A stretch of 64,000 nt of DNA from the NCBI RefSeq assembly GCF_014652235.1, contig NZ_BMYK01000016.1, forward strand, positions 62,001 through 126,000, read 5' to 3'. The DNA comes from Pseudorhodoferax aquiterrae. Lineage in GTDB: Bacteria; Pseudomonadota; Gammaproteobacteria; Burkholderiales; Burkholderiaceae_C. Below the pieces are notes generated by a model. That model had not been told where the DNA came from and searched no databases. It saw only the letters and a program-made list of their open reading frames with translations. Below, piece after piece: positions 1-64,000 of this stretch; positions within the stretch are counted from its first letter, which is position 1, and every line of letters starts with the position of its first letter. The translations under genes and the position numbers were made by a program.

Positions 1-1
1 C

Positions 2-1564
2 CACACCGAGCCCGCCACACGCCACGCCGCGGCCCAACGCCACCCGCCGCCGGACACGCTGACACCGGCCGACCGCTACGCGGAACTCTTCGAGGCGGTG
101 CAGCGCGCAGGTGTGTTCGCCGACAGCAAGACCTTTCCCGACTGCGCGCCGCGCGGTGCGCCCGAACAGATCCTCGCGGCCTACCGCCGAGACTGCACGG
201 CGCCGGGCTTCGACCTCGCCGCCTTCGTGGCCGCGCATTTCGAGCCCCAGCGGCCGGCGCTGGCCAGCCATGCCGGCGCGCCGGCGCAGGACCTGCGCGG
301 CCACATCGACGCACTGTGGGACGCGCTGACGCGCCACCCCGACCGGCACCCGCACCGCGGCTCGCTGCTGGCGCTGCCGCATCCCTACGTGGTGCCGGGC
401 GGGCGCTTCGTCGAGATGTACTACTGGGATTCGTACTTCACCATGCTGGGCCTGGCGGCCAGCGGCCGCACGCAGCTGCTGCATGCGATGACCGACAACT
501 TCGCCTACCTGATCGAGCGCTTCGGCCATGTGCCCAACGGCACGCGCACCTACTACCTGAGCCGCTCGCAGCCGCCGCTGTTCGCCTGCATGGCCGAGCT
601 CTGCGAGGGCTGCGGCGGCCAGGGCGCGCTGCGCTACCTGCCCCAGCTGCTGCGCGAACACGCCTTCTGGATGGACGGCGCCGACCGGCTGGCCCCGGGC
701 CAGGCCCACCGGCGCGTGGTGCGGCTGGCCGATGGCACGCTGCTCAACCGCTACTGGGACGACCGCGACCAGCCGCGCGAGGAGGCCTGGCGCGAGGACG
801 TGGCCACCGCCGCGGCGGCGCCGCAGCGGCCGGCGGCCGAGGTGTTCCGCGACCTGCGCGCCGCCGCCGAGTCGGGCTGGGACTTCAGCAGCCGCTGGCT
901 GGACGCCCCGGCGCCCGGCAGCGACCGGCTGCAGGCCCTGGCCAGCATCCGCACCACACGCATCCTGCCGGTGGACCTCAATGCGCTGCTGCACAAGCTG
1001 GAAAGCCGCATCGCCCACCTGGCCGCGCAGGCCGGCGACCACGCCACGGCGCGCGGGCACCAGGCCCTGGCCGACGCGCGCCACGCGGCCATGGACCGCT
1101 GGCTCTGGAACGAGGACGCAGGCGCCTGGCTCGACCTGGACTGGCCCGCGCAGCGGCCGCGCCCGGCCCTCAATGCCGCCACCGCCACACCGCTGTTCAC
1201 GCGCACGGCCAGTGCCGCGCAGGCGCGCCGGCTGGCCGACACGCTGGCGCGCCGCCTGCTCGTGCCAGGCGGCCTGGCCACGACCGAGCAATGCAGCGCC
1301 GAGCAATGGGACCGGCCCAACGGCTGGGCGCCGCTGCAATGGATCGCCGTCGAAGGCCTGGCCGCCTACGGCCTGGACGCACTGGCCGGCGAGATCCGCA
1401 CGCGCTGGCTGCGCACCGTGCAAGCGGTGTACGGCCGCGAGCACCGGCTGGTCGAGAAGTACGCGCTGCGGGCCCATCCCGAGGCCCAGGGCGGCAGCGG
1501 CGGCGAGTACCCGCTGCAGGACGGCTTCGGCTGGACCAATGGCGTCACGCGCCAATGGCTTTGA
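2..1564 (+). CDS. Trehalase (GH37), 5' end outside window
   Basis: The frame is open to the left edge, so the start codon lies outside the window; 520 codons are visible. Near the edge the protein reads TPADRYAELFEAVQ followed by FADSKTFPD, the usual N-terminal block of GH37 trehalases. Both family signatures are present: PGGRFVEMYYWDSY (about visible residue 133) and QWDRPNGWAP (about 435). A glycine-rich GGSGGEYPLQDGFGWTNGV segment precedes the C-terminus. The enzyme hydrolyses alpha,alpha-trehalose to two glucoses. Whether it is periplasmic (TreA) or cytoplasmic (TreF) cannot be decided without the N-terminus. Base composition matches the GC-rich backbone. Confidence 0.95.
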   Translation, partial: HTEPATRHAAAQRHPPPDTLTPADRYAELFEAVQRAGVFADSKTFPDCAPRGAPEQILAAYRRDCTAPGFDLAAFVAAHFEPQRPALASHAGAPAQDLRGHIDALWDALTRHPDRHPHRGSLLALPHPYVVPGGRFVEMYYWDSYFTMLGLAASGRTQLLHAMTDNFAYLIERFGHVPNGTRTYYLSRSQPPLFACMAELCEGCGGQGALRYLPQLLREHAFWMDGADRLAPGQAHRRVVRLADGTLLNRYWDDRDQPREEAWREDVATAAAAPQRPAAEVFRDLRAAAESGWDFSSRWLDAPAPGSDRLQALASIRTTRILPVDLNALLHKLESRIAHLAAQAGDHATARGHQALADARHAAMDRWLWNEDAGAWLDLDWPAQRPRPALNAATATPLFTRTASAAQARRLADTLARRLLVPGGLATTEQCSAEQWDRPNGWAPLQWIAVEGLAAYGLDALAGEIRTRWLRTVQAVYGREHRLVEKYALRAHPEAQGGSGGEYPLQDGFGWTNGVTRQWL

Positions 1565-1587
1565 GGCCGCGGCTACGATCGCGGCCC

Positions 1588-2142
1588 ATGCCGCATTCCC
1601 ATGAACCGCCCTGCGTCGCCCTGTACTGGGATTTCGAGAACCTGCACGCCGGCCTGGTCGAGGCCCGCGCGGGCGAAGGCCACTATGCCAAACCCGACGT
1701 GCGCTTCAAGCTGCAGGAGCCGCTCGTGGACGTGGCGGCCGTCACCGCTGCGGCCACCACGCAGGGCCCGCTGGCCATCCACCGCGCCTACTGCAACTGG
1801 CAGTTCTTCAGCCGCTACCGCGACGCGCTGATGCAGGCCGGCATGGACTTGGTGCAGATGTTCCCGCCCGGCGGCGCGGCCAAGAACGGCGCCGACATCC
1901 GGCTCAGCCTGGACGTGCTGGAGGACCTCGGGCGCTTCCCGCACATCCGCACCGTGGTGGTGGTGGGCGGCGACAGCGACTTCCTGCCGCTGGCGCAGAA
2001 GGTCCACGCGGCCGGCCGCCGGCTGGTGGGCGTGGGCACGCGGCCCAACACCAACCGCCACTGGGCCGGCAGCTGCGATGCCTTCCTCTGGTACGAGGAC
2101 CTGGTCGGCGGCGTGGCCGCCGAACCGGCACCAGGCGGCTGA
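1588..2142 (+). CDS. NYN (LabA/PIN-like) domain protein
   Basis: A 184-residue protein starts 24 nt after the trehalase stop. It shows the NYN-domain pattern: an N-terminal strand ending in YWDFEN (acidic Asp15 and Asn18), a central KNGADIRLSLDVLE helix, and a VVVVGGDSDFLPL strand-loop with two further aspartates. In PIN-like nucleases these acidic residues bind metal at the active site, so an RNA-processing or RNase role is likely but unproven here. Only the NYN domain is present; no OST-HTH or LOTUS extension is seen. The ATG at 1588 is the first start in frame before the domain. Its nearness to trehalase may reflect cotranscription, without an obvious functional link. Confidence 0.85.
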   Translation: MPHSHEPPCVALYWDFENLHAGLVEARAGEGHYAKPDVRFKLQEPLVDVAAVTAAATTQGPLAIHRAYCNWQFFSRYRDALMQAGMDLVQMFPPGGAAKNGADIRLSLDVLEDLGRFPHIRTVVVVGGDSDFLPLAQKVHAAGRRLVGVGTRPNTNRHWAGSCDAFLWYEDLVGGVAAEPAPGG

Positions 2143-2177
2143 ACGGGGACGCAAACACGGCTCCTATACTGGCCCGG

Positions 2178-3431
2178 ATGCAGACGACCGCCCCCGTCTC
2201 CACGCCCGACGTGCGCATGCGCGGCTTCACGCAGCGCGCCGAAGTGCCCACCGCACTGGCCTGGATCGACGCCCACACGCCCCGCCTCGCCAGCGAGTCC
2301 GTGGCCACCGAAGACGCCACCGGCCGCGTGCTCGCAGAGGATCTCGTCGCCCCCATCGCCGTGCCCGAGTTCGACCGCGCGGCCATGGACGGCTACGCGC
2401 TGCGCGGCGGCGAAACCACCGGTGCGGGCAACTACAACCCGCTGGAGTTCACGGTCGTGGGCCAGGCCTTCCCCGGCCGGCCGTTCGAGGGCGCCGTGCC
2501 CGCCGGCGCGGCCGTGCGCATCATGACCGGGGCCCCCGTGCCCGCGGGGCTGGACGCCGTGCTGCCCGCCGAGTACGCGCGCGAGGAACACGGCCGCGTG
2601 GCCGTGGCCCAGCCCGTCGCGCCCGGCCAGCACGTGGGCCGCGTGGGCGAGGACATCGCGCGCGGCAGCCCGGCGCTGGCCGCGGGCCGGCGGCTGCGGC
2701 CGCAGGATGCGGGCCTCATCGCCTCGCTGGGCCTGGCCTGGGTGCAGGTGCTGCGCCAGCCGCGCGTGCGCCTGCTGGTCACCGGCAACGAGGTGCGCGC
2801 GCCGGGCCAGGCCAAGGGCCCGCACGAGATCTACGACGCGAACTCGGTCACGCTGCGCGGCCTGGTGGCGCGCGACGGCGGCCTGCTCGCATCGCACCAG
2901 CGCCTGGGCGACGACCCGGAGCGCATCGGCGAGGCGCTGGCCGCGCCGGGGGCGGACGTGGTGCTGGTTTCGGGCGGCTCCAGCGTGGGCGCCGAAGACC
3001 ATGCGCCGCGGCTGCTGGCCCAGTTGGGCGAACTGGCCATCCACGGTGTCGCCATGCGCCCTTCGAGCCCGGCCGGCATGGGCCGCATCGGCACGGCGCT
3101 GGTGTTCCTGCTGCCGGGCAACCCGGTCTCCTGCCTCTGCGCCTACGACTTCTTCGCCGGCCGCGCCATCCGCCGCCTGGGCGGCCGGCCGGACGACTGG
3201 CCCTACCCGCGCGTGCAGGCCCGGCTCACGCGCAAGATCGTCTCGCAGGTCGGCCGCCTCGACTACGTGCGCGTGAAGCTCGGCGCCGACGGCGTGGAGC
3301 CCCTCGCGCTGTCGGGCGCCTCGGTGCTGAGCTCCACGGTGCGGGCCGACGGCTTCGTCGTCGTGCCGGCCGAGAGCGAGGGCCAGGGCGCCGGCAGCGA
3401 CGTGACCGTCCATCTCTACGCATGCCCTTGA
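2178..3431 (+). CDS. moeA: Molybdopterin molybdotransferase MoeA (first copy)
   Basis: The 417-residue protein has full-length MoeA architecture. An N-terminal block has VATEDATGRVLAEDL and FDRAAMDGYAL; a MogA-like core has VTGNEV, VSGGSSVGAEDH and the LLPGNPVS loop; a beta-barrel forms the C-terminus. MoeA inserts molybdate (or tungstate) into adenylylated molybdopterin to give the cofactor needed by the formate dehydrogenase encoded nearby. The next gene starts inside its last codons (10-nt overlap), so the two are probably translationally coupled. Having two MoeA genes in tandem may allow specialisation, for example one for Mo and one for W, but the sequence does not decide this. Confidence 0.95.
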   Translation: MQTTAPVSTPDVRMRGFTQRAEVPTALAWIDAHTPRLASESVATEDATGRVLAEDLVAPIAVPEFDRAAMDGYALRGGETTGAGNYNPLEFTVVGQAFPGRPFEGAVPAGAAVRIMTGAPVPAGLDAVLPAEYAREEHGRVAVAQPVAPGQHVGRVGEDIARGSPALAAGRRLRPQDAGLIASLGLAWVQVLRQPRVRLLVTGNEVRAPGQAKGPHEIYDANSVTLRGLVARDGGLLASHQRLGDDPERIGEALAAPGADVVLVSGGSSVGAEDHAPRLLAQLGELAIHGVAMRPSSPAGMGRIGTALVFLLPGNPVSCLCAYDFFAGRAIRRLGGRPDDWPYPRVQARLTRKIVSQVGRLDYVRVKLGADGVEPLALSGASVLSSTVRADGFVVVPAESEGQGAGSDVTVHLYACP

Positions 3432-5338
3432 CAGCCCAATCGCAGTTTCTCCATGTGCTCACGCGCGACGAGGCGGAGCGCCGCTTCCGCGAACACCTGA
3501 CACTCACGCCGCTGGGCGCCGAGACCGTGGCGCTGCACGCCGCACTGGGCAGGGTGCTGGCCGAGGACGTGGTGGCCACCGTCGACGTGCCCGGCTTCGA
3601 CCGCTCCAACGTGGACGGCTTCGCCGTGCAGGCCGCCGACACCTGGGGCGCGATGGAGGAAGAACCGCGCCGGCTGGCCCTCACGGCCGAGACGCTGGCG
3701 CCCGGCACGGTGCCGCAGGCCGAAGTGGTCGCGGGGCTGGCCACGGCGATCGCCACCGGCGGCATGCTGCCGCGCGGCGCCGACGCGGTGGTGATGGTGG
3801 AACACACCGACCTGGAAGGCGGCCGGCTGCTGCTGCGCCGCGCCGCCACCGCGGGCGAGAACGTGAGCTACGCCGGCACCGACATCGCGCGCGGCGAGAC
3901 CGTGCTGCGCGCGGGCCAGCCGCTCAGCTCGCGCGAGATCGGCGTGCTCGCGGCGCTGGGACTGGACCAGGTGCCCGTGCACCGCAGGCCGCGCGTGGCC
4001 ATCTTCTCCACCGGCAACGAGATCGTGGCGCCCGGCGCGCCGCTGCCCGTGGGCGCGGTGTACGACTCCAACGCCGCCATCCTCGCGGCCGCGGTCCAGG
4101 AGCTGGGTGGCGAGCCCGTGCGGCTGGGTGTGGTGCCCGACGACGAGGCCCGCCTCTCGCAAGCGTTGCGCCAGGGCCTGGAATGCGATGCGGTGGTGTT
4201 CTCGGGCGGCACCTCCAAGGGCGAGGGCGACCTGTCCTACCGCATCGTGGCCGCGCTGCAGGACCCCGGCATCGTCGCGCACGGCGTGGCGCTCAAGCCC
4301 GGCAAGCCGGTCTGCCTGGCCGTGACCCAGGGCAAGCCGGTGGTGGTCCTGCCGGGTTTTCCAACCTCTGCGGTGTTCACCTTCCACGAGTTCATGGCGC
4401 CCGTGCTGCGCGCCTTCGCCGGCCGGCCGCCCGAGCAGCGCCAGCTGGTGGACGCGACGCTGCCCCTGCGCGTGAACTCTGAACGCGGCCGCACCGAATA
4501 CCTGCTGGTCGGCCTGGTGCCCGGCGAGCAGGGCCTGGCGGCCTACCCCATGGGCAAGGGCTCGGGCTCGGTCACCACCTTCAGCGGTGCCGACGGTTTC
4601 ATCACCATCGGGCAGCACACCGAGATCCTCGACGCGGGCGCGGCCGTGCAGGTGCAGCTGCTGGGCCAGGGCTTGCAGGCGGCCGACCTGATCCTGGTCG
4701 GCAGCCACTGCGTGGGCCTGGACTGGCTGGCCGGCCAGCTCGTGCGCCAGGGCTTGCGCATCAAGAGCATGAGCGTGGGCAGCACGGGCGGCCTGATGGC
4801 GGCCCGGCGCGGCGAGTGCGACCTGGGCGGCATCCACCTGATGGACCCGGCCACGGGCCACTACAACACCCATCTGCTGACGCCCGCGCTGGAGCTGGTG
4901 CCGGGCTATGGCCGCATGCAGGGCATCGTCTACCGCCAAAGCGACGCGCGCTTCGAAGGCTTTGATGCGGCCACGGCCATCGCCGCGGCGCTTGGCGACG
5001 CCGGCTGCGTGATGGTCAACCGCAATGCCGGCAGCGGCACGCGCATCCTGATCGACCGGCTGCTCGGCGGCGCGCAGCCGGCCGGCTACGGCGTGCAGAC
5101 CAAGTCGCACAACGCCGTGGCGGTGGCCGTGGCGCAGGGCCGCGCCGACTGGGGCCTGGCCATCGACACGGTGGCGCGCCAGTACGGGCTGGGCTTCATT
5201 CCCGTGCAGGAGGAGCGCTACGACTTCGTGCTGCCCCGGGACCGGCTGGCGCGCGCGCCCGTGCAGGCCTTCCTCGCGCTGCTGCGCTCGGACGCGGCAC
5301 GCGCCGCGCTGCGCGAACGGGGCTTTCGCGTCGATTAA
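3422..5338 (+). CDS. MoeA fused to C-terminal periplasmic-binding-protein-like domain
   Basis: This 638-residue protein starts at the ATG overlapping the previous stop. Residues about 1-410 are a second MoeA, with FDRSNVDGFAV, FSTGNEI, FSGGTSKGEGD and VLPGFPTSAVF. Residues about 420-638 are a type 2 binding-protein-like domain of the kind linked to molybdate regulators (PBP_like). It contains LVGSHCVGLDWL, GSTGGLMAARRGECDLGG, NRNAGSGTRILID and DWGLAIDTVA. MoeA-PBP fusions are known in bacteria and archaea. The extra domain may capture or sense the oxyanion for insertion, which is inference. The same type of domain recurs in the regulator at 6309. It is clearly distinct from the first MoeA rather than a recent duplicate. 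Confidence 0.93.
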   Translation: MPLTAQSQFLHVLTRDEAERRFREHLTLTPLGAETVALHAALGRVLAEDVVATVDVPGFDRSNVDGFAVQAADTWGAMEEEPRRLALTAETLAPGTVPQAEVVAGLATAIATGGMLPRGADAVVMVEHTDLEGGRLLLRRAATAGENVSYAGTDIARGETVLRAGQPLSSREIGVLAALGLDQVPVHRRPRVAIFSTGNEIVAPGAPLPVGAVYDSNAAILAAAVQELGGEPVRLGVVPDDEARLSQALRQGLECDAVVFSGGTSKGEGDLSYRIVAALQDPGIVAHGVALKPGKPVCLAVTQGKPVVVLPGFPTSAVFTFHEFMAPVLRAFAGRPPEQRQLVDATLPLRVNSERGRTEYLLVGLVPGEQGLAAYPMGKGSGSVTTFSGADGFITIGQHTEILDAGAAVQVQLLGQGLQAADLILVGSHCVGLDWLAGQLVRQGLRIKSMSVGSTGGLMAARRGECDLGGIHLMDPATGHYNTHLLTPALELVPGYGRMQGIVYRQSDARFEGFDAATAIAAALGDAGCVMVNRNAGSGTRILIDRLLGGAQPAGYGVQTKSHNAVAVAVAQGRADWGLAIDTVARQYGLGFIPVQEERYDFVLPRDRLARAPVQAFLALLRSDAARAALRERGFRVD

Positions 5339-5420
5339 GAGGGGCTGACATGGCGGCGCCTATGCAGCGCCGTTCCTATCGCGCAGCGCGAGGCGGGCCA
5401 CCAGAATCGGCCCTCCTCTT
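5337..5420 (+). promoter_or_regulatory. Candidate structured RNA leader of tupA
   Basis: The 104-nt gap before tupA can fold into a closed multi-branch structure. AAGAGG (5337-5342, overlapping the previous stop) pairs with CCTCTT (5415-5420). Inside lie CGGCGC/GCGCCG (5354-5359 with 5367-5372, 7-nt loop), TCGC/GCGA (5379-5382 with 5388-5391), and GGGCC/GGCCC (5395-5399 with 5409-5413, 9-nt loop). This was folded by eye in GC-rich DNA, where helices arise easily. A Moco/Tuco-type riboswitch or another metal-linked leader is possible given the downstream gene, but no known consensus was recognised. Confidence 0.3.
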
Positions 5421-5442
5421 CCCTTCCAAGGCACCCGACCCG

Positions 5443-6261
5443 ATGCTGCTGCGCCAACGCCTCCTGCTCCTCGCCCTGCCCGCCGCCCTGCTCGCCTGCG
5501 CCGCCCAGGCGCAGGAGAAGTTCATCGTGCTGGCCTCGACCACCTCGACCGAGCAGTCCGGCCTGTTCAAGCACCTGCTGCCGCAGTTCACGCAGGCCAG
5601 CGGCACGGCCGTGCGCGTGGTGGCCGTGGGCACCGGCCAGGCGCTGGACATGGCGCGCCGCGGGGATGCAGACGCGCTGTTCGTGCACGACCAGCCGGCC
5701 GAGCAGAAGTTCGTGGCCGAGGGCTTCGGCCAGGAGCGCCGCGCCGTCATGTACAACGACTTCGTGCTGATCGGCCCCCGTGCCGACCCGGCCGGCACGC
5801 GCGGCAACGCCATCGCCGCCGCGCTCCAGCGGCTGGCCGACACGGGCGCGGACTTCGTCTCGCGCGGCGACAACAGCGGCACCCATGCGGCGGAGCTGCG
5901 CCAGTGGAAGCTGGCCGGCGTCGACCTGGCCGCCGCCAAGCCCGCCGGCTACAAGGAATGCGGCTGCGGCATGGGCCAGGCGCTCAACATCGCGGCCTCC
6001 ACGGGCGCCTACGTGCTGGCCGACCGGGGCACCTGGCTCAGCTTCAAGAACCGCGCCGACCTGGGCATCCTGGTCGAAGGCGACAAGCAGCTGTTCAACC
6101 AGTACGGCGTGATCGTGGTCAACCCAGCCAGGCATCCGCATGTGAAGAAGGAGCTGGCCCAGGGCTTCGCCGACTGGGTGGTCTCGCCGGCGGGGCAGGC
6201 CGCCATCGCCTCCTACACCATCGGCGGCGAGCAGCTGTTCTTCCCGAACGCGACGCAGTGA
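5443..6261 (+). CDS. tupA: Tungstate/molybdate ABC transporter substrate-binding protein (TupA-like)
   Basis: The 272-residue precursor starts at ATG 5443, which gives a clean signal peptide (MLLRQRLLLLALPAALLACAAQAQ) ending at AQAQ-EK. The mature protein begins with the TupA-type oxyanion motif VLASTTSTEQSGL and contains VGTGQALDMARRGDADALFVHD, SRGDNSGTHAAEL and ECGCGMGQALNIA, all typical of TupA/WtpA-like binding proteins. It should bind tungstate (or molybdate) in the periplasm. No permease or ATPase gene follows directly. The likely partner is the permease-ATPase fusion at 18768, on the far side of the formate dehydrogenase genes. The preceding gap may carry a structured leader. Confidence 0.92.
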   Translation: MLLRQRLLLLALPAALLACAAQAQEKFIVLASTTSTEQSGLFKHLLPQFTQASGTAVRVVAVGTGQALDMARRGDADALFVHDQPAEQKFVAEGFGQERRAVMYNDFVLIGPRADPAGTRGNAIAAALQRLADTGADFVSRGDNSGTHAAELRQWKLAGVDLAAAKPAGYKECGCGMGQALNIAASTGAYVLADRGTWLSFKNRADLGILVEGDKQLFNQYGVIVVNPARHPHVKKELAQGFADWVVSPAGQAAIASYTIGGEQLFFPNATQ

Positions 6262-6308
6262 ACGCGGGTGGCCATGGGACACTGCGCCCCCCTCAGCCCG
6301 CTCCGCCC

Positions 6309-7427
6309 ATGCCTACCACCCGCCGCGGCATCCACCTGCGCTACACCTTCGAGACCGCCGCGACGCCGGGCCAGCAACGCGCCGAGATCGAGAACCCCTT
6401 GTTCGACCTGCTCTCGGCCGTGCAGGCCGAAGGCTCCATCAGCGGCGCCGCGCGGGCGCTGGACAGTTCCTACCGGCATGCCTGGGGCGCGCTCAAGCAT
6501 TGGGAGGAGGTGCTGGGCGCGCCATTGGTGCTCTGGGGCCAGGGCCGCCACGCGCGGCTGACGCCGTTCGCGCAGCGCCTGCTGTGGGCCGAGCGCCAGG
6601 CCCGCGTGCGCATGAGGCCGCACGTGGAGGCGCTGCGCGCCGAACTCGCGCGCGTGTTCGCACTCGCCGACGATGCGGCACTGCAGGTGCTGGAGATCTT
6701 CGCCAGCCACGACCTGGGCCTGCCGCAGCTGCAGGCCCTGGCCGAGGAGCACGACGGGCTGCACATCGCCCTGCGCTTCGCCGGCAGCCAGGAGGCGCTG
6801 CGCGCGCTGGGCGAGGGCCGCTGCCGCGTCGCCGGCTTCCATGTGGCGCAGGGCGCCGCGCCGGACAGCGTGATGGTGCGCGCGCTGCGCCAGCTGCTGC
6901 AGCCCGGCGCGCACCAGCTGATCGGCAGCCACTGGCGGCGCAAGGGCTGGATCTGGCGTCCCGGCGAGGAGCGGCCCGCGGGCATCGCCGCGCTGGGCAG
7001 CGGCCGCTGGCGCTTCGTCGCGCGCCAGCCGGCCTCGGGCACGCGGCTGTTGACGGACCACCTGCTCGCCCAAGCCGGCGTGGCACCCGAGCAGGTGCCG
7101 GGCTACACCACCCACATGGAAGACACGCACGTGGCCGTGGCGGCGGCGATCGCCAGCGGCGCCGCCGACGTGGGCATCGGCATCGAGGCGGCGGCCGCCG
7201 AGGCGGGCCTCGCGTTCGCGCCGCTGGTCGACGAGAACTACTACCTGCTGTGCCACCAGGACGACCTGGAAACGCCGCCGCTGCTGGCACTGCGCGCGCG
7301 CCTGGCTTCGCCAGCCTGGGCCGAGGCGCTGGCCCGGTTGCCGGGCTACGGCGTGCAGCAGCCGGGCGACGTGCTGTCGCTCACCGGGGCGCTGCCCTGG
7401 TGGCCCGACATGCGGCCGAAGAAGTGA
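6309..7427 (+). CDS. ModE-like HTH regulator with C-terminal PBP-like domain
   Basis: This 372-residue protein starts 47 nt after tupA. Residues about 20-110 form a ModE/LysR-type winged HTH, with FDLLSAVQAEGSISGAARALDSSYRHAWGALKHWE followed by RLTPFAQRLLWAERQ. The rest is a binding-protein-like fold with LLQPGAHQLIGSHWRRKGWIW, VARQPASGTRLLTDHLL, THMEDTHVAVAAAIASGAADVGIGIEAAA and YYLLC. It lacks the Mop domains of classical ModE, so the PBP-like domain is the likely molybdate or tungstate sensor. It is a strong candidate to control tupA, the fused transporter and the fdh genes. Confidence 0.88.
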   Translation: MPTTRRGIHLRYTFETAATPGQQRAEIENPLFDLLSAVQAEGSISGAARALDSSYRHAWGALKHWEEVLGAPLVLWGQGRHARLTPFAQRLLWAERQARVRMRPHVEALRAELARVFALADDAALQVLEIFASHDLGLPQLQALAEEHDGLHIALRFAGSQEALRALGEGRCRVAGFHVAQGAAPDSVMVRALRQLLQPGAHQLIGSHWRRKGWIWRPGEERPAGIAALGSGRWRFVARQPASGTRLLTDHLLAQAGVAPEQVPGYTTHMEDTHVAVAAAIASGAADVGIGIEAAAAEAGLAFAPLVDENYYLLCHQDDLETPPLLALRARLASPAWAEALARLPGYGVQQPGDVLSLTGALPWWPDMRPKK

Positions 7428-7430
7428 GCC

Positions 7431-8030
7431 TCAGCGCTGCAGCTGCTGCAGTTCCTGCGGCGTGTTGGCGTTGAAGAAGGCCGCCGCATCGTCGAACACC
7501 ACCTCGGTCTTGCGGTGGCGGCCGGCCCACAGGCCGAACTTGCGCTCGCCCGTGTGCAGGAAGGCCACCAGGCTCTCGACCAGGTCGGTGCGCAGCAGGC
7601 AGAACACGGGCTGGGCACGCCTCTGGCCGTCTTCCAGCGTGGCCGCCATGGCGATCTCGGCGTCCTGCGCGGCGGCGGCCGCGGCCAGGCGTTCGACCAG
7701 GTCGGTCGGGAAGTCCGGCGTGTCGCAGGGCACGGTGACGAGCCAGGGCGTCTCGGCATGCTCCAGGCCCGTCAGCAGGCCGGCCAGCGGGCCCGCGTAG
7801 CCCTCCACCGAATCGGGCCAGACCGGCACGCCCATGGCCTCGTAGGCCGACAGGTTGCGGTTGGCGCTCAGCATGCTGTTGCCCACCTGCGGCTGCAGGC
7901 GCAGCAGCGCATGCAGGGCCAGCGGCATGCCGCGGTGGTTCTGCAGGCCCTTGTCGACGCCGCCCATGCGGCTGCCGCGGCCGCCGGCCAGCACCAGGCC
8001 GGTGATGTCTTCGCGTGCGATGGTGTTCAT
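7431..8030 (-). CDS. mobA: Molybdenum cofactor guanylyltransferase MobA
   Basis: The 199-residue protein begins MNTIARED and carries the nucleotidyltransferase signature [18 protein letters not shown] at residues about 12-29. [19 protein letters not shown] and VPCDTPDFP (metal-binding Asp) follow. MobA transfers GMP from GTP to Mo-molybdopterin, giving the bis-MGD form used by DMSO-reductase-family enzymes such as the FDH here. Its start codon overlaps the stop of the chaperone gene upstream (ATGA, 8027-8030). It is the last gene of a leftward operon and converges with the HTH regulator, leaving only a few bases between their stops. Confidence 0.95.
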
Positions 8031-8632
8031 GTGTCGATGAGGTCGAAGGCCTGCGTCTCCACGTCGACGAAGGCCAGTGTCATGGCCGCGATGGCACGCC
8101 ACAGCTGCGCGGCGGGTTGCGCCTCGACCGCCTCGCACAACGGCGCGATCCACGGCTGCACGTGGGCCCGGAAGAAGTCGCGCTGCTGCGCCAGGTTGCC
8201 CTGCGCCACGCCCTCGCCCGCGATCAGGTAGCGCATGACCTCGAGCACGTAGGACACGTGGTCCTCGGTCTCGAACTGCGCGGCATCGCGCGTGAGACCC
8301 AGGGCCGCCAAGTCCTCGCGCAGGCGCGCCAGCGGCTTCTCGTTAACGAAGCCCGCGAGAAAGAACGAGGCGTAGGGGAAGACCTCGGGCTTGCCCACGC
8401 CCTGGAACAGCGCGGCGAACTCGTCCTGGGCGGAGGCCGGCGTGGCGGCGCGCATCTGCGCCACGAGCGACTGCCATGGCGCTTCGAGGAAGCTGCCGGG
8501 CTCGGGCGCCTCGGTCACGGCCAGCCGGAACTGCGCCAACAGGGCCGCATCGGGGGGCGCCAGCCACAGGCGCGCGAGCAGGCCGTAGAGCTCGGCCCGC
8601 GCGATTTCTTCGCTGAAGGTCTCGGTGGTCAC
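8027..8632 (-). CDS. TorD/DmsD-family molybdoenzyme chaperone
   Basis: The 201-residue, alpha-helical protein starts at GTG 8632, overlapping the upstream stop (GTGA). It shows TorD-family features: an N-terminal [21 protein letters not shown] helix, a central [23 protein letters not shown] segment with the family's Y/F-x-S-F pattern, and [17 protein letters not shown]. Such chaperones bind the Tat signal and protect the apo-catalytic subunit until bis-MGD is inserted. FdhA (12221) is the obvious client. The ATGA and GTGA overlaps on both sides point to tight translational coupling in the mobA-torD-polyferredoxin operon. Confidence 0.88.
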
Positions 8633-10794
8633 AGGTCGGTGATGCGGAGTTCTTGGGGGTTGGAGTACATGTCGACGACGCGGCAGTCGCTGCACATCTT
8701 GAGCCGCTCGGCCGCGGCGCCCTGGAAGGCGGCGTGGCCGGCCAGCTTGGTGACCATGGTCTCGATGGCGCGCAGCGTGCCGAAGGGCTTGGCGCAACGC
8801 ACGCAATGGAAGGGCTGGGCCTCGTGCAGCACCCGGGCCTGGGCGCGCGCGCGGCCGCCGTCGGCCAGCAGCAGGCGCGGTTCGAGCCGGATGGCGTCCT
8901 CCGGGCAGGTGGTGGCGCACAGGCCGCACTGCACGCAGCTTTTCTCGGTGAAGCGCAGCTGCGGCCGGTCGGGGTTGTCCGACAGGGCCTGGGACGGGCA
9001 GGCGCCCACGCAGGCCAGGCACAGCGTGCACTTGGCCGCGTCGACCTGCAGGCTGCCGTACAGCGCCCCGGGCCCGGGCAGCGCGATGGCCTCGGGCACG
9101 GCCTGCGGACTGTGGGCCAGCAGATGGGTCAGCGCGAGCTCCAGCGTGTTGCGCTTGTCGGCCTGCACCGCGAAGCTGGCGGCCTGGGCCACGCCCTGGG
9201 CCGGCGGCGCGCGCAGGGCCGCGTCGAGCGCGGCGGTGTCGCCCGCGGGGATCAGCCGGAAATGCTGGCCGGCATAGCCCAGTCCCGTCACGATGGCCTG
9301 GGCCTGCGCCATCTGCGCGGCCAGCGCTTCGAGGTACTGCGGCGCCTCGGTGCCGCCGGTCAGCACCCAGACCTGGCTGGCGCCTTGCGCCAGCGCGGCC
9401 AGCCACAGGTCCAGCCCCACGCTGGCGCTGTGCCACAGCGCCAGCGGCAGCACGCGGGCCGGCACGCCATGGGCCCGGCCGGTGCTGGCCGCGCGGCCCA
9501 GGGCCTCGATGGCGGCCGCGCCCTCCTCCTGGCTGTGCAGCAGCAGCGCCGCATCGCGGCCACCGGCGGCGGCATAGGTGCGCAGCAGCGTGCGCACGCG
9601 CTTGCCCAGGTCGGCCGGCGTGGGGTAGGCGAAGCCCAGCGCGCCGCTGGGACAGACCGTGCCGCAGGCGCCGCAGCCCACGCACAGGTGCGGCTCCACC
9701 ACGATGCCGGCCGTCGGATGCCCCACGCTGCCGCGCCCGCGCGCCGCCGTCTTGCCCTTGAGCGAGGCGTCGGAACGGATGGCCTGGGCCGAGCACACAT
9801 CGATGCAGGCCGAGCAGCCGATCTGCTGGTTGCGCGTGTGCGCGCACAGCCGCTGCTCGTAGCGGAAGAAGCGCGGCTTGTCGAACTCGCCGACCAGCCC
9901 GCGCAGCTGCAGCACGGCCTGTGTGAGCGCTGCGCCGGGCGGCACGTGGATGTAGCCCTGCGGCGGCTGGTGCATGGCGAAGGCGGGCGCATCGCCGAGG
10001 TCGAGCACGAGGTCGAAGCGCGCCTCTTCGCTGCGCGCGCCGCGCTCGAAATCGATCGCGCCGGCGGCCTGGCAGGCGGCCACGCAGTCGCGGTGGGCCG
10101 TGCAGCGCGCCATGTCGACCTGGTAGCCGAAATCGATCGCGCCCTCGGGGCAGGCCGCGATGCAGGCATTGCAGCGCGTGCACAGGTCCAGGTCGATCGG
10201 GTTGCTGCTGTCCCAGCCGGCCTCGAAGGCGCCCAGCCAGCCCGACAGGCGCGTGAGCCGGCCGCGCAGCACCACCTGGTCGTGCCGCTGCGCCAGCGCG
10301 CCGCCCTCGACCAGCAGCGTGAGGTCGAGCGCATCGCCGAGCAGGGCCGCGGCCGCCTCGGCACGCTCGGCCGGGCCGACCACCAGGCATCGCCCGGCCG
10401 AGCGGTAGCCCACGGTCGCGACCGGCTCGGGTGGCGGCAGCTGGGCTGCGGCGATCAGCGCCGCCAGCTTGGGCGTGGCGGCCGCGCGGTCGCGCGACCA
10501 GCCGCCGGTCTCGCGCAGGTTGACGAAACGGATCGGCCGCTCGGCCAGCGGCGGCGCGCCTTCGGTCTGTTCGGCCAGTTCCAGGAACAGGCGGCTTTCC
10601 TGCGTGCAGCCGACCAGCAATTCCTCGCCCGAGCGGGCGGCGCGTTGGAATGCCGGCGCCTCGCGCCGGCACAGCACGGAATGGACATCGGCAATGCCTT
10701 CAGCACTGGCCGCCGGCGTGGCCGCCAGCGCCCGGGCCAGGGCCGGGCGGTCCAGGGTCATGGAGCGATTGCAGTCGCAGATCAGGGTCTTCAT
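8629..10794 (-). CDS. Multi-[4Fe-4S] polyferredoxin, FDH-associated
   Basis: A 721-residue cytoplasmic protein with many cysteine clusters. Near residue 205 are CTRCNACIAACPEGA and CTAHRDCVAACQAAGA; mid-protein are CSACIDVCSAQAI and CVGCGACGTVCPSGA; toward the C-terminus are CTLCLACVGACPSQAL, CVQCGLCATTCPEDAI, then CVRC and CSDC pairs. Between them is a segment without cysteines resembling a HdrA/MvhD-like electron-transfer scaffold. Related proteins sit in fdh loci next to DUF3305/DUF3306 genes in Burkholderiales, but their electron partner is not established. The start at 10794 overlaps the DUF3306 gene by 95 nt, an unusually long overlap, but the N-terminal residues MKTLICDCNRSM look genuine. 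Confidence 0.85.
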   Translation of the reverse strand: MKTLICDCNRSMTLDRPALARALAATPAASAEGIADVHSVLCRREAPAFQRAARSGEELLVGCTQESRLFLELAEQTEGAPPLAERPIRFVNLRETGGWSRDRAAATPKLAALIAAAQLPPPEPVATVGYRSAGRCLVVGPAERAEAAAALLGDALDLTLLVEGGALAQRHDQVVLRGRLTRLSGWLGAFEAGWDSSNPIDLDLCTRCNACIAACPEGAIDFGYQVDMARCTAHRDCVAACQAAGAIDFERGARSEEARFDLVLDLGDAPAFAMHQPPQGYIHVPPGAALTQAVLQLRGLVGEFDKPRFFRYEQRLCAHTRNQQIGCSACIDVCSAQAIRSDASLKGKTAARGRGSVGHPTAGIVVEPHLCVGCGACGTVCPSGALGFAYPTPADLGKRVRTLLRTYAAAGGRDAALLLHSQEEGAAAIEALGRAASTGRAHGVPARVLPLALWHSASVGLDLWLAALAQGASQVWVLTGGTEAPQYLEALAAQMAQAQAIVTGLGYAGQHFRLIPAGDTAALDAALRAPPAQGVAQAASFAVQADKRNTLELALTHLLAHSPQAVPEAIALPGPGALYGSLQVDAAKCTLCLACVGACPSQALSDNPDRPQLRFTEKSCVQCGLCATTCPEDAIRLEPRLLLADGGRARAQARVLHEAQPFHCVRCAKPFGTLRAIETMVTKLAGHAAFQGAAAERLKMCSDCRVVDMYSNPQELRITDL

Positions 10795-11284
10795 CGTGGG
10801 GCTCCATCGCGGCCGCAGGTGGGTTCTGCGGGCCGGCTGCCGGCGGGTCCGTCCGTGCGGGCTCCGTCTCGGCCTCGGGGGTGGCCAGGCCCAGGTAGGC
10901 CGCCTGCGCCATCTGCCGCAGCATGGCCGCAGGCAGCGGGTCGGGCGTGTTGTAGTCGTCGATGTAGGTGTCCAGCCCGTCCATCACGTTGAAGTGCGGA
11001 TCGCTGAACAGCTTCTTGAGCGCGGCGTTGCGCACCTCGCCGCTGACCTCGGGCGCGACGAAGCGCGAGAAGTCGGAGTCGCGCGTCAGCTGCGTCACGT
11101 CGTCCAGCGTGGGCAGCGGCGGCGCGGCGGGCGCGGGCGTGGCAGCCGGGGCCTCGGTGGCTGGCGCTGTGACGGCCGGGGCCGGCGTGGGCACGGGCGG
11201 CGGTGCCTCGGGCAGCACGGCCCCCTGGCGCGCCTGCACCTTGCGCTGCGACCAGCGCGAGAGGAAGCCGCTGTCCGGCGCCAT
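10700..11284 (-). CDS. DUF3306 protein, FDH-cluster
   Basis: The 194-residue protein starts MAPDSGFLSRWSQRKVQAR, followed by a Pro/Ala-rich linker. The conserved DUF3306 core is LPTLDDVTQLTRDSDFSRFVAPEVSGEVRNAALKKLFSDPHFNVMDGLDTYIDDY (described here by its ends only: LPTLDDV to YIDDYN). The C-terminal tail is low-complexity and Pro-rich. No membrane segment or signal is seen. DUF3306 genes occur with formate dehydrogenase accessory genes, but the molecular role is unknown. The last 95 nt overlap the polyferredoxin start in another frame, so the tail sequence is constrained by two genes. Confidence 0.8.
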   Translation of the reverse strand: MAPDSGFLSRWSQRKVQARQGAVLPEAPPPVPTPAPAVTAPATEAPAATPAPAAPPLPTLDDVTQLTRDSDFSRFVAPEVSGEVRNAALKKLFSDPHFNVMDGLDTYIDDYNTPDPLPAAMLRQMAQAAYLGLATPEAETEPARTDPPAAGPQNPPAAAMEPHDEDPDLRLQSLHDPGPPGPGPGAGGHAGGQC

Positions 11285-11287
11285 GGC

Positions 11288-11779
11288 TCAGCGCCGCTCC
11301 TGCGGCGCCACGAAGGAGGCCGGGCGCTTGCGCCGCTTGGGCTCGGGCCGGTAGTGCGCGTCGACGAAGTCCTGCAGCGCGGCGCGTACGCCCTCGTCCA
11401 GCGGGCAGTTGTCCACGCGCTCCTGTGCGTCGAGCCAGCGGCCGGCCTCGTTGTACGACAGGGTCACGATCTCGGGCCAGGCCCGCGCGGGGTCGGCATG
11501 GTCGGTGCGCCACATCACGAACCAGACCGGGGCGCCGGAACTGAGGTTGAGGTAGTAGCCCTCGGCCTCGTCGCGGTGCAGCGTGACCGGCAGGTCGGGG
11601 AACAGCCACTGCGCGCAGCGGCCATCGTCGCGCAGCAGCCGCGGGGCGCTGCCGAAGCCGCCGTCGTCCGGCACGACCTCGGCGATGCTGAAGCGCCAAT
11701 CCTCCCAGCGGCTGGGTTGCCGCAGGCGATCGATGCGCACCGCAACGCGCATGCAGGGAGGAAGCTCGTTCGAGAACAC
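11288..11779 (-). CDS. DUF3305 protein, FDH-cluster
   Basis: The 163-residue protein has the DUF3305 pattern: an N-terminal MRVAVRIDRLRQPSRWEDWRF strand-turn, DGRCAQWLFPDLPVTLHRDEAEGYYLNL, and PVWFVMWR. A C-terminal basic tail follows. A GTG at 11779 gives the longest frame; ATG 11752 is the main alternative and fits the start of the conserved domain, so the first nine residues are uncertain. It is the first gene of the leftward operon DUF3305-DUF3306-polyferredoxin-torD-mobA. It faces the fdh structural genes across a shared promoter region. Function is unknown; the association with formate dehydrogenase maturation comes from genomic context. Confidence 0.8.
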   Translation of the reverse strand: MFSNELPPCMRVAVRIDRLRQPSRWEDWRFSIAEVVPDDGGFGSAPRLLRDDGRCAQWLFPDLPVTLHRDEAEGYYLNLSSGAPVWFVMWRTDHADPARAWPEIVTLSYNEAGRWLDAQERVDNCPLDEGVRAALQDFVDAHYRPEPKRRKRPASFVAPQERR

Positions 11780-11976
11780 CGTGGAAAGGACTCCGCGCCG
11801 CAGCGGCGCCGGTTGGGGCCGGTGCTGTGCGGCCGAAGCGCGGCAGTGTAGCCCTCGCTACCCCAGAGAGGCAGATGGGGGCAATCCCCAGCATGCGGGA
11901 TATACGGTGCCGCATATGCTCAAACGGTAATATGCACTGCTGAGCCGGCGGTCGCGCCGGAAAGAGGTTAAGCCAG
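11780..11976. promoter_or_regulatory. Divergent control region between FDH accessory and structural operons
   Basis: This 197-nt gap must hold promoters for both directions. Its centre is unusually AT-rich for the region and contains the inverted repeat GCATAT-N12-ATATGC (11912-11935), preceded by GATATA at 11899-11904. ATATA-type dyads recall Mo-box/ModE sites, and the regulator at 6309 has a ModE-like HTH. The match is loose and is not proof of binding. A purine-rich stretch (GGAAAGAGG) serves the start at 11977. Confidence 0.4.
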
Positions 11977-12201
11977 ATGTCCCAGCCAAACCCTCCGCGC
12001 GAAACGCGCCAGCCTGCCCTGTCCCGCCGCACGGTCTTCGCGGGCGTCGGTGTCGCGGGCGCCGCCGCGGCGGCCGCGACCGTGCTGCCCGGTGCCGTGC
12101 GCAGTGCGGCACCTGCCGTCGCAGCGGCACCGCGGCCTGCCAGCACGGGCTACCAGCTCACGGACCACGTGAAGCGCTACTACCAGACCGCGCGGGTCTG
12201 A
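11977..12201 (+). CDS. Small Tat-signal protein of FDH region
   Basis: A 74-residue protein with an N-terminal twin-arginine segment (LSRRTVFAGVGVAGAAAAAATVLPG), a short Ala/Pro linker and the conserved tail YQLTDHVKRYYQTARV. It belongs to the family of small formate dehydrogenase-region Tat targets found just upstream of Tat-exported FDH catalytic subunits. Its role is unknown; it may help assembly or export of the complex. An AGAGG Shine-Dalgarno-like stretch precedes the ATG. The 19-nt gap to fdhA supports one operon. Confidence 0.88.
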   Translation: MSQPNPPRETRQPALSRRTVFAGVGVAGAAAAAATVLPGAVRSAAPAVAAAPRPASTGYQLTDHVKRYYQTARV

Positions 12202-12220
12202 GGCGCACGAGGAGCCCGCC

Positions 12221-15196
12221 ATGTTGCTGACCCGCAAGTCTTCCTCCTCGCACCCGGTGCACCTGTCCTCGGGCTTGGTGGCCCAGCTCGCACGCGGGCT
12301 GTCCCATGCGGTGCCCACGGTCGACCGCCGCGCCTTCCTGCGCCGCTCCGGGCTGGGCGTGGGCGCCGGCATCGCGGCCTCGCAGCTCACGCTGGTCAAG
12401 AAGGTCGAGGCGGCGGCCGACGCGCCCGCCGTCGGCAAGGGCAAGGTCGAGGTCAAGCGCACGGTCTGCGGCCACTGCTCGGTCGGCTGCGCGGTGGACG
12501 CGGTGGTCGAGAACGGCGTCTGGGTGCGCCAGGAGCCGGTGTTCGACTCGCCCATCAACATGGGCGCGCACTGCGCCAAGGGCGCGGCGCTGCGCGAGCA
12601 CGGGCACGGCGAGTTCCGGCTGAAGTACCCGATGAAGCTCGTCAACGGCAAGTACGAGCGCATCGGCTGGGATCAGGCCCTGAACGAGATCAGCGCCAAG
12701 ATGCTGGAGCTCAAGAAGGCCAGCGGCCCCGACTCCATCTTCGTCGTCGGCTCCTCCAAGCACAACAACGAGCAGGCCTACCTGCTGCGCAAGTGGCTGT
12801 CGTTCTGGGGCAGCAACAACACCGACCACCAGGCGCGCATCTGCCACAGCACCACGGTGGCCGGCGTCGCCAACACCTGGGGGTATGGCGCGATGACCAA
12901 CTCCTACAACGACATGCAGAACGCCAAGGCGGCGCTGTACATCGGCTCGAACGCCGCGGAGGCGCATCCGGTGTCCATGCTGCACCTGCTGCATGCCAAG
13001 GAGACCGGTTGCAAGGTGATCGTGGTGGACCCGCGCTTCACACGCACGGCGGCCAAGGCCGACGAGTACGTGCGCATCCGCTCGGGCACCGACATCGCCT
13101 TCCTGTTCGGCGTGCTCTACCAGGTGTTCAAGAACGGCTGGGAGGACAAGAAGTACGTCGAGGACCGCGTCTACGGCCTGGACAAGGTGCGCGAGGAGGT
13201 CATGGCCAAGTGGACGCCCGACAAGGTGCAGGAGGTCTGCGGCGTGGACGAGGCCACCACGCTCAAGGTCGCGCGCATCATGGCCGAGAACCGGCCCAGC
13301 ACGCTGGTCTGGTGCATGGGCCAGACCCAGCACACCATCGGCAACGCCATGGTGCGTGCCTCGTGCATCTTGCAACTGGCGCTGGGCAACATCGGCAAGT
13401 CCGGCGGCGGCGCCAACATCTTCCGCGGCCACGACAACGTGCAGGGCGCGACCGACGTCGGCCCCAACCCCGACTCCCTTCCCGGCTATTACGGCCTGGC
13501 CGAGGGTGCGTTCAAGCACTTCGCCGCCACCTGGGGCGTGGACTTCGAGTGGATCAAGCAGCAGTACGCGCCCGGCATGATGACCAAGCCGGGCATGACG
13601 GTGTCGCGCTGGATCGACGGCGTGCTCGAGAAGAACGAACTCATCGACCAGGACAGCAACCTGCGCGGCCTGTTCTTCTGGGGCCACGCGCCGAACTCGC
13701 AGACGCGCGGCCTGGAGATGAAGAAGGCGCTGGACAAGCTGGACCTGCTGGTCGTCGTCGACCCGTTCCCCAGCGCCACGGCCGCGATGGCGGCCATGCC
13801 CGGCCAGGCCGGCGACCTGAACCCGAACCGCGCCGTGTACCTGCTGCCGGCCACCACGCAGTTCGAGACCAGCGGCTCGTGCACGGCGTCCAACCGTTCC
13901 ATCCAGTGGCGAGAGAAGGTGATCGAGCCGCTGTGGGAAAGCCGCAGCGACCACATGATCATGTACCAGCTGGCCGAGAAGCTGGGCTTCGCCAAGGAGC
14001 TGGTTAAGAACTACAAGATGCAGAAGGTCAAGGGCATGGACGAGCCCGTGCCCGAGGACATCCTGCGCGAGATCAACAAGTGCGTCTGGACCATCGGCTA
14101 CACCGGGCAGAGCCCCGAGCGCCTGAAGGCCCACATGCGCAACATGAACGTCTTCGACGTGAAGACGCTGCGCGCCAAGGGCGGCATCGACAAGGAGACC
14201 GGCTACGCGCTGGACGGCGACTACTTCGGCCTGCCCTGGCCGTGCTGGGGCACGCCGGAGATGAAGCACCCCGGCACCGCCAACCTGTACGACACCAGCC
14301 TGCACGTGATGGACGGCGGCGGCAACTTCCGCGCGAACTTCGGCGTGGAGCGCGAGGGCGTCTCGCTGCTCGCGGCCGACGGCTCTTACAGCAAGGGCGC
14401 GGACCTCACCACCGGCTACCCCGAGTTCGACCACCTGCTGCTCAAGAAGCTGGGCTGGTGGGGCGAGCTCAGCGAGGCCGAGCAGAAGGCGGCCGAGGGC
14501 AAGAACTGGAAGACCGACCCGACCGGCGCCATCATCCGCGTGACCATGAAGAACCATGGCTGCCACCCCTTCGGCAACGCGAAGGCGCGCGCCGTGGTCT
14601 GGAACTTCCCCGACCCGATCCCGCAGCACCGCGAGCCGCTGTACAGCACGCGGGCCGACCTCGTCGCCAAGTACCCCACGCACGACGACAAGAAGGCTTT
14701 CTGGCGCCTGCCCACGCTGTACAAGACGGTGCAGGAGCAGAACAAGGACATCGGCAAGACCTTCCCGCTGGTCATGACCTCGGGCCGGCTCGTCGAGTAC
14801 GAGGGCGGCGGCGAGGAGACCCGCTCCAACCCCTGGTTGGCCGAGCTGCAGCAGGAGATGTTCGTCGAGATCAACCCGCGCGCCGCCAACGACCGCGGCA
14901 TCCGCAACGGCGACCACGTCTGGGTGAAGACCCCGCCCATGGCCGCGCTGCCCGACTTCAAGGGCCTGAAGGTGCGGGCCCTGGTCACCGAGCGCGTGGA
15001 CGCCGGCACGGTGTTCCTGCCTTTCCACTTCTCGGGCCGCTGGGGCGGCATCGACCTGGCCAAGTACTACCCCGAGGGCGCGATGCCCATCGTGCGCGGC
15101 GAGGCCATCAACACCGCCACCACCTATGGCTACGACAGCGTCACGATGATGCAGGAAACCAAGACCACCGTGTGCCAGATCGAGAAGGCCGCATAA
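12221..15196 (+). CDS. fdhA: Formate dehydrogenase catalytic (alpha) subunit, Cys-type
   Basis: The 991-residue molybdo/tungsto-bis-MGD enzyme oxidises formate to CO2. A long n-region precedes the Tat motif DRRAFLRR (Arg36-Arg37), so it is exported folded. The N-terminal [4Fe-4S] cluster uses Cys83, Cys86 and Cys90 (CGHCSVGC) plus the CAKG cysteine. The metal ligand is Cys208 followed by His209 (RICHST), encoded TGC rather than the selenocysteine TGA of E. coli FdnG/FdoG. The C-terminal MopB domain has TSGRLVEYEGGGEETRSN and ends with the cofactor-binding region. A strong GAGGAG site precedes the ATG. FdhB follows after 10 nt. Confidence 0.97.
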   Translation: MLLTRKSSSSHPVHLSSGLVAQLARGLSHAVPTVDRRAFLRRSGLGVGAGIAASQLTLVKKVEAAADAPAVGKGKVEVKRTVCGHCSVGCAVDAVVENGVWVRQEPVFDSPINMGAHCAKGAALREHGHGEFRLKYPMKLVNGKYERIGWDQALNEISAKMLELKKASGPDSIFVVGSSKHNNEQAYLLRKWLSFWGSNNTDHQARICHSTTVAGVANTWGYGAMTNSYNDMQNAKAALYIGSNAAEAHPVSMLHLLHAKETGCKVIVVDPRFTRTAAKADEYVRIRSGTDIAFLFGVLYQVFKNGWEDKKYVEDRVYGLDKVREEVMAKWTPDKVQEVCGVDEATTLKVARIMAENRPSTLVWCMGQTQHTIGNAMVRASCILQLALGNIGKSGGGANIFRGHDNVQGATDVGPNPDSLPGYYGLAEGAFKHFAATWGVDFEWIKQQYAPGMMTKPGMTVSRWIDGVLEKNELIDQDSNLRGLFFWGHAPNSQTRGLEMKKALDKLDLLVVVDPFPSATAAMAAMPGQAGDLNPNRAVYLLPATTQFETSGSCTASNRSIQWREKVIEPLWESRSDHMIMYQLAEKLGFAKELVKNYKMQKVKGMDEPVPEDILREINKCVWTIGYTGQSPERLKAHMRNMNVFDVKTLRAKGGIDKETGYALDGDYFGLPWPCWGTPEMKHPGTANLYDTSLHVMDGGGNFRANFGVEREGVSLLAADGSYSKGADLTTGYPEFDHLLLKKLGWWGELSEAEQKAAEGKNWKTDPTGAIIRVTMKNHGCHPFGNAKARAVVWNFPDPIPQHREPLYSTRADLVAKYPTHDDKKAFWRLPTLYKTVQEQNKDIGKTFPLVMTSGRLVEYEGGGEETRSNPWLAELQQEMFVEINPRAANDRGIRNGDHVWVKTPPMAALPDFKGLKVRALVTERVDAGTVFLPFHFSGRWGGIDLAKYYPEGAMPIVRGEAINTATTYGYDSVTMMQETKTTVCQIEKAA

Positions 15197-15206
15197 GGAA
15201 TCCACC

Positions 15207-15800
15207 ATGGCACGCATGAAATTCATCTGCGACTCGGAGCGCTGCATCGAGTGCAACGGCTGCGTCACGGCCTGCAAGGCCGAGAACGATGTGCCCTGGG
15301 GCGTGAACCGGCGCCGCGTGGTCACCATGGGCGATGGCCAGCCCGGCGAGAAGAGCATCTCGGTGGCCTGCATGCATTGCAGCGACGCGCCCTGCATGGC
15401 AGTGTGCCCGGTGGACTGCTTCTACCGCACCGACGAGGGCGTGGTGCTGCACGACAAGGACGTGTGCATCGGCTGCGGCTACTGCAGCTACGCCTGCCCG
15501 TTCGGCGCGCCGCAGTTCCCGAGCAACGGCACCTTCGGCCTGCGCGGCAAGATGGACAAGTGCACCTTCTGCGCCGGCGGCCCCGAGGAGCACGGCAGCG
15601 CCGCCGAGAACGAGAAGTACGGCCGCAACCGGCTGTCCGAAGGCAAGCTGCCGGCTTGCGCCGAGATGTGCTCGACCAAGGCCTTGTTGGGCGGCGACGG
15701 CGACGTGGTGGCCGAGATCTTCCGCACCCGCGTGCTGCACCGCGGCAAGGGCAGCGAAGTGTGGGGCTGGGGCACGGCCTACGGAAAGCCGAGCAAGTGA
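15207..15800 (+). CDS. fdhB: Formate dehydrogenase Fe-S (beta) subunit
   Basis: The 197-residue ferredoxin-like subunit carries four cysteine groups able to hold four [4Fe-4S] clusters. They are CDSERCIECNGCVTACK at the N-terminus, CMHCSDAPCMAVCP, CIGCGYCSYACPFG, and CTFC with a later CAEMC. It passes electrons from the catalytic subunit to the cytochrome b. It has no signal or C-terminal membrane anchor of its own, so it is probably carried through Tat with FdhA. An AAGGAA site precedes the ATG at 15207. The stop overlaps the start of the next gene by one base (TGATG). Confidence 0.96.
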   Translation: MARMKFICDSERCIECNGCVTACKAENDVPWGVNRRRVVTMGDGQPGEKSISVACMHCSDAPCMAVCPVDCFYRTDEGVVLHDKDVCIGCGYCSYACPFGAPQFPSNGTFGLRGKMDKCTFCAGGPEEHGSAAENEKYGRNRLSEGKLPACAEMCSTKALLGGDGDVVAEIFRTRVLHRGKGSEVWGWGTAYGKPSK

Positions 15801-16033
15801 TGGCCCGCGCAACCCTGCTCAGCACCGTGCTGGCCGCCGCCGCGCTGCTGCTCGGTGGCTGCGGCGAAAAGCCCCAGCATGCGGGCACCAGCCACGGCAA
15901 CAGCACGCCGGCCTGGAACGGCCCGCAGACCGGCTTCACCGCCGCGGGCTGGAAGGTCGGCGACCAGGCCAGCTGGGACGAGCAGATCAAGCAGCGCAAC
16001 CGCGGCCAGAACGAGTACCTGCGGCTGCCGTGA
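15800..16033 (+). CDS. Small lipoprotein of FDH operon
   Basis: A 77-residue protein with a signal ending in a lipobox (LLLGGC, lipidated Cys near residue 20). It is followed by a short hydrophilic segment with TPAWNGPQTGFTAAGWKVGD and a charged tail. It begins on the last base of the fdhB stop codon, implying coupled translation. Similar short lipoproteins sit between fdhB and fdhC in related clusters, but no function is assigned. It should sit in the envelope beside the FDH complex. No second strong domain is seen. Confidence 0.75.
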   Translation: MARATLLSTVLAAAALLLGGCGEKPQHAGTSHGNSTPAWNGPQTGFTAAGWKVGDQASWDEQIKQRNRGQNEYLRLP

Positions 16034-16055
16034 CCCCGATGCAAAGGCCCCGACC

Positions 16056-17225
16056 ATGAACAAGGCGCTTTCCCGCTGGATCGCGGTCGCCCTGCTGGGC
16101 GCGGCGAGTGCCTGGGCCCAGGCACCGGACCCGGCCGCTCCCCCCGCTGCTGCACCCGCCACGGCCCCCGCCGCCACGGCCTCGAACGGCCCGCCGCCCG
16201 GCTTCGTGGCACCGGCCGAACCGCAGGCCGACGACAGCAACGCGGCGCGCGCCAAATCGCAGCCCGGCAACAACGCGCCGTTCTGGCGTGGCGTGCGCAA
16301 CTCGGGCGAGACCGCGGGCGTGACCCAGGTGCAGGGCCTGGAGACGGGCGTGCTGATCCAGCGCTTCGAACGCTACCCGGGCGTGGACTACGCCACGGCC
16401 GGCGAAGCCTGGCGCCAGGTGCGCAACCGCTTCATCATTCCCTACGGTGGCGCGCTGATGCTGATCGCACTGGTGGCCATCGCGCTGTTCTATTTCGGCC
16501 GCGGCACCATGGGCCACGCCAGCGCGGAAGGCGGCCGGCGCATCGAGCGCTTCACGCCCTTCGAGCGCGCCGCGCACTGGCTCAACGCCATCGCCTTCGT
16601 GCTGCTGGGCATCTCGGGCATCGTCATGGCCTTCGGCAAGTTCCTGCTGCTGCCGTGGATGGGGCACACCGTCTTCGGCCTCGTCACCTACTGGCTCAAG
16701 ACGCTGCACAACTTCGTCGGGCCGCTGTTCGCCGTCTCGCTGCTGGTGATCTTCTTCACCTTCGTGAAGGACAACCTGCCGCGCCGCGAGGACTGGACCT
16801 GGGTCAAGAAGGCCGGCGGCATGTTCTCCGGCCACGAGGTGCCCTCGCACCGCTTCAACGCCGGCGAGAAGGGCATCTTCTGGGGTGGGGTGTTCGTGCT
16901 GGGCCTGACCGTGGTGCTCTCCGGCCTGGTGCTGGACCACCTCGTGCCCAACCTCCCCTACACGCGCGGCACCATGCAGATCGCCCACATGTTCCACGCC
17001 ACGGGCGCGGTGCTGATGCTGTGCGCCTTCTTCGGCCACATCTACCTGGGCACGCTGGGCATGCGCGGTGCCTACACGGCCATGCGCAAGGGCTACGTCA
17101 GCGAGGCCTGGGCCCAGGAACACCACGCGCTCTGGTACGAAGATATCCGGGCCGGCAGGATTCCCGCGCAGCGCTCGGGCGAGCCGGCCGCCAAGGACGC
17201 CCTGCCCCAGGCCCGCCAGGCATGA
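16056..17225 (+). CDS. fdhC: Formate dehydrogenase cytochrome b556 (gamma) subunit
   Basis: The 389-residue integral membrane protein starts with a signal-like segment (ALLGAASAWAQA) and an Ala/Pro-rich periplasmic linker. A soluble region follows, then five hydrophobic segments between about residue 125 and 345. Candidate haem b histidines occur in AAHWLNA, LKTLHNFVG, HMFHATG and FFGHIYLG, as in FdnI-type cytochromes. It anchors FdhAB and transfers electrons to the quinone pool. The long N-terminal exported extension is larger than in E. coli FdnI and typical of proteobacterial fdh3-type loci. ATG 16056 gives this signal. Confidence 0.95.
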   Translation: MNKALSRWIAVALLGAASAWAQAPDPAAPPAAAPATAPAATASNGPPPGFVAPAEPQADDSNAARAKSQPGNNAPFWRGVRNSGETAGVTQVQGLETGVLIQRFERYPGVDYATAGEAWRQVRNRFIIPYGGALMLIALVAIALFYFGRGTMGHASAEGGRRIERFTPFERAAHWLNAIAFVLLGISGIVMAFGKFLLLPWMGHTVFGLVTYWLKTLHNFVGPLFAVSLLVIFFTFVKDNLPRREDWTWVKKAGGMFSGHEVPSHRFNAGEKGIFWGGVFVLGLTVVLSGLVLDHLVPNLPYTRGTMQIAHMFHATGAVLMLCAFFGHIYLGTLGMRGAYTAMRKGYVSEAWAQEHHALWYEDIRAGRIPAQRSGEPAAKDALPQARQA

Positions 17226-17245
17226 GCCGCCCTCTGGAGACCCCG

Positions 17246-17617
17246 ATGAGACACACCGCCCTGCTGGCCCTCGCCCTCGTCGCCGGCGCAGCCTCGGCCA
17301 AGCTGCCCCCGCTGTCGGACGAAGCCAAGGCCAAGGCCGCCGAGACCGCGGCACGCACGGCCTGGTCCGACAAGGTCGCGGCCTACCAGCTGTGCCAGGC
17401 CATGGACCGGGTGGCCGCCGGCTACCTCGCGCATGCGCGCGCCGAGGGCAAGGCAGTGCAGCCGACGCCCACGCCGCCCTGCAGCGACCCGGGCGCGTTC
17501 ACCTACGTTCCGCCCGAGTCCAAGCCCATCGAGGCTGCCGGTGCGCACTCGCCGCCCCAGACGGCCGCCACGCCGCACAACACCACGCAGCCCGCGGCCG
17601 CGGGGACCAAGCCCTGA
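17246..17617 (+). CDS. Small periplasmic protein of FDH operon
   Basis: A 123-residue exported protein. A GGAGA site at 17235-17239 lies six bases before ATG 17246, and this start gives a compact signal peptide (MRHTALLALALVAGAASA). An ATG at 17222 is the alternative. The mature part is short and Ala/Pro-rich; KLPPLSDEAKAKAAETAARTAW is followed by one cysteine in YQLCQAMDRVAAGYLAHAR and another in TPPCSDPGAF. The family is not recognised with confidence. Its place between fdhC and fdhD suggests an accessory envelope role. Confidence 0.75.
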   Translation: MRHTALLALALVAGAASAKLPPLSDEAKAKAAETAARTAWSDKVAAYQLCQAMDRVAAGYLAHARAEGKAVQPTPTPPCSDPGAFTYVPPESKPIEAAGAHSPPQTAATPHNTTQPAAAGTKP

Positions 17618-17682
17618 ACACGCCCGCCGCCCGCGGGTTCGAAGCCAGCACCGCGCACCAACCGCGGCCCGGCGCGCCGCGC

Positions 17683-18507
17683 ATGACGCAGGCGGGCGCG
17701 CCGCTGTTGCGCAGCATCGAGATCCTCGACCAGCACGGCGCGCGCCGCGCGATCGAGATCCCGGCCGAACGGCCGCTGACCGTGTTCGTCGACAAGCGCG
17801 AACTCGTGACGCTGATGACGCTGGGCGCCCAGCCCGAACTGCTGGTGCTGGGCTATCTGCTCAACCAGCGGCTCATCGCCGGGCTCGACGACGTGCAGTC
17901 CATCAGCGTGGACTGGGAGGTCGATGCGGCGGCCGTTCACACGCGCGCCGGGCTGGCCGATCTGGAGGCCCGCACGGCCCACCGCATCGTCACCACGGGC
18001 TGCGGCCAGGGCACGGTGTTCGGCGAGGCCATGGGCGCGCTCGACGGCCTGCGGCTGCCCGACGCCCAGGCCGCGCGCATCACGCAGCGCCAGCTCTACG
18101 CGCTGCTGGACAACCTGAAGCAGCGCGACACCGTGCACCGCCGGGCCGGCTCGGTGCACGGCTGCGCGCTGTTCCAGGGGGGCCGCATGCTGGTCTTCGC
18201 CGAGGACGTGGGCCGCCACAACGCCATCGACACCATTGCCGGCTGGATGCTGGTGCACGGCGTGGACGGCGCCGACAAGGTCTTCTTCACCACCGGCCGG
18301 CTGACCAGCGAGATGGTGATCAAGGCCGCGCAGATGGGCGTGCCCATCGTGGTCTCGCGCAACGGCGTGACGGCCATGGGCCACGATCTGGCCACGCGCC
18401 TGGGCATGTGCCTGTTCGGCCGCGCGGCCAACCGGCACTTCCTGTGCTACACGGGCCTGGAACGCTTCGACGCCGAGCCCCAGGCGGCCGGCCCCGCCCT
18501 GACCTGA
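17683..18507 (+). CDS. fdhD: Formate dehydrogenase sulfurtransferase FdhD
   Basis: The 274-residue protein starts at ATG 17683; a CTG overlapping the previous stop at 17614 could extend it. It carries the FdhD motifs FVDKRELVTLMTLGAQPELLVLGYL (split as FVDKRELV to LLVLGYLL), TTGCGQGTVFGEA, VHRRAGSVHGCALF, AEDVGRHNAIDTIAG, TTGRLTSEMVIKAA and VSRNGVTAMG. FdhD moves sulfur from a cysteine desulfurase to the bis-MGD metal, which makes FDH active. The cysteine loop has one Cys (GCGQG) rather than the CxxC described for E. coli FdhD. A strongly folded inverted-repeat element begins at its stop codon. Confidence 0.94.
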   Translation: MTQAGAPLLRSIEILDQHGARRAIEIPAERPLTVFVDKRELVTLMTLGAQPELLVLGYLLNQRLIAGLDDVQSISVDWEVDAAAVHTRAGLADLEARTAHRIVTTGCGQGTVFGEAMGALDGLRLPDAQAARITQRQLYALLDNLKQRDTVHRRAGSVHGCALFQGGRMLVFAEDVGRHNAIDTIAGWMLVHGVDGADKVFFTTGRLTSEMVIKAAQMGVPIVVSRNGVTAMGHDLATRLGMCLFGRAANRHFLCYTGLERFDAEPQAAGPALT

Positions 18508-18729
18508 GAACGTGTGAACGAGCCGCTCACACCCACGCGAGGCCCCCGATGAGCTGCCGTTTTCATCATGAGCGTTGCGCTCGGGGCCTCGCCCTTCGGG
18601 CCGGGGCGCGCCAGGCCGCATGCGGGCGTTGCGGTCCTTGCCCGGGCACGAGCCCGGGCTGCGGCCCGCGCCTACGCCTGCGGCCCGCCGCACCCCGTCG
18701 TGGGCGCGATCGGTTCATTCACACGTTCT
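18507..18729. repeat. 223-bp imperfect inverted-repeat element, strongly folded
   Basis: Perfect 12-bp ends AGAACGTGTGAA (18507-18518) and TTCACACGTTCT (18718-18729) bound it, and the outer 31 bp of each end match at 26 positions. Inside are GCGAGGCCCCCGA against TCGGGGCCTCGC (18537-18549 with 18581-18592, one bulge), GATGA/TCATC (18548-18552 with 18563-18567), and a perfect GCCCGGGC-ACGA-GCCCGGGC stem-loop (18640-18659). It begins on the last base of the fdhD stop. It could be a MITE-like insertion, a BIME-type element or a structured RNA. No coding frame is convincing in it. Confidence 0.7.
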
Positions 18730-18741
18730 GAGCGGCGGCGC

Positions 18742-18762
18742 GGCTGCACCGACAATGCAGCC
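18742..18762 (+). promoter_or_regulatory. Hairpin abutting the tupBC start codon
   Basis: GGCTGCA (18742-18748) and TGCAGCC (18756-18762) form a perfect 7-bp stem with a 7-nt loop, ending five bases before ATG 18768. No clear Shine-Dalgarno sequence lies between stem and start, so the stem would occupy the ribosome-binding region. It may limit translation; this is inference from the sequence alone. Confidence 0.4.
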
Positions 18763-18767
18763 CCGCG

Positions 18768-20243
18768 ATGCACACCCTCACCGACAGCTGGGCACTGGCC
18801 TGGCACCTCGTGCAGGCCGACCCCGAACTGCTGGGCATCACGGCGCTCTCGCTGCGCATCAGCGGCACCGCCACAGCCGTGGGCGCACTGGTCGGGCTGT
18901 TGCTGGGCGCCTGGCTTGCGGTGGCACGCTTTCCCGGCCAGGGGCTGCTGGTCTGGCTGCTCAACACGCTGCTAGCCCTGCCGGCGGTGGTGGTGGGCCT
19001 GCTGGTCTACCTGCTGCTGTCGCGCGCGGGGCCGCTGGGCGCGCTGGGCATCCTCTTCACGCCGACCGCCATGGTGGTGGCGCAGAGCGTGCTCGTCACG
19101 CCCTTGATCGCGGCCCTGACGCGCCGGCTCGTGCTGGCGGCGCTGGCCGAGGGCGGCGACCAGCTACGCGCCCTGGGCGCGCGGCCCTTCGCCGCGGCAC
19201 TGCTGATGCTGGTGCACGACCGCCTCGGCGTGGCCACCGTGCTGCTGACGGCTTTCGCCCGCGCCATTGCCGAGGTCGGCGCGGTGATGATCGTGGGCGG
19301 CAACATCGCCGGCGTCACGCGCGTGATGACCACCACCATCGCGCTGGAGACCAGCAAGGGCGACCTGGGGCTGGCGCTGGCGCTGGGCTGCGTGCTGCTG
19401 GCCGTGGTCGGCGCCGTCAACGGCGCCATCGGCCTGCTGCACTGGCTGGGCGGCCGGGTGCCGCCAGGCCCGCCGCCCCAGCCTGCACCGGCCGTGGACC
19501 TGCAGCGGCAGGCGGCCCCCATGGCGGCGGCCGCGCCACTCATCGTGGCCGAGCAGCTCTCGGTGCGTTTCGGGCCCGTGCTGGCGCTGGACGCCATCTC
19601 GCTCACGCTGCAGCGCGGCGACCGGCTCGTGCTGGTGGGCGCCAACGGCTCCGGCAAGACCACCTTGCTGCAGGCCCTGCACGGCCTGCTGCCCAGCGCG
19701 GGCCGCTGCACACGCCTGGCGCTGCAGCCCGAGGGCCGCCTGCCGCGCACCGCCATGGTGTTCCAGCGGCCATTCCTGCTGCGCCTGTCGGTCTGGCGCA
19801 ATGTCTGGGTCGGCCTGTGGCTGGCCGGGGTGCCCGCCGCCGAGCGCCACGCACGCTGCCATGCGGCGCTCGCGCGCGTCGGGCTGCTCGCGCAGGCCCA
19901 CCGGCCGGCACGGGCGTTGTCGGGCGGCCAGCAGCAGCGCCTGGGGCTGGCCAGGGCTTGGAGCCTGCAGCCGGACATCCTGTTCCTGGACGAGCCCACC
20001 GCCAGCCTGGACCCGGGCGCGCAGCGCGAGATCGAGGCGCTGGTGCAGGCCCTGGCCGCCGACGGCGTCACGCTCGTGATGAGCACCCACCACCTGGGCC
20101 AGGCCCGGCGCCTGGCCACGCGCGTGGCCTACCTGCAGGGCGGGCGGCTGGTCGTGGAGCGCGGCGTGGCGCAGTTCTTCGACGGCGCACCGCTGCCGCC
20201 GCCGGCGGCGCAGTTCCTGCTGGGCGAGCTGGGCTGGCGCTGA
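18768..20243 (+). CDS. Tungstate/molybdate ABC transporter, permease-ATPase fusion (TupB-TupC)
   Basis: The 491-residue protein joins two usually separate subunits. Residues about 1-235 are an inner-membrane permease with TupB/ModB-like segments, for example LGITALSLRISGTATAVGALVGL, FARAIAEVGAVMIVGGNIAGVTRVMTTTIALETSKGD (described by its ends) and several hydrophobic helices. Residues about 260-491 are a complete ABC ATPase: GANGSGKTT (Walker A, about residue 290), LSGGQQQRLGLARA (signature), ILFLDEPTASLD (Walker B) and MSTHH (H-loop). It should pair with TupA at 5443. A homodimer would supply two permeases and two ATPases. Confidence 0.92.
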   Translation: MHTLTDSWALAWHLVQADPELLGITALSLRISGTATAVGALVGLLLGAWLAVARFPGQGLLVWLLNTLLALPAVVVGLLVYLLLSRAGPLGALGILFTPTAMVVAQSVLVTPLIAALTRRLVLAALAEGGDQLRALGARPFAAALLMLVHDRLGVATVLLTAFARAIAEVGAVMIVGGNIAGVTRVMTTTIALETSKGDLGLALALGCVLLAVVGAVNGAIGLLHWLGGRVPPGPPPQPAPAVDLQRQAAPMAAAAPLIVAEQLSVRFGPVLALDAISLTLQRGDRLVLVGANGSGKTTLLQALHGLLPSAGRCTRLALQPEGRLPRTAMVFQRPFLLRLSVWRNVWVGLWLAGVPAAERHARCHAALARVGLLAQAHRPARALSGGQQQRLGLARAWSLQPDILFLDEPTASLDPGAQREIEALVQALAADGVTLVMSTHHLGQARRLATRVAYLQGGRLVVERGVAQFFDGAPLPPPAAQFLLGELGWR

Positions 20244-20249
20244 AGCGGC

Positions 20250-20921
20250 TCAGGCCGCGAGGGCCGCGGGGCTGGACACCGGCGCCAGCGCCCGGCACAG
20301 CTTGGCCCAGTCCTGGTCGTCCAGCAGTGCCTGCGCCTGCGCCAGCACCGGCGGCCGGGCCTCGGGCGGCAAGCCGCCGACCAGCTGCGCACGCTCGGCG
20401 GGACTGAACGCGCGCAGCATCCAGTGCAGCCACTGGCCCATCTCCTGCGGCCCGATGCTGGCGAGGATGCGGCCCTCGATGGCGGCCAGCTCGGCATCGC
20501 TGTAGGCGGCCCACAGGGCCTGGTTGTGGCGCGTCTCTTCCACGTCCATGTGCTCGAAGTTCTCGGCGACGAAGGCCGCCAGCTGGCGATACAGGCGGTG
20601 CGCCGCCGCCGGCTCGGGCAGCGCGCGCAGGGCCGCGGCCTGGGCGCGCAGCGCGGCGATCGCGTCCAGATGCTCGCGGTGCTCGGCCGCGACGCGGCCG
20701 CTGGCGCCGCTGCTGCGGGCCTCGATGGCCGGGTGGATGAAGTCGTTCTCGTGCCGCAGGTGGGCGCTGGCGCCATCGAGCAGCGCGTCGAGCCGGGCGA
20801 GGCCGTCGGCCAGGTCCTGGGCGTCGTCCAGGTCCATCCGGCCCAGGCCTTGCAGCGTGTCGGTCATGAACAGGCGCAGGGCCTTGTGGATGGGGGCGTA
20901 GATGTTGTAGCGGGTGTGCAT
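20250..20921 (-). CDS. Hemerythrin-like HHE domain protein
   Basis: The 223-residue helical protein has HHE-type spacing: IHKALRLFM at the N-terminus, HLRHENDFIHPAIEAR near residue 60, AEHREHLDAIAAL near 80, and FVAENFEHMDVEETRHNQALW near 125. The conserved His and Glu residues could hold a di-iron centre for O2 or NO sensing or storage. The C-terminal third (RAFSPAERAQLVGGLPPEARPPVL) resembles the extra helices of larger hemerythrin-like proteins. It converges with the transporter gene and is divergent from the LuxR regulator. Target and partner are unknown. Confidence 0.85.
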   Translation of the reverse strand: MHTRYNIYAPIHKALRLFMTDTLQGLGRMDLDDAQDLADGLARLDALLDGASAHLRHENDFIHPAIEARSSGASGRVAAEHREHLDAIAALRAQAAALRALPEPAAAHRLYRQLAAFVAENFEHMDVEETRHNQALWAAYSDAELAAIEGRILASIGPQEMGQWLHWMLRAFSPAERAQLVGGLPPEARPPVLAQAQALLDDQDWAKLCRALAPVSSPAALAA

Positions 20922-21005
20922 GGTGGGGTGAAGCCGTGGTGGTGAAGGAGGCGCCAGTGTTGCGGCCGGCGGCGGCGCCGGCATCGCCCCGACGGGCCAT
21001 CGCCG

Positions 21006-21047
21006 GGAGCCACCGGCATGGCTCCTTGCGGGCCACGGCCGTGGCCC
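21006..21047. repeat. Two adjacent hairpin/palindrome sequences
   Basis: In the 222-nt gap between the divergent hemerythrin and LuxR genes, GGAGCC-N8-GGCTCC (21006-21025) is followed by a perfect 18-bp palindrome GGGCCACGGCCGTGGCCC (21030-21047). They could be operators or overlapping terminator-like stems; no T-run follows. Chance pairing is more likely in such GC-rich DNA. Confidence 0.4.
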
Positions 21048-21143
21048 GTTCGGCCGATGGCCGCGCCGCTGCGCCGGCCCGCTGAGCGCGGGCCGCGCGC
21101 GGGGCCTGGCCTTCCTAGAATCGGCCGGCCCACCGCCCCGCGC

Positions 21144-23762
21144 ATGGACCTCCGAACACCCAACGCCCCGGCCAGCAAGTACCGCATCCCGCGCCCGCGG
21201 CGTGATGCCGTGCCACGCCCGGCGCTGCTGGCGCGCGCGCTGGAGCGTGCCGCCGACGCCAGGCTGGTGCTGGTGCAGGCGCCGGCCGGTTTCGGCAAGA
21301 CCACGCTGCTCGTGCAACTGGCCACCGCCCTGGCCGCCACGCCCGGCACCGAGGTGGTCTGGGTCTCGCTCGATGCAGAGGACAACGACGCCAACCGCCT
21401 GTTCGCCGCGCTGTTCGGCGCGCTCGCGGCGCTGGACCTGCCCTGGCCCGTTCCTCCGGCCACGGTACTGGCCCAGCTGCAGGACGCCAGCCCCGCCGCG
21501 CGCACCGCGCTCGGTGCCCTGCTCGATGCGCTGGGCGGCCGGCCGCAGGCCCGCATCGCCATCGTGCTGGACGACCTGCACCATGTCAGCGATGCGGCCG
21601 CGCTGCAGCTGCTGGACACCTTGATCGCCCGCGCACCGCCCGAGCTGTGCCTGTTCATCGGCAGCCGCGTTGCACCGCCTTTGTCGCTGGCGCGCTGGCG
21701 GGCCGGCGGCGAACTCGTGGAACTGGGCCTGGAGGACCTGCAGTTCGACCTGGACGCCGCCCAGGCGCTGTGCCGGCTGCGCGGCCTGCAGGCCCCTGCC
21801 GACGACGCACTGCAAACCGTGCTGGCGCGCACGCACGGCTGGGTCGCCGGCCTGCACCTGGTGCTGGGCAGCGCGCGCCAGGGCAGCGGCATGCCCACGC
21901 TGGCGGGCCCGGCCGCCCACCGCCATCTGTTCGACTACTTCGCGCAGGAAGTGCTGGCCGCGCTGCCACCGCCCTTGCAGCAGTTCCTGTTGCACAGCAG
22001 CGTGCTGCCCGAGCTCAGCCCGCCGCTGTGCGAGGCCGTCACCGGCCGCGGCGATGCCCGCGCCGTGCTGGACGATCTGTTCGACCGCCAGCTCTTCCTG
22101 AGCGCGCTGGACGAGACCGTGCCGGTGCTGCGCCTGCACGACCTGTTCCGCGACTTCCTGCGCGGCGAGCTCGACCGCCGCGCACCCGGCCTGGCCGCCG
22201 AACTGCACGCCCGCGCCGCCGCGGCCGAGACCCGGGCCGAACGCGCCGTGCCGCACTGGCTGGCCGCCGGCCGCTGGCCCGAGGCCCTGGCCGCGCTGCG
22301 CCAGATGGCCGAAGGGCTGCTGGCCGTGGGTGGCACCCACCGCCTCGAGCGCTGGCTGGAGCAGTTGCCGCCGCAGTGGCGCGAGACACAGCCCGATGCG
22401 GCCCTGCTGCGCGGCCTGTGCGCCTGGTCGCGCTGGGACTGGGTGCTGGCACGCGACGAGTTCCAGCGCAGCCACGATGCCTTCGCACGGCAGGGCCAGC
22501 CGCGCGAGCGCTGCGTGGCGCTGGGCATGCTGGGCGCCTGCCACAACGCGCTGGGCGACCTGGAACGGGCCGGCCAGGTGCTGGCCATGGCGGCCGATGC
22601 GCCGCTGCCGGCCGCGCTGCAGGTGCCCTTCGACTCGCTGGCGGCTTGGCACGGCGTGGCGCGCGGCGATGGCGCGGCCGTGGTCGCCGGCCTGGCCGCG
22701 ATGGCGGACAACGCGGCGCTGGCGCCGGCGGCGCGCTATCCCAACATCGTGGACATGAGCTATGGCCACTTCATCGGCCTGCCCGGCACGCGGCCGCTCA
22801 TGGAGCGGCTGCGCCGGCTCTGCCAGGACGAGGTCCAGGTGCCGGCGCTGGACGCCTGGCTGGCCTTCTGGCACGGCGACCCCGCCGCGGCCCGGGCGGC
22901 GCTGGAGGCACTGCTGCAACTGCAGCGCCAGTTGCCCGGCGACGTGATGCTGGGCATCAGCGCGCTGCACCTGCACAGCCTGCAGCTCGCAGCCCAAGGC
23001 CGGGCCGCCGAAGCCCTGGCCGTGATCGCGCCCGTGGGCGACCGCATGACACCGGGCTTCAGCCAGGGCTGGCGGCGCACCTATGTCCACGTGCAGGCCC
23101 GCATCCATTGGCGGGCCGAGGACGCCGAGGGCCTGGCCGCGCTGCTGCCGCTGCTGTCCCGGCCGCGCTCGCCGCGCGAATGGCCGGTGCTGGACACCGG
23201 CGCCGCGCTGGTGCAGGGCCAGCATGCGCTCCTGTGCGGCGACCTGCCGGCGGCCAGCGCCCTGCTGGAGCAGGCCGTGGTTTTGCAGCGTGGCGGGCGG
23301 CTGCCGGCCTTCATGGGCGATGCGCGTTGTGCGCTGGCCCTGTGCCGCGCGGCCCAGGGCGCGCTGGATGCCGCCGCCGCGGCGTTGGACGCGGTGCTGG
23401 CCGAGGCCATCGACGACGCCGGCCTGGGCCTGGTGCTGGAGCCACCCGGCCGGCTGCAGGCGCTGTGGCAGGCCGTGGGCCCGCGCCTGCGTTGCCCGGC
23501 CAGCGCACAGGCCGCGCTGCGCCGCCGCCTCGCAGCCTGGCAGACGCCGCATGCGCCCGAGGCCGCCATGCCACCGGACGACCCCTTGTCCACACGCGAG
23601 CGCGAGGTGCTGGCCCTGCTGGCCGAGGGCCAGAGCAACAAGCTCATCGCCCGCGCGCTGGAGCTGAGCCAGCACACGGTCAAGCGCCATGTGGCCAACA
23701 TCCTGACCAAGCTGGCGCTGGACAGCCGCACGCAGGCGGCGGCGTACTGGCACCGGCGCTGA
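21144..23762 (+). CDS. MalT-like LuxR-family ATP-dependent regulator
   Basis: The 872-residue protein has a large-LuxR (MalT/LAL) layout. Residues about 12-300 are a STAND-type ATPase with KYRIPRPRRDAVPRPALL, Walker A QAPAGFGKTTLL and Walker B IAIVLDDLHHV. The middle (about 380-780) consists of TPR-like helical repeats. The C-terminal LuxR HTH reads LSTREREVLALLAEGQSNKLIARALELSQHTVKRHVANILTKL (given here by its ends, LSTREREVL and HVANILTKL). MalT relatives are turned on by ATP and a small ligand. The neighbours do not reveal the ligand; the divergent hemerythrin gene is one possible target. Confidence 0.93.
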   Translation: MDLRTPNAPASKYRIPRPRRDAVPRPALLARALERAADARLVLVQAPAGFGKTTLLVQLATALAATPGTEVVWVSLDAEDNDANRLFAALFGALAALDLPWPVPPATVLAQLQDASPAARTALGALLDALGGRPQARIAIVLDDLHHVSDAAALQLLDTLIARAPPELCLFIGSRVAPPLSLARWRAGGELVELGLEDLQFDLDAAQALCRLRGLQAPADDALQTVLARTHGWVAGLHLVLGSARQGSGMPTLAGPAAHRHLFDYFAQEVLAALPPPLQQFLLHSSVLPELSPPLCEAVTGRGDARAVLDDLFDRQLFLSALDETVPVLRLHDLFRDFLRGELDRRAPGLAAELHARAAAAETRAERAVPHWLAAGRWPEALAALRQMAEGLLAVGGTHRLERWLEQLPPQWRETQPDAALLRGLCAWSRWDWVLARDEFQRSHDAFARQGQPRERCVALGMLGACHNALGDLERAGQVLAMAADAPLPAALQVPFDSLAAWHGVARGDGAAVVAGLAAMADNAALAPAARYPNIVDMSYGHFIGLPGTRPLMERLRRLCQDEVQVPALDAWLAFWHGDPAAARAALEALLQLQRQLPGDVMLGISALHLHSLQLAAQGRAAEALAVIAPVGDRMTPGFSQGWRRTYVHVQARIHWRAEDAEGLAALLPLLSRPRSPREWPVLDTGAALVQGQHALLCGDLPAASALLEQAVVLQRGGRLPAFMGDARCALALCRAAQGALDAAAAALDAVLAEAIDDAGLGLVLEPPGRLQALWQAVGPRLRCPASAQAALRRRLAAWQTPHAPEAAMPPDDPLSTREREVLALLAEGQSNKLIARALELSQHTVKRHVANILTKLALDSRTQAAAYWHRR

Positions 23763-23804
23763 GCAGCGGCGGGCGGCGGCACCACGCTGCCCGCGCCGTC
23801 GTCT

Positions 23805-24707
23805 TCACCCGTTGCCTTCCGCGAACGCGCGTGCGCTCTGCACGAAGACGCGGAACGCGGCGGGCGGGTTCTTCCTGCCGGGGTAGTACAGCGACAGCGG
23901 CGCCAGGGCCGGCGTCCAGTCCTCCAGCACCCGCACCAGTCGGCCGGCCGCCAGGTCCTCGCGCACGTCCGCCTCCATGACGTAGCCGAGCCCGACGCCG
24001 CTTTGCGCGGCGATCCGGACCAGGCTGGGCTCATCGAGCGTGAGGGCGCCTTGCACATCGATCTGGACGGTCTCCCCTTCCTTCTCGAACCTCCAGCGGA
24101 ACAAGGCATGGTTGGGCAGCCGTGCCCGGATGCAAGGGAAGCGGTGCAGGTCGGTCGGCACGATCGGTCTGCCGTGCATGCGCAGAAAGTCGGGCGATGC
24201 GACGACGGCATTGCTGCGCGGCAGGCCGAGCGAGAGGGACACCATGTCGCTGGGCACGAGATCGGCCGGCCTCAGCCCCATGTCGAAGCCAGCCGCGACG
24301 ATGTCCACCAGGCGCCCCTCCGTGACCAGGTCGACATGCACCTGGGGGTGGCGGCGGAGGAACGACAGGACGAGGGGCGCCATCACCTCACGCGCCGCCG
24401 ATGCGAAGGCATTGATGCGCAAGATGCCGCTCGGCGTCTCCTGCAGCGACTGCGCCGCGTGCATGGCGTCGTGGATGTCGGTCATCGCCGGCCCTACCCG
24501 CTCGACGAAGGCCTTGCCCGCGTCGGTGAGCGAAACGCTGCGCGTGGTGCGGTTGAACAGGCGAATGCCCAGGCGCTGCTCGAGCTTGCCGATGGCGTTG
24601 CTCAAGGCCGTCGTGGACATGCCCAGCTCCAACGCCGCACCCCGGAAGGAGTTGCGCCGCGCAACCGCCAGGACGGCATCCAGATCGGCCAGTACAGAGC
24701 GCGTCAT
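23805..24707 (-). CDS. LysR-family transcriptional regulator
   Basis: The 300-residue protein has an N-terminal winged HTH ([39 protein letters not shown], given here as LDAVLAV to KLEQRLG). The linker helix [29 protein letters not shown] and a type 2 periplasmic-binding-like effector domain follow. It is transcribed away from the SnoaL-like gene, which a LysR protein in this position commonly controls. Because that gene is broken, its regulon may be reduced. The effector is not deducible from sequence. Confidence 0.95.
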
Positions 24708-24848
24708 TGTCCCGATTTTCGAAATAGCTCATCCTATTTTGTCCAGATTGTCGCGGCAATCCTTCGGTCCTAAATTCCTCCCGTCGGCTCTGCGAAGGGG
24801 CCGCAAGCCTCTCAAAGGCTGTTCTGTTCAACCCCATTGGAGCACTGA

Positions 24849-25190
24849 ATGACTGTCAACTTGCCGCGCAGCATCGCCGCCTATTTCGAAGCCGACCGCC
24901 ACGGCGGCCCGGACGCGGTCGCCGCCGCCTTCACCCCCGACGGCGTGGTGAAAGACGAAGGAAAGACCCACCAGGGCCGGGACGCCACCCGCGCATGGAA
25001 GGCCGGCACCACGCAGAAGTACACCTACACGATGGAGCCGTTCGCCGTCGCCACCGACGAGGGGCAGACGCAGGTCACCGTTCAGTCCCAGAAGACCCTT
25101 CACCCTCAATTTCTGACGCGCATGATCCGCTCGGAATGGTGGTTCAGCCGTGGTACGTGCAAAGATCCTCCGCAAGCCTCGCGGGGGTGA
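24849..25190 (+). pseudogene. SnoaL-like (NTF2-fold) gene, 3' end replaced
   Basis: Codons 1 to about 78 encode a normal SnoaL/NTF2-like start (SIAAYFEADRHGGPDAVAAAFTPDGVVKDEGKTHQGRDATRAW, given by its ends SIAAYFEAD and GRDATRAW), then YTMEPFAVATDEGQTQVTVQ. After that the expected C-terminal beta-strands are missing. The remaining 35 residues (from SQKTLHP to DPPQASRG) are low-complexity, differ in codon use and do not fit the fold. The frame runs 113 codons but the protein is probably non-functional. The break at about 25,080 coincides with the drop in GC that marks the mosaic region. The LysR-SnoaL divergent pair is a common arrangement. Confidence 0.65.
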
Positions 25191-25199
25191 TTTCCGTCC

Positions 25200-25661
25200 T
25201 CAACGCGAAGCCGTTCGTGGATCACCAGCCGCCGCCTTGAACTCCTTAAGTTCGTCCTCGTACACCTGCATCGCAAGTTCGTACAAGATCGAGTTTTTTG
25301 CAATCTTGGCGGTCTGGGTGTTCATGTCCACGGAGTTGTTGTCCAGTTGCGGCTGGTCGGGCTGCTCGTAGCCCGCCAGCTCGAGCGTGCTCCGCGGCCG
25401 CACCATGGATTCGGGGCCAAAATGCCTGTCGGCCTTTGCATCCAGCTGCGGCCCGTTCGCCCTGGTCAAAGCATCCTCCATGGTGTCGGCAAAACTCAGG
25501 TCCCGCGCTTTGTAGCCGGGTGTGTCCACGTTCGCGATGTTGCTTGCCAGGATCGCCTGTCTGCGCCCACGCATCACCACCGCATCGCCACGCCACTCCT
25601 CGGTCGCGCCGATGCGGTCGGACAGCGATCCGATGCGAAGAAATCTGCTTGCAGGCTCCAT
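25200..25661 (-). CDS. flgB: Orphan FlgB-like flagellar rod protein
   Basis: The 153-residue protein starts MEPASRFLRIGS after a GAGG site and has the FlgB signature RRQAILASNIANVDTPGYKARDL, described by SNIANVDTPGYKARD, near residue 40, followed by FADTMEDAL. A C-terminal helical segment NNSVDMNTQTAKIAKNSILYELAM follows; the end (QVYEDELKEFKAAAGD) is divergent from usual FlgB. FlgB is the proximal rod protein, but no other flagellar gene is present in this window. It lies at the edge of the low-GC segment beside the broken SnoaL gene, so it may be a stranded gene from another flagellar locus. Function without partners is doubtful. Confidence 0.8.
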   Translation of the reverse strand: MEPASRFLRIGSLSDRIGATEEWRGDAVVMRGRRQAILASNIANVDTPGYKARDLSFADTMEDALTRANGPQLDAKADRHFGPESMVRPRSTLELAGYEQPDQPQLDNNSVDMNTQTAKIAKNSILYELAMQVYEDELKEFKAAAGDPRTASR

Positions 25662-25852
25662 GACTACCTCACTTAACGTTGGACATCAATCGCCCAGCGC
25701 AACCGTCCGATGCATCCGAGCCGCAGGCTCGACGGTGGCCGGGGGCATAGGCAGTTCCCCTCGGTGCAATGGCGAGGCCAGATCGACCATGCGCGCATGA
25801 GCGAAGGGAGCATGAGCTTGATCGGCATGTCGATCGCATGCGCGCGGGCCTC

Positions 25853-26659
25853 TCAGAAATGGAAGTCTGCACGGAGCATCGGCGTCTTTGCGAACGACCC
25901 CGGAACCGACTTGAGGTTGCCAAACTTGTTCCGCCAGTACTGATACCCGAGCCCCACACGGAACGTCTTGGGGCCCGCGCTGATGTGCGGCGACACGTCG
26001 TACCAGAGCGTCGCATCCAAATTCGTCTCGGCGGAAGTTCCCCCGCCAAATTCGTTGCGGCCTTTGGCGGCGATCCAGTTCAGATAGCCCTCGAACGACA
26101 GACCGGTGCCGCCCACAGGAATGCCCCACGCCACGTTGAGCATGGGATGAACGTCGTAGGAATACCTCTCCGAAATCGCGCGAGGCCTGTTGCTCTCCCA
26201 CAAGGCGTAGACGCCCACGTTCACGAAGCCAGGCACGTCCATCATGAACGTTGGCCCAAGGACGAGCATCCGCTTGCGCGAGCCATAACCTGGGTCGTTC
26301 TTCGTGTTCGCATCGAAGCCCGCAGTCACGCCAACGCCACGGACTGGTCCGAATGCCATCGACCTCCCGGTCACCTTTCCCAGGTCCAGCGTGTGCCGGT
26401 ACACCAGGTAGATTTCCTGAGCGTTGCTGTCCTTGCTGTCCGACATCAAGAAGTCGACATTGAAGAAGTTCGTGCCGTACTTGTAGCCGCTCGAATGGGT
26501 GAGGTTGACGATCGTCTTTTCGATGTCGTTCGGGTTGTAGGGTTCGGCGAACTTCGTGCCGTACCGCACCCCCACCGACGTGTCGCTCCAATCGGCGGCA
26601 CTCGCGGCACCACCTCCAAACGCAAGCCCTGCCGTCAACGCAACCATGGCCTTCATCAT
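25853..26659 (-). CDS. Tsx-like outer-membrane channel protein
   Basis: The 268-residue precursor starts at ATG 26659 behind a GGAGGG site and has a signal ending AFGGGAASA-AD. The mature protein is rich in alternating aromatic strands (VGVRYGTKFAEPYNPNDIEKTIVN, YKYGTNFFNVDFLMS, GVGVTAGFDANTK, FVNVGVYALWESN) and ends in a C-terminal Phe (RADFHF), as outer-membrane beta-barrels do. The pattern matches the nucleoside-channel Tsx-like family; the true substrate is not shown. Two ATGAC-N6-GTCAT-type boxes lie upstream (26854-26869 and 27009-27024). Codon use and GC differ from the backbone. Confidence 0.85.
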   Translation of the reverse strand: MMKAMVALTAGLAFGGGAASAADWSDTSVGVRYGTKFAEPYNPNDIEKTIVNLTHSSGYKYGTNFFNVDFLMSDSKDSNAQEIYLVYRHTLDLGKVTGRSMAFGPVRGVGVTAGFDANTKNDPGYGSRKRMLVLGPTFMMDVPGFVNVGVYALWESNRPRAISERYSYDVHPMLNVAWGIPVGGTGLSFEGYLNWIAAKGRNEFGGGTSAETNLDATLWYDVSPHISAGPKTFRVGLGYQYWRNKFGNLKSVPGSFAKTPMLRADFHF

Positions 26660-26853
26660 GACTTCTGTCCCTCCTGGTTTGTTCGCTGTTATTGAAAGAC
26701 GCGCCGTCATGAGGGTTACGCCTATCCAGTCCGGTGTGCGCCAGCGAGCGTCCTTCCCCTAGCACCCGGGCGCGAGCGGCGACAGGGCCCATGGCCCTGC
26801 ACGACGCTGAGCGAATTCTCAGAACGCCAAGTGCGCATCTCTTCGTCAAAAAG

Positions 26854-26869
26854 GTGACATCTTTGTCAT
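26854..26869. promoter_or_regulatory. ATGAC-N6-GTCAT-like box
   Basis: GTGAC-ATCTTT-GTCAT, one mismatch from the dyad consensus. It lies 195 nt upstream of the outer-membrane channel start. Confidence 0.5.
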
Positions 26870-27008
26870 CCGCCCGTCATGTACAAAACCCGATCCCGGC
26901 GTGGCGTGCCATCTCGCGGCGATCGGCGCATCGATCACGGGGCGGTCAATTGGACAGAGGCCGGATGCGCAGCCGCTGTCAGAAGTCCGACCTGTCAGGC
27001 CGTCCAAG

Positions 27009-27024
27009 ATGACCCATTTGTCAT
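27009..27024. promoter_or_regulatory. ATGAC-N6-GTCAT operator-like box
   Basis: ATGAC-CCATTT-GTCAT is a perfect dyad with 6-nt spacing. It belongs to a set of similar boxes at 26854, 36193, 37636, 51524, 51559 and 56083. The E. coli CusR box is AAAATGACAA-NN-TTGTCATTTT, which shares the ATGAC-N6-GTCAT core. Confidence 0.6.
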
Positions 27025-27166
27025 CTGATTTGAGGCCGAATGCCAGATCCGGCCTGAACAATGGGCCACTCCTGCGGGGACATGACCAGACCATGCCAGT
27101 GCAACCACGGCAAGCGCGCGACGTTCCACGTCTCCGCCCCCCTCAATGCTCTACTGCAGGTGCTCG

Positions 27167-27760
27167 ATGCTGAACGCAAGCCGCACAAGCCACCTTTCGG
27201 CTTCCCGCCGGTCCGTCGACACAGGCAGGCGATTGCTGGTCGCCAGCGCAATTCCCATGCTTGTCGGCATCGCTGGCTGCGCGAGCACCCCTCGCCCGCC
27301 ACGTGACCAAAGCACGTTGTACTGCCATCGAAGCAAGCTGGAGCACTACATCAAGGGCCCCTGCATAGACAAACCCGTGCCGTCGCTAGACGCCGACGCC
27401 GATGCCAAGAGCTTCAAAGCCGACCCAGAGCATCTGACGGTCTTCGTCGTCCGACACAGCTGGGCAGATGGACAAGATCTCGTCGTCGTCCGAGCCGACC
27501 AACAGCCAGGCGTTCAGACCCTTCCAGACACCTTCGTGCGCATTCGATTCACACCCGGAAAGCACCTTCTTGCGCTGTCGTTCGAAGAGCAGCGCGACTT
27601 CATCCATGTGCAGGGGAACGCGGGCGACGTTCAGTTCGTACGCCTCAAAGGCGTCGGGTTGTCTTGGCGCGTTCGCTACCGGTGGACCCTGGAAGACGAC
27701 GCCGACCTTCGCCAACGCGCGTTGAAGTCCCGACTGGTCGCGGACTTGCACGTCCACTGA
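27167..27760 (+). CDS. Lipoprotein, DUF2846-like, paralogue of 33695
   Basis: A 197-residue lipoprotein. ATG 27167 has a purine-rich site just upstream; ATG 27146 is a possible longer start. The signal ends in a lipobox (LVGIAGC-AS). The mature part has LYCHRSKLEHYIKGPCIDKPVPS, then LTVFVVRHSWADG, VQTLPDTFVRIRFTPGKHLLAL, and VQFVRLKGVGLSWRVRYRW. The order of strands and the PGKHLLAL motif resemble DUF2846-type lipoproteins of unknown function. A second copy (33695) shares these motifs, including C-Y-x-R-S-K-L-E-x-Y-I-K-G-P-C. It precedes the orphan histidine kinase by 46 nt, so cotranscription is likely. Confidence 0.8.
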   Translation: MLNASRTSHLSASRRSVDTGRRLLVASAIPMLVGIAGCASTPRPPRDQSTLYCHRSKLEHYIKGPCIDKPVPSLDADADAKSFKADPEHLTVFVVRHSWADGQDLVVVRADQQPGVQTLPDTFVRIRFTPGKHLLALSFEEQRDFIHVQGNAGDVQFVRLKGVGLSWRVRYRWTLEDDADLRQRALKSRLVADLHVH

Positions 27761-27806
27761 TCCCCGCATCTGCGCCGCTCGGCGGTCGCGTTTCGCTTAC
27801 TGCTCC

Positions 27807-29183
27807 ATGGTTTCCAACTCCCGCGCATCTCTGCCATCGCTGCGACGACGACTCCTCGCGCAACTCTCGTTTGCCGTCACAGCCTGGATCATCGTCGTTG
27901 GATCCATCGCCTATCAAGCCACCCTGACCAGCGTGGAGGACTTGGTGGACTCGCACCTCGCCAACGTCGGTGCACTTCTGGCAGCGCTCAACCCACGGGA
28001 CATTGGCCAGGCAAGCGCCTCGTCGATGCGGCAAACCTCACTGACCCTGTCGGTCACGGACGCAGCGGGTAGGACCGTTCTTCACACAGGTTCAGCACCT
28101 CTTCCGCCTGCGGACGTAGGGAACGGCTTCGCAACCCTTTCGCTAGGTCCTGACGGTCGAGCATGGCGGGTCTTCACCCGCACGCGCTCGGAAGACGGCG
28201 CGAAGGTGTCGGTGCTCATGGATCAGGCAGATCGTGGCAATCCTGTCGACCAGCTCACCGAGCACATCGCCACGGTCGCCATGTGGCTGTTGCCCGTACT
28301 GCTGCTGTCGTTGGCATGGATCGTGAAACGCGGCCTGAATCCTGTTTCCAAGCTGGGCCACGAGATGCGTGCAACGTGCTTTGGCTCACAGACACCGTTC
28401 AAGGCGTCGCACGAAGAGCTTGTTCCGCTGACGCAGACGCTTGTGCGGCTGGCCGAGTCGCACGAGGCGGCACTTCGGCGTGAACGAGATCTGGTCGACG
28501 GGTTCGTGCACGAACTTCGAACGCCCCTCACTTCCCTTCAGCTGCACGCCAACCTGATGCGTCGTCCGATGACGCCGGCCCAGCAAGCCACTGTCGTTGA
28601 CCAGATCCAGATCGACGCGTGCAGAGCCGGGACTACGCTGGCCGATCTGCTCACGCTCGCAAGGAGCAAGTCCATCGACAGCATGAGCGGAGTGCGGAGC
28701 TTCGATCTTGCCGCCCTGCTCCGCAAACTGGTCGACGACCACCGCAAGGAAGCGCAGAGCAAACAGCAGACACTCGTCATCGCTGCGCCATCGATGTGCG
28801 TCACGAGCGGCCATCCAGGGCTCCTTGACCTGGCGGTTCGCAATCTCATCACCAACGCGATCGGCCACGCACCGAGCGGAGCGACCATTGAGGTGCGGCT
28901 CAAGGGCATACCGGCCGTCGTCGAGGTGCGCGACAACGGCGCGGCGCAGAGCGGGACCGTTGATTTCGGAACAAATCTTCTCGGCCTTGGATTCGGCCAT
29001 CGATTCATCCGAGAGGTCGCGCGATCTCACAACGGCGCCTTCCGTGCAACCGGCCCCGACAGCGACGGGTGGCGAACGTACGCGATCGAACTCGGGCGAA
29101 ATCTCACGGCGCAAGAGCAGCCATCCCGCTCCGTCGACGCCGTAGCCGAGCGCCGGCTCGCCCACGCGGCGTCCGAAGCTTGA
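27807..29183 (+). CDS. Orphan sensor histidine kinase, QseC/PmrB-like
   Basis: A 458-residue inner-membrane kinase. Its N-terminal helix (LLAQLSFAVTAWIIVVGSIAYQA) and a second helix near residue 150 (IATVAMWLLPVLLLSLAWIV) flank a sensor domain of about 120 residues. The phospho-acceptor is His235 in FVHELRTPL. The N box LAVRNLITNAIGHAP, G1 VEVRDNG and a G2-type LGLGFGHRFIREV follow. The family phosphorylates OmpR-type regulators. No response regulator lies next to it; the nearest same-class candidates are at 39333 and 53726. It follows the lipoprotein gene. Together with eptA it recalls PmrAB-type control, but that is inference. Confidence 0.9.
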   Translation: MVSNSRASLPSLRRRLLAQLSFAVTAWIIVVGSIAYQATLTSVEDLVDSHLANVGALLAALNPRDIGQASASSMRQTSLTLSVTDAAGRTVLHTGSAPLPPADVGNGFATLSLGPDGRAWRVFTRTRSEDGAKVSVLMDQADRGNPVDQLTEHIATVAMWLLPVLLLSLAWIVKRGLNPVSKLGHEMRATCFGSQTPFKASHEELVPLTQTLVRLAESHEAALRRERDLVDGFVHELRTPLTSLQLHANLMRRPMTPAQQATVVDQIQIDACRAGTTLADLLTLARSKSIDSMSGVRSFDLAALLRKLVDDHRKEAQSKQQTLVIAAPSMCVTSGHPGLLDLAVRNLITNAIGHAPSGATIEVRLKGIPAVVEVRDNGAAQSGTVDFGTNLLGLGFGHRFIREVARSHNGAFRATGPDSDGWRTYAIELGRNLTAQEQPSRSVDAVAERRLAHAASEA

Positions 29184-29330
29184 CCACGGAGATGCTGGCG
29201 AGGCTATTGTTCTGAATCTAAGACATGGGTTCGCGCCGAGTGGCAGGCGGCCCATAGAACGCCCCCCTTCCAACCGCCCGAAGCTGACGTAGCGGCCTGT
29301 CATGGTCGATATGTGCTGTCTGCACGCCTC

Positions 29331-29990
29331 TCACTGGCCATAGGCAAGCTCGACCTCGCGCTGCACGAGTTCCAGCAACTGCTCGTAGCCGAAGCGCTCC
29401 AGCGGCTTGCCGTTGACGAAAAAACCCGGCGTGCGCGTCACGTTCAGGCTGCGCGCATCGGCCATGTCCTGCGCGATGACGGCCTTCACCTGCGCTGTGT
29501 CGACGGCGGCCTTCGCCTTGGCGATGTCCAGGCCGCTTTGCGCCAGGTAACCCCACAGCAGCTGGGGCCGCGGATTGGCGTGCGAGGCCCAGCTGTCCTG
29601 GGTCGCCAGGACGACCTCGACCACGGGCACGAACAGCTGCTGGTCGTGCGCGGCCACCAGAATCTTGGCGGCCAGGTCGGCGCCATAGTGGAAGGGCACG
29701 AAGCGCACCACGAGCTGCACCCGGCCCTGGCTGTCGTCGACCAGTTTCTTGACGGCCGGATAGAACGCACGGCACGTCTCACAGGCGGGGTCGAAGAACT
29801 CCGTCAGCCGCACCTTGGCCGCTGGGTCGCCGTAGGTCGGCGAATGGGCACGAGCGAACACCCCTTCGTTGCTGCGAGCCAGTTCTTGCTGTGCAGCGGC
29901 CTGGCTTCGTTGGTAGAGAAAGCTGCCCAGGGCGAAGGCAGCCAGGGCGAGCGAGGCGATGAGCGCCAGCGCGATTCGTTTGCGGGTCAT
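29331..29990 (-). CDS. DsbA-like thiol oxidoreductase (CETC active site)
   Basis: The 219-residue protein is anchored by an N-terminal helix (IALALIASLALAAFALGSFLY). It has a thioredoxin-like fold with the active-site motif CETC in RLTEFFDPACETCRAFYP. The later DARSLNVTRTPGFFVNGK contains the cis-Pro TP loop. It fits the BdbD/DsbA-like thiol oxidase class that forms disulfides in the envelope. Its start overlaps the DsbB-like stop by four bases (ATGA), so the pair is coupled. Codon use is GC-rich, unlike the neighbouring kinase gene. Confidence 0.9.
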   Translation of the reverse strand: MTRKRIALALIASLALAAFALGSFLYQRSQAAAQQELARSNEGVFARAHSPTYGDPAAKVRLTEFFDPACETCRAFYPAVKKLVDDSQGRVQLVVRFVPFHYGADLAAKILVAAHDQQLFVPVVEVVLATQDSWASHANPRPQLLWGYLAQSGLDIAKAKAAVDTAQVKAVIAQDMADARSLNVTRTPGFFVNGKPLERFGYEQLLELVQREVELAYGQ

Positions 29991-30448
29991 GGTCGGGATG
30001 GACGTTGTGCTGCCACCAGGAACAGCAGGATGAGGGAAAAGGCGGCGAGCGAGAGCAGCGGGATCGTGACGAACCCGGCCAGCTCCAGCTTCACCTCGGT
30101 GCACGAGGGACCCTGGCCGCAAGGCTGCAAGGCCTCGGGAACGAAGCCCCTGTAGACCAGCCAGTGGTAGCCGGCCAGCAACCAACCGGCTGCGGCCAGC
30201 GGCAGCGCGTAACGGATGCAGCTCCGGTCCTGCGCGAAGGCACCGATGCCCAGGATCAACACCAGCGGGAACATGGCGATGCGCTGGTACCAGCACAGCA
30301 CGCAGGGCTGAAGTTGCATCACCTCGCTGAAGAACAGCGCACCGAGGGTAGCGACGAGCGCAACGGTCCAGGACAGCGCGATGGCGATCCAGGCGGAGCG
30401 CGTCAGGGACGCAGCAATCGTGGTGCTGCCGACAGAGGCAATCTTCAT
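29987..30448 (-). CDS. DsbB/BdbC-family disulfide bond protein
   Basis: The 153-residue four-helix membrane protein has the quinone-reactive CVLC motif (LQPCVLCWYQRIAMFP) and a second cysteine pair in LQPCGQGPSCTEVKLE. This layout is the BdbC/DsbB type that re-oxidises the DsbA-like partner. It is fused translationally to dsbA by an ATGA overlap. The CzcI-like gene sits 135 nt upstream on the same strand, suggesting a small metal/thiol operon. Confidence 0.92.
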   Translation of the reverse strand: MKIASVGSTTIAASLTRSAWIAIALSWTVALVATLGALFFSEVMQLQPCVLCWYQRIAMFPLVLILGIGAFAQDRSCIRYALPLAAAGWLLAGYHWLVYRGFVPEALQPCGQGPSCTEVKLELAGFVTIPLLSLAAFSLILLFLVAAQRPSRP

Positions 30449-30583
30449 GGTGTGCGCGGTTGCGCAGCCTCACCGCGAGCGAATGGGCTGCCTGCGTGAA
30501 TTGCAAAGCCGTCGGTGTGCACGGTGAGCACACGTGGACGGAGGACAGGCCTGCCGATGCCAGGCCGAGGGGCGGCGGGTCGG

Positions 30584-30934
30584 CTAGGTGCGGGCCACCA
30601 AGGGCGGGCGCAACAGAGCATCCAGCGGGGGTTCGGGCAGGAACGGTCCTGCAAGGGCAAACGGTGGGACATCCTGCCAGAAGCCCAAGGACATGTTCCG
30701 CCCGACCAAGGCTGTGCCGACGCCTGAGCAGGCTCTGCAGTCGCCTTGGTCTGCGCCTTCGGCAACGGTTGCCGCCGAGCTGTCGCACCCCAAATCGAAG
30801 GCGACACGCACAGCGTCGTCCTGACCTTGGGAACTGGAGCGAAAGCTGGCGTTCTCGCGCTCGCACATGCTTGCGGTCCAAGCCCCCTGGAGGGACAACA
30901 GGCAAAGCATGAAGAGGACGAAGAAGCGACGCAC
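30584..30934 (-). CDS. CzcI-like small metal-resistance protein
   Basis: A 116-residue exported protein. The signal reads MRRFFVLFMLCLLSLQGAWTA and the mature part begins SMCERENASFR; a paired C-x2-C (GDCRACSGVG) lies mid-protein. The C-terminus is PPLDALLRPPLVART. The layout resembles CzcI-type proteins, which often precede czcCBA, but the usual His-rich stretch is weak here. GTG 30934 is used as start. It is upstream of dsbB/dsbA, so disulfides in this protein could depend on them. A second, more typical copy lies at 51043. Confidence 0.6.
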   Translation of the reverse strand: MRRFFVLFMLCLLSLQGAWTASMCERENASFRSSSQGQDDAVRVAFDLGCDSSAATVAEGADQGDCRACSGVGTALVGRNMSLGFWQDVPPFALAGPFLPEPPLDALLRPPLVART

Positions 30935-31408
30935 GCGTCGAGTCTACCGACAACCCGCTATCGGAGGCGCGCCTCAGCGACAAGCGCCTGAGCCTGCACC
31001 CGTCTACCGAGATCAATCAACTCGATTCGAACGCATCTCTCCACGCTACCGACCGCAACAGTGGTAAAGACATTGACGTCGGCGCATGACAGTTTTCAAA
31101 CAGCATTGACCGAATGAGGAAAGGTTGGCGTCACCGATTTCACGGTTCTGACAGGGAGCGTTGGCGTGAAGTTGCACCGCCGGCGGAGTTGGCTTGGTTG
31201 CGCATGCGCAAGCATCGTGCAACGGTGACAAGCCGGTCTTGAAACCGACACGCGTTCCATGACGCCGCGGGAGGGGCAGCCCACCTCGGGATAGCGCTTG
31301 CGCCTACAACTCTGGAAACTGGCAGCGATATGGTCGTGGTGGGTCACAAAGCCCAACCCATCACCGGCTCCAAAAGCCTCTCGACAAACCTCTCAACCGG
31401 AGATGCCC
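30935..31408. other. Non-coding gap between CzcI-like and Csp genes
   Basis: The gap of about 470 nt holds no convincing gene. It contains a perfect 14-bp palindrome TTGCGCATGCGCAA (31198-31211) and a GGTCTTGAAACC dyad near 31,240, either of which could be an operator for the Csp gene. No T-run hairpin is obvious. GC is lower than the backbone. Confidence 0.5.
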
Positions 31409-31753
31409 ATGCATCAGAACCAAAGCCACGCCGACACCATCAAGGACTGCCTCGAGTGCCATCGACTCTGCACCGAAGCGATCGCACATGTGCTGCACGG
31501 CAAGTCCTCCCATTCGGAAAGCAAGCACCTCGTCGCCCTGCTCGACTGCTCGCAGCTCTGCCTTCTTTGCGCAGACTTCATGACGCGCAACTCGCCGCAC
31601 CACGCTCACATTTGCGCCGAGTGCGCCGAAGTTTGCAATGCTTGCGCCGACCTGTGCGAGCAGCACGCGGACCCGGACGGGGTCATGAAGCAGTGTGCGG
31701 AAGCATGCCGCAAATGCGCCGCCTCGTGCGGGCACGTTCACAAGGGCGCCTGA
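31409..31753 (+). CDS. Four-helix-bundle copper-storage protein (Csp/DUF326)
   Basis: The 114-residue soluble protein starts at ATG 31409, six bases after GGAG; ATG 31403 lies just before it. It has the Csp pattern: many cysteines spaced along helices (DCLECHRLC, LLDCSQLCLLCADFM, ICAECAEVCNACADLCEQH, CAEACRKCAASC) that line the core of a four-helix bundle and bind many Cu(I) ions. No signal peptide is present, so it is of the cytosolic Csp3-like kind. It fits the copper/zinc theme of the region, with the CzcI-like gene divergent and a Sco protein at 56148. Confidence 0.9.
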   Translation: MHQNQSHADTIKDCLECHRLCTEAIAHVLHGKSSHSESKHLVALLDCSQLCLLCADFMTRNSPHHAHICAECAEVCNACADLCEQHADPDGVMKQCAEACRKCAASCGHVHKGA

Positions 31754-31965
31754 TTCGTAGGCATGTGTCCTCGACGCCTGTCATCCCCTCCTAGGGAAAG
31801 GCGCCGAGGATGTCTTGCACAGACGGCGCGACCAAGCCGCTTGAGCGCTGTAAACGCTCGGGCAGCACCTGGTAGCCGCGGCCGTCGGCGAACCAACCTT
31901 CCCATGGTCGCGCGACGTCAGACCTAGGTCCGCCGACCAGGGCGCAACACGGACGGGGCATCGGT
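31754..31965. other. Gap between Csp and glycosyltransferase genes
   Basis: The 212-nt gap has a weak leftward frame (from about 31,791) whose C-terminal part, WFADGRGYQVLPERLQRSSG, looks protein-like and GC-rich. It may be a remnant of a displaced gene; no start or domain supports an intact gene. Confidence 0.3.
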
Positions 31966-32994
31966 TCAGAGCTTCGCTTCGGGGGTCTCGGGCTCTTCGC
32001 GCAGGTGGTACTGCCTGCCGCCACCGCTCTCGTAGTAGATGCGCATCATGACCTCGCCGATCAGCCCGGCGACGACCAGCTGCAGACCCACCAGCACCAG
32101 CATCACGCCGGCCAGCAGCAGCGGGCGGCCGCCGATGGCCTCGCCGGCCAGCTTCTGCGCGAACAGCCAGGCCAGGATCAGCGCGCCCGGCGTGGCCAGC
32201 CACAGGCCCAGGCCGCCGAAGGCGTGCAGCGGGCGCTGGCGGTAGCGCAGGAAGAACAGCACCAGCACCAGGTCGAGCACGACACGGAAGGTGCGGTCGA
32301 TGCCGTACTTGGACTGGCCCTTGGCGCGCGCATGGTGGCGCACGGGCACCTCGGCGATGCGCGCGCCGGCGTCGTGCGCCAGCAGCGGCAGGAAGCGGTG
32401 CAGCTCGCCGTAGAGCCGGATGCGGTCGACGATGGGGCGCCGGTAGGCCTTCAGCGCGCAGCCGTAGTCGTGCAGTTGCAGGCCAGTGGTGCGCGAGATC
32501 AGCCGGTTGGCCAGCATCGAGGGCAGCTTGCGCGACAAGGCCTTGTCCTGGCGGTTCTGGCGCCAGCCCGACAGGGAGTCGAGCTCGGGCTCGGCGTCCA
32601 GCCGGTCCAGCAGCCCGGGGATGTCCAGCGGGTCGTTCTGCAGGTCGGCGTCCAGCGTCACCACGTAGCTGCCGCGCACGCGGTCGAAGCCGGCCTGCAG
32701 CGCGCAGGACTGGCCGTAGTTGCGTGCCAGGCAGACCGGGCGCAGCCAGGGCCGCTCGCGGGCCAGCTGGCGCAGCAGCGCGGGCGTGCCGTCGCGCGAG
32801 CCGTCGTCCACGGCGAGCAGCTCGAAGCTGCGGCCGCTGGCCTGCATGGCCTCGCCCACGCGTGCGACCAGGTCGGACACGCTCTCGGCCTCGTCGAACA
32901 TCGGCACGACGATGGACACCTCGGGACAGGACGGGATGACGCCATCCCCGGAAGGAACCACCTCCACCGCTTCCATCAGTCGCAAAGATCGCAT
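31966..32994 (-). CDS. GT2 glycosyltransferase with C-terminal membrane helices
   Basis: The protein (342 residues from ATG 32994, 345 from GTG 33003) has a DPM1/ArnC-type GT2 domain. VSIVVPMFDEAESV lies near the N-terminus, then AVDDGSRDGTPALL, ARNYGQSCALQAGFD and the DxD-type LDADLQNDPLDIP; LHDYGCALKAYRR comes later. Two helices near the C-terminus (LVLFFLRYR and LLLAGVMLVLVGLQLVVAGLIGEV) anchor it. Such enzymes charge polyprenyl phosphate with a sugar for envelope modification. A second enzyme of the same class is at 44035, where it pairs with an ArnT-like gene; this copy stands alone. GC is backbone-like. Confidence 0.88.
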   Translation of the reverse strand: MRSLRLMEAVEVVPSGDGVIPSCPEVSIVVPMFDEAESVSDLVARVGEAMQASGRSFELLAVDDGSRDGTPALLRQLARERPWLRPVCLARNYGQSCALQAGFDRVRGSYVVTLDADLQNDPLDIPGLLDRLDAEPELDSLSGWRQNRQDKALSRKLPSMLANRLISRTTGLQLHDYGCALKAYRRPIVDRIRLYGELHRFLPLLAHDAGARIAEVPVRHHARAKGQSKYGIDRTFRVVLDLVLVLFFLRYRQRPLHAFGGLGLWLATPGALILAWLFAQKLAGEAIGGRPLLLAGVMLVLVGLQLVVAGLIGEVMMRIYYESGGGRQYHLREEPETPEAKL

Positions 32995-33045
32995 GGACAC
33001 CACGACGTGGTCACGTTCGAAAAGCCAACTTTGTGAGGCAACACG

Positions 33046-33543
33046 TCATCCTTTCCGTGCTAGGTAGTCGCCGTACGTGAACGCCGATGTGGGAGGCAGA
33101 ATCTGCCCGTTTGGCGACGCAGCGTCCCGCTCTGCTTCGTCGATGGGGTTGGCCAACATCAACGACCACAGAGAGATTCCGTTCAGGAATCGCAACACCT
33201 CGGTGGACAAACCGTTCCACAAGTCTGGGGCATCGCGCGAATCCCGTTCTTGGTCCTTTGCAGCACACCGTGCGTCGTGCGCGGCTTGCTCTTCGACCGC
33301 CAGGATGATCTGCGCGATCGTGATGTCCTTCGGGCTACGCCCCAGCGTGTATCCGCCACCGGGCCCACGTATGCCATCCACGATGCCTTGGCGTCTCAGT
33401 CGCGAGAACATTTGTTCAAGGTACGACACGGAGATGAGCTGCCGCTTGCTGATGGACGACAACGGAACCGCATGCCGGTGCTGGCGAAGCGCCATGTCGA
33501 GCACCGCGTTCACGGCAAGACGTCCCTTGGTTGTCATCCTCAT
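33046..33543 (-). CDS. Rrf2/IscR-like regulator with incomplete Cys set
   Basis: The 165-residue protein has a typical Rrf2 winged HTH: MTTKGRLAVNAVLDMAL, SSISKRQLISVSYLEQMF and RRQGIVDGIRGPGGGYTLGR. IscR relatives hold a [2Fe-2S] cluster with three cysteines (about 92, 98, 104). Here only Cys93 is left in the ARCAAKDQERDSRDAPDLW segment, so classical cluster binding seems lost. A 50-residue extension follows (NGISLWSLMLANPIDEAE, then a tail with GDYLARKG). It is divergent from the glycosyltransferase gene by a small gap. A ligand or redox role by another mechanism is possible. Typical IscR proteins sit in isc operons; this one is isolated. Confidence 0.88.
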   Translation of the reverse strand: MRMTTKGRLAVNAVLDMALRQHRHAVPLSSISKRQLISVSYLEQMFSRLRRQGIVDGIRGPGGGYTLGRSPKDITIAQIILAVEEQAAHDARCAAKDQERDSRDAPDLWNGLSTEVLRFLNGISLWSLMLANPIDEAERDAASPNGQILPPTSAFTYGDYLARKG

Positions 33544-33694
33544 TGCAGTGCCTCACAACGGCTGGCGTTCCGCGGTTCCCATTGGCCTTCCTCTTTCCGA
33601 CTGCATCGCATGATCTTCCGATGCCACGACGCTGCGACCACCCCTGGACAGACGATCCATCAGCTCCTCGCCCACGCTGACGGTCGAAGATCCG

Positions 33695-34240
33695 TCAACC
33701 AAGCACAACATCCGCTACAAGCCTTGTCTTTGCCGCCCGCCGTCGAAGGCTTTCTGCACCTTCGTCGGTCCACCGGTACCGCCCCCGCCAAGACAGTCCA
33801 AAGCTCAGCAGACGAACAAAGCGCACTTGGCCGGCCTCGCCTCGCACGCCAATCTCATCTGTTTGATCCCTGAACTCCAAAGCAAGCACGTGCGCACCTG
33901 GCCGTAGCCGAAGACGCACCAACGTGTCGGGAAGCGTTTCGACCGCCGGATGCGAGGCAGCACGAACACGGACCACCACGGCCCCGTCCGCCCATCCCTG
34001 CCGCACCACGAAGACCGTCAGAAACCCCGGATCGGCCTCGAACCTCTTGGCGGCGCTGTCCATCGCCTGAGACGGTACGGGGCCGGCCAAACAAGGCCCT
34101 TTGATGTACGGCTCCAGCTTGCTTCGGTAGCAGAACGGATCGTCTTCCTCCGACGCATCCTTCGACGTCGCGCAGCCAGATAGAGTGGTGACTGCAGGGA
34201 GTAAGGCTGCCACCACGGTTCGACGCCCGATCTTGACCAT
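33695..34240 (-). CDS. Lipoprotein, paralogue of 27167
   Basis: The 181-residue lipoprotein begins MVKIGRRTVVAALLPAV with a lipobox at TTLSGC-AT. A GGAG site lies upstream of the ATG at 34240. It matches the lipoprotein at 27167 along its length, with shared motifs CYRSKLEPYIKGPC, LTVFVVRQGWADG, ETLPDTLVRLRLRPGAHVLAL, RFVRLLSFGLSWRGRYRW and KTRLVADV. Identity by eye is roughly half. It lies downstream of the EptA gene on the same strand with a 51-nt gap, so it is probably cotranscribed with it. Function is unknown; DUF2846-like. Confidence 0.8.
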   Translation of the reverse strand: MVKIGRRTVVAALLPAVTTLSGCATSKDASEEDDPFCYRSKLEPYIKGPCLAGPVPSQAMDSAAKRFEADPGFLTVFVVRQGWADGAVVVRVRAASHPAVETLPDTLVRLRLRPGAHVLALEFRDQTDEIGVRGEAGQVRFVRLLSFGLSWRGRYRWTDEGAESLRRRAAKTRLVADVVLG

Positions 34241-34290
34241 AGTGTGCTCCGCTCCCTGCTCACTTCTACACAACGGGCCCGCGGTCATCG

Positions 34291-35955
34291 TCAGATAGGG
34301 CCTTTGGCACTGCGGGTTGCCGAGTTCACGTCCGATGCACGACATCCCGCGAACACGTCCAGGTTCTCTCGATACGTGCCGGCGCGTGTGCCTGTAAGCC
34401 CCAACATCGAGTGGTAAAGGTTGTCGTGAGACAGCGTGTCCTTGCGACGCGACAAGCAGGCAACATCCAATTGCAGGCGAACCCTCGTCGCTGCGGGGAG
34501 CCATGCGACGAAGGGAACTTCCTTCTGAACCTGGGGAGCAAACTCATAGGGCATTCCGTGAAGGAAAAGCCCCTTCTCTCCCAACGATTCGCCGTGATCG
34601 GAAACGAAGACCATGGCTGTGTCCAGCCGATCCGATCGGGCTTCCAGCTCGCGGATCGTCTGATCGAGGATGAAGTCGGAATAGCGTACTGCGTTGTCGT
34701 AGGCGTTGACGACCTGCTCGACCGAGCACCGGTTCAGGGCGTTGTCGCGACATACCGGGCCAAATGCTTCGAACTCGGTGGGGTAACGAAGGTAGTACGC
34801 GGGACCGTGCTGACCCTTCATGTGCATGACGATCACCGTGTCGCGCTCGACGTTTGCAAGCCGTGCCTTGAGTGCTTCGACGAGCACTTCGTCCGTGCAG
34901 CCACCTTCACCGCAATCCTTGGCTGCGGCGGCGGGCACATCGATGACCTGTACGCGATCGCAAACGCCTTTGCATCCGGAGTTGTTGCTCAACCACCAGA
35001 CGTCCAATCCGGCCGCCTGGAGCACATCCAAAAGACTTTCGCGGCGGTACGCGAGACCGTCGTCGTAGCCTTGTCGGCCCACGTCGAGGAACATGCACGG
35101 AAGCGAGACCGCCGTCGCCGTTCCGCAAGACGCCGCCTTGCCAAAGTTCACGAGGCTCGCTCGTTTGGACAGCAGCGGGGCCGTAGGACGGTCGTAGCCG
35201 TTCCACGGGAGATTCGCAGCACGCATCGTCTCGCCCACAACCATCACGAACACCATCGGACGTCGCGACTGCGCCGCGCTCTCGGTCCGTGTAGCGCCTG
35301 TCGAAACGACTTCGAGTCGCTGGCTCGGCTTAAGGCGCGCTTTGACGTAGCCGTGTGCGGCTGACAGGTAGTTGGTTGGCACCAGCTGCAACCGAAGATC
35401 GCGGTGGTTGCGAAACAGAGAGGTGTAGGCCGCAGTTTGGAACACCAGAATCATTCCTGCGACGAACACGATGGCCGAAACGACGATCACCTTGTCTGTG
35501 ACCGTTGCCACCAGGCCTCTCGGAAGCCGCGGCCACCACGCCACGGCGAGCGCGGGCAGCACGCCGAAGCCAACAATCCAGAATGCCAACGATGGGCTCA
35601 GCAACTCCCGCGCCTCTGCCACGTCCGTCTCCATGACGTTGGTGAGCATGCCCCGGTCGAAAGCGATGCCGTATCGGTGCATGAAGTACGCCACAGCAGC
35701 CGACAGCACAAGGATCGTGCAGAGAACGGGCTTGGCAGCGCGCCCCCATGTCAGCAGTTCCAACGTCAGCCAAACCCACGCCAACGCGAAGACTGGGAGC
35801 GTCAGAAGATAGGCGGCGTGCTCAGCGTCCCATCCCCCGGTCGCTTGCCACAGAGATACCCAGAATGGCTCGTTCAGAAGTGCCAGGAGCCAAAGTGCTG
35901 CAGCCAGGTTCAGCACCGACCCTCTGACGGCTGCGGGGCGGTTGCGCGCCCTCAC
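34291..35955 (-). CDS. eptA: Lipid A phosphoethanolamine transferase (EptA/MCR family)
   Basis: The 554-residue inner-membrane enzyme starts at GTG 35955, behind an excellent GGAGGGGAGA site. About five transmembrane helices occupy residues 10-175. The periplasmic sulfatase-like domain has Glu242 (VVGETMRAAN), the phospho-acceptor Thr281 (SCGTATAVSLPC), Cys277 and Cys287 spaced as in the MCR-1 disulfide, and SDHGESLGEKGLFLHGMPY. It adds phosphoethanolamine to lipid A phosphates, lowering negative charge and sensitivity to polymyxin-type peptides. A box ATGAC-AAATCA-GTCAT lies upstream (36193-36208). The downstream lipoprotein is on the same strand. Confidence 0.94.
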   Translation of the reverse strand: MRARNRPAAVRGSVLNLAAALWLLALLNEPFWVSLWQATGGWDAEHAAYLLTLPVFALAWVWLTLELLTWGRAAKPVLCTILVLSAAVAYFMHRYGIAFDRGMLTNVMETDVAEARELLSPSLAFWIVGFGVLPALAVAWWPRLPRGLVATVTDKVIVVSAIVFVAGMILVFQTAAYTSLFRNHRDLRLQLVPTNYLSAAHGYVKARLKPSQRLEVVSTGATRTESAAQSRRPMVFVMVVGETMRAANLPWNGYDRPTAPLLSKRASLVNFGKAASCGTATAVSLPCMFLDVGRQGYDDGLAYRRESLLDVLQAAGLDVWWLSNNSGCKGVCDRVQVIDVPAAAAKDCGEGGCTDEVLVEALKARLANVERDTVIVMHMKGQHGPAYYLRYPTEFEAFGPVCRDNALNRCSVEQVVNAYDNAVRYSDFILDQTIRELEARSDRLDTAMVFVSDHGESLGEKGLFLHGMPYEFAPQVQKEVPFVAWLPAATRVRLQLDVACLSRRKDTLSHDNLYHSMLGLTGTRAGTYRENLDVFAGCRASDVNSATRSAKGPI

Positions 35956-36192
35956 GGCGTCTCCCCTCCGTGCTTCGGGGACGATCGGATTACTCCGGCG
36001 CTGGGTGAATAATCCCTTTCCACACCTTCCGCTTGTCCCACGGAAATGGGCGAGGGCATGCCGCGCCAAATGCGCAAGCGCAAACAGCGCCCGGATTTTA
36101 CCGGCCGCCAGATAATTGGAACCATCGACTGCTACTGATCTTGAACGGTAGGGCATTCTTAGAAACCCATCCGCAATATTTCGATCATGAAA

Positions 36193-36208
36193 ATGACAAA
36201 TCAGTCAT
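36193..36208. promoter_or_regulatory. ATGAC-N6-GTCAT box upstream of eptA
   Basis: ATGAC-AAATCA-GTCAT is a perfect dyad embedded in AAAATGACAAATCAGTCATC, very close to the E. coli CusR box. It sits 238 nt upstream of the eptA start in AT-rich DNA. Confidence 0.6.
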
Positions 36209-36245
36209 CTTGCAGTTAACCGGAACGCACTTTTTGTCGTTATTG

Positions 36246-36267
36246 AAAAAAGAGGCCATGGCCCTCT
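36246..36267 (-). terminator. Rho-independent-type terminator of the porin gene
   Basis: Read on the minus strand, AGAGG and CCTCT form a 5-bp stem with a 7-nt loop, followed immediately by TTTTTT. It lies about 80 nt downstream of the porin stop. Confidence 0.6.
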
Positions 36268-36346
36268 ATGAGCGACCATGGCCAATGGCCCGTAATTGCT
36301 ACGGACTCATCACCCATTGAAAGTGTTTATGGGGTCTGGCGATTCG

Positions 36347-37411
36347 TCAGAAGCTGTGCTTGATGCCCACCTCGGCACCGGTGGAGTTGCCGGACCAGCC
36401 ACCCGGCGTCGGTGCACCACCGGCGATGGCGAAGTTCGCGCCGCCGTCGTTGCTGACGCGGGAGACCGTGCCGTAGATGGAGGTGCGCTTGGACATGTTG
36501 TGGACGTAGCCGATCGCCCACTTGTCAGCATCGCTGTCGTTGTAGCCGGCCGTGCCCTTGCGAGCGTTGGTGCGAACGTACGATGCGCGGATCTGGTCGT
36601 TGCCGATCGGGATGTTGACGCCAATCAGCCAGCGATCTTCGGAACCGGCCGTGACTCCGGCGGTGCCGTAGGTGCCGAACGGCAGATCGTCGCGGTACAT
36701 GCTTGCGATCAGCTGCGCCACGCCGAAGTTGTACGAGCCAGCCAAGCCCAGCTGCTTGTACTTGCCGGTGCTGGTGCCGTTGTAAGCAACGTTGGTGGTG
36801 CCGTAGGAGAGAGAAACGCTCACCGGGCCGTTGTCGTACGACAAACGACCGGACATGTGGCGACCGGTGTTGCTGGTTGCCTGCTCGTCAGGAGCGAACA
36901 TGAACTCTGCCTGCAGACCGCCGAAGTTCGGGGTGAAGTAGCCGACAGCGTTGTCGTGGCGGTAGTAGGAGGCGATGGCGCCGGGGATGCGGCTGGTCAC
37001 GTTCTGGCCGCCGATACCGATCACACCAAACGGGTCGTACTTGAAGGAATGCACGGAGGCGGGCGAGAAATCGCGGCCCAGGCGGATCTCACCCCAGTTG
37101 CCCATCAGGCTCACCGTGGAACGACGCTGGAACATCTTGCCCGTGGGGCTGATGGTTCCGGTGTCGGCATTGACGTCCGATTCCAGCCAGAAGCCGGCCT
37201 TCAGGCCGCCGCCGAGGTCCTCCACGCCACGGAAGCCGAGACGGCCGGACGACAAGCCGCTGTTGCTCATGCCGTAGTTGCTGCTCAGGCCGCTGTTCTT
37301 GACGTAGCGAACGTTCGCGTCGACGACGCCGAACAGGGTCACAGAAGACTGCGCGCTTGCGCCGAGGGATGCGGCGGCGAGCGAGAGTGCCAGTGCGCGA
37401 TTGATTTTCAT
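36347..37411 (-). CDS. Gram-negative trimeric porin (Omp32-like)
   Basis: The 354-residue precursor begins MKINRALALSLAAASLGASAQSS, giving signal cleavage before SSVTLFGVVDANVRY. It shows the betaproteobacterial porin pattern: GLSSGRLGFRGVEDLGGGLKAGFWLESD (described by its ends), WGEIRLGRDFSP, repeated aromatic beta-strands, and the C-terminal HSF, with the last residue Phe. It should be a non-specific or weakly anion-selective diffusion channel. Its region between 37,412 and 37,768 carries a box (37636) that could affect both it and the divergent Sel1-RR operon. A terminator follows at 36,250. Confidence 0.95.
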   Translation of the reverse strand: MKINRALALSLAAASLGASAQSSVTLFGVVDANVRYVKNSGLSSNYGMSNSGLSSGRLGFRGVEDLGGGLKAGFWLESDVNADTGTISPTGKMFQRRSTVSLMGNWGEIRLGRDFSPASVHSFKYDPFGVIGIGGQNVTSRIPGAIASYYRHDNAVGYFTPNFGGLQAEFMFAPDEQATSNTGRHMSGRLSYDNGPVSVSLSYGTTNVAYNGTSTGKYKQLGLAGSYNFGVAQLIASMYRDDLPFGTYGTAGVTAGSEDRWLIGVNIPIGNDQIRASYVRTNARKGTAGYNDSDADKWAIGYVHNMSKRTSIYGTVSRVSNDGGANFAIAGGAPTPGGWSGNSTGAEVGIKHSF

Positions 37412-37768
37412 GCGAGGTCCTTGCGAGTGGAAATTGCGGTTGTTTCGATGCCTTATTTCTGACATCGACCGAAATCCTAGGAGTGCGCACCTCGACTTTG
37501 GGCGTGTGATACGGATCGAAGGGATCAACGCAAGTCAATCTTCCAGAAAGTCCATATCAGGCGTTTCTTCAGGCCAACGCTTGCGATCGCAGTTTTTCAC
37601 CGGCTTTTCAATCCGCCGTCAAACCTGACTTTCGAATATCAAATTTGTCATCTCTTTGACGAGGAATTGCCGTCTTGCCGTTTCGAGAATGTGCGTTCTT
37701 TGCAGATTCCCTTCGGGTGTCAGCAGAACTCCAGTTCTCGGGGCGCGTGTGGCCCCATAAGGGTCTAC
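37412..37768. promoter_or_regulatory. Divergent porin/Sel1-RR control region with operator-like box
   Basis: The 357-nt region contains ATATC-AAATTT-GTCAT (37636-37651), a partial match to the ATGAC-N6-GTCAT dyad, about 118 nt upstream of the Sel1 gene start. The centre is AT-rich. A longer frame beginning TTG 37667 lacks support; AAGGG five bases before ATG 37769 favours that ATG. Confidence 0.5.
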
Positions 37769-39289
37769 ATGCGGCGCCAGGACATTCAGCTGCGATTGCT
37801 TGCCAAACAGGGCGATGCTGACGCCCGTCTCAAGCTTGGGGAGGCATACCTGCAAGGCACTTCAGGGTTCGTCCGCAACGTCCCTGTCGCGCTTTCGTAC
37901 CTGCAAGCCGCCCTCGCTCAAGCGCCCAAGGAAGCGGCCTGCACCATCGCCAATGGCTTGGAATTGCAGGAGATCCTGGAGTTCGATCAGTTGCAGGTCT
38001 TGAAGACCGCCGCCGAACACGAAGACGCGTCGCGGCTGAAGCTCGCTGCGTGGCGGTTGGTCTGCGGAGATCTTGCCGAGGCGAAGAGCCTGTTGTCCCG
38101 ATGCGCCGATTCGATTCGGTCGGCCCATGCGGCGCTGACGGAATCGACCGTCGGCAGCGTCTTGGCCTTCATTCAGGAGGTCCAGCCGATGGACGTGCCC
38201 GAGGTGATCAGACGCACTGCCGCAGCTGCACTCGGTGAAAACCAACTTGATGTGGCGGTCCGCATGCTCCGGCTGCTGCCCGAACCTTACGACGCACTCC
38301 CTGTCCCCGTCACTCAGCTGATCGTGGAAGTGATCCGGCACGCAGAGCAGAACGCGAAGCCCCTGGGCAGCTTGCCAATCAGCTTGGTCGAATGCGCTCT
38401 CGACCGATGTGCCTCATCCGGCGATGTCTACGCCAGCCATGCTCTCGGACGAGCACTTGCCGGCGTGCGGTGTGGTGAGCTTCCAGCGGAACGTCTGGTC
38501 TCGTCTCCGCAGTTGCGAAAGGCGGCGGCCTACCTTTTGCGCGCGGCTGACGGCGGGATCTCCGAAGCATGGCTTCACCTGTATCGGATCTGCGCCGACT
38601 ACCGCGGATCGGTTGCCAATCCTATGATGGCGCGTTTCTGTCTCGAGAAGGCGGTGCAGCACGGCATCGCGGAAGCGCAACGTCGGCTGGGAGCGTTGGA
38701 GCTGCGTGAGGCTACCGAGATCGAATCGATGGAGAAGGCTGTGAGCCTGCTTTTTCGAGCGTCTCGCAAAGGGGATCACATCGCGCGCGTCATGCTCCAA
38801 TCGCTGGTTCTCCCGGTTCAGAAGGACGAAGCGCAAGCTCAAGCCGCGATTCGAGAGATCGAACGCTCGTTGCCTCTGCTGGCCATGCGCTTGCGACTCG
38901 CGCGGGTCTTTGGCTTGACGAAATTGGAGGCGATGTCCGTCAATCCTGCGAGCGGACGACGCCCGTGGGGACTTGTGGTTGGAAAGAATCCCTTCGTGCT
39001 CAAGATGCGCTTGGCGGAGCCTCGAGCCGTACCTGCCACGTCCGAAGCCGCACTGGAGTGCTTGGAACGTGCTGCGGCGATGTTTGGCCGCGACGGCGCA
39101 GAGGGCACGGTCTCGGAGGCACCGCTGCGCGCTCGCACCCTCCAGCAACGGCGCATCTTCGAAAGACTGGACCTCAGCGAGGATCTGTTCTTCGCCTCCG
39201 CAACTTCGCAGCAACGCGACTCCCTAAGAATCGGGACGAAGTGGGCTCAAAAACAGCGTCAGACGCTGCAAATGGCGTTGGCTGATTGA
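37769..39289 (+). CDS. Sel1/TPR-like repeat protein upstream of a response regulator
   Basis: The 506-residue soluble protein has helical Sel1-type repeats: GDADARLKLGEAYLQGTSGFVRNVPVALSYLQAAL near the start (ends given), ASHALGRALAG, KAAAYLLRAADGGISEAWLHLYRI, ARFCLEKAVQHGIAEAQRRLGALEL, and EKAVSLLFRASRKGDHIARVML. The last third is less regular, with the tail RIFERLDLSEDLFFASA. No signal peptide was found. Sel1 proteins act as scaffolds in signalling. It is 43 nt from the response regulator gene, so it may act with it; no kinase gene is adjacent. Function is unknown. Confidence 0.75.
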   Translation: MRRQDIQLRLLAKQGDADARLKLGEAYLQGTSGFVRNVPVALSYLQAALAQAPKEAACTIANGLELQEILEFDQLQVLKTAAEHEDASRLKLAAWRLVCGDLAEAKSLLSRCADSIRSAHAALTESTVGSVLAFIQEVQPMDVPEVIRRTAAAALGENQLDVAVRMLRLLPEPYDALPVPVTQLIVEVIRHAEQNAKPLGSLPISLVECALDRCASSGDVYASHALGRALAGVRCGELPAERLVSSPQLRKAAAYLLRAADGGISEAWLHLYRICADYRGSVANPMMARFCLEKAVQHGIAEAQRRLGALELREATEIESMEKAVSLLFRASRKGDHIARVMLQSLVLPVQKDEAQAQAAIREIERSLPLLAMRLRLARVFGLTKLEAMSVNPASGRRPWGLVVGKNPFVLKMRLAEPRAVPATSEAALECLERAAAMFGRDGAEGTVSEAPLRARTLQQRRIFERLDLSEDLFFASATSQQRDSLRIGTKWAQKQRQTLQMALAD

Positions 39290-39332
39290 CAGCGCCGATC
39301 ACACGGAAAGGCTGCGGCGCAGCCACGTATGC

Positions 39333-40007
39333 ATGAGAGTTTTGATTGTCGACGACCAACGTTCCTATGCCGACTATTTGGCTCAGGGACTGGTCCACAA
39401 CGGTTTCAGCGTCGACATCGCTGCCGATGGCGTTCAAGGGCGAGACTTGGCGCTTGGGCGAGACTACAGTCTGGTGGTTCTGGACCTTCGCTTGCCCGGA
39501 CTTGATGGATTCTCCGTACTCAAGGCCGTTCGCCAGCAGAAGGCGACCCCGGTCATCGTGGTGACGGGCCTCGACAGCTTGGACGACAAGGTCACTTGTC
39601 TGCAAAGTGGCGCGGACGACTACCTGATCAAGCCGATCGCCATGTCGGAGTTTCTTGCGAGAGTCGGACTGCATGTTCGGCGAGGATGCGCCCCCTCTGG
39701 CAGCGGAGCGCGATTGGAAATCGCCGATCTGGTGCTCGACCTGTCTCGCAAACGTGCCGAGCGGTCTGGACAGCGATTGGATCTCACGCGCAAGGAGTTC
39801 GCGCTGTTGATGGTTCTCCTCGAGCACCCGGGCGAAGTCGTTTCGCGAGATGTCATTGCCGAGCGTGTTTGGAACGTTCAATTCGACGCAACGACCAACA
39901 TCATCGACGTGGCCATCCGTCGCCTTCGCCGCAAGCTCGACGATCCGTACGCGTCGAAGCTTCTGCACACGGTTCGGGGTCTGGGCTATGTCCTCGAAGA
40001 GCGTTGA
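39333..40007 (+). CDS. OmpR-family response regulator (orphan)
   Basis: The 224-residue protein has a canonical receiver: Asp7-Asp8 (IVDDQ), phospho-acceptor Asp51 (VLDLRLPGLDG), Thr78 and Lys100 (DDYLIKP). The winged-helix effector has RAERSGQRLDLTRKEFALLMVLLEHPGEVVSRDVI (ends given), NIIDVAIRRLRRKLD and LLHTVRGLGYVLEE. No kinase gene adjoins it. The closest kinase is the orphan at 27807. It shares a gene pattern and protein sequence with the degenerate regulator at 53726. It follows the Sel1 gene in the same operon. Confidence 0.93.
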   Translation: MRVLIVDDQRSYADYLAQGLVHNGFSVDIAADGVQGRDLALGRDYSLVVLDLRLPGLDGFSVLKAVRQQKATPVIVVTGLDSLDDKVTCLQSGADDYLIKPIAMSEFLARVGLHVRRGCAPSGSGARLEIADLVLDLSRKRAERSGQRLDLTRKEFALLMVLLEHPGEVVSRDVIAERVWNVQFDATTNIIDVAIRRLRRKLDDPYASKLLHTVRGLGYVLEER

Positions 40008-40140
40008 GAAGGACCGAGAGGACTCGAACGCGCTGCGCCCGAAGGCGAAGCGTCTCATCGATGGTGCGGTTTCCGTCGCCATTTGGCTTGCGTTGCTCGG
40101 CGCAATGATGTTCCTCATCGACGTCTTGTTCACCGAGTAA
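39988..40140 (+). CDS. Small single-span membrane protein
   Basis: A 50-residue frame begins inside the response-regulator gene and overlaps its last 20 bases. A charged N-terminal half (SSKSVEKDREDSNALRPKAKRL) is followed by a hydrophobic segment AVSVAIWLALLGAMMFLIDVL that could span the membrane. The overlap and hydrophobic pattern suggest a coupled small protein, but a start without a strong ribosome site makes this tentative. No family is recognised. Confidence 0.4.
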   Translation: MSSKSVEKDREDSNALRPKAKRLIDGAVSVAIWLALLGAMMFLIDVLFTE

Positions 40141-40291
40141 CGCGTGACGCAGGGGAAACCAGACGCCGCACTTTCCAAGCCCCACTCGTGCCATCGACAG
40201 CTGCTCGAGAACAATACTGGGTGTGCGGCAGGAGTGCGAGCACGACCGCGTCGCTACGGCGTTGATCGATCGAAACGAGACCCATGCTGGC

Positions 40292-40894
40292 TCATTTCGC
40301 CGACTTTCCAAACGTCACCACCCGCCACGCATACCAGGCGATGGCGAGGCCCAGCACAACGTTGCTGACCGGCTCGATCACACGCGCGACCTGGTCGTAC
40401 TGCGCGCCGAGCTTGTAGCCGGCAAGAACCAGCAGCGCGGTCCACAGCGCAGATCCGACCGTGGTGAGGAACAGAAAGACGGCAAGTTTCATTGCCACGA
40501 CGCCTGCAGGCACCGAGATCAACGTGCGCACACCCGGAACCATGCGTCCCAGTAGAACCGCCGAGCGCCCATGCCGCTGAAACCAGCGGTCCGCGTCGTC
40601 CACCTGCTTGGGCGTCAACGTGAGCCAGCGCCCGTGCCGGGCGGCGAGGTGCTTGAGGCGTTCGATGCCGATCCAAAGTCCCAAGCAATACCAAAGCAAT
40701 GCCCCGACCACGGAACCAAGGGTTCCGGCCAAGACGGTGAGCCAGATCGAACCCCGCTCGTTGAACGCGGTGTAGCCGGCCAGCGGAAGCACAACCTCTG
40801 AAGGTATCGGCGGGAACACGTTCTCGGCCAACATCATCAGGAACACGCCGAAGGCGCCGAGCTGGGTCAGTATCGAGACGATGCCGTCGAACAT
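40292..40894 (-). CDS. DedA-family membrane protein
   Basis: The 200-residue polytopic protein has DedA motifs: FLMMLAENVFPPIPSEVVLPLAG near the N-terminus, GTLGSVVGALLWYCLGLWIG, and the late block RHGRSAVLLGRMVPGVRTLISVPAGVVAM with Arg and Pro residues conserved in DedA. DedA proteins help recycle lipid carriers and maintain membrane potential; in Burkholderia they support polymyxin resistance. The phospholipase D-type gene lies just upstream on the same strand, 36 nt away. Confidence 0.92.
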   Translation of the reverse strand: MFDGIVSILTQLGAFGVFLMMLAENVFPPIPSEVVLPLAGYTAFNERGSIWLTVLAGTLGSVVGALLWYCLGLWIGIERLKHLAARHGRWLTLTPKQVDDADRWFQRHGRSAVLLGRMVPGVRTLISVPAGVVAMKLAVFLFLTTVGSALWTALLVLAGYKLGAQYDQVARVIEPVSNVVLGLAIAWYAWRVVTFGKSAK

Positions 40895-40930
40895 GCGTGG
40901 AGAGAAGTGGTGATCGCCAGACTTGGACGC

Positions 40931-42394
40931 TCAGCGACGACGATGGCGAAAGCGAGACAGCAGACCCGGTCGTTGAGACAACGGCTCGAACATCTCGTCA
41001 GGCCCCTCGGGGTCCAGCAGCTTGTTGTCAGCCAGCCATTCCTCCAAGGCGTTCAAGTCGGAAGGTTCGAACTCACGCAAAGAGCGGCCGGCCGTCTGCA
41101 GGTCTGAAATCGTTGCGATCAGCGAGCCGGTGCGCTCCAACGCGTCCTCCACCTCCCCAGGTTCGCACCCCAGGTGTTCCGCAAGCAACGAGGTGCGGAT
41201 GCCAGCGATGGTTCGGCGCTGCTCGGTCGAGCCAGCTCTCGTCGCGTCGATCATGACATCGCATTCGCTATCCAATCGCAGCGATCGGTTGTTGAAGTTG
41301 GACGAACCGACTCTGATCATTTCATCATCCACGATCATCAGCTTGGCGTGGACATAGATGGGCTCTCCGTTTGCGGTGAAGGGGTGGTAGAGCCGGAAGC
41401 GGCGGTGAGCGTCGCACTCGCGCAGGGCAGCGACCAGCCGCGCACGCGCCGTGTCCATGGCCACCGGCTCAAGCCATCCTTCCGCGGTCGTCGGGTTCAC
41501 GACCACGATTTCGGGCCCGTCGGACTCGTGCAGGCGCGCGGCAATGGCTTCGGCAACGTGTCGGGAGGCGAAGTACTGACTCTCAGCGTAGATCCAGCGC
41601 TTCGCGCGTTTGATCAGTGCGAGATAGAGCGCCTCCACCTCATGGATCCCGTCGTGATCATCCATCTGAGGCAGCGTCCGAGCGATCCCGACGGGCACGT
41701 CGGCAAATTGCGCCGCAAGTCCGTCGGGCCAGCAGTCCACCGCACTTTCAACTGGATCGAGGGCTGCTCCGCCTGCAGCTTCCCATCGCGCCCGGCACAT
41801 GTCCCCGAGCGCACGTGCCGCGGCGCCTTGGAGGGCCGTGGTGGCGTCGTGCCATGGGCCGTAGTGCGTTCCGTCCGGATCGCGTCTGCGCGGTTCCTCT
41901 GACTTGTGGTCGCGGGTATCCCACCGCCCACGGGTGATGTCGATGCCACCGCAAAAGGCAACTTCGTCGTCGATGACGACGATCTTCTGGTGATGAGCCC
42001 CCGTGAACGGGTGATGCCCATCAAGCTTGATGTGGATCTGCGGATCTTTGATCCATCGCAAAAGTGTCATCAAGGTGTTCGCTTGGAACATCGACTTGAT
42101 CGCGCCCGTGTCCCACCGCAGAACGTGGATCTGAAGCTCCGCATTGCGGCGGGCCAGCCAGCTGATGAAGCGTCCGATGGTGGCCGGACCACCGTCGTGC
42201 TCGTTGGAAGCAAAGCGGATCCGGGCATCGAAGTCCCATCCCACGAGCATGATTCGGCAGCGGGCCTTGAGCATCGACGAGCGCAACGCGGTGAAGTAAT
42301 CGTCTGCATCGATGATCACGCTGGCTCGCGAAGCGATCTCGGTGCGCCAGAACGCACCTTGGTCCGTCAGAGAAGGAGAGTCTTGAGTGCTCAT
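40931..42394 (-). CDS. Phospholipase D-type (cardiolipin synthase-like) enzyme
   Basis: The 487-residue protein starts MSTQDSPSL and carries two HKD-type motifs. The first is GAHHQKIVVIDDEVAFCGGIDITRGRWD (HxK with Asp downstream) near residue 160-185; the second is YVHAKLMIVDDEMIRVGSSNFNNRS near residue 370-395. These are the paired active sites of phospholipase D and ClsA-type enzymes. It could make cardiolipin or trim phospholipids; no N-terminal membrane helix is seen, so a soluble PLD form is more likely than ClsA. It sits between the DedA and ArnT-like genes in a membrane-lipid block. Confidence 0.9.
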   Translation of the reverse strand: MSTQDSPSLTDQGAFWRTEIASRASVIIDADDYFTALRSSMLKARCRIMLVGWDFDARIRFASNEHDGGPATIGRFISWLARRNAELQIHVLRWDTGAIKSMFQANTLMTLLRWIKDPQIHIKLDGHHPFTGAHHQKIVVIDDEVAFCGGIDITRGRWDTRDHKSEEPRRRDPDGTHYGPWHDATTALQGAAARALGDMCRARWEAAGGAALDPVESAVDCWPDGLAAQFADVPVGIARTLPQMDDHDGIHEVEALYLALIKRAKRWIYAESQYFASRHVAEAIAARLHESDGPEIVVVNPTTAEGWLEPVAMDTARARLVAALRECDAHRRFRLYHPFTANGEPIYVHAKLMIVDDEMIRVGSSNFNNRSLRLDSECDVMIDATRAGSTEQRRTIAGIRTSLLAEHLGCEPGEVEDALERTGSLIATISDLQTAGRSLREFEPSDLNALEEWLADNKLLDPEGPDEMFEPLSQRPGLLSRFRHRRR

Positions 42395-42617
42395 GGGTGC
42401 CGCAAGCGTCGGAGCTTGGTCGATGAGATGGTGGTTTCTTGAGACGCCTTGCAGCAGCACCGCAACCGAGCATCGCTGCCGAGGAGGTCTGGCCCTTGAA
42501 AGCAGCCCGGCCCGAAGTGCAGGCTGCATCTTTGGCCACCCAGCGCTTGCGCTCGAGGTAAGGTCGACATGAGTGGTTTAGGGCGCAACGGCGCAACAGG
42601 CTCCGCACGCCCAAGGC

Positions 42618-44048
42618 CTACGGTGCGGGAACCTCGTAAAGGGTGAACCGGCGGCTGGATCGATGCTCGATCATGCCGTCACCCAAGGAGGCGAGTACCT
42701 GCGCCGTGCGGTCGCGAGGCACTGCAACCCACAGCGGCCCACTTCGTGACCTGACGAGCGCCGACACCTCGTCCAGCGCCACTCCTTTGGCGGCGCCCTC
42801 GCTGTAGTAGCGCGCGGAAAAAGGGGCTCCACCCACAAAGTAGATCGGGACAGCGGCAGCCATTTCCTGAGCCTCGCGAACAAGCAGCTTCTCAGTTTTC
42901 AGGTAATTGGGATGCACGGCGACGATGAGAATCATTGCAGCGAACAAGGTCGGTACGAGCGCAACGCTGATGCCAACGACGACTCGCGACCACGCTGGCC
43001 TGCTGTATGCGAACGCGCGCCCAAGAAGCAACGCCAAGGCGGGCATCGAAGGCAGCACGTACGTCCACAGGATGTTTCCCGACAGGGTGAAAAGCACCGG
43101 CGATGCCAAAGCCCACAGCATCAGAAAGCGCACCTCGTCTCTGCGAAGAGCTGCCCACAGCTGAGCACGGGAGGGTGCGCGGTAAAGCGCAAGGAGCAGC
43201 CAACCGCATCCCACAAGGCTCCACGGCAGTCCAGCTAGCAGCGTGTCCACCCAAATGGCGCCGTAAGCACGCTCATGGGCTGATCCGTAGAGGTCTCCAC
43301 TCCAACCGGGATCCGTGAACCGAAGAAAGTGCTCACCAACCAGGAAGTATTGCAAGAATCCTGGGGTCTTTGCCTCAGCCAGGAGGTACCAAGGAACGAC
43401 GAGAACGACCGTCGTCGCAAGTCCTGGCGGCCAGAGCAGCAGTTTCCATCGGGCACGCGCGTCGGCGCTCCAAACCATCCAGGCGACGAGCACACCAAGC
43501 GACAGGACCGCTGCTATCGGGCCCTTTGCCAGCAGGCCGATAGCCATCCCAATGAAGACGCCGTATCGCCAGAACGGATGCGACGAAGTTCCAGCAAGAC
43601 AGAACGACACGAGGGTCAGGGTCGTTCCAAGCGCCAGGAAGGGATCGGTGAGCACGGCGCCGGACGCCACGAACGGAAGCAGGCTGGTTGCAAAGATGAC
43701 CAGAGCCCACCAAGCCGACACCGGCCCCATCGCTTGCCGTCCGAATTGGAACAAAAGCGCGGCGACGCCGATCATGGCAAGCCAACCGGGCAAACGGGCA
43801 CTGAACTCCGCAAGTCCAAGCCAGTCGATGGCGACGGCCTGAGTCCAGAAAGAAAGAGGAGGCTTTCCCCAAAAAGGGACGCCCGCAGAAAACCATGGCG
43901 TGACCCAGTCGCCCGACACCGCCATAAGACGCGCAATTTCCGCATAGCGCGGCTCAGAGGTGTCTGCGAACGGCACAGTTGCCATGGCAAGAAGCCGGAT
44001 GGCCTGACCGGCCACCAGAGCCAGCAAAATCAGTCTAAGTGCTGGCAT
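42618..44048 (-). CDS. ArnT-like lipid-linked glycosyltransferase (GT83/GT39)
   Basis: The 476-residue polytopic protein has about 11 hydrophobic helices. The N-terminal loop has the family's acidic pattern (ADTSEPRYAEIARLMAVSGDWVTPWF), followed by GVPFWGKPPLSFW and RLPGWLAMI. Later come LLAKGPIAAVLSLGVL and YFLVGEHFLRFTDPGWSGDLYG. ArnT proteins transfer 4-amino-4-deoxy-arabinose from undecaprenyl phosphate to lipid A. None of ArnA, ArnB or ArnD is seen here, so another sugar is possible. ATG 44048 overlaps the stop of the GT2 gene upstream. Confidence 0.88.
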   Translation of the reverse strand: MPALRLILLALVAGQAIRLLAMATVPFADTSEPRYAEIARLMAVSGDWVTPWFSAGVPFWGKPPLSFWTQAVAIDWLGLAEFSARLPGWLAMIGVAALLFQFGRQAMGPVSAWWALVIFATSLLPFVASGAVLTDPFLALGTTLTLVSFCLAGTSSHPFWRYGVFIGMAIGLLAKGPIAAVLSLGVLVAWMVWSADARARWKLLLWPPGLATTVVLVVPWYLLAEAKTPGFLQYFLVGEHFLRFTDPGWSGDLYGSAHERAYGAIWVDTLLAGLPWSLVGCGWLLLALYRAPSRAQLWAALRRDEVRFLMLWALASPVLFTLSGNILWTYVLPSMPALALLLGRAFAYSRPAWSRVVVGISVALVPTLFAAMILIVAVHPNYLKTEKLLVREAQEMAAAVPIYFVGGAPFSARYYSEGAAKGVALDEVSALVRSRSGPLWVAVPRDRTAQVLASLGDGMIEHRSSRRFTLYEVPAP

Positions 44049-45060
44049 GGACAAGCGCACGCTCAACCGCAGAGACGTTCGGAGTCAGCACGTCTCGAAC
44101 CAGGTAGAGAGGCCGTTGCTTGGCTTCCATGTAAGTCTTGCCCACGTACTCGCCCAAGAGACCTACGGTGATGAGCTGCACACCGCTGAGGAACGTCACC
44201 ATGGCGATCAGCGAAGGATAGCCAGCGACGTCCGACCCGAACATCACCGTCTTGCCGATGATCACGGCACCAAATCCGGCACCGCCAAGAGCCGCGACCG
44301 CACCGATACCGGTTGCCCACCGAAGCGGAGCAACCGAGAAGGATGTGATGCCCTCCATCGCGAGACCCAAAAGCGCGCCGTATCCCCAACGGGAGCGGCC
44401 CGCTGCGCGAGGCGCGCGGTCGTACTGCAGGACCACCGTGGGAAGCCCCACCCATGCGTACAGGCCCTTCATGTACCTGCACCTTTCCGACAGTTGCCCG
44501 AGCGCGTCGACGGCTCGTCGGCTCATGAGCCGGAAGTCGCCGGTATCCACGGGAATGGGAGACCGGCTCAAACGTTGAAGAAGCCGGTAATACACATGCG
44601 CCGAGGCGCGCTTCATCCACGATTCGCCGTGACGTCGCCTGCGCTGCATGCACACGACGTCGGCGCCCTGAGCCCAAGCGTTCATCATCGCGGGGATCAA
44701 CTCCGGTGGATCCTGGAGGTCAGCATCAAGGATCACGACGGCGTCACCGCGCGCATGCTCGATGCCCGCCATCATGGCGGCTTCCTTCCCAAAGTTTCGG
44801 CTCAACCGCACGATGCGGGTGACCGAGCGTGCGCGCGAGGACCAAGCTGCGCATTGGCGAAGAACGTCGGCGCTGCCATCGCCGCTTCCATCGTCCACGT
44901 AGACGATCTCCGTCGGCATGTCGAGGGCATCCAGCACCGCGCGAACGCGCGTATGGCAGATCGGCAGGACATCCCGTTCGTTGAAGAACGGGATGACCAC
45001 CGACAGGCGACAGGCGCTGGCGTCGTCAGCGCCGAAGGGCAAGCGAGTGGTCGCATTCAT
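44035..45060 (-). CDS. GT2 polyprenyl-phosphate glycosyltransferase (ArnC/GtrB-like)
   Basis: The 341-residue enzyme has the GT2 core LSVVIPFFNERDVLP, VYVDDGSGDGSADVL, LSRNFGKEAAMMAGIEHARGD and the DxD-type LDADLQDPPELIPAMM. A late block (TGDFRLMSRRAVDAL) and two C-terminal helices (ALGGAGFGAVIIGKTVMF and SLIAMVTFLSGVQLITVGLLGEY) are as in GtrB/ArnC. It would make an undecaprenyl-phosphate sugar as donor for the ArnT-like enzyme, with which its stop overlaps by 14 nt. It is distinct from the sibling at 31966. The pair could decorate lipid A or another glycan. Confidence 0.9.
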   Translation of the reverse strand: MNATTRLPFGADDASACRLSVVIPFFNERDVLPICHTRVRAVLDALDMPTEIVYVDDGSGDGSADVLRQCAAWSSRARSVTRIVRLSRNFGKEAAMMAGIEHARGDAVVILDADLQDPPELIPAMMNAWAQGADVVCMQRRRRHGESWMKRASAHVYYRLLQRLSRSPIPVDTGDFRLMSRRAVDALGQLSERCRYMKGLYAWVGLPTVVLQYDRAPRAAGRSRWGYGALLGLAMEGITSFSVAPLRWATGIGAVAALGGAGFGAVIIGKTVMFGSDVAGYPSLIAMVTFLSGVQLITVGLLGEYVGKTYMEAKQRPLYLVRDVLTPNVSAVERALVHAST

Positions 45061-45108
45061 GGCATGAGCCCTTGGTAGAGCGCTATGGATGTAAGCAGGT
45101 CGCGGGCT

Positions 45109-48100
45109 TCAGCTAGCATGCGGCGCTGCAAGCCGCTGCGATGGCGGTTGGTCTTGCGCGCCCTCCTCGTCTTCCTCCTGATCGCGGCGGTATGCCAGTC
45201 GGTACAGTACCGGCAAGACCAAAAGCGTCAGAGCGGTCGACGACAGAATCCCGCCGATCACGACCGTCGCGAGCGGGCGTTGAACCTCCGCACCCGTCCC
45301 GGTGGCGATGGCCATCGGCACGAAACCGAGCGATGCAACCAACGCGGTCATCAGCACGGGGCGAAGGCGGGTCAAAGCACCCTCTCGCACCGCATGGTCA
45401 ACCGATGCTCCGCCTTCTCGCAGGTTGCGGATGAACGAAATCATGACCAGGCCGTTCAGCACGGCGACACCAGACAGCGCGATGAAGCCGACGGCTGCCG
45501 TGATCGACAGCGGCATGTCCCGCAGCCACAGGGCCACGATGCCGCCGGTCAACGCAAACGGGATGCCGGTGAACACGATCAGGCCGTCACGGATGTTGCC
45601 GAACATGGCGAACAGCAGCGTGAACACCATGAGCAGTGCTACCGGAACCACGATCTGAAGGCGCTGCGTGGCAGATTGCAGGTTCTCGAACTGGCCGCCC
45701 CAGGTCATCCAGTATCCTGGGGGAATCGTCACTTGCTGCTGGATCGCCGAACTGGCCTCCTGGACGAACGAGCCCATGTCACGGCCACGTACGTTGGTGC
45801 TGACCACGATGCGGCGCTTGCCGTCCTCTCGGCTGATCTGATTCGGACCAGGAGCCAATTCGAGAGTCGCCAGTTCCGACAGCGGGATGAAGCTCACGCG
45901 AGCGGATCCCCCCGACTGCTCGCCCGCGGGCAGCGTGATCGGCAGACGTCGAATCGACTCCAGGTCGCCGCGCAGGTTTTCGGGCAGACGAACCACGATG
46001 TCAAAGCGACGATCGCCTTCGAACAGGGTGCCCGCACTACGCCCGCCGATTGCGGTCGCGATGGTGTCCTGCACGTCGCCGATGTTGACGCCATAGCGCG
46101 CGGCCTTGGTTCGGTCGATCTTGACGGTGAGCATGGGTAGCCCGGTGGTCTGCTCGACGTTGACCTCGGACGAGCCGCTGATGTCGCCCAGGACCTTTGC
46201 GATCTCTTGGGCGGTCTTGTTCAACTGGTCCATGTCGTCGCCGAACACTTTGACAGCCACGTCGGCGCGGACCCCGGAGATCAGTTCGTTGAAGCGAAGC
46301 TGAATCGGCTGCGAAAACTCGTAGTTGTTGCCAGGCAGTTCGCCGACGCGCTTTTGAACGGCGGCCACAAGTTCCTGGTGCGTGCGCTTGGGAGTAGGCC
46401 AATCGTCTTCAGGCTTGAGCATCACGTACGCGTCCGAGATGTTGGGCGGCATCGCGTCCGAGGCGATCTCGGCCGTGCCGGTGCGCGCGAACACGCGCTC
46501 GATCTCCGGGAACTCCTCCTTCAGCGTGCGCTCGAGCTGCTGCTGCATCTGCACCGACTGCGTGAGGCTCGTGCCCGGTATGCGCAGGGCCTGGATGGCG
46601 AAATCGCCCTCGTTCAAGCTCGGAATGAACTCGCTTCCAAGACGCGTGGCCACCAGGCCGGACAGCACGATGGCGACGCCAGCAACGGTCAGGACCACAG
46701 CTTTGGCGCCCATCGCACGGTCCAGCAGCGGTTCGTACGCGCGGCGCGCCCAGCCCATCAGGCGGTTCTCCTTCTCGCCAACCTTCTTGCCGATGAACAG
46801 CGCCACGGCAGCGGGAATGAACGTCACCGACAGGATCATGGCGCCCAGCAGTGCGATCACGACGGTCAACGCCATCGGATGGAACATCTTGCCTTCGACG
46901 CCGGTGAGCGCAAAGATCGGCAGGTACACCACCATGATGATCAGCTGGCCGAACAGAAGCGGGCGGCGTGCCTCTTGAGATGCAGCGAACACTTCATGGA
47001 AGCGCTCGCTGCGCGTCAGTGGCCGGCCAAGACGCTCCTGCGCATGGGCCAATCGACGCACGCAGTTCTCGACGATCACGACAGCACCGTCGATGATGAT
47101 GCCGAAGTCCAGCGCCCCCAAGCTCATGAGGTTCGCGCTGACCTTCTGATTGACCATGCCCGTGAACGTGAACAGCATGGACAGCGGAATCACCAGTGCT
47201 GTCAGAAGCGCCGCTCGGATGTTGCCCAGGAACAGGAACAACACCACGATCACCAGCACAGCGCCTTCGAGCAAGTTCTTCTTGACGGTGGCAATCGCCT
47301 TATCCACGAGCACCGTGCGGTCGTACACTGTGACGGCCTTGACCCCCTCGGGCAGGTTGCGATTGATTTCCTCCATCTTCTTGGCCACGGCCTGAGCCAC
47401 AGTACGGCTGTTCTCGCCAATCAGCATGAACACCGTGCCAAGGACGACCTCTCGGCCGTTGTCGGTGGCGGCACCCGACCGCAGATCGCGGCCGATCTCA
47501 ACGTCAGCCACGTCGCGCACGCGCACCGGCGTGCCGCCGCTGTTCGCGAGCACGATGTTGCGAAGATCCTCCAGCCCGGTCGCCTGGCCGGGCGCACGGA
47601 TCAGATACTGCTCGCCGCGCCGCTCGATGTAGCCCGCGCCGACGTTGGCGTTGTTGCGCTCCAGGGCCTGGACCACATCGCCAAGACTCAGACCGTAGGC
47701 AAGCAGACGATCTGGCAGCGGAGCAATCTGGTATTGCTTTTCAAACCCGCCGATGGTGTTGATTTCGGTCACACCGGGCACGTTGCGCAGTTGCGGCTTG
47801 ATGATCCAGTCTTGGACCACCCGCAGGTCGGTCGGGGTGTACGGCGTCCCATCTTCCTTCTTGGCCCCCTCCTCGGCTTCCACGGTCCAGAGGTAGATTT
47901 CCCCCAGCCCCGTGGAGATTGGCCCGATGACAGGTCGAACGCCTTCTGGCAGAGAAGACGCTGCGCCTTGCACCCGCTCGTTCACGAGCTGGCGTGCGAA
48001 GTACACATCTGTGCCATCCTTGAAGATCACGGTGATCTGCGAAAGACCATAGCGAGACATGGAACGTGTCTGCTGCAGGCCTGGAAGGCCTGCCATGACC

Positions 48101-48312
48101 GTCTCAAGCGGAAAGGTCACGCGCTGCTCGGTCTCCAGCGGCGAGTAGCCAGGTGCAGCGGTGTTGATCTGGACCTGGACGTTCGTGATGTCCGGTACGG
48201 CCTCGATCGACAGCCGCTGGTAGTTGTAAATGCCCAGGCCTACCATGCCCAGCACGGCCAGCAGGACCAGCCAGCGCTGCTCGATGGCGAAGCGGATGAT
48301 GCGTTCAAACAT
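45109..48312 (-). CDS. czcA: HME-RND efflux pump, CzcA-type
   Basis: The 1067-residue transporter has 12 transmembrane helices and two large periplasmic loops. In TM4 it has DFGIIIDGAVVIVEN, the CzcA (HME1) form, which predicts Co/Zn/Cd rather than Cu/Ag (CusA) transport. Other motifs are GYSPLETEQRVTFPLETVMAGLPGL, GLGEIYLWTVE, and GTSLTQSVQMQQQLE. It takes divalent metal from the periplasm or cytoplasm and uses protons. It starts 13 nt after czcB, in the order czcI-czcC-czcB-czcA leftward. It is far from the backbone in base composition. Confidence 0.95.
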   Translation of the reverse strand: MFERIIRFAIEQRWLVLLAVLGMVGLGIYNYQRLSIEAVPDITNVQVQINTAAPGYSPLETEQRVTFPLETVMAGLPGLQQTRSMSRYGLSQITVIFKDGTDVYFARQLVNERVQGAASSLPEGVRPVIGPISTGLGEIYLWTVEAEEGAKKEDGTPYTPTDLRVVQDWIIKPQLRNVPGVTEINTIGGFEKQYQIAPLPDRLLAYGLSLGDVVQALERNNANVGAGYIERRGEQYLIRAPGQATGLEDLRNIVLANSGGTPVRVRDVADVEIGRDLRSGAATDNGREVVLGTVFMLIGENSRTVAQAVAKKMEEINRNLPEGVKAVTVYDRTVLVDKAIATVKKNLLEGAVLVIVVLFLFLGNIRAALLTALVIPLSMLFTFTGMVNQKVSANLMSLGALDFGIIIDGAVVIVENCVRRLAHAQERLGRPLTRSERFHEVFAASQEARRPLLFGQLIIMVVYLPIFALTGVEGKMFHPMALTVVIALLGAMILSVTFIPAAVALFIGKKVGEKENRLMGWARRAYEPLLDRAMGAKAVVLTVAGVAIVLSGLVATRLGSEFIPSLNEGDFAIQALRIPGTSLTQSVQMQQQLERTLKEEFPEIERVFARTGTAEIASDAMPPNISDAYVMLKPEDDWPTPKRTHQELVAAVQKRVGELPGNNYEFSQPIQLRFNELISGVRADVAVKVFGDDMDQLNKTAQEIAKVLGDISGSSEVNVEQTTGLPMLTVKIDRTKAARYGVNIGDVQDTIATAIGGRSAGTLFEGDRRFDIVVRLPENLRGDLESIRRLPITLPAGEQSGGSARVSFIPLSELATLELAPGPNQISREDGKRRIVVSTNVRGRDMGSFVQEASSAIQQQVTIPPGYWMTWGGQFENLQSATQRLQIVVPVALLMVFTLLFAMFGNIRDGLIVFTGIPFALTGGIVALWLRDMPLSITAAVGFIALSGVAVLNGLVMISFIRNLREGGASVDHAVREGALTRLRPVLMTALVASLGFVPMAIATGTGAEVQRPLATVVIGGILSSTALTLLVLPVLYRLAYRRDQEEDEEGAQDQPPSQRLAAPHAS

Positions 48313-48325
48313 TGCTTCGCGACCC

Positions 48326-49663
48326 TCAGTGGCTATGCGTTGCAGAACTCTTGCCCTGCTCGGATTTGATGACGAAGCTGCCATCGGCGGCGTAGGACTC
48401 GCCGGACTGCAAGCCTTCGAGGATCTCCACCCGCTGCCCGTCGGAGCGGCCAATGCGAACAGGCCTCGCCTCGAATCCGCCCTCCACCTTCACGAACACG
48501 GACGGCTTGTCCTCCACGGTCTGCACCGCGTCGGATGCGACGGTGACCGGCGACGGCGTTTCGTTGTCGTTGGTCAGCACCTCGACGGTGACGAACAGGC
48601 CGGGCCGCCAAGCGCCCCGCGGGTTGTCCAGAACCACCCGCGCAGGCGCCGTGCGCGTCTGCGCCCCGATCAGCGAGCCCACATAGGAAATTTTTCCGTC
48701 GGCCACCATGTCGGCGGCGGCGGCACGCACCCGCACGCGCTCGCCAACCCGAACCTGCATGAGGTCACGCGCGCTCACACTCATCTCTGCCCAGACGGTG
48801 GACAAATCGGACAAGGTGAACACGTTCGTGCTTTCTTGGACGGCTTCGCCGAGGGCGATGTGCTTCTCGACCACCATGCCATCGAAGGGAGCGCGCAACT
48901 CGACACGGCCCAGGGCACCACTGCTCGGCGCCGCGCCCAACGTGCGGAGCTGCTGGGTGGCGTTCGCCACGGCGATCTCCGCCTCGCGCAGAGCCTGGCG
49001 TGCCTGCAGCACGTCCTGCTCGGGCGAAATTTTCTGCTCCCAGAGCGTGCGTTCGCGATCGTAGGTCGTCTGCGCCAGTTCGCGGCGTCGTTGCGCGGCT
49101 TGCAGGTCCGATCGGATCGACGAAACGCCAGCACTCGACACCACGGCGAGGACTTGTCCCTTGCGCACCTGTTGGCCCAGGTTGGCGCTGACACCTTCGA
49201 CGACCCCAACCACACGAGGAACGATGTGGGCCGTCCGGTCTTCGTTGAATCGGATCTCACCAGGCAGCTGCAACGCAGTGCGAACGATTGCCGATCCGCT
49301 CCGTTCGATCTTGATGCCTGCAGACTTCACCTGCGCATCGGTCATGGGCACCTTCTCGGCCTCCTCCTTATGGCCGCCCGACTCTTCCTTGGCCGGTGCC
49401 GCGCTCGACTTCGAAGGCTGCGCTTCCTTGGGTTCGGACTTCCCCGCCCCCTTGCTCGCATCTTTTTCCTCGGCGCCATGACCGTGTCCGTCGTCCTCAG
49501 ACTGACTGGTCTTTTCTCCGTGACCATGCCCGTCGCCCTCGCCGTGGCTTTCGCCACCTCTGAGCAACAGATAGGCACCAGCACCGCCGAGCAGCAGCAC
49601 CAAGACGATCACGATGAGTTGGGTGCGTCCGGACGTGGCGGACGTGCTTTTCGAATTGGCCAT
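48326..49663 (-). CDS. czcB: Periplasmic adaptor (membrane fusion) protein CzcB
   Basis: The 445-residue adaptor has an N-terminal anchor helix (LIVIVLVLLLGGAGAYLLL) and a His/Gly/Glu-rich segment (GESHGEGDGHGHGEK and DDGHGHGAEEK) near residues 40-65 that should bind metal. A long coiled hairpin, a lipoyl domain (VVGVVEGVSANLGQQVRKGQVLAVV) and a beta-barrel (APFDGMVVEKHIALGEAVQ) follow. A short C-terminal HSH tail may also bind metal. It links CzcA and CzcC. The extended His-rich N-terminus is typical of CzcB relatives. Confidence 0.95.
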   Translation of the reverse strand: MANSKSTSATSGRTQLIVIVLVLLLGGAGAYLLLRGGESHGEGDGHGHGEKTSQSEDDGHGHGAEEKDASKGAGKSEPKEAQPSKSSAAPAKEESGGHKEEAEKVPMTDAQVKSAGIKIERSGSAIVRTALQLPGEIRFNEDRTAHIVPRVVGVVEGVSANLGQQVRKGQVLAVVSSAGVSSIRSDLQAAQRRRELAQTTYDRERTLWEQKISPEQDVLQARQALREAEIAVANATQQLRTLGAAPSSGALGRVELRAPFDGMVVEKHIALGEAVQESTNVFTLSDLSTVWAEMSVSARDLMQVRVGERVRVRAAAADMVADGKISYVGSLIGAQTRTAPARVVLDNPRGAWRPGLFVTVEVLTNDNETPSPVTVASDAVQTVEDKPSVFVKVEGGFEARPVRIGRSDGQRVEILEGLQSGESYAADGSFVIKSEQGKSSATHSH

Positions 49664-49671
49664 GACAGCAA

Positions 49672-50958
49672 TCAGGGTTGGGTAAAGGTGGGGCCGATGA
49701 CGCGAGCGACGTCCGCCACCGCACGGTGGGCGTCACCAAGCGAACGTAGGTACTGGGCTCTCGCTTGCAGCAGGGTGCGTTGAGCGTCGAGCACATCGAG
49801 GTACTGGAACTTGCCGAGTTCGAATCCCCTGGCTGCTGCGTCAAAAGCCGTTTGCGCAGAGGGAAGGATCTCGGACGTGACCGCCGACACTTCCTCAGAA
49901 GCGACGGTGAGCCGTTGTCGTGCGATCGAGAGATCCGCTTGCAAGCGGAGTTCCAACGCGCGCGTGTCGTCCTCGGACTTGTCTCGCCGGCGCAGGGCCT
50001 CGACGATGTTCCCGCGGTTGGTGTCGAAGACGGGCAGCGGGATGGACACTCCGACGACAGCGATCGTGCTCCCCCTGCCTTCTTGCTGAGCGCGCTGAAA
50101 CCCAGCGCTGACCGTGATGTCCGGGGTTCTCTTGGCCAACTCCAGATCGGCCAGCGCCGACAGCCTTTGGGTCTCCAAGCGAGCTTGGCGCAACGTGGGG
50201 GAACCGACCGCCGTCTGCTGCAAGACTTCGATGCTCGGCAATGTTGGCAGCGTCAATGCATCGCCGTTGAGCGACTCGAACGGGACGTTTGCCGTCGTCA
50301 ATGCACGTAGTTCCTGCAGCTGGGCTCGAAGCTCGCCCTGGGCCTGGACCAGTTCAAGCCGCACGTTCGCTTCGGCAACCTTGGAGCGCGTTTCTTCAAG
50401 TGGCGAGACCTTTCCCGCCTGGACTCGCCTGGAAGCAGCCAAACTCCCAGACCGTGCGACGTCCAACGACGCCTGAGCAAGCCGCACTCGCTCCTGAGAC
50501 AGGAGCGCAGCCAGGAAGACCGCCGTGACGTCTGCACGCAGCTGGGTTTCGCGCAGCTGCTTGGCGACCCGCGCTCCTTCGACCGCGCGCTCCGCCGCAT
50601 TGACTCTGGCCGCGCGCTTGCCACCGAGTTCGAACGGCTGGCTAAGCGACATCGTGGTCGTCCGACTGCGCGTCCTGACGTCTTCAACGTCGACGCTCAA
50701 CGTTGGGTTCTGGTACACGCCAGCTTGTATCAGCGCACCTTCGGCAGCTTCGATTTCTCGCTGCGCGGCCGACAGGGACGGATTGAACTCCAACGCAGCC
50801 TGAACAGCCTCATTCAACGTAAAAGCGCGGGGAGCCAAGGCCGCACCGGGGCTCACCTGCGAAACGGCCGTCACGGGCGGTACGACCGGTTGAGCAAGCG
50901 CAGACGCACTTCCCAAAGCCGCCAGCGCAAAGGCGAGCGGCGCAATCAACCTGCACAT
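49672..50958 (-). CDS. czcC: Outer-membrane efflux channel CzcC (TolC family)
   Basis: The 428-residue precursor has a signal (LIAPLAFALAALGSASALA) and the OEP repeats FTLNEAVQAALEFNPSLSAAQREIEAAEGALIQAGVYQNPTLS (ends given) and TLRQARLETQRLSALADLELAKRTPDITVSAGF. It forms the trimeric exit duct of the CzcCBA complex. It ends 9 nt before the czcB start, and a small gap (84 nt) separates it from the CzcI gene. The C-terminus is DVARVIGPTFTQP. Confidence 0.94.
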   Translation of the reverse strand: MCRLIAPLAFALAALGSASALAQPVVPPVTAVSQVSPGAALAPRAFTLNEAVQAALEFNPSLSAAQREIEAAEGALIQAGVYQNPTLSVDVEDVRTRSRTTTMSLSQPFELGGKRAARVNAAERAVEGARVAKQLRETQLRADVTAVFLAALLSQERVRLAQASLDVARSGSLAASRRVQAGKVSPLEETRSKVAEANVRLELVQAQGELRAQLQELRALTTANVPFESLNGDALTLPTLPSIEVLQQTAVGSPTLRQARLETQRLSALADLELAKRTPDITVSAGFQRAQQEGRGSTIAVVGVSIPLPVFDTNRGNIVEALRRRDKSEDDTRALELRLQADLSIARQRLTVASEEVSAVTSEILPSAQTAFDAAARGFELGKFQYLDVLDAQRTLLQARAQYLRSLGDAHRAVADVARVIGPTFTQP

Positions 50959-51042
50959 TCAAATTTCTCCAATCCAACAAACACCAAGACTCTGGCTCGG
51001 CCTTTTTCGTGTGGCGCACGCGCCACCGACAAAACAGGCTGC

Positions 51043-51390
51043 TTAAGCTTGCAGCGGCCATTTGGGCCGCTCGATGTCCGGTATGTGGATCGAAGTCATG
51101 GCAGGGCATGGCGACGAGATAAGGTCGCCAGCGCCCTGAGCGGTAACGGCTGGCGGAAGGTGCTCAGACGGATGAGCGGTCCACGCATGGCACGCGCTGC
51201 AGTCGGGATCGCCAAGTGCCGAGTCGCCAGTGGCTGCCTCCGAACTGGTCTGCGAATCGGCGTGGGAGTGAACATGATGGCCAAAATGCGCGGCTGCCAC
51301 CTGTTTTTCGTGAGCGCAGTACCCCGCAGCCGCAGCCCAAGTCATGCGCAACGGCATGAGCAGGAGCAAGGCGAGGAGCACCCAGCGCAT
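51043..51390 (-). CDS. CzcI-like protein, first gene of the czc operon
   Basis: A 115-residue exported protein. ATG 51390 gives a signal MRWVLLALLLLMPLRMTWA; a TTG at 51414 would add eight residues. The mature part has YCAHEKQVAAAHFGHHVHSHADS, with His and Cys residues in the CzcI pattern, and DPDCSACHAW later. CzcI is located just upstream of czcC in related metal-resistance loci; its role is thought to be regulatory or metal-binding. Two boxes (51524 and 51559) lie upstream between it and the response regulator. Confidence 0.8.
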   Translation of the reverse strand: MRWVLLALLLLMPLRMTWAAAAGYCAHEKQVAAAHFGHHVHSHADSQTSSEAATGDSALGDPDCSACHAWTAHPSEHLPPAVTAQGAGDLISSPCPAMTSIHIPDIERPKWPLQA

Positions 51391-51608
51391 CAGCGAACGG
51401 TTAGAACCAAACAAACAGGACCTTTTCAGTCAATAGGACAGCGACCACTCAGGCTGTCCGCCTACGGGTTTCCCCGGGCGACCAAGTGTAGGAACATGTT
51501 CCGACCCATCTTCCAACGCATTGATTACTTTTTTGTCATCTCGCTTTCCTGGGCAAGCATGACAAAAATATCATCTCCGCATTCTTGCATTCGGAACACA
51601 ATTTCGTC
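51391..51608. promoter_or_regulatory. Divergent czcICBA/czcRS control region with two operator-like boxes
   Basis: The gap carries ATTAC-TTTTTT-GTCAT (51524-51539) and ATGAC-AAAAAT-ATCAT (51559-51574). Their starts are 35 bp apart, between the leftward czcI and the rightward response regulator. A perfect palindrome GGAACATGTTCC (51491-51502) lies further toward czcI. This is the expected place for self-control by the two-component system. Confidence 0.65.
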
Positions 51609-52286
51609 ATGCAGATTTTGATCATCGAGGACGAACTCAAGCTTGCCCAGTATCTTCAGAAAGGGCTGCGCGAGGAGGGATTTTCCGTGGACATGGCGCA
51701 CGACGGCGTCACCGGGTTGGAGGCGGCGTCGTTGCACCGCTACGACCTCATCGTGCTCGATGGCATGCTGCCTGGCTTGGACGGGTTGGCGGTACTCGCT
51801 GCGCTGCGGCAGAGCCAGCAGACGCCGGTTCTCATGCTGACCGCACGTGGGGAGGTCGAGGATCGGGTGCGCGGGCTGCGCACGGGCGCCGACGACTACC
51901 TCGTCAAGCCGTTCGCGTTCTCGGAGTTGGTTGCGCGGATTCAGGTTCTGCTGCGGCGCATGCTGCCATCGTCCGGCGAGACGACGGTGCTGAAGCTTGC
52001 AGACCTTGAGGTCGACCTCATTCGACGACGGGTCACGCGCGCTGGACAACGTTTGGAGCTGACCAACAAGGAATTCAACCTGCTTACGTTGCTGCTTCGC
52101 AGGCAGGGCGCTGTGTTGTCACGAACGGAAATTGCTGCGCAAATCTGGGGGATGAACTTCGACAGCGAAACCAACGTGGTCGAGGTTGCGGTCCGCCGTC
52201 TGCGCGGCAAACTGGATTTGCCATTTGACACGCCGCTCCTGCACACCGTGCGGGGCATGGGCTACGTGCTTGAACAACGCGGATGA
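51609..52286 (+). CDS. czcR: OmpR-family response regulator, CzcR/CusR/CopR-like
   Basis: The 225-residue regulator has a complete receiver: Glu7-Asp8-Glu9 acidic set (IIEDELKL), phospho-acceptor Asp51 in VLDGMLPGLDG, TAR motif, and DDYLVKP. The winged-helix domain has RAGQRLELTNKEFNLLTLLLRRQGAVLSRTEIAAQIWGM (ends given), TNVVEVAVRRLRGKLD and LLHTVRGMGYVLEQ, as in CusR/CopR/IrlR. ATG 51609 is overlapped by the end of the box-rich region. Its stop overlaps the kinase start (ATGA). It most likely binds the ATGAC-N6-GTCAT boxes, which is inference. Confidence 0.94.
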   Translation: MQILIIEDELKLAQYLQKGLREEGFSVDMAHDGVTGLEAASLHRYDLIVLDGMLPGLDGLAVLAALRQSQQTPVLMLTARGEVEDRVRGLRTGADDYLVKPFAFSELVARIQVLLRRMLPSSGETTVLKLADLEVDLIRRRVTRAGQRLELTNKEFNLLTLLLRRQGAVLSRTEIAAQIWGMNFDSETNVVEVAVRRLRGKLDLPFDTPLLHTVRGMGYVLEQRG

Positions 52287-53656
52287 CGAAGGCAGCCACC
52301 CGAAGTTTGGGGGCGCGGCTTTCGTTCTGGCTGGCGTTGCAGGCGATGGCGGGTTTGGGCCTTATTTGTGGAGCCCTTTACTTCGCCATCGACTGGACAC
52401 TTGCCGATCGTCAGCACGAAACCCTGGTTCAGAAGGAGCTGGCGGTACGAGATCAGATTGGCCAGAATCTGGCGAGATCGGATCCGGAAGAGTTGACCCA
52501 TTTGCTCAGTGCGATGCTGGCCGGCCATTCGGACCTGGGACTTCGCCTCGAGGAAGACAAGGGCGCGCTCATCTTCGATCACCCCTTGACCGTTGGATCA
52601 AGCAGCACCGATCCTCACGCGCATGTCGTGGACATGGCCATCGAGGGGCTGGAGCGACCCGTCCGGATGTATCTGACGCTCGACACGAGTGCCGACTCCG
52701 CACTGCTTCACAGCGTGGCTTGGATGCTGTTTCTCGCCGCGGTGGGTGGAGCCGCCCTTGTTTCCACGGGTGCGTTCGTGTTGGTCCGGTGGAACTTGAT
52801 GCCTCTTCACCAATTGGTCGCGCAGACGCAGAAGGTCACGGCCGACACGTTGGAGCGCAGGCTCGATGGATCCGCTCAGCCCGCAGAGATCCAGCCGTTG
52901 ATCGCTCAGATGAACGCCCTCCTGGATCGCCTCGCAGCGGCGTACCGGCAAATGGAAGCATTCAACGCTGACGTCGCGCACGAACTGAACACGCCTCTCA
53001 CCACCCTCATCAGCAGCAGCGAATTGGCGCTGCGTCGGTCGCACAGCCTCGCCGATTTGCAGGACGTCTTAGGGTCCAACCTTGAAGAACTCGCGCGACT
53101 TGCACGCATCGTGGCCGACATGCTCTTTCTGTCAAGGGCACATCGCGGCGTTGGCGCGCGACGGGAGCTGGTCAGCAGCTTGGCACAGCTAGCGGCGGAC
53201 GTGGTGGAGTTCCATGAAGCGGCCATGCAAGAGGCCGAACTGGAGCTTGAACTCGTAGGCGATGCGGCAGCAGCGGTCGATGGCAGACTTCTGCAGCGAG
53301 CACTGTCCAACCTGCTGAGCAATGCGACCAGGCATGCGACGCGCGGGTCAACGGTGAAGCTGATGATCCAACGAACGGACGACGACACGGTTCGAATCTT
53401 GGTGGAGAACGAAGGTGAAACGGTGTCAGCAGAGCATCTGCCAAGACTGTTCGATCGATTCTTCAGGGTGGATCCCGCACGCAGCCACGCGGACCGCAAT
53501 CACGGTCTTGGATTGGCCATCGTCGGCGCCATCGCGCACATGCACCAGGGTGGAACCGTCGCGGAGTCCGAAGGTGGCAGGACCCGGATCGGACTTTGGC
53601 TATCGGACTACTCGACCGCTGAAGGGCCCGGTGCGGCGCCTGCGGGGGCGCGGTGA
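52283..53656 (+). CDS. czcS: Metal-responsive sensor histidine kinase, CzcS/CusS-like
   Basis: A 457-residue kinase with two transmembrane helices: FWLALQAMAGLGLICGALYFAIDW near residue 15-38 and MLFLAAVGGAALVSTGAFVLVRW near 155-177. A HAMP region and phospho-acceptor His233 in DVAHELNTPL follow. N box LLSNATRHATRGST, a degenerate G1 (VENEGETVSAEHLP), F box LFDRFFRVD and G2 HGLGLAIVGAIAHMH are seen. It is coupled to the response regulator by ATGA. The periplasmic loop of about 100 residues should sense metal. The family is the heavy-metal sensor group (TIGR01386-like). Confidence 0.93.
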   Translation: MTKAATRSLGARLSFWLALQAMAGLGLICGALYFAIDWTLADRQHETLVQKELAVRDQIGQNLARSDPEELTHLLSAMLAGHSDLGLRLEEDKGALIFDHPLTVGSSSTDPHAHVVDMAIEGLERPVRMYLTLDTSADSALLHSVAWMLFLAAVGGAALVSTGAFVLVRWNLMPLHQLVAQTQKVTADTLERRLDGSAQPAEIQPLIAQMNALLDRLAAAYRQMEAFNADVAHELNTPLTTLISSSELALRRSHSLADLQDVLGSNLEELARLARIVADMLFLSRAHRGVGARRELVSSLAQLAADVVEFHEAAMQEAELELELVGDAAAAVDGRLLQRALSNLLSNATRHATRGSTVKLMIQRTDDDTVRILVENEGETVSAEHLPRLFDRFFRVDPARSHADRNHGLGLAIVGAIAHMHQGGTVAESEGGRTRIGLWLSDYSTAEGPGAAPAGAR

Positions 53657-53725
53657 CGCACGATGAGCACAACCTCTAACACAACCGCCACAACGGGGTA
53701 GGCGGCGCCCGTTTAGGCCGTGCGC

Positions 53726-54403
53726 TCACCCTCTCCTCGGGCCCAGCAGGTATCCGAACTCCTTGATGGTGTGCAACAACGGAAGCTGTCCCGGCTGGTC
53801 GATTTTGCGGCGCAGGCGTCCTATCGACCGATGCAAGTTGCTGAGGGAAATGGGTTGCTGGCGCCATACCCGGTCAACGAGAACATCGCGGGTGACCAAA
53901 GCGCCCGGTCTTTCCGCCAACACCATCACCATGGCAAATTCCTTGTAGGTCAATGAGAGCCTTCGGCCCGCTCTCTCCGCGCGCTTGCGCGAAAGATCCA
54001 GAGTGAAGTCGGCGATCTTGAACTCGGCGCCGACGCCGGCTGGAAAGTTAGCTCGGCGCACATGAAAGCCGACTCGAGAGAGCAGCTCGGGTACCGCCAC
54101 AGGTCGCCCAAGACAGTCGCTGGCCCCCTCCTCCAAGTACGACATCTTGCTGACGGCGCTTTTCGACAGATGAAGCACGATGACAGGCACCGACCTTGCC
54201 GCGCGCAGGCATTTGAGATACGACAGACCGTCCATTCCCGGAAGCTGCTCATCGATCAGCACCAAGCTGTGGTCCCGCTCGATGGCCATGTCGAGACCCA
54301 GGACGCCGTCCAAGACGACGTCCACGCAGTAACCGTTGTACTTCAGGCCCTGCGAAAGGTAGCTCGCCTCCTGAAGGTCGTTCATGACGATCAAGATTTT
54401 CAT
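53726..54403 (-). CDS. Response regulator with degenerate receiver
   Basis: The 225-residue protein is a paralogue of the regulator at 39333. Its receiver keeps Asp51 (IDEQLPGMDG), but the acidic pocket Asp7-Asp8 is Met7-Asn8, Thr78 is His78, and Lys100 is Arg100 (LGRPV). These changes suggest it does not undergo normal phosphorylation. The winged-helix domain is intact: RAERAGRRLSLTYKEFAMVMVLAERPG, LSNLHRSIGRLRRKID and HTIKEFGYLLGPR. It may bind DNA without phosphorylation or be a dominant partner of its paralogue. It has no adjacent kinase. The start at ATG 54403 opens directly into the receiver. Confidence 0.88.
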   Translation of the reverse strand: MKILIVMNDLQEASYLSQGLKYNGYCVDVVLDGVLGLDMAIERDHSLVLIDEQLPGMDGLSYLKCLRAARSVPVIVLHLSKSAVSKMSYLEEGASDCLGRPVAVPELLSRVGFHVRRANFPAGVGAEFKIADFTLDLSRKRAERAGRRLSLTYKEFAMVMVLAERPGALVTRDVLVDRVWRQQPISLSNLHRSIGRLRRKIDQPGQLPLLHTIKEFGYLLGPRRG

Positions 54404-54510
54404 GTCTGGGGACGCACCAACTTTCCGTTCCGTTCGAACCGGGGGAGGCACGAGAACATCGCATGCGCCATGCGGGTCGAAACAACGATCATTCTCTCCT
54501 CCACTTGGAG

Positions 54511-55029
54511 CTAGTCCTCACCGCCACGGTTGCGTGCGGCTAGCCCGTCGCGGCTCTCGAATGCCTTCATTACCATCGGAACGATCGCCATGATCAAAAG
54601 AGCAAGCAACGTAGCCAGGATGGCCGCGGATTCTTCTCCCATCCCTGCAGCGACTCCGATGGCTGCGGTCATCCAAATGCCCGCAGCTGTCGTCAGCCCC
54701 TTGACCTGAGCTTCCGATCCAGCTTTGAGGATCGTCCCGGCGCCAAGAAAACCAACACCGGCTATGACTCCTTGCAGCACCCGGCTCATGTCGGCGGGCC
54801 CGATGGTGAACAGATCGGATGCCACCACAAACATCGCAGCGCCCATGGCGACCAGCATGTGAGTTCGAACGCCAGCAGCCTTGCCCTTGGTTTCGCGCTC
54901 GATGCCGAGCAGGCCGCCGAGCACGCCTGCAAGAGCCAGCCGAAGTATCAAGCGCGTCGCTTCTTCAACGCTTCCAACGTCCGAAAATTCCTGGACCGCT
55001 GTGTCAACGATCCGGTTGAGAATGGTCAC
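54511..55029 (-). CDS. MgtC/SapB-family membrane protein
   Basis: The 172-residue protein starts at GTG 55029 behind an AGGAGG site. It has the MgtC core: LILRLALAGVLGGLLGIERETKGKAAGVRTHMLVAMGAAMF (ends given), DMSRVLQGVIAGVGFLGAGTIL and GLTTAAGIWMTAAIGVAAGMG. Four or five helices fill it; the C-terminal ACT-like domain of longer MgtC proteins is absent. MgtC proteins protect cells in low Mg2+ and within hosts, partly by acting on ATP synthase. It lies among envelope-stress genes, but the exact role is unknown. Confidence 0.93.
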   Translation of the reverse strand: MTILNRIVDTAVQEFSDVGSVEEATRLILRLALAGVLGGLLGIERETKGKAAGVRTHMLVAMGAAMFVVASDLFTIGPADMSRVLQGVIAGVGFLGAGTILKAGSEAQVKGLTTAAGIWMTAAIGVAAGMGEESAAILATLLALLIMAIVPMVMKAFESRDGLAARNRGGED

Positions 55030-55133
55030 CTTATGCCTCCTAAGCCACGCACCTCGTGACGGATGTCTCGTTCATCCGAGCGCGCAATCCGTGCACGGTC
55101 TGCCGCGGCCGCGCAGCGCCACGTTCCAATCCC

Positions 55134-55490
55134 CTAGCGTTCCGGTCCTAAGCGGTCCGGCTCACCCGTCGGTGCCTTGACCACCTTCTGACGCGCTGGC
55201 GCCTCATCCGTGGAAGCGCCCTCGCCTGAGGGTCGCCGCTCCGCCAGCACCTCTCGCAGTTGGACGGACAGATCCAAAAGTTTGGCCTTCTTGGCGTACT
55301 TTCCCCGGCGCTTCCATTCGCCCATCAACGCCACGGCCAATCGGAAGGAACGACCGTTCAGATCGAAAAGCCTTTGCAGCGAAAAAAGTCGATGCGACTC
55401 CAGAGACAGAATGAGATCGGCCAACACGGCGGTGTCGCGCCGGAAGGGATGGCACTTGATGTTCCGAGTTGCGCGCTTGTAAGGATGCAT
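55134..55490 (-). CDS. Hypothetical basic protein
   Basis: The 118-residue protein has no recognised domain. It is basic (MHPYKRATRNIKCHPFRRDTA), with a helical centre (LADLILSLESHRLFSLQRLFDLNGRSFRLAVALMGEWKRRGKYAKKAKLLDL, ends given) and a Pro/Ala-rich tail. No signal or membrane segment is found. It lies between the MgtC and DUF4148 genes on the same strand. Confidence 0.5.
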   Translation of the reverse strand: MHPYKRATRNIKCHPFRRDTAVLADLILSLESHRLFSLQRLFDLNGRSFRLAVALMGEWKRRGKYAKKAKLLDLSVQLREVLAERRPSGEGASTDEAPARQKVVKAPTGEPDRLGPER

Positions 55491-55626
55491 GCGGTACCTG
55501 GTGAGATGTGAGCCAGCATGAGCCGGAAATGGGCTTCGGGCTGCGGGTGCGCGACAGTGCGACCCTAGCAGCCCGAGATAACGGAGGTGGTGCGACCGCT
55601 TCGGCGGTCTCGGCAGTTCCGCCCGA

Positions 55627-55998
55627 TTACAGCTTGCCGCCGCCCATGGTGCCTTCCCGAACGGCCTGCACCGCCTCTGCGTGCACCTCGGCGCGGCTGC
55701 GCAAGCTCAGCGCCTCACGGTTCGTGCCGATGTCCGAGCCTTCGGCAGTGCTTTGCGGTCCGTCCTCTGCGAGGTCGCGCAGCACTTCGGCGCGAGAGAC
55801 AACGCTCTTGGACTTGGTGACCTGCGAGACGTATCCGACCTCGCCGGTCGGCGAGAGTCGGCCGGAGTCGCGCGCCTTGAAGTACTCGGCTCGCACTTGC
55901 TCCCGGGTCAGCGGCGCATCGGAAGCTGCGCTGGCCTGAGAGGCTGCACCGATCAAAGCGGCGAGTGCGACGATGGCGAAGCGATGGCGTTGAGACAT
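55627..55998 (-). CDS. DUF4148 exported protein
   Basis: A 123-residue exported protein: signal FAIVALAALIGAASQASAA, then SDAPLTREQVRAEYFKARDSGRLSPTGEVGYV, the DUF4148 core with L-T-R-E-Q-V-R-A-E. The tail has SLRSRAEVHAEAVQAVREG. Family members are common in Burkholderiales, short and periplasmic, and often change with stress or metals; function is unknown. GTAAC-AAAAAC-GTCAT on its strand (56083-56098) is 85 nt upstream and fits the regulon box in part. Confidence 0.88.
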   Translation of the reverse strand: MSQRHRFAIVALAALIGAASQASAASDAPLTREQVRAEYFKARDSGRLSPTGEVGYVSQVTKSKSVVSRAEVLRDLAEDGPQSTAEGSDIGTNREALSLRSRAEVHAEAVQAVREGTMGGGKL

Positions 55999-56082
55999 GG
56001 GGTTCCTTTCGTTAAAAACCTGCGCAACGTCTGCGCATGCCTCTAGTGTCGAAACCGAAACCGCCTCATGCCGAACCGGACG

Positions 56083-56098
56083 ATGACGTTTTTGTTAC
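56083..56098 (-). promoter_or_regulatory. GTAAC-N6-GTCAT box upstream of DUF4148 gene
   Basis: On the minus strand, GTAAC-AAAAAC-GTCAT keeps one full half-site and the 6-nt spacing of the regulon box. Confidence 0.4.
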
Positions 56099-56147
56099 CA
56101 GGACATTCGGGACTTCACGGAACGCTCCTTGAGGATGGTGAGAATGC

Positions 56148-56738
56148 TCAGGCCAGCAGCCGGCGCAGGTCTGCGGCGAACTGCTCGGCCGTCTGGTCGT
56201 GCCGCAGCACCACGCGCAGCATGCTGGCCGGGTCGTAGACATAGGTCAGCGCCGTGTGGTCCATGGTGTACGACGCGCCGGTGGGCACCTTCTTGTAGTG
56301 CGCCTTGAAGTCCTTCGCGAGCGCGGCCGTCTCCTCCAGCGTGCCATGCAGGCCGAGGAAGCTTGGGTCGAAGGCGGTGGTGTAGGCCTTGAGGACTTGC
56401 GGCGTGTCGCGCTCGGGATCGACCGTGACGAAGATGACCTGCACGCGGCTGCCAAGATCGCCGAGCAAGGACTTTGCCTGGGCGGCGCGTGCGAGCGCCG
56501 TCGGACAGACGTCCGGGCACTGCGTGAAACCGAAGAACAGCAACACGGCCTGACCCTTGAAATCAGCCAAGGTGCGCGTGCGACCCTCGGGGTCCAGCAG
56601 CCGGAAGTCCTGGCCGTAGTCGGCGCCCGACACGTCGATGCCGTTGAGTGTCGGCGTTCTGGGCTGGCAGGCCGCCAGGAGACCCGTCATCGCGGCCGTT
56701 GCAGCCGCCAGCAGGCTGCGTCGTCGAAGGTTAGGCAT
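56148..56738 (-). CDS. Sco1/SenC-type copper chaperone lipoprotein
   Basis: A 196-residue envelope protein with a lipobox-like end (TGLLAAC-QP). The Sco domain has FFGFTQCPDVCPTALARAAQ (CxxxC copper ligands) near residue 85 and the distal His in GASYTMDHTALTYVYDP. Sco proteins bring copper to cytochrome oxidase or act in thiol redox. It starts on the last base of the TonB receptor stop (TGATG), so it is coupled to that gene. This links copper handling with an outer-membrane transporter in one operon. Confidence 0.92.
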   Translation of the reverse strand: MPNLRRRSLLAAATAAMTGLLAACQPRTPTLNGIDVSGADYGQDFRLLDPEGRTRTLADFKGQAVLLFFGFTQCPDVCPTALARAAQAKSLLGDLGSRVQVIFVTVDPERDTPQVLKAYTTAFDPSFLGLHGTLEETAALAKDFKAHYKKVPTGASYTMDHTALTYVYDPASMLRVVLRHDQTAEQFAADLRRLLA

Positions 56739-58909
56739 CAGTAATCCACCCGCAGCGTGAGCTTGGCCATCCGCGGCGATCCGAGCTTGATCCAGTCCTG
56801 GGCGTACTGGTGACTGCTGGCGTAGTACTTCCGGCCGAACAGGTTGTCCACGTTCAACTGCAGCGAAGCCTTGGCAGCCGCGAACTCAAAGCGGTAGGCG
56901 ACCATCGCATCGACGCGCGCGTAGCCGGGCATCTGGAAGCTGTTGGCCGAGTCCCCCTGGCGCTGTCCTTGCGCAAAGACACCAGCGCCGGCGAGCCACT
57001 GATCGTTGAGCGTATAGCGCGCCCAAAGGCTCGCGGTGTGCCGCGCCACGTTTGGCAGCTGGGTGCCCTGGTAGGCCGGGTCGCTGAGCACCTTGGTGTC
57101 GGTGTAGGCGTACGAGCCGATCAGTGACAGCTGGTGCGTCACGCGTCCGGCAACGTCCCATTCGACGCCGCGCGCGCGGGCCTTGCCGATGGTGACGACG
57201 TTGTAGTACGGCGCCTCGGCGACGGTGACCTGGGCGCCACGGTTGCGCTTGGTTAGCTGGTACAGCGCGAGCGTCGAGGTGAGCCGGCCTTCCCGCAGCT
57301 CGATCTTGTGTCCTACCTCGAGCTGGCGGGCACGTTCGGCGCCCAGCGACGCCCCGGTCAGGGTGTCGCGGCCGTTGTTGGCGGACACCGAGTCTTGGTA
57401 CTGCACGTAGACGGACTGTTTGGGCGCGAACTGCCAGACCGCGCCCAGACGCGGTGTCGTGAAGGACAGCTTGTTGGCTTCCGTGCCAGGACTGCCGTAC
57501 ACCGCGTTCGTGCGGTCATGCCGCAGGGCGCCCATGAACGACACACCGTGGCCCAGGGTGACCTGGTCCTGCACGTAGATGCTGGTCCAGCGACTGTAGT
57601 CGTCCACCACGTCAGGCATGGTCAAGCTGGTGTCCAACCCAGGCGTGCTTCCCAGCACCGGGTTGTAGATGTCGGCCGAGGACACCTGCTGGAGGTAGGT
57701 CGCGCCCGTCTTGTCGGCGCGGTACGTGTCGAAGCCGATCAGCACGGTGTGGCCCAGGCCGCCCAGCTGGAACTTGCCCGTGAGGTCCACGTTCGCTTGG
57801 TCGATCTTGTAGCGCCCCTGCGGCCGCACGCCGAAGTAATAGCGGCACAGCGGATTGCCGGTGCCCGAGCAGGTCTGGTCCGCCGCACTGCCCATGCCGT
57901 AGTCGCCGCGGTACGGGTAGACGTCCATCTCCGAGGTGTCGCTGCGCAGGCGCATCAGCCGTCCCTTGACGAGCCAGGTCTCGTTCAACTGGTGCGTGGC
58001 ATCGAGCTTCACCGTGGTGGTCTTGGCGCTGGAGAGGTACGGAGAGTCGTTGAACTGGCGCGACCAGGGCAGATCGGCCGGCCTGTTGCCGATGGCTGGG
58101 ATGCCCATGTCCGTGCGGTAGCGGTTGTTGGAGTAGTCCAGCGTGGCCGTCACGCTGGTGCGCGCATCGGGCACCCACGCCAGGCTGCCAGTGAAGTTAC
58201 CCAGCCGGTCTTCGACAAAGTCGCGAATGGAGTCGGCCGTGTTGTAGGAGCCGGAAACGCGGCCGCGCAGGGTCTTTTCCGCATTGAGGGCGCCGGTGGC
58301 CTCCATGGCTGTGCGCGACAGCCCGTACTGGCCGATGGTCTGCTCGAAGCCGAAATGCGGACTCGCTGACACTGGCTTGGTGACGACGTTCACGAGCCCG
58401 CCCGGCTCGGACCGGCCGTAAAGAACGCTGGACGGCCCCTTGACGACCTCCACCGACTGCACGTTGGCCATGTTGATGGGCACGCCCATCACCTTGCTGC
58501 CGTCCAGGTAGTAGCTGGAGATGCCCGACATGGGCCCGAGCGAGGTCATCGACGTGCTCGGGAAGCCGCGCAGGATCAGCAGCGGTTGCATCGAACCGTT
58601 GAAGCCGAAATCGTATTGCACGCCTGCGACGTTGCGCACGGCCTCGGTCAACGTGAGCGCGCTCTGGTCCTGCAGGACCGCCTGCGGCACGACGGCGATG
58701 CTCTGCGGGGTCAGCAATGCGGGTGTGTCGGTGCGTGTGGCGGTGCTGCTGTCCGGCGCGCGGTAGTCCACACGCTCACCGATGACGGTGACAGATGGCA
58801 GCGCCTGGTTCCGAGCTTGGGCCTGGGCCGGCAACGACGGGGTGGCAAGCCCTGCGCACAGCAGCGCAGCGACCAGGGGGGATGGGTTCAACGGATTCGA
58901 CGGGTGCAC
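56738..58909 (-). CDS. TonB-dependent siderophore/metallophore receptor
   Basis: The 723-residue receptor starts at GTG 58909, shortly after GGAGAGG. Signal cleavage follows LATPSLPAQAQA. The plug domain has PALLTPQSIAVVPQAVLQDQSALTLTEAVRNVAGVQYDFGFNG (ends given) and GRSEPGGLVNVVTKPVS. The barrel ends ...MAKLTLRVDY, with a terminal aromatic. It matches TIGR01783-type siderophore receptors, but the following Sco gene raises the option of a copper-binding metallophore. TonB-linked uptake across the outer membrane is the family role. It follows the DUF2946-like gene on the same strand. Confidence 0.93.
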   Translation of the reverse strand: MHPSNPLNPSPLVAALLCAGLATPSLPAQAQARNQALPSVTVIGERVDYRAPDSSTATRTDTPALLTPQSIAVVPQAVLQDQSALTLTEAVRNVAGVQYDFGFNGSMQPLLILRGFPSTSMTSLGPMSGISSYYLDGSKVMGVPINMANVQSVEVVKGPSSVLYGRSEPGGLVNVVTKPVSASPHFGFEQTIGQYGLSRTAMEATGALNAEKTLRGRVSGSYNTADSIRDFVEDRLGNFTGSLAWVPDARTSVTATLDYSNNRYRTDMGIPAIGNRPADLPWSRQFNDSPYLSSAKTTTVKLDATHQLNETWLVKGRLMRLRSDTSEMDVYPYRGDYGMGSAADQTCSGTGNPLCRYYFGVRPQGRYKIDQANVDLTGKFQLGGLGHTVLIGFDTYRADKTGATYLQQVSSADIYNPVLGSTPGLDTSLTMPDVVDDYSRWTSIYVQDQVTLGHGVSFMGALRHDRTNAVYGSPGTEANKLSFTTPRLGAVWQFAPKQSVYVQYQDSVSANNGRDTLTGASLGAERARQLEVGHKIELREGRLTSTLALYQLTKRNRGAQVTVAEAPYYNVVTIGKARARGVEWDVAGRVTHQLSLIGSYAYTDTKVLSDPAYQGTQLPNVARHTASLWARYTLNDQWLAGAGVFAQGQRQGDSANSFQMPGYARVDAMVAYRFEFAAAKASLQLNVDNLFGRKYYASSHQYAQDWIKLGSPRMAKLTLRVDY

Positions 58910-59035
58910 AGACCTCTCCAGTTCCTTTATGAACGGCCGTGCGCAGACCGCGCAAGGCCTCGACGCCGCGGCACGCATCGGGTCGCGTGGCGCAACGCAG
59001 CGCAGGCCGACAGGGCACTGCACTTGAGCGACGGA

Positions 59036-59398
59036 TCAGGAGATGGAGGGCGGGCCGCGTGGCGGCAGTGGTGCACCAACGAGCGCCGCGATGTGGGCGG
59101 CGACGACGGGCTGCAGGGCATGAGCCAAGGGCTGCACTGGCTCGTCACGCGGCGTCTGCGGTGCCGGCGGCAGCGTCACGGCCAGGCACATCGGACATTC
59201 GATGGAATGGTGGCTGACCACGATGTCCTGGTCACCATCTTCGCCGAGGACGACCAGCTTGGCGCCTCCGCTGGCCGTGCAGATCAGCTCCATGGCCTGG
59301 GGCTGAACCACAGGGGCGGCGATGGCCACGCCCAGCGCGAGCACGAACCAGAGCAGGACCGTACGGGCCAGCGTAGTTGAGCGGCGCAAGGAATGCAT
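59036..59398 (-). CDS. DUF2946-like small exported protein
   Basis: The 120-residue protein begins MHSLRRSTTLARTVLLWFVLALGVAIAAP, a signal or anchor segment. The mature part has VQPQAMELICTASGGAKLVVLGED and HHSIECPMCLAVTLPPAP, with Cys and His residues that could bind copper. This fits the DUF2946 family, often beside TonB receptors and Sco proteins. The tail PHAL...PPRGPPSIS is Pro-rich. It lies 126 nt upstream of the TonB receptor start, same strand. Confidence 0.75.
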   Translation of the reverse strand: MHSLRRSTTLARTVLLWFVLALGVAIAAPVVQPQAMELICTASGGAKLVVLGEDGDQDIVVSHHSIECPMCLAVTLPPAPQTPRDEPVQPLAHALQPVVAAHIAALVGAPLPPRGPPSIS

Positions 59399-59506
59399 TG
59401 AAGGCGATGGTACGTGCTGAAGGTTCCCGTCCTCGTGGCCACGCCTTGGGCAATTTGCCCAAGGCGCCCGCATGGCTACATGCCTTCACCGTTCGCGGGA
59501 AAGTAC

Positions 59507-60211
59507 TCAGCGGCTGCTGGCCTTGAGTTGCTGCGCCACGCGCGACGACACCGCGCGCCGACGGTCAAGCATCGCCGACGCCGACGCCCGCACCTGCTCC
59601 ACCAGCGCGGGTGCTGCAACGCGGGGGTGACCGCTCTCGAACGGTGGCGCCGGGTCGTACTCCATCATGAGTTGGATCGACTTGGCGACATCCTCCCCAC
59701 GCAAGGTGGCCACCACGGTGAATGCGAAATCCAGGCCAGAGGTCACGCCCGCTCCCGTGATGCGGTTGCGGTCGACCACGACGCGTTCCGGCACGGTCTG
59801 CACACCGAACTGCTCCAACTGGTCCATCGACAGCCAGTGGCAGGTCGACTTGTATCCGGTCAACAGGCCGGCAGCTGCCAGCAACAGCGAGCCGGTGCAG
59901 ATCGAGGTGACCAGTTGTGCGCCCGCGGCCTGGGTCCTCAGGAAGCGCAGGACCTCCTCGTCCTCCATCAGGTCGGTCTGGCCCGGGCCGCCCGGCACGA
60001 CGACGACGTCGAACTGGGGCGCGTTGGCGAAGTCCACGTCGGGCAGCAGGCGCAGGCCGGTATCGCCATGCACAGGCGATGTGTCCTTCCACACCAGCTG
60101 CGCGCTGCAGTTTGGCGTTCGGGCGAGGACCTCGAATGGGCCGAGGATGTCGAGCGCCGTGATCTTGGGAAACACGAGCATGCCGATGCGGGTGGTCTTG
60201 GTCTGCGTCAT
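59507..60211 (-). CDS. DJ-1/PfpI-family protein (isonitrile hydratase-like)
   Basis: The 234-residue protein has the DJ-1/PfpI fold with KITALDILGPFEVLA at the start, VVPGGPGQTDLMEDEEVLRFL and the nucleophile elbow SICTGSLLLAAAGLLTGYKSTCHW, in which Cys is followed by TGS. This arrangement is that of isonitrile hydratase InhA and related enzymes. The late part YDPAPPFESGHPRVA is also typical. It is next to a GATase-AraC regulator of the same superfamily, which may control it. Confidence 0.9.
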   Translation of the reverse strand: MTQTKTTRIGMLVFPKITALDILGPFEVLARTPNCSAQLVWKDTSPVHGDTGLRLLPDVDFANAPQFDVVVVPGGPGQTDLMEDEEVLRFLRTQAAGAQLVTSICTGSLLLAAAGLLTGYKSTCHWLSMDQLEQFGVQTVPERVVVDRNRITGAGVTSGLDFAFTVVATLRGEDVAKSIQLMMEYDPAPPFESGHPRVAAPALVEQVRASASAMLDRRRAVSSRVAQQLKASSR

Positions 60212-60226
60212 GGTTGAAGGCGTTGG

Positions 60227-61228
60227 TCAGTCGTTGTTGAAACGCGCGCGGAATGCGCCGGGCGTCATGTCCAGCACCTTGGTGAAAACGCGTGTCAGTT
60301 GCTGGCGGCCGGAAAAGCCGCAGCGCAAGGCGATCTTTTCCAGGGGCTGGTCGGTGCCGGACAACAGCTCGCGGGCCAGTTCGACCTGTGCTGCGCCGAT
60401 GTACTGGGCCGGCGACATCCCGAAAGCCTCCTTGAATCTGCGCGTCAGCTGCCGCGTGCTCAAGCAGACATGGGCGGCCACCTGCTCGGCCGTCACGCCA
60501 GCCTCCAGTTGGCCCATGATGAAGTCGGTGGCCTTGCGCATCCGGTCCGACGCTGTGCCATAGGAGGCCAAGGCTGTGCTGTACTGCGTCTGGCCGGCGG
60601 AGCGTACCCGGAAGACCACGAGTTCGCGCGCGATCGCCAGCGCTAGGTCGCGGCCGAAGTCTTCGTCGACCAGGCTCAGTGCCAGGTCGATGCCCGCGGT
60701 GGCGCCAGCGGACGAGAACAGATTGCCGTCGCGCACGTGCATCGCGTCGATGTTGAGCCGAACGTCCGGATAGCGCTTGGCGAACTCGGTGGCGTGGTTC
60801 CAGTGCGTGGTGGTTGTCTTGCCGCACAGCATGCCGGCCTCGGCCAGGACGTAGGCCCCAGTGCAGACGGAACCGAGCCGGTTGACGCGCGGCTGCACCG
60901 CTCGCAGCCAGTTCTGCAACGGAACATCGTGCCGGGCTTTCAGCACCCCGGGGCCGCCGGCCACCAGCACGGTGTCGAAGGCGCAGATGTCCGGCGCGGG
61001 CAGCGGTGCTGTCTGCAGGCGCAGGCCGCAGGAGGCGTGGACTTCGCCGCCGAAGGTGGACAAGGCCGTCACGCGGTAGCGGTCGGACTCGCTCTCACGG
61101 TTGAGCAGGAAGTTGGCCCGCCCGAACACATCGCCCGGCCCCGCCAGGTCGAGCAGCAAGACGTCGTCGAAGACGACGATGCCGACTTCCCGCGTGCGCA
61201 GGATCGGCGTCATACCAACGGTTGCCAT
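60227..61228 (-). CDS. GATase1-AraC fusion transcriptional regulator (GlxA/FtrA type)
   Basis: The 333-residue protein (start ATG 61228) has an N-terminal DJ-1/PfpI-like domain (VGIVVFDDVLLLDLAGPGDVFGRAN, VAGGPGVL, SVCTGAYVLAEAGMLCGKTTTTHW) and a C-terminal AraC pair of HTHs (CLSTRQLTRRFKEAFGMSPAQYIGAAQVELARELL and IALRCGFSGRQQLTRVFTKVLDMTP, each given by its ends). It senses a small ligand not known here and likely controls the PfpI gene just downstream on its own strand. Start and the preceding stop are one base apart. Confidence 0.93.
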   Translation of the reverse strand: MATVGMTPILRTREVGIVVFDDVLLLDLAGPGDVFGRANFLLNRESESDRYRVTALSTFGGEVHASCGLRLQTAPLPAPDICAFDTVLVAGGPGVLKARHDVPLQNWLRAVQPRVNRLGSVCTGAYVLAEAGMLCGKTTTTHWNHATEFAKRYPDVRLNIDAMHVRDGNLFSSAGATAGIDLALSLVDEDFGRDLALAIARELVVFRVRSAGQTQYSTALASYGTASDRMRKATDFIMGQLEAGVTAEQVAAHVCLSTRQLTRRFKEAFGMSPAQYIGAAQVELARELLSGTDQPLEKIALRCGFSGRQQLTRVFTKVLDMTPGAFRARFNND

Positions 61229-61229
61229 C

Positions 61230-62207
61230 TCAGTCCGCGACAAAGCCGATGTCCTTGACGATCCCTTGCCATTGGGCGTGCTCCTTGTGCATGGTGGCCG
61301 CGAGCGTGGTGAAGTCGCCATCGGACATCTCCAGGCCGGCGTCCAGCAGCTTCTTGCGCACCTCGTCCGACGCGACCGTCTTGCGCACGGCGCTGCGAAA
61401 CCGTGCCACCGTGTCAGCGGGCGTGCCGGCGGCCAGAAAGTACGAGAACCACTCGCGGTTCACGATCTGGTTGTAGCCAAGTTCGGGAAATGCCGGCACC
61501 TCCGGCAGCTGCGATGTGCGCGATGTCCCGGTCACGGCCAGGATCTGCAGCTTGCCCGCCCGATAGTGCTCCAGGATGTCGCTCTGCGCCATGAAGCCAA
61601 ACGGAACTTGCCCGGACAACACATCCTGCAGCAGCGGCGCAGAGCCTTTGTAGGGCACATGGTCGAAGCTCACCTGCATCGCGCGTTGCAGCAGCACGCC
61701 CGAGAAATGGAACACGCTGCCGGCGGCGGGTGTGCCGAAGAACCCGTATCTTTTTTCGCGCTTGAGCAGCGCCACGGCCTCGGCCATAGTCTTTGCAGGC
61801 GTGGTCGTGGAGGCGACCAGCACAATGGGAACGGTCGCGACGGTGCCCACCGGCACAAAGTCTTCGAACGGGCGGTAGCGCAAGGCCTTGTAAGTGTGGG
61901 GGTAGATGACCATCGACGAGCCGATGGTTTGAAGCAGCTGGCTTCCGTCTGCAGGCGCATTCTTGACGAGTTCGATGGCCAGCTGACCGGCTGCGCCTGC
62001 CTTGTTGTCGACGATCACGGAGGCGCCCAGGTTCGTGGCCAGCACCGGGGCCACGGCGCGGGCGATGCGGTCGCCGGTGGCGCCCGGTGGGAACCCAACC
62101 AGCAGGCGCGCCACGGCTTCGGCCCGCGCGCCGGGCAGGAAGCCACCCAGCGCAGAAGCTACCGCCATCCCGCCAAATCCCGACAAGAAGCCGCGTCGAC
62201 TGTCCAT
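61230..62207 (-). CDS. Bug-family tripartite tricarboxylate solute-binding protein
   Basis: The 325-residue exported protein has a Tat-like signal (MDSRRGFLSGFGGMAVASALGGFLPGARA). The body shows LLVGFPPGATGDRIARAVAPVLATNLGASVIVDNKAGAAGQLAIELV (ends given), VLVASTTTPAKTM, and GSAPLLQDVLSGQVPFGFMAQSDI, all Bug motifs. Bug proteins bind carboxylates or amino acids and are abundant in Burkholderiales. No TctA/B gene accompanies it, as is usual. It ends one base before the GATase-AraC start. Confidence 0.93.
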   Translation of the reverse strand: MDSRRGFLSGFGGMAVASALGGFLPGARAEAVARLLVGFPPGATGDRIARAVAPVLATNLGASVIVDNKAGAAGQLAIELVKNAPADGSQLLQTIGSSMVIYPHTYKALRYRPFEDFVPVGTVATVPIVLVASTTTPAKTMAEAVALLKREKRYGFFGTPAAGSVFHFSGVLLQRAMQVSFDHVPYKGSAPLLQDVLSGQVPFGFMAQSDILEHYRAGKLQILAVTGTSRTSQLPEVPAFPELGYNQIVNREWFSYFLAAGTPADTVARFRSAVRKTVASDEVRKKLLDAGLEMSDGDFTTLAATMHKEHAQWQGIVKDIGFVAD

Positions 62208-62487
62208 CTGCCACCCCCTTCATGCGACAGCCGAGCGGCCACCGTGCGTCCAGTTTCAGTGCGAAGGACGTGCAACGTTGGACATAAGCGGGCGAAATCG
62301 TGACGTTTTCGTGTCAGGGCACGGGCCAGGGGGCTGTCGTCGAGCCACGGGGCTCTCCAGCCGGTTGGCGATCTACCGGGCCGAGCGGCGACCAAGGGGG
62401 TGCCGAGCCCGGGCGCTCTTGGAATCGAGGGTGCTGGGACGCCAGGCCGACGCTGCGCCAGAGCGGGCTTGACAATGGCGCGAGGGG
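62208..62487. other. Gap between Bug and methyltransferase genes
   Basis: The 280-nt gap has no convincing gene. It contains GTGAC-GTTTTC-GTGTC at 62300-62315, a weak relative of the regulon box, too divergent to count. Confidence 0.4.
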
Positions 62488-63174
62488 TCAGTTGCCAGGA
62501 GCTGTGGCGATCCAGCCCCGGAATGAAAGCGCCGCGTAGAAGAGTTCGACATCGACGAAGCCCGCCAGCCGAAGCAAACCCTCTTCTTCGTTGGGGGTCA
62601 TGAGTGGCATGCGCGCCGACATGAACTTCCCCGTCGCCTCCGCCCGCTCAACATCGTTTGCGGCCCGGTCTCCGAATACTACCGACCGCGCCATCCACCC
62701 TTCGCGACGCTCGCCTGGGGGCGCGTGATGGGCGACCACAAGTCTCGCTCCCGGTTTGAGGCGACACAGGATGCGTTCCAACGTCCGAAGCCGCTCGCCT
62801 CGGTCGAGAAAATGCAAGACAAGCAAGCATGTGGCGCCGTCGAAAAGCCTCTTCGGGGCTTGATCGACGGTCCCCACCACGAGGTGGACACGCCCTGAGA
62901 CAGCAACGGTGGCTTGCCGCGCAAGGTCGAGCATCGGTGCAGAGGGGTCGACTCCAAAGAATTTCCATCCAGGCCGTGCCTGGGCCATCGCCACAAGCTC
63001 TAGCCCACCTCCAGCGCCAACGACAAGCATCTCAGCTCGGTCCGGCGCCCGCTCCGCGAGCAAAAGCGTTGCCATTCGATGCACGTCGTACAGGCCTGGG
63101 ACCTTGAGCAAAGCGTTTTCCGCATAGCTCGAAACAACTCCAGGATCTGCGAAGGGAGAGGAATCGTGTTCCAT
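62488..63174 (-). CDS. Class I SAM-dependent methyltransferase
   Basis: The 228-residue protein starts MEHDSSPFADPG (ATG 63174; TTG 63186 would add four residues). It shows MLVVGAGGGLELVAMA (SAM-binding motif I) near residue 52, FFGVDPSAPMLDLARQA (motif II acidic residue) near 75, and LKPGARLVVAHHAP (post-motif). The substrate is not inferable; Ubi/Tam-like small-molecule targets are typical. GC is lower than in the neighbouring Bug gene. Confidence 0.88.
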   Translation of the reverse strand: MEHDSSPFADPGVVSSYAENALLKVPGLYDVHRMATLLLAERAPDRAEMLVVGAGGGLELVAMAQARPGWKFFGVDPSAPMLDLARQATVAVSGRVHLVVGTVDQAPKRLFDGATCLLVLHFLDRGERLRTLERILCRLKPGARLVVAHHAPPGERREGWMARSVVFGDRAANDVERAEATGKFMSARMPLMTPNEEEGLLRLAGFVDVELFYAALSFRGWIATAPGN

Positions 63175-63354
63175 TGAAGCACCCAAAGATCAAGTCGAGC
63201 CATCTTACATAACTGTTGAAGTTACGAAACTCTGGCGTTGGTGATCCGATGTTGCCGTGCCAACGCGCCAGGTTGATCCGAATTTTCGGGCGCCAGCCGA
63301 CGGCCCTCAGGTCCGGAAGGTCCCGCCTGCGCCGCGGCGGCTGTACCGCTGCCT

Positions 63355-64000
63355 TCAGGCCGACGCGGTCTGTGCCAGCAACGCCTGAGCCACGGCGTTG
63401 AAGCCATCGAGCCGGCTGAATGGAACGATTCGAGGGTTGTCGCTGACTACCGGAAAGCGCGCGACCACCACGTGCTGGACGTTGTCAAGCGAGAGCTTGT
63501 CCAGCAGGAGATGCTCTCGGCGGCGATCTTTGTCGAGCGCTTTCTCATACGAAGTCACCAGCGCCCGGTTGTAGCGCGCGTACCGATGGGCATCGGCATC
63601 GACCGTGGACAAGTCCACGAAGTTGTTCTTGCATTGAACATTCCAGATGACACCGTCCCGCACGGTCACCACGTCGAACTCGCGCCGGTTGATGCGTTTG
63701 ATGTCTTGGACAGCGAACCCCTGCGCACCGAGCCTGTCCTTGACCACGGCTTCGAAGATGAAACCGGTGCGAATCTGGTAGCGCTTGCGCCCATCCAGCG
63801 TGCGCGCGCGCCAGTTGTAGATGAAGCGGCTCAGCAGCGTGACCGTGGAGCGCAACATTCCTTCCACTTGCACTATCGGCGCATAGCTGGAGAGCCCTTC
63901 AAGGTAGCTCGACACGGGCTGCACGAGTGCCTGGCGCAGAGCGGCAGGCGCTCGTGCCGCATCTAGCATCGCCGAGAACGCGTCGGGCTTGACCTCGACC
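63355..64000 (-). CDS. Restriction-endonuclease-like (PD-(D/E)XK) protein, 5' end outside window
   Basis: The leftward frame is open to the right edge (VEVKPDAFSAMLDAA...), so the start is outside; ATG 63969 is an internal option. Within it, RREFDVVTVRDGVIWNVQCKNNF has the Asp-x(n)-Gln-x-Lys spacing of PD-(D/E)XK nucleases, with Gln replacing Glu. IRTGFIFEAVVKDRLGAQGF lies before it, as in restriction-like domains. A function in DNA cutting or repair is possible. It ends FSRLDGFNAVAQALLAQTASA. Confidence 0.65.
   Translation of the reverse strand, partial: VEVKPDAFSAMLDAARAPAALRQALVQPVSSYLEGLSSYAPIVQVEGMLRSTVTLLSRFIYNWRARTLDGRKRYQIRTGFIFEAVVKDRLGAQGFAVQDIKRINRREFDVVTVRDGVIWNVQCKNNFVDLSTVDADAHRYARYNRALVTSYEKALDKDRRREHLLLDKLSLDNVQHVVVARFPVVSDNPRIVPFSRLDGFNAVAQALLAQTASA

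Follow-up and report, generated by a model that had tools for sequence, protein, structure and literature searches.

Candidate CusR/CopR/CzcR-type operators preceding eptA and metal-resistance genes in Pseudorhodoferax aquiterrae

In a 64,000-nucleotide stretch of Pseudorhodoferax aquiterrae DNA (hereafter the window, whose positions are used throughout), we find that copies of one palindromic box lie in the gaps ahead of metal-efflux genes, porin and lipoprotein genes, and eptA, which encodes a phosphoethanolamine–lipid A transferase. The best overall explanation, to which we assign a probability of about 0.7, is that regulators of the CusR/CopR/CzcR class operate the boxes heading five units, eptA included. 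These predicted operator-headed units are czcI(CBA)/czcRS, a DUF4148 gene, a Sel1-regulator pair with its divergent porin, eptA, and a lipoprotein-kinase pair.

The boxes and their resemblance to metal-regulator operators

Eight sites of the window form an inverted repeat of ATKAC and GTMAT arms around a six-base spacer, with zero to two mismatches to ATGAC-N6-GTCAT. Seven had been listed in the initial annotation, which gave them a constant spacer of 6 and placed them in gaps; all seven sequences are indeed present, and 7/7 are intergenic on our gene map. There is no mismatch at 27009 and 36193, one at 26854, 51524 and 51559, and two at 37636 and 56083. The boxes are palindromic, clustered and intergenic, and the G+C content of the region is lowered.

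Taken with up to two mismatches, the bare core matches the window 23 times against 15.5 ± 3.9 expected from dinucleotide shuffles (2 of 100 shuffles reach 23), and many of these matches fall within genes; the pattern as originally written only marginally exceeds chance. Because these statistics are too weak, we relied instead on a matrix of 17 positions, built from 20 boxes preceding response-regulator genes of other genomes (the 22 candidate boxes minus L041 and L044) and excluding the boxes of the window. On this matrix, the seven boxes score 16.7–27.1 and the eighth 17.2, the next-best site of the window reaching 15.9 (position 48369, within czcB/czcA). Shuffled windows (n = 30) yield a mean of 0.1 strand-hits at 16.5 or more, with a maximum of 2 and a top score of 20.1, and the reversed window has no match at 11 or more. 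Across the 7.1-Mb genome, the strict form WTKAC-N6-GTMATC is found at 14 distinct places, with 0 in the backward control; 3 of the 14 are inside the 64-kb window, so that 3/8 window boxes, among them that at 27009, satisfy it. Four of the 14 score at least 20, namely the three of the window and one preceding a second czcR on contig C2. The core with one mismatch occurs at 145 places genome-wide versus 37 in the backward control. Elsewhere in the genome, perfect or near-perfect sites at C1:248300/248391 (paired palindromes), C1:141633 and C12:51229 resemble, by eye, other operators or coding sequence.

From a comparative perspective, boxes matching at least 8/10 and located at most 200 nt upstream were detected at 22 of the 30 loci of the closest regulators, versus 39 of 300 control stretches, these 30 including the window's own regulator at 39333, which has no box directly upstream. 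They often lie about 34 nt from the ATG, with similar distances in many genera. The likeness to the CusR operator and the regulator class put forward by the initial annotation are supported. Judged by their sequence, the boxes are candidate operators of the CusR/CopR/CzcR type, a type of box that is itself known. By eye, no clear difference was seen between the spacers of boxes near CzcR and those near 39333.

Genes behind the boxes

Two boxes occupy the gap between czcI and czcR (51524..51539 and 51559..51574, both plus strand; matrix 26.5 and 21.8), the second with the czcR ATG 34 nt on. Both are identical in Pseudorhodoferax soli, where the alignment displays two identical 16-base islands upstream of czcR, and the eighth, weaker box, AACAC-AATTTC-GTCAT (51595..51610, plus; 17.2), which touches the czcR ATG, is partly conserved there. 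On the minus strand are encoded a CzcI-like protein (51043..51414; NF045614 78 bits, cut-off 100) and the metal efflux system CzcCBA (45109..50958; CzcA TIGR00914 1752.6 bits, cut-off 701), and on the plus strand the response regulator CzcR (51609..52286; TIGR01387 305.8 bits, above the cut-off of 279.2) and the sensor kinase CzcS (52283..53656; TIGR01386 342.2 bits, cut-off 292.6). Further on, the gene of a small DUF4148 protein (55627..55998, minus; PF13663 52.5 bits, cut-off 27) has 84 nt upstream of it the box GTAAC-AAAAAC-GTCAT (56083..56098, minus; 16.7), which aligns in P. soli and on contig C2 of the same genome, where it scores below 15.

The gap between the genes of a Gram-negative porin (36347..37528, minus, ATG probably near 37411; Porin_4 E 1e-59) and of a Sel1-repeat protein (37769..39289, plus; Sel1 27 bits, under the cut-off of 30.7) contains the box ATATC-AAATTT-GTCAT (37636..37651, plus; 21.6), 117 nt from the Sel1 ATG; its P. 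soli counterpart aligns more weakly, scoring below 15. The Sel1 gene is probably the first of an operon with the gene of a heavy-metal-type response regulator (39333..40007, plus) that no kinase gene adjoins. Since this regulator has TIGR01387 as its best NCBIfam match yet remains under the cut-off (258.4 bits versus 279.2), we describe it as of this class rather than as a member. Its recognition helix is still of this class's type (TNIIDVAIRRLRRKLD versus TNVVEVAVRRLRGKLD in CzcR), from which the PmrA-like regulator of contig C22 departs. Among Sel1 promoters outside the training set, 11 of 25 score at least 16, versus about 0.13 expected in shuffles, and 14 of 25 fall short. The porin-Sel1-regulator module is recurrent and looks new, a literature search having returned no title that describes it.

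As for eptA (34291..35955, minus), its product belongs to the EptA family (NF028537 544.5 bits, cut-off 500) and scores 494.8 against the equivalog PRK11598 (under its cut-off of 660) and 397.1 bits against the MCR-12 model (far under its cut-off of 1200); by family membership alone, it would merit the label "polymyxin-type." The reading frame opens at 36156, with a likely start, by inspection, at the GTG at 35955, which places the box (36193..36208, minus-strand ATGAC-TGATTT-GTCAT; 27.1) about 237 nt away, farther than usual. We assign this box to eptA because a terminator-like hairpin (36251..36267, minus), located 3' of the porin gene and upstream of the box, separates the two; the hairpin, assigned by context (1 found versus 2.4 in shuffles), is the only one in 35900–37800 and is distinct from the boxes. 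No sigma-70-like promoter was found near this box or near that at 27009. The neighbors of eptA are the porin gene on one side and, on the other, a lipoprotein-like ORF, Rrf2 and ArnC-like genes, with no PmrA/PmrB pair beside it. A separate eptA-regulator-kinase locus with a related kinase is found on contig C22, and the 12 kb around it contain no matrix match of 15 or more.

The last unit comprises the genes of a lipoprotein (27146..27760, plus), weakly DUF2846-like (Pfam E 0.25, under cut-off) with relatives in metal clusters, and of a QseC/PmrB-like histidine kinase (27807..29183, plus) alongside which no regulator gene was recognized. Upstream lie the boxes GTGAC-ATCTTT-GTCAT (26854..26869, plus; 19.4) and ATGAC-CCATTT-GTCAT (27009..27024, plus; 23.6), the latter 121 nt from the start of the lipoprotein ORF. 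An outer-membrane channel gene (25853–26710) had been proposed as a target together with the lipoprotein gene; since 0 of 29 relatives have an upstream site of at least 14, both boxes were assigned to the lipoprotein-kinase side, and the outer-membrane gene, doubtful as a target, was set aside. In P. soli, the outer-membrane gene lies 55 nt 3' of the regulator gene in the same orientation, and the two could be co-transcribed. Unlike in P. soli, where eptA, lipoprotein and kinase genes form a single run behind one box, the lipoprotein-kinase pair of the window stands apart from eptA with its own boxes. An ORF 3' of eptA (33695..34504, minus; no Pfam match) nonetheless resembles the 27146 lipoprotein (54% identity over 186 residues) and shares 40% identity with the P. 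soli lipoprotein region; as a lipoprotein-like ORF is thus still present behind eptA, the boxed pair may hold an additional copy and not one that was moved.

Proposed regulation and competing explanations

The initial grouping of czcI/czcR, eptA, porin/Sel1-regulator and DUF4148 genes under one kind of operator gains from the alignment of the boxes in P. soli at all four places. At the eptA box, the half-sites are largely kept, one of them being partly missing, between species whose EptA proteins are 65% identical. This type of eptA was found in two of the six genomes of the genus, P. soli being the sole match in an EptA search of the genome contigs. The association of metal genes with eptA is further strengthened by other genera, in which eptA occurs within czc clusters, either immediately 3' of czcA (L171, L172) or at most 1.5 kb from it (L170, L173), and by a box preceding a plasmid-borne eptA in two other genera. 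On plasmid 3 of Variovorax WDL1, the box is within the 184-nt gap that separates a heavy-metal regulator gene from eptA, and in two near-identical regions of Cupriavidus plasmids, it precedes a small ORF, eptA and PAP2; reversed-sequence controls gave 0 matches in all three. Four of the seven plasmid eptA loci opened have no box heading eptA itself; at one such locus, P. koreensis p3 (G+C 0.49), the reversed control gave 5 matches as well, the best scoring 19.5, which indicates a lower specificity of the matrix at this locus.

On this basis, we propose that a phosphorylated regulator dimer would bind ATKAC-N6-GTMAT and control the adjoining promoter, the boxes being read by the kinase-less regulator 39333 and/or by CzcR, probably with cross-talk, and kinase 27807 possibly serving as the partner of 39333. 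The likely signal would be an excess of periplasmic metal (Zn/Cd/Co, perhaps Cu): as a palindromic box of the metal-regulator type precedes eptA in a metal-resistance island, metal exposure may turn eptA on. Induced EptA would then add phosphoethanolamine to lipid A, leaving a less negative surface charge to attract metal cations, while the pump would expel the metal; tolerance to polymyxin, should it arise at all, would be a side effect.

A plausible but unlikely alternative is that two regulons share one operator type with no coupling of metal to lipid A, CzcR controlling czc and DUF4148 upon metals, and 39333 with kinase 27807 controlling eptA, lipoprotein and Sel1/porin genes upon another envelope signal (cationic peptides, pH). 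Such a division would fit the affinities of kinase 27807, nearest to QseC/PmrB-type kinases and to those encoded next to ordinary eptA genes, as well as the P. soli locus, where eptA, lipoprotein, kinase, Sel1 and regulator genes are all together. However, cross-binding is to be expected from the similarity of the recognition helices and of the boxes, one palindrome is reported to be bound by CusR, CopR and CzcR in Pseudomonas (PMC11195947), and on the plasmids of Variovorax WDL1 and Cupriavidus the boxed eptA sits among metal genes, the sole annotated two-component pair of these stretches being the heavy-metal one of WDL1.

Less probable still, the boxes may be functional only at czcI/czcR (perhaps also at Sel1 and DUF4148), those of eptA and the lipoprotein being leftovers of rearrangement or chance matches, as the near-chance frequency of the bare core might suggest, along with the fact that 0 of the 28 other eptA genes examined have an upstream box, none reaching 14 on the matrix (the counts of 28 eptA and 25 Sel1 genes leave out L118, which scores 9.9, and L159). 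Against this, the scores of 27.1 and 23.6 exceed 20.1, the maximum of 30 shuffled windows, the eptA half-sites are mostly kept in P. soli despite the divergence of the protein, and boxes precede plasmid-borne eptA genes in two further genera. Finally, that the palindromes belong to repeats, terminators or ends of mobile elements, as their symmetry, clustering and intergenic position in a region of lower G+C might evoke, is very improbable given their five-base arms without a T run, the separate identity of the sole terminator-like hairpin in 35900–37800, and the similar distances to regulator starts across many genera.

Extending the proposed control of eptA by CusR/CopR/CzcR-class regulators, it is possible, albeit tentative, that in Burkholderiales metal islands EptA/MCR-type transferases have repeatedly come under an operator of the CzcR/CopR class, metal inducing a polymyxin-type modification of lipid A. 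The Pseudorhodoferax version would then be a split two-component system, with a kinase-less regulator, Sel1 and porin on one part and a separate kinase and lipoprotein on the other, united by the shared box. If true, this would mean co-regulation, beyond co-selection, such that metal-polluted soils and waters would induce polymyxin-type envelope changes, and it would suggest a role of EptA in metal defense.

Comparison with known systems

The published E. coli CusR operator, AAAATGACAAnnTTGTCATTTT (PMC11195947), resembles the present boxes in its ATGAC-N6-GTCAT core, its regulator class and its divergent regulator/efflux promoter. The CusR regulon is described as very restrictive (PMC11195947), whereas here the box also heads eptA, lipoprotein-kinase, porin/Sel1 and DUF4148 genes. 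With P. aeruginosa CzcR (operator GAAAC-N6-GTAAT), which controls czcCBA and represses the oprD porin gene, the likeness lies in the class, the six-base spacer and a porin target (PMC13209446, PMC11195947); the main text of PMC13209446, on the other hand, never mentions eptA. The porin here differs from OprD in being of the Porin_4 type and beside a Sel1-regulator pair.

The eptA gene of P. aeruginosa is presumably located outside a metal-efflux island. Its zinc induction, reported without raised colistin resistance, involves ColRS; as is proposed here, a metal-responsive two-component system governs a lipid A phosphoethanolamine transferase gene (PMC9952513), albeit another system than that of the window. 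The eptA-pmrAB arrangement is present on contig C22 of the same genome, whereas the eptA of the window has no adjoining pmrA or pmrB. The placing of a phosphoethanolamine transferase gene behind an operator of the metal type looks new. With regard to betaproteobacterial metal-resistance regions, such a transferase is also encoded by mcr-12, beside czcCBA and arsHCB on the Pigmentiphaga plasmid pPLE30.2, whose expression the authors report to be constitutive, without proposing a shared regulatory pathway (PMC13373230). The transferase gene described here, by contrast, is boxed, and a metal–transferase link, not proposed for the apparently constitutive mcr-12, would become testable in other islands.

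The island and its boxes

Between approximately 24 and 56 kb, the G+C content of the window, which spans positions 62001-126000 of contig C16 and represents 0.9% of the 7.1-Mb genome, drops to 0.59-0.66, versus 0.68-0.76 ahead of this stretch, which is an island. It encodes czcCBA, a czcI-like gene, czcRS, an EptA-family transferase, a porin, a QseC/PmrB-like kinase, and three response regulators nearest to TIGR01387, one of which exceeds the cut-off of this model, as well as envelope genes (24000-56000) including ArnC-like, ArnT-like, cardiolipin-synthase-like, and DedA-like ones. The third regulator (53726-54451, minus strand; 149 bits to TIGR01387) is diverged, with an altered recognition helix, and adjoins an MgtC/SapB-like gene. 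On Pseudomonas putida pKF715B, too, a glycosyltransferase family 2/family 39 pair has eptA and a heavy-metal regulator close by.

The seven ATGAC-N6-GTCAT-like palindromes claimed by the initial annotation (26854, 27009, 36193, 37636, 51524, 51559, and 56083) were all found as it gave them. The bare core matches 23 places in the window versus 15.5 expected and is a poor test when used alone; a 17-position weight matrix was therefore built from regulator-promoter boxes of other genomes (20 boxes ahead of the closest response regulators, 2 of 22 candidates being excluded and no window box used). On this matrix, the seven boxes and an eighth at 51595, which extends to the czcR start codon, outrank all other window sites with scores of at least 16.7 each, the next best (15.9) lying within czcB/czcA; 30 shuffled windows gave a mean of 0.1 strand-hits at 16.5 or more, with a top score of 20.1. 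The strict form WTKAC-N6-GTMATC has 14 occurrences in the whole genome, three of them inside the window, and these three are joined by the promoter of a second czcR, on contig C2, as the only four scoring at least 20; C3:88459 and C63:1769 reach 17-18, and the remaining eight at most 15.2. The C63:1769 site (18.1) lies upstream of an ORF that is Rrf2-like by eye. Two near-perfect ATGAC-N6-GTCAT palindromes, 91 bases apart at C1:248300 and 248391 (8301 and 8392 of locus L074), are perhaps the operator of some different repressor.

Conservation and other box-bearing genes

The corresponding locus of Pseudorhodoferax soli DSM 21634, from the same genus, is on a contig of 244,091 bases. In its czcI/czcR gap, two boxes stand as 16-base islands identical to those of the window within diverged flanks. 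At the Sel1 box, TATCAAA-NN-TGTCATC is conserved, the P. soli copy scoring below 15; at the eptA box, GATGA and TTGTCAT are, 237 nt from the likely start in the window and 222 nt in P. soli (starts set by inspection). The window's DUF4148 box aligns with one in P. soli and with one on contig C2, the C2 copy scoring below 15; overall, DUF4148 genes have an upstream box in five loci, four of which (window, P. soli, L168, and L175) were recognized by the matrix and that of C2 by the core only. P. soli has eptA, the lipoprotein gene, and the kinase gene in this order, with one box heading them; in the window, the lipoprotein-kinase pair (27146-27760 and 27807-29183) lies 5 kb from eptA (34291-35955, minus strand) and is headed by boxes 26854 and 27009, a second lipoprotein-like ORF (33695-34504) is still found behind eptA, and a terminator-like hairpin separates the porin from the eptA box.

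Relatives of the weakly DUF2846-like lipoprotein (27146-27760) adjoin czc or regulator genes in L068, L168, L169, L172, and L175, sitting between czcI and czcR in L172. In L169 and L174, czc or regulator genes are also found near relatives of a 561-aa ORF with a DsbA/thioredoxin-like C-terminal domain (29331-31016, minus strand). Metal/eptA clusters repeatedly include a stand-alone FlgB-like flagellar rod protein (25200-25661, minus strand; L068:4862-5320; L167:16108-16497); in L167, a site scoring 24.7 overlaps the end of eptA ahead of it.

The Sel1-repeat protein has relatives in 23 of 299 family genomes. Among 27 fetched loci, window included, a porin is present within the stretch in 25 and a CusR/CopR/CzcR-class regulator in 11. 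Upstream matrix hits of at least 16 were found at 11 of 25 Sel1 promoters (window and one mis-registered locus left aside; some share genus or genome and are not independent), when about 0.13 would be expected from shuffles, and 14 lack one. A second Sel1-porin-regulator cluster of the same genome (contig C48:8000-18000) has an ATTAC-AGAGAT-GTAAT box before Sel1, and on Hydrogenophaga BPS33 plasmid pBPS33-1 a Sel1-type gene and a porin gene diverge within a CopK/CzcE island that has several boxes, scoring up to 29.8. The box that follows the porin in L165 sits ahead of a CzcE-family gene.

The outer-membrane protein gene at 25853, also proposed as a boxed target, is a doubtful one, as the sites upstream of 29 relatives all score below 14. 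In P. soli, its counterpart lies 55 nt behind the regulator in the same orientation and could thus belong to the regulator operon.

eptA in the czc neighborhood

eptA matches occur in 182 of 299 genomes; none of 28 other eptA promoters drawn from the best-matching fetched loci has a box at 14 or more, and the surroundings of this genome's eptA-regulator-kinase locus (L071) lack a hit at 15 or more. Among the matches listed, at least 7 of the 69 genomes that contain a close czcA show eptA, by eye, within 10 kb of it (this genome, G056, G071, G146, G186, G188, and G215); G222 (contig C90, seen in L167) is a further case, and eptA immediately follows czcA in L171 and L172. Seven plasmid records were examined among 40 listed of 1777 matched. 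On Variovorax WDL1 plasmid 3, a box (29.4) occupies the 184-nt gap leading from a heavy-metal regulator to eptA, and in two near-identical Cupriavidus regions a box (24.2) precedes a small ORF, eptA, and PAP2. In P. koreensis p3, a site (28.2) lies before the regulator, 0.9 kb from eptA, the reversed control also giving 5 hits of up to 19.5. In pKF715B, boxes are near the regulator and another gene, none heading eptA; Janthinobacterium J1-1 and Variovorax RA8, where eptA accompanies a two-component pair or arn genes, have no site at 14 or more.

Candidate regulators and known systems

Relatives of the kinase-less heavy-metal-type regulator at 39333 occur in 84 of 150 family genomes, and at 22 of 30 fetched regulator loci the 200 nt upstream contain a box matching at least 8/10, in many cases some 34 nt from the ATG (controls: 39 of 300 stretches). 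Judged by sequence, the boxes have the appearance expected of an operator by which CusR/CopR/CzcR-class regulators would control their own genes, with binding being predicted. The recognition helix of 39333, TNIIDVAIRRLRRKLD, is similar to TNVVEVAVRRLRGKLD in CzcR (51609), and that of the PmrA-like regulator by the genome's other eptA, SNAIEVHVHHLRRKLG, is unlike both. Our best reading is that metal sensing acts through CzcR and/or 39333: periplasmic metal excess would lead to their phosphorylation, the phosphorylated regulators would occupy the boxes and activate the genes for efflux, small periplasmic proteins, and EptA, and EptA would leave lipid A less negatively charged; binding, direction, signal, and partners are all predicted. 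The main rival is that two regulons have one operator type in common. Cross-talk of CzcR with several kinases has been described in Cupriavidus (PMC10127602).

Among the titles and abstract openings listed by a literature search covering few subscription journals, none reports a CzcR/CopR-class operator ahead of eptA; an mcr-12 transferase adjoins czcCBA in PMC13373230, whose available portion suggests no common regulation. The authors of PMC4074579 proposed that LPS modification under ColRS aids metal tolerance in a charge-lowering role, and zinc is reported to induce eptA through ColRS in P. aeruginosa without conferring colistin resistance (PMC9952513). The operator class itself is already known: the published sites are AAAATGACAAnnTTGTCATTTT for Escherichia coli CusR and, in P. 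aeruginosa, CTGACAn5GTAAT for CopR and GAAACn6GTAAT for CzcR, one palindrome being reportedly common to the binding of all three (PMC11195947).
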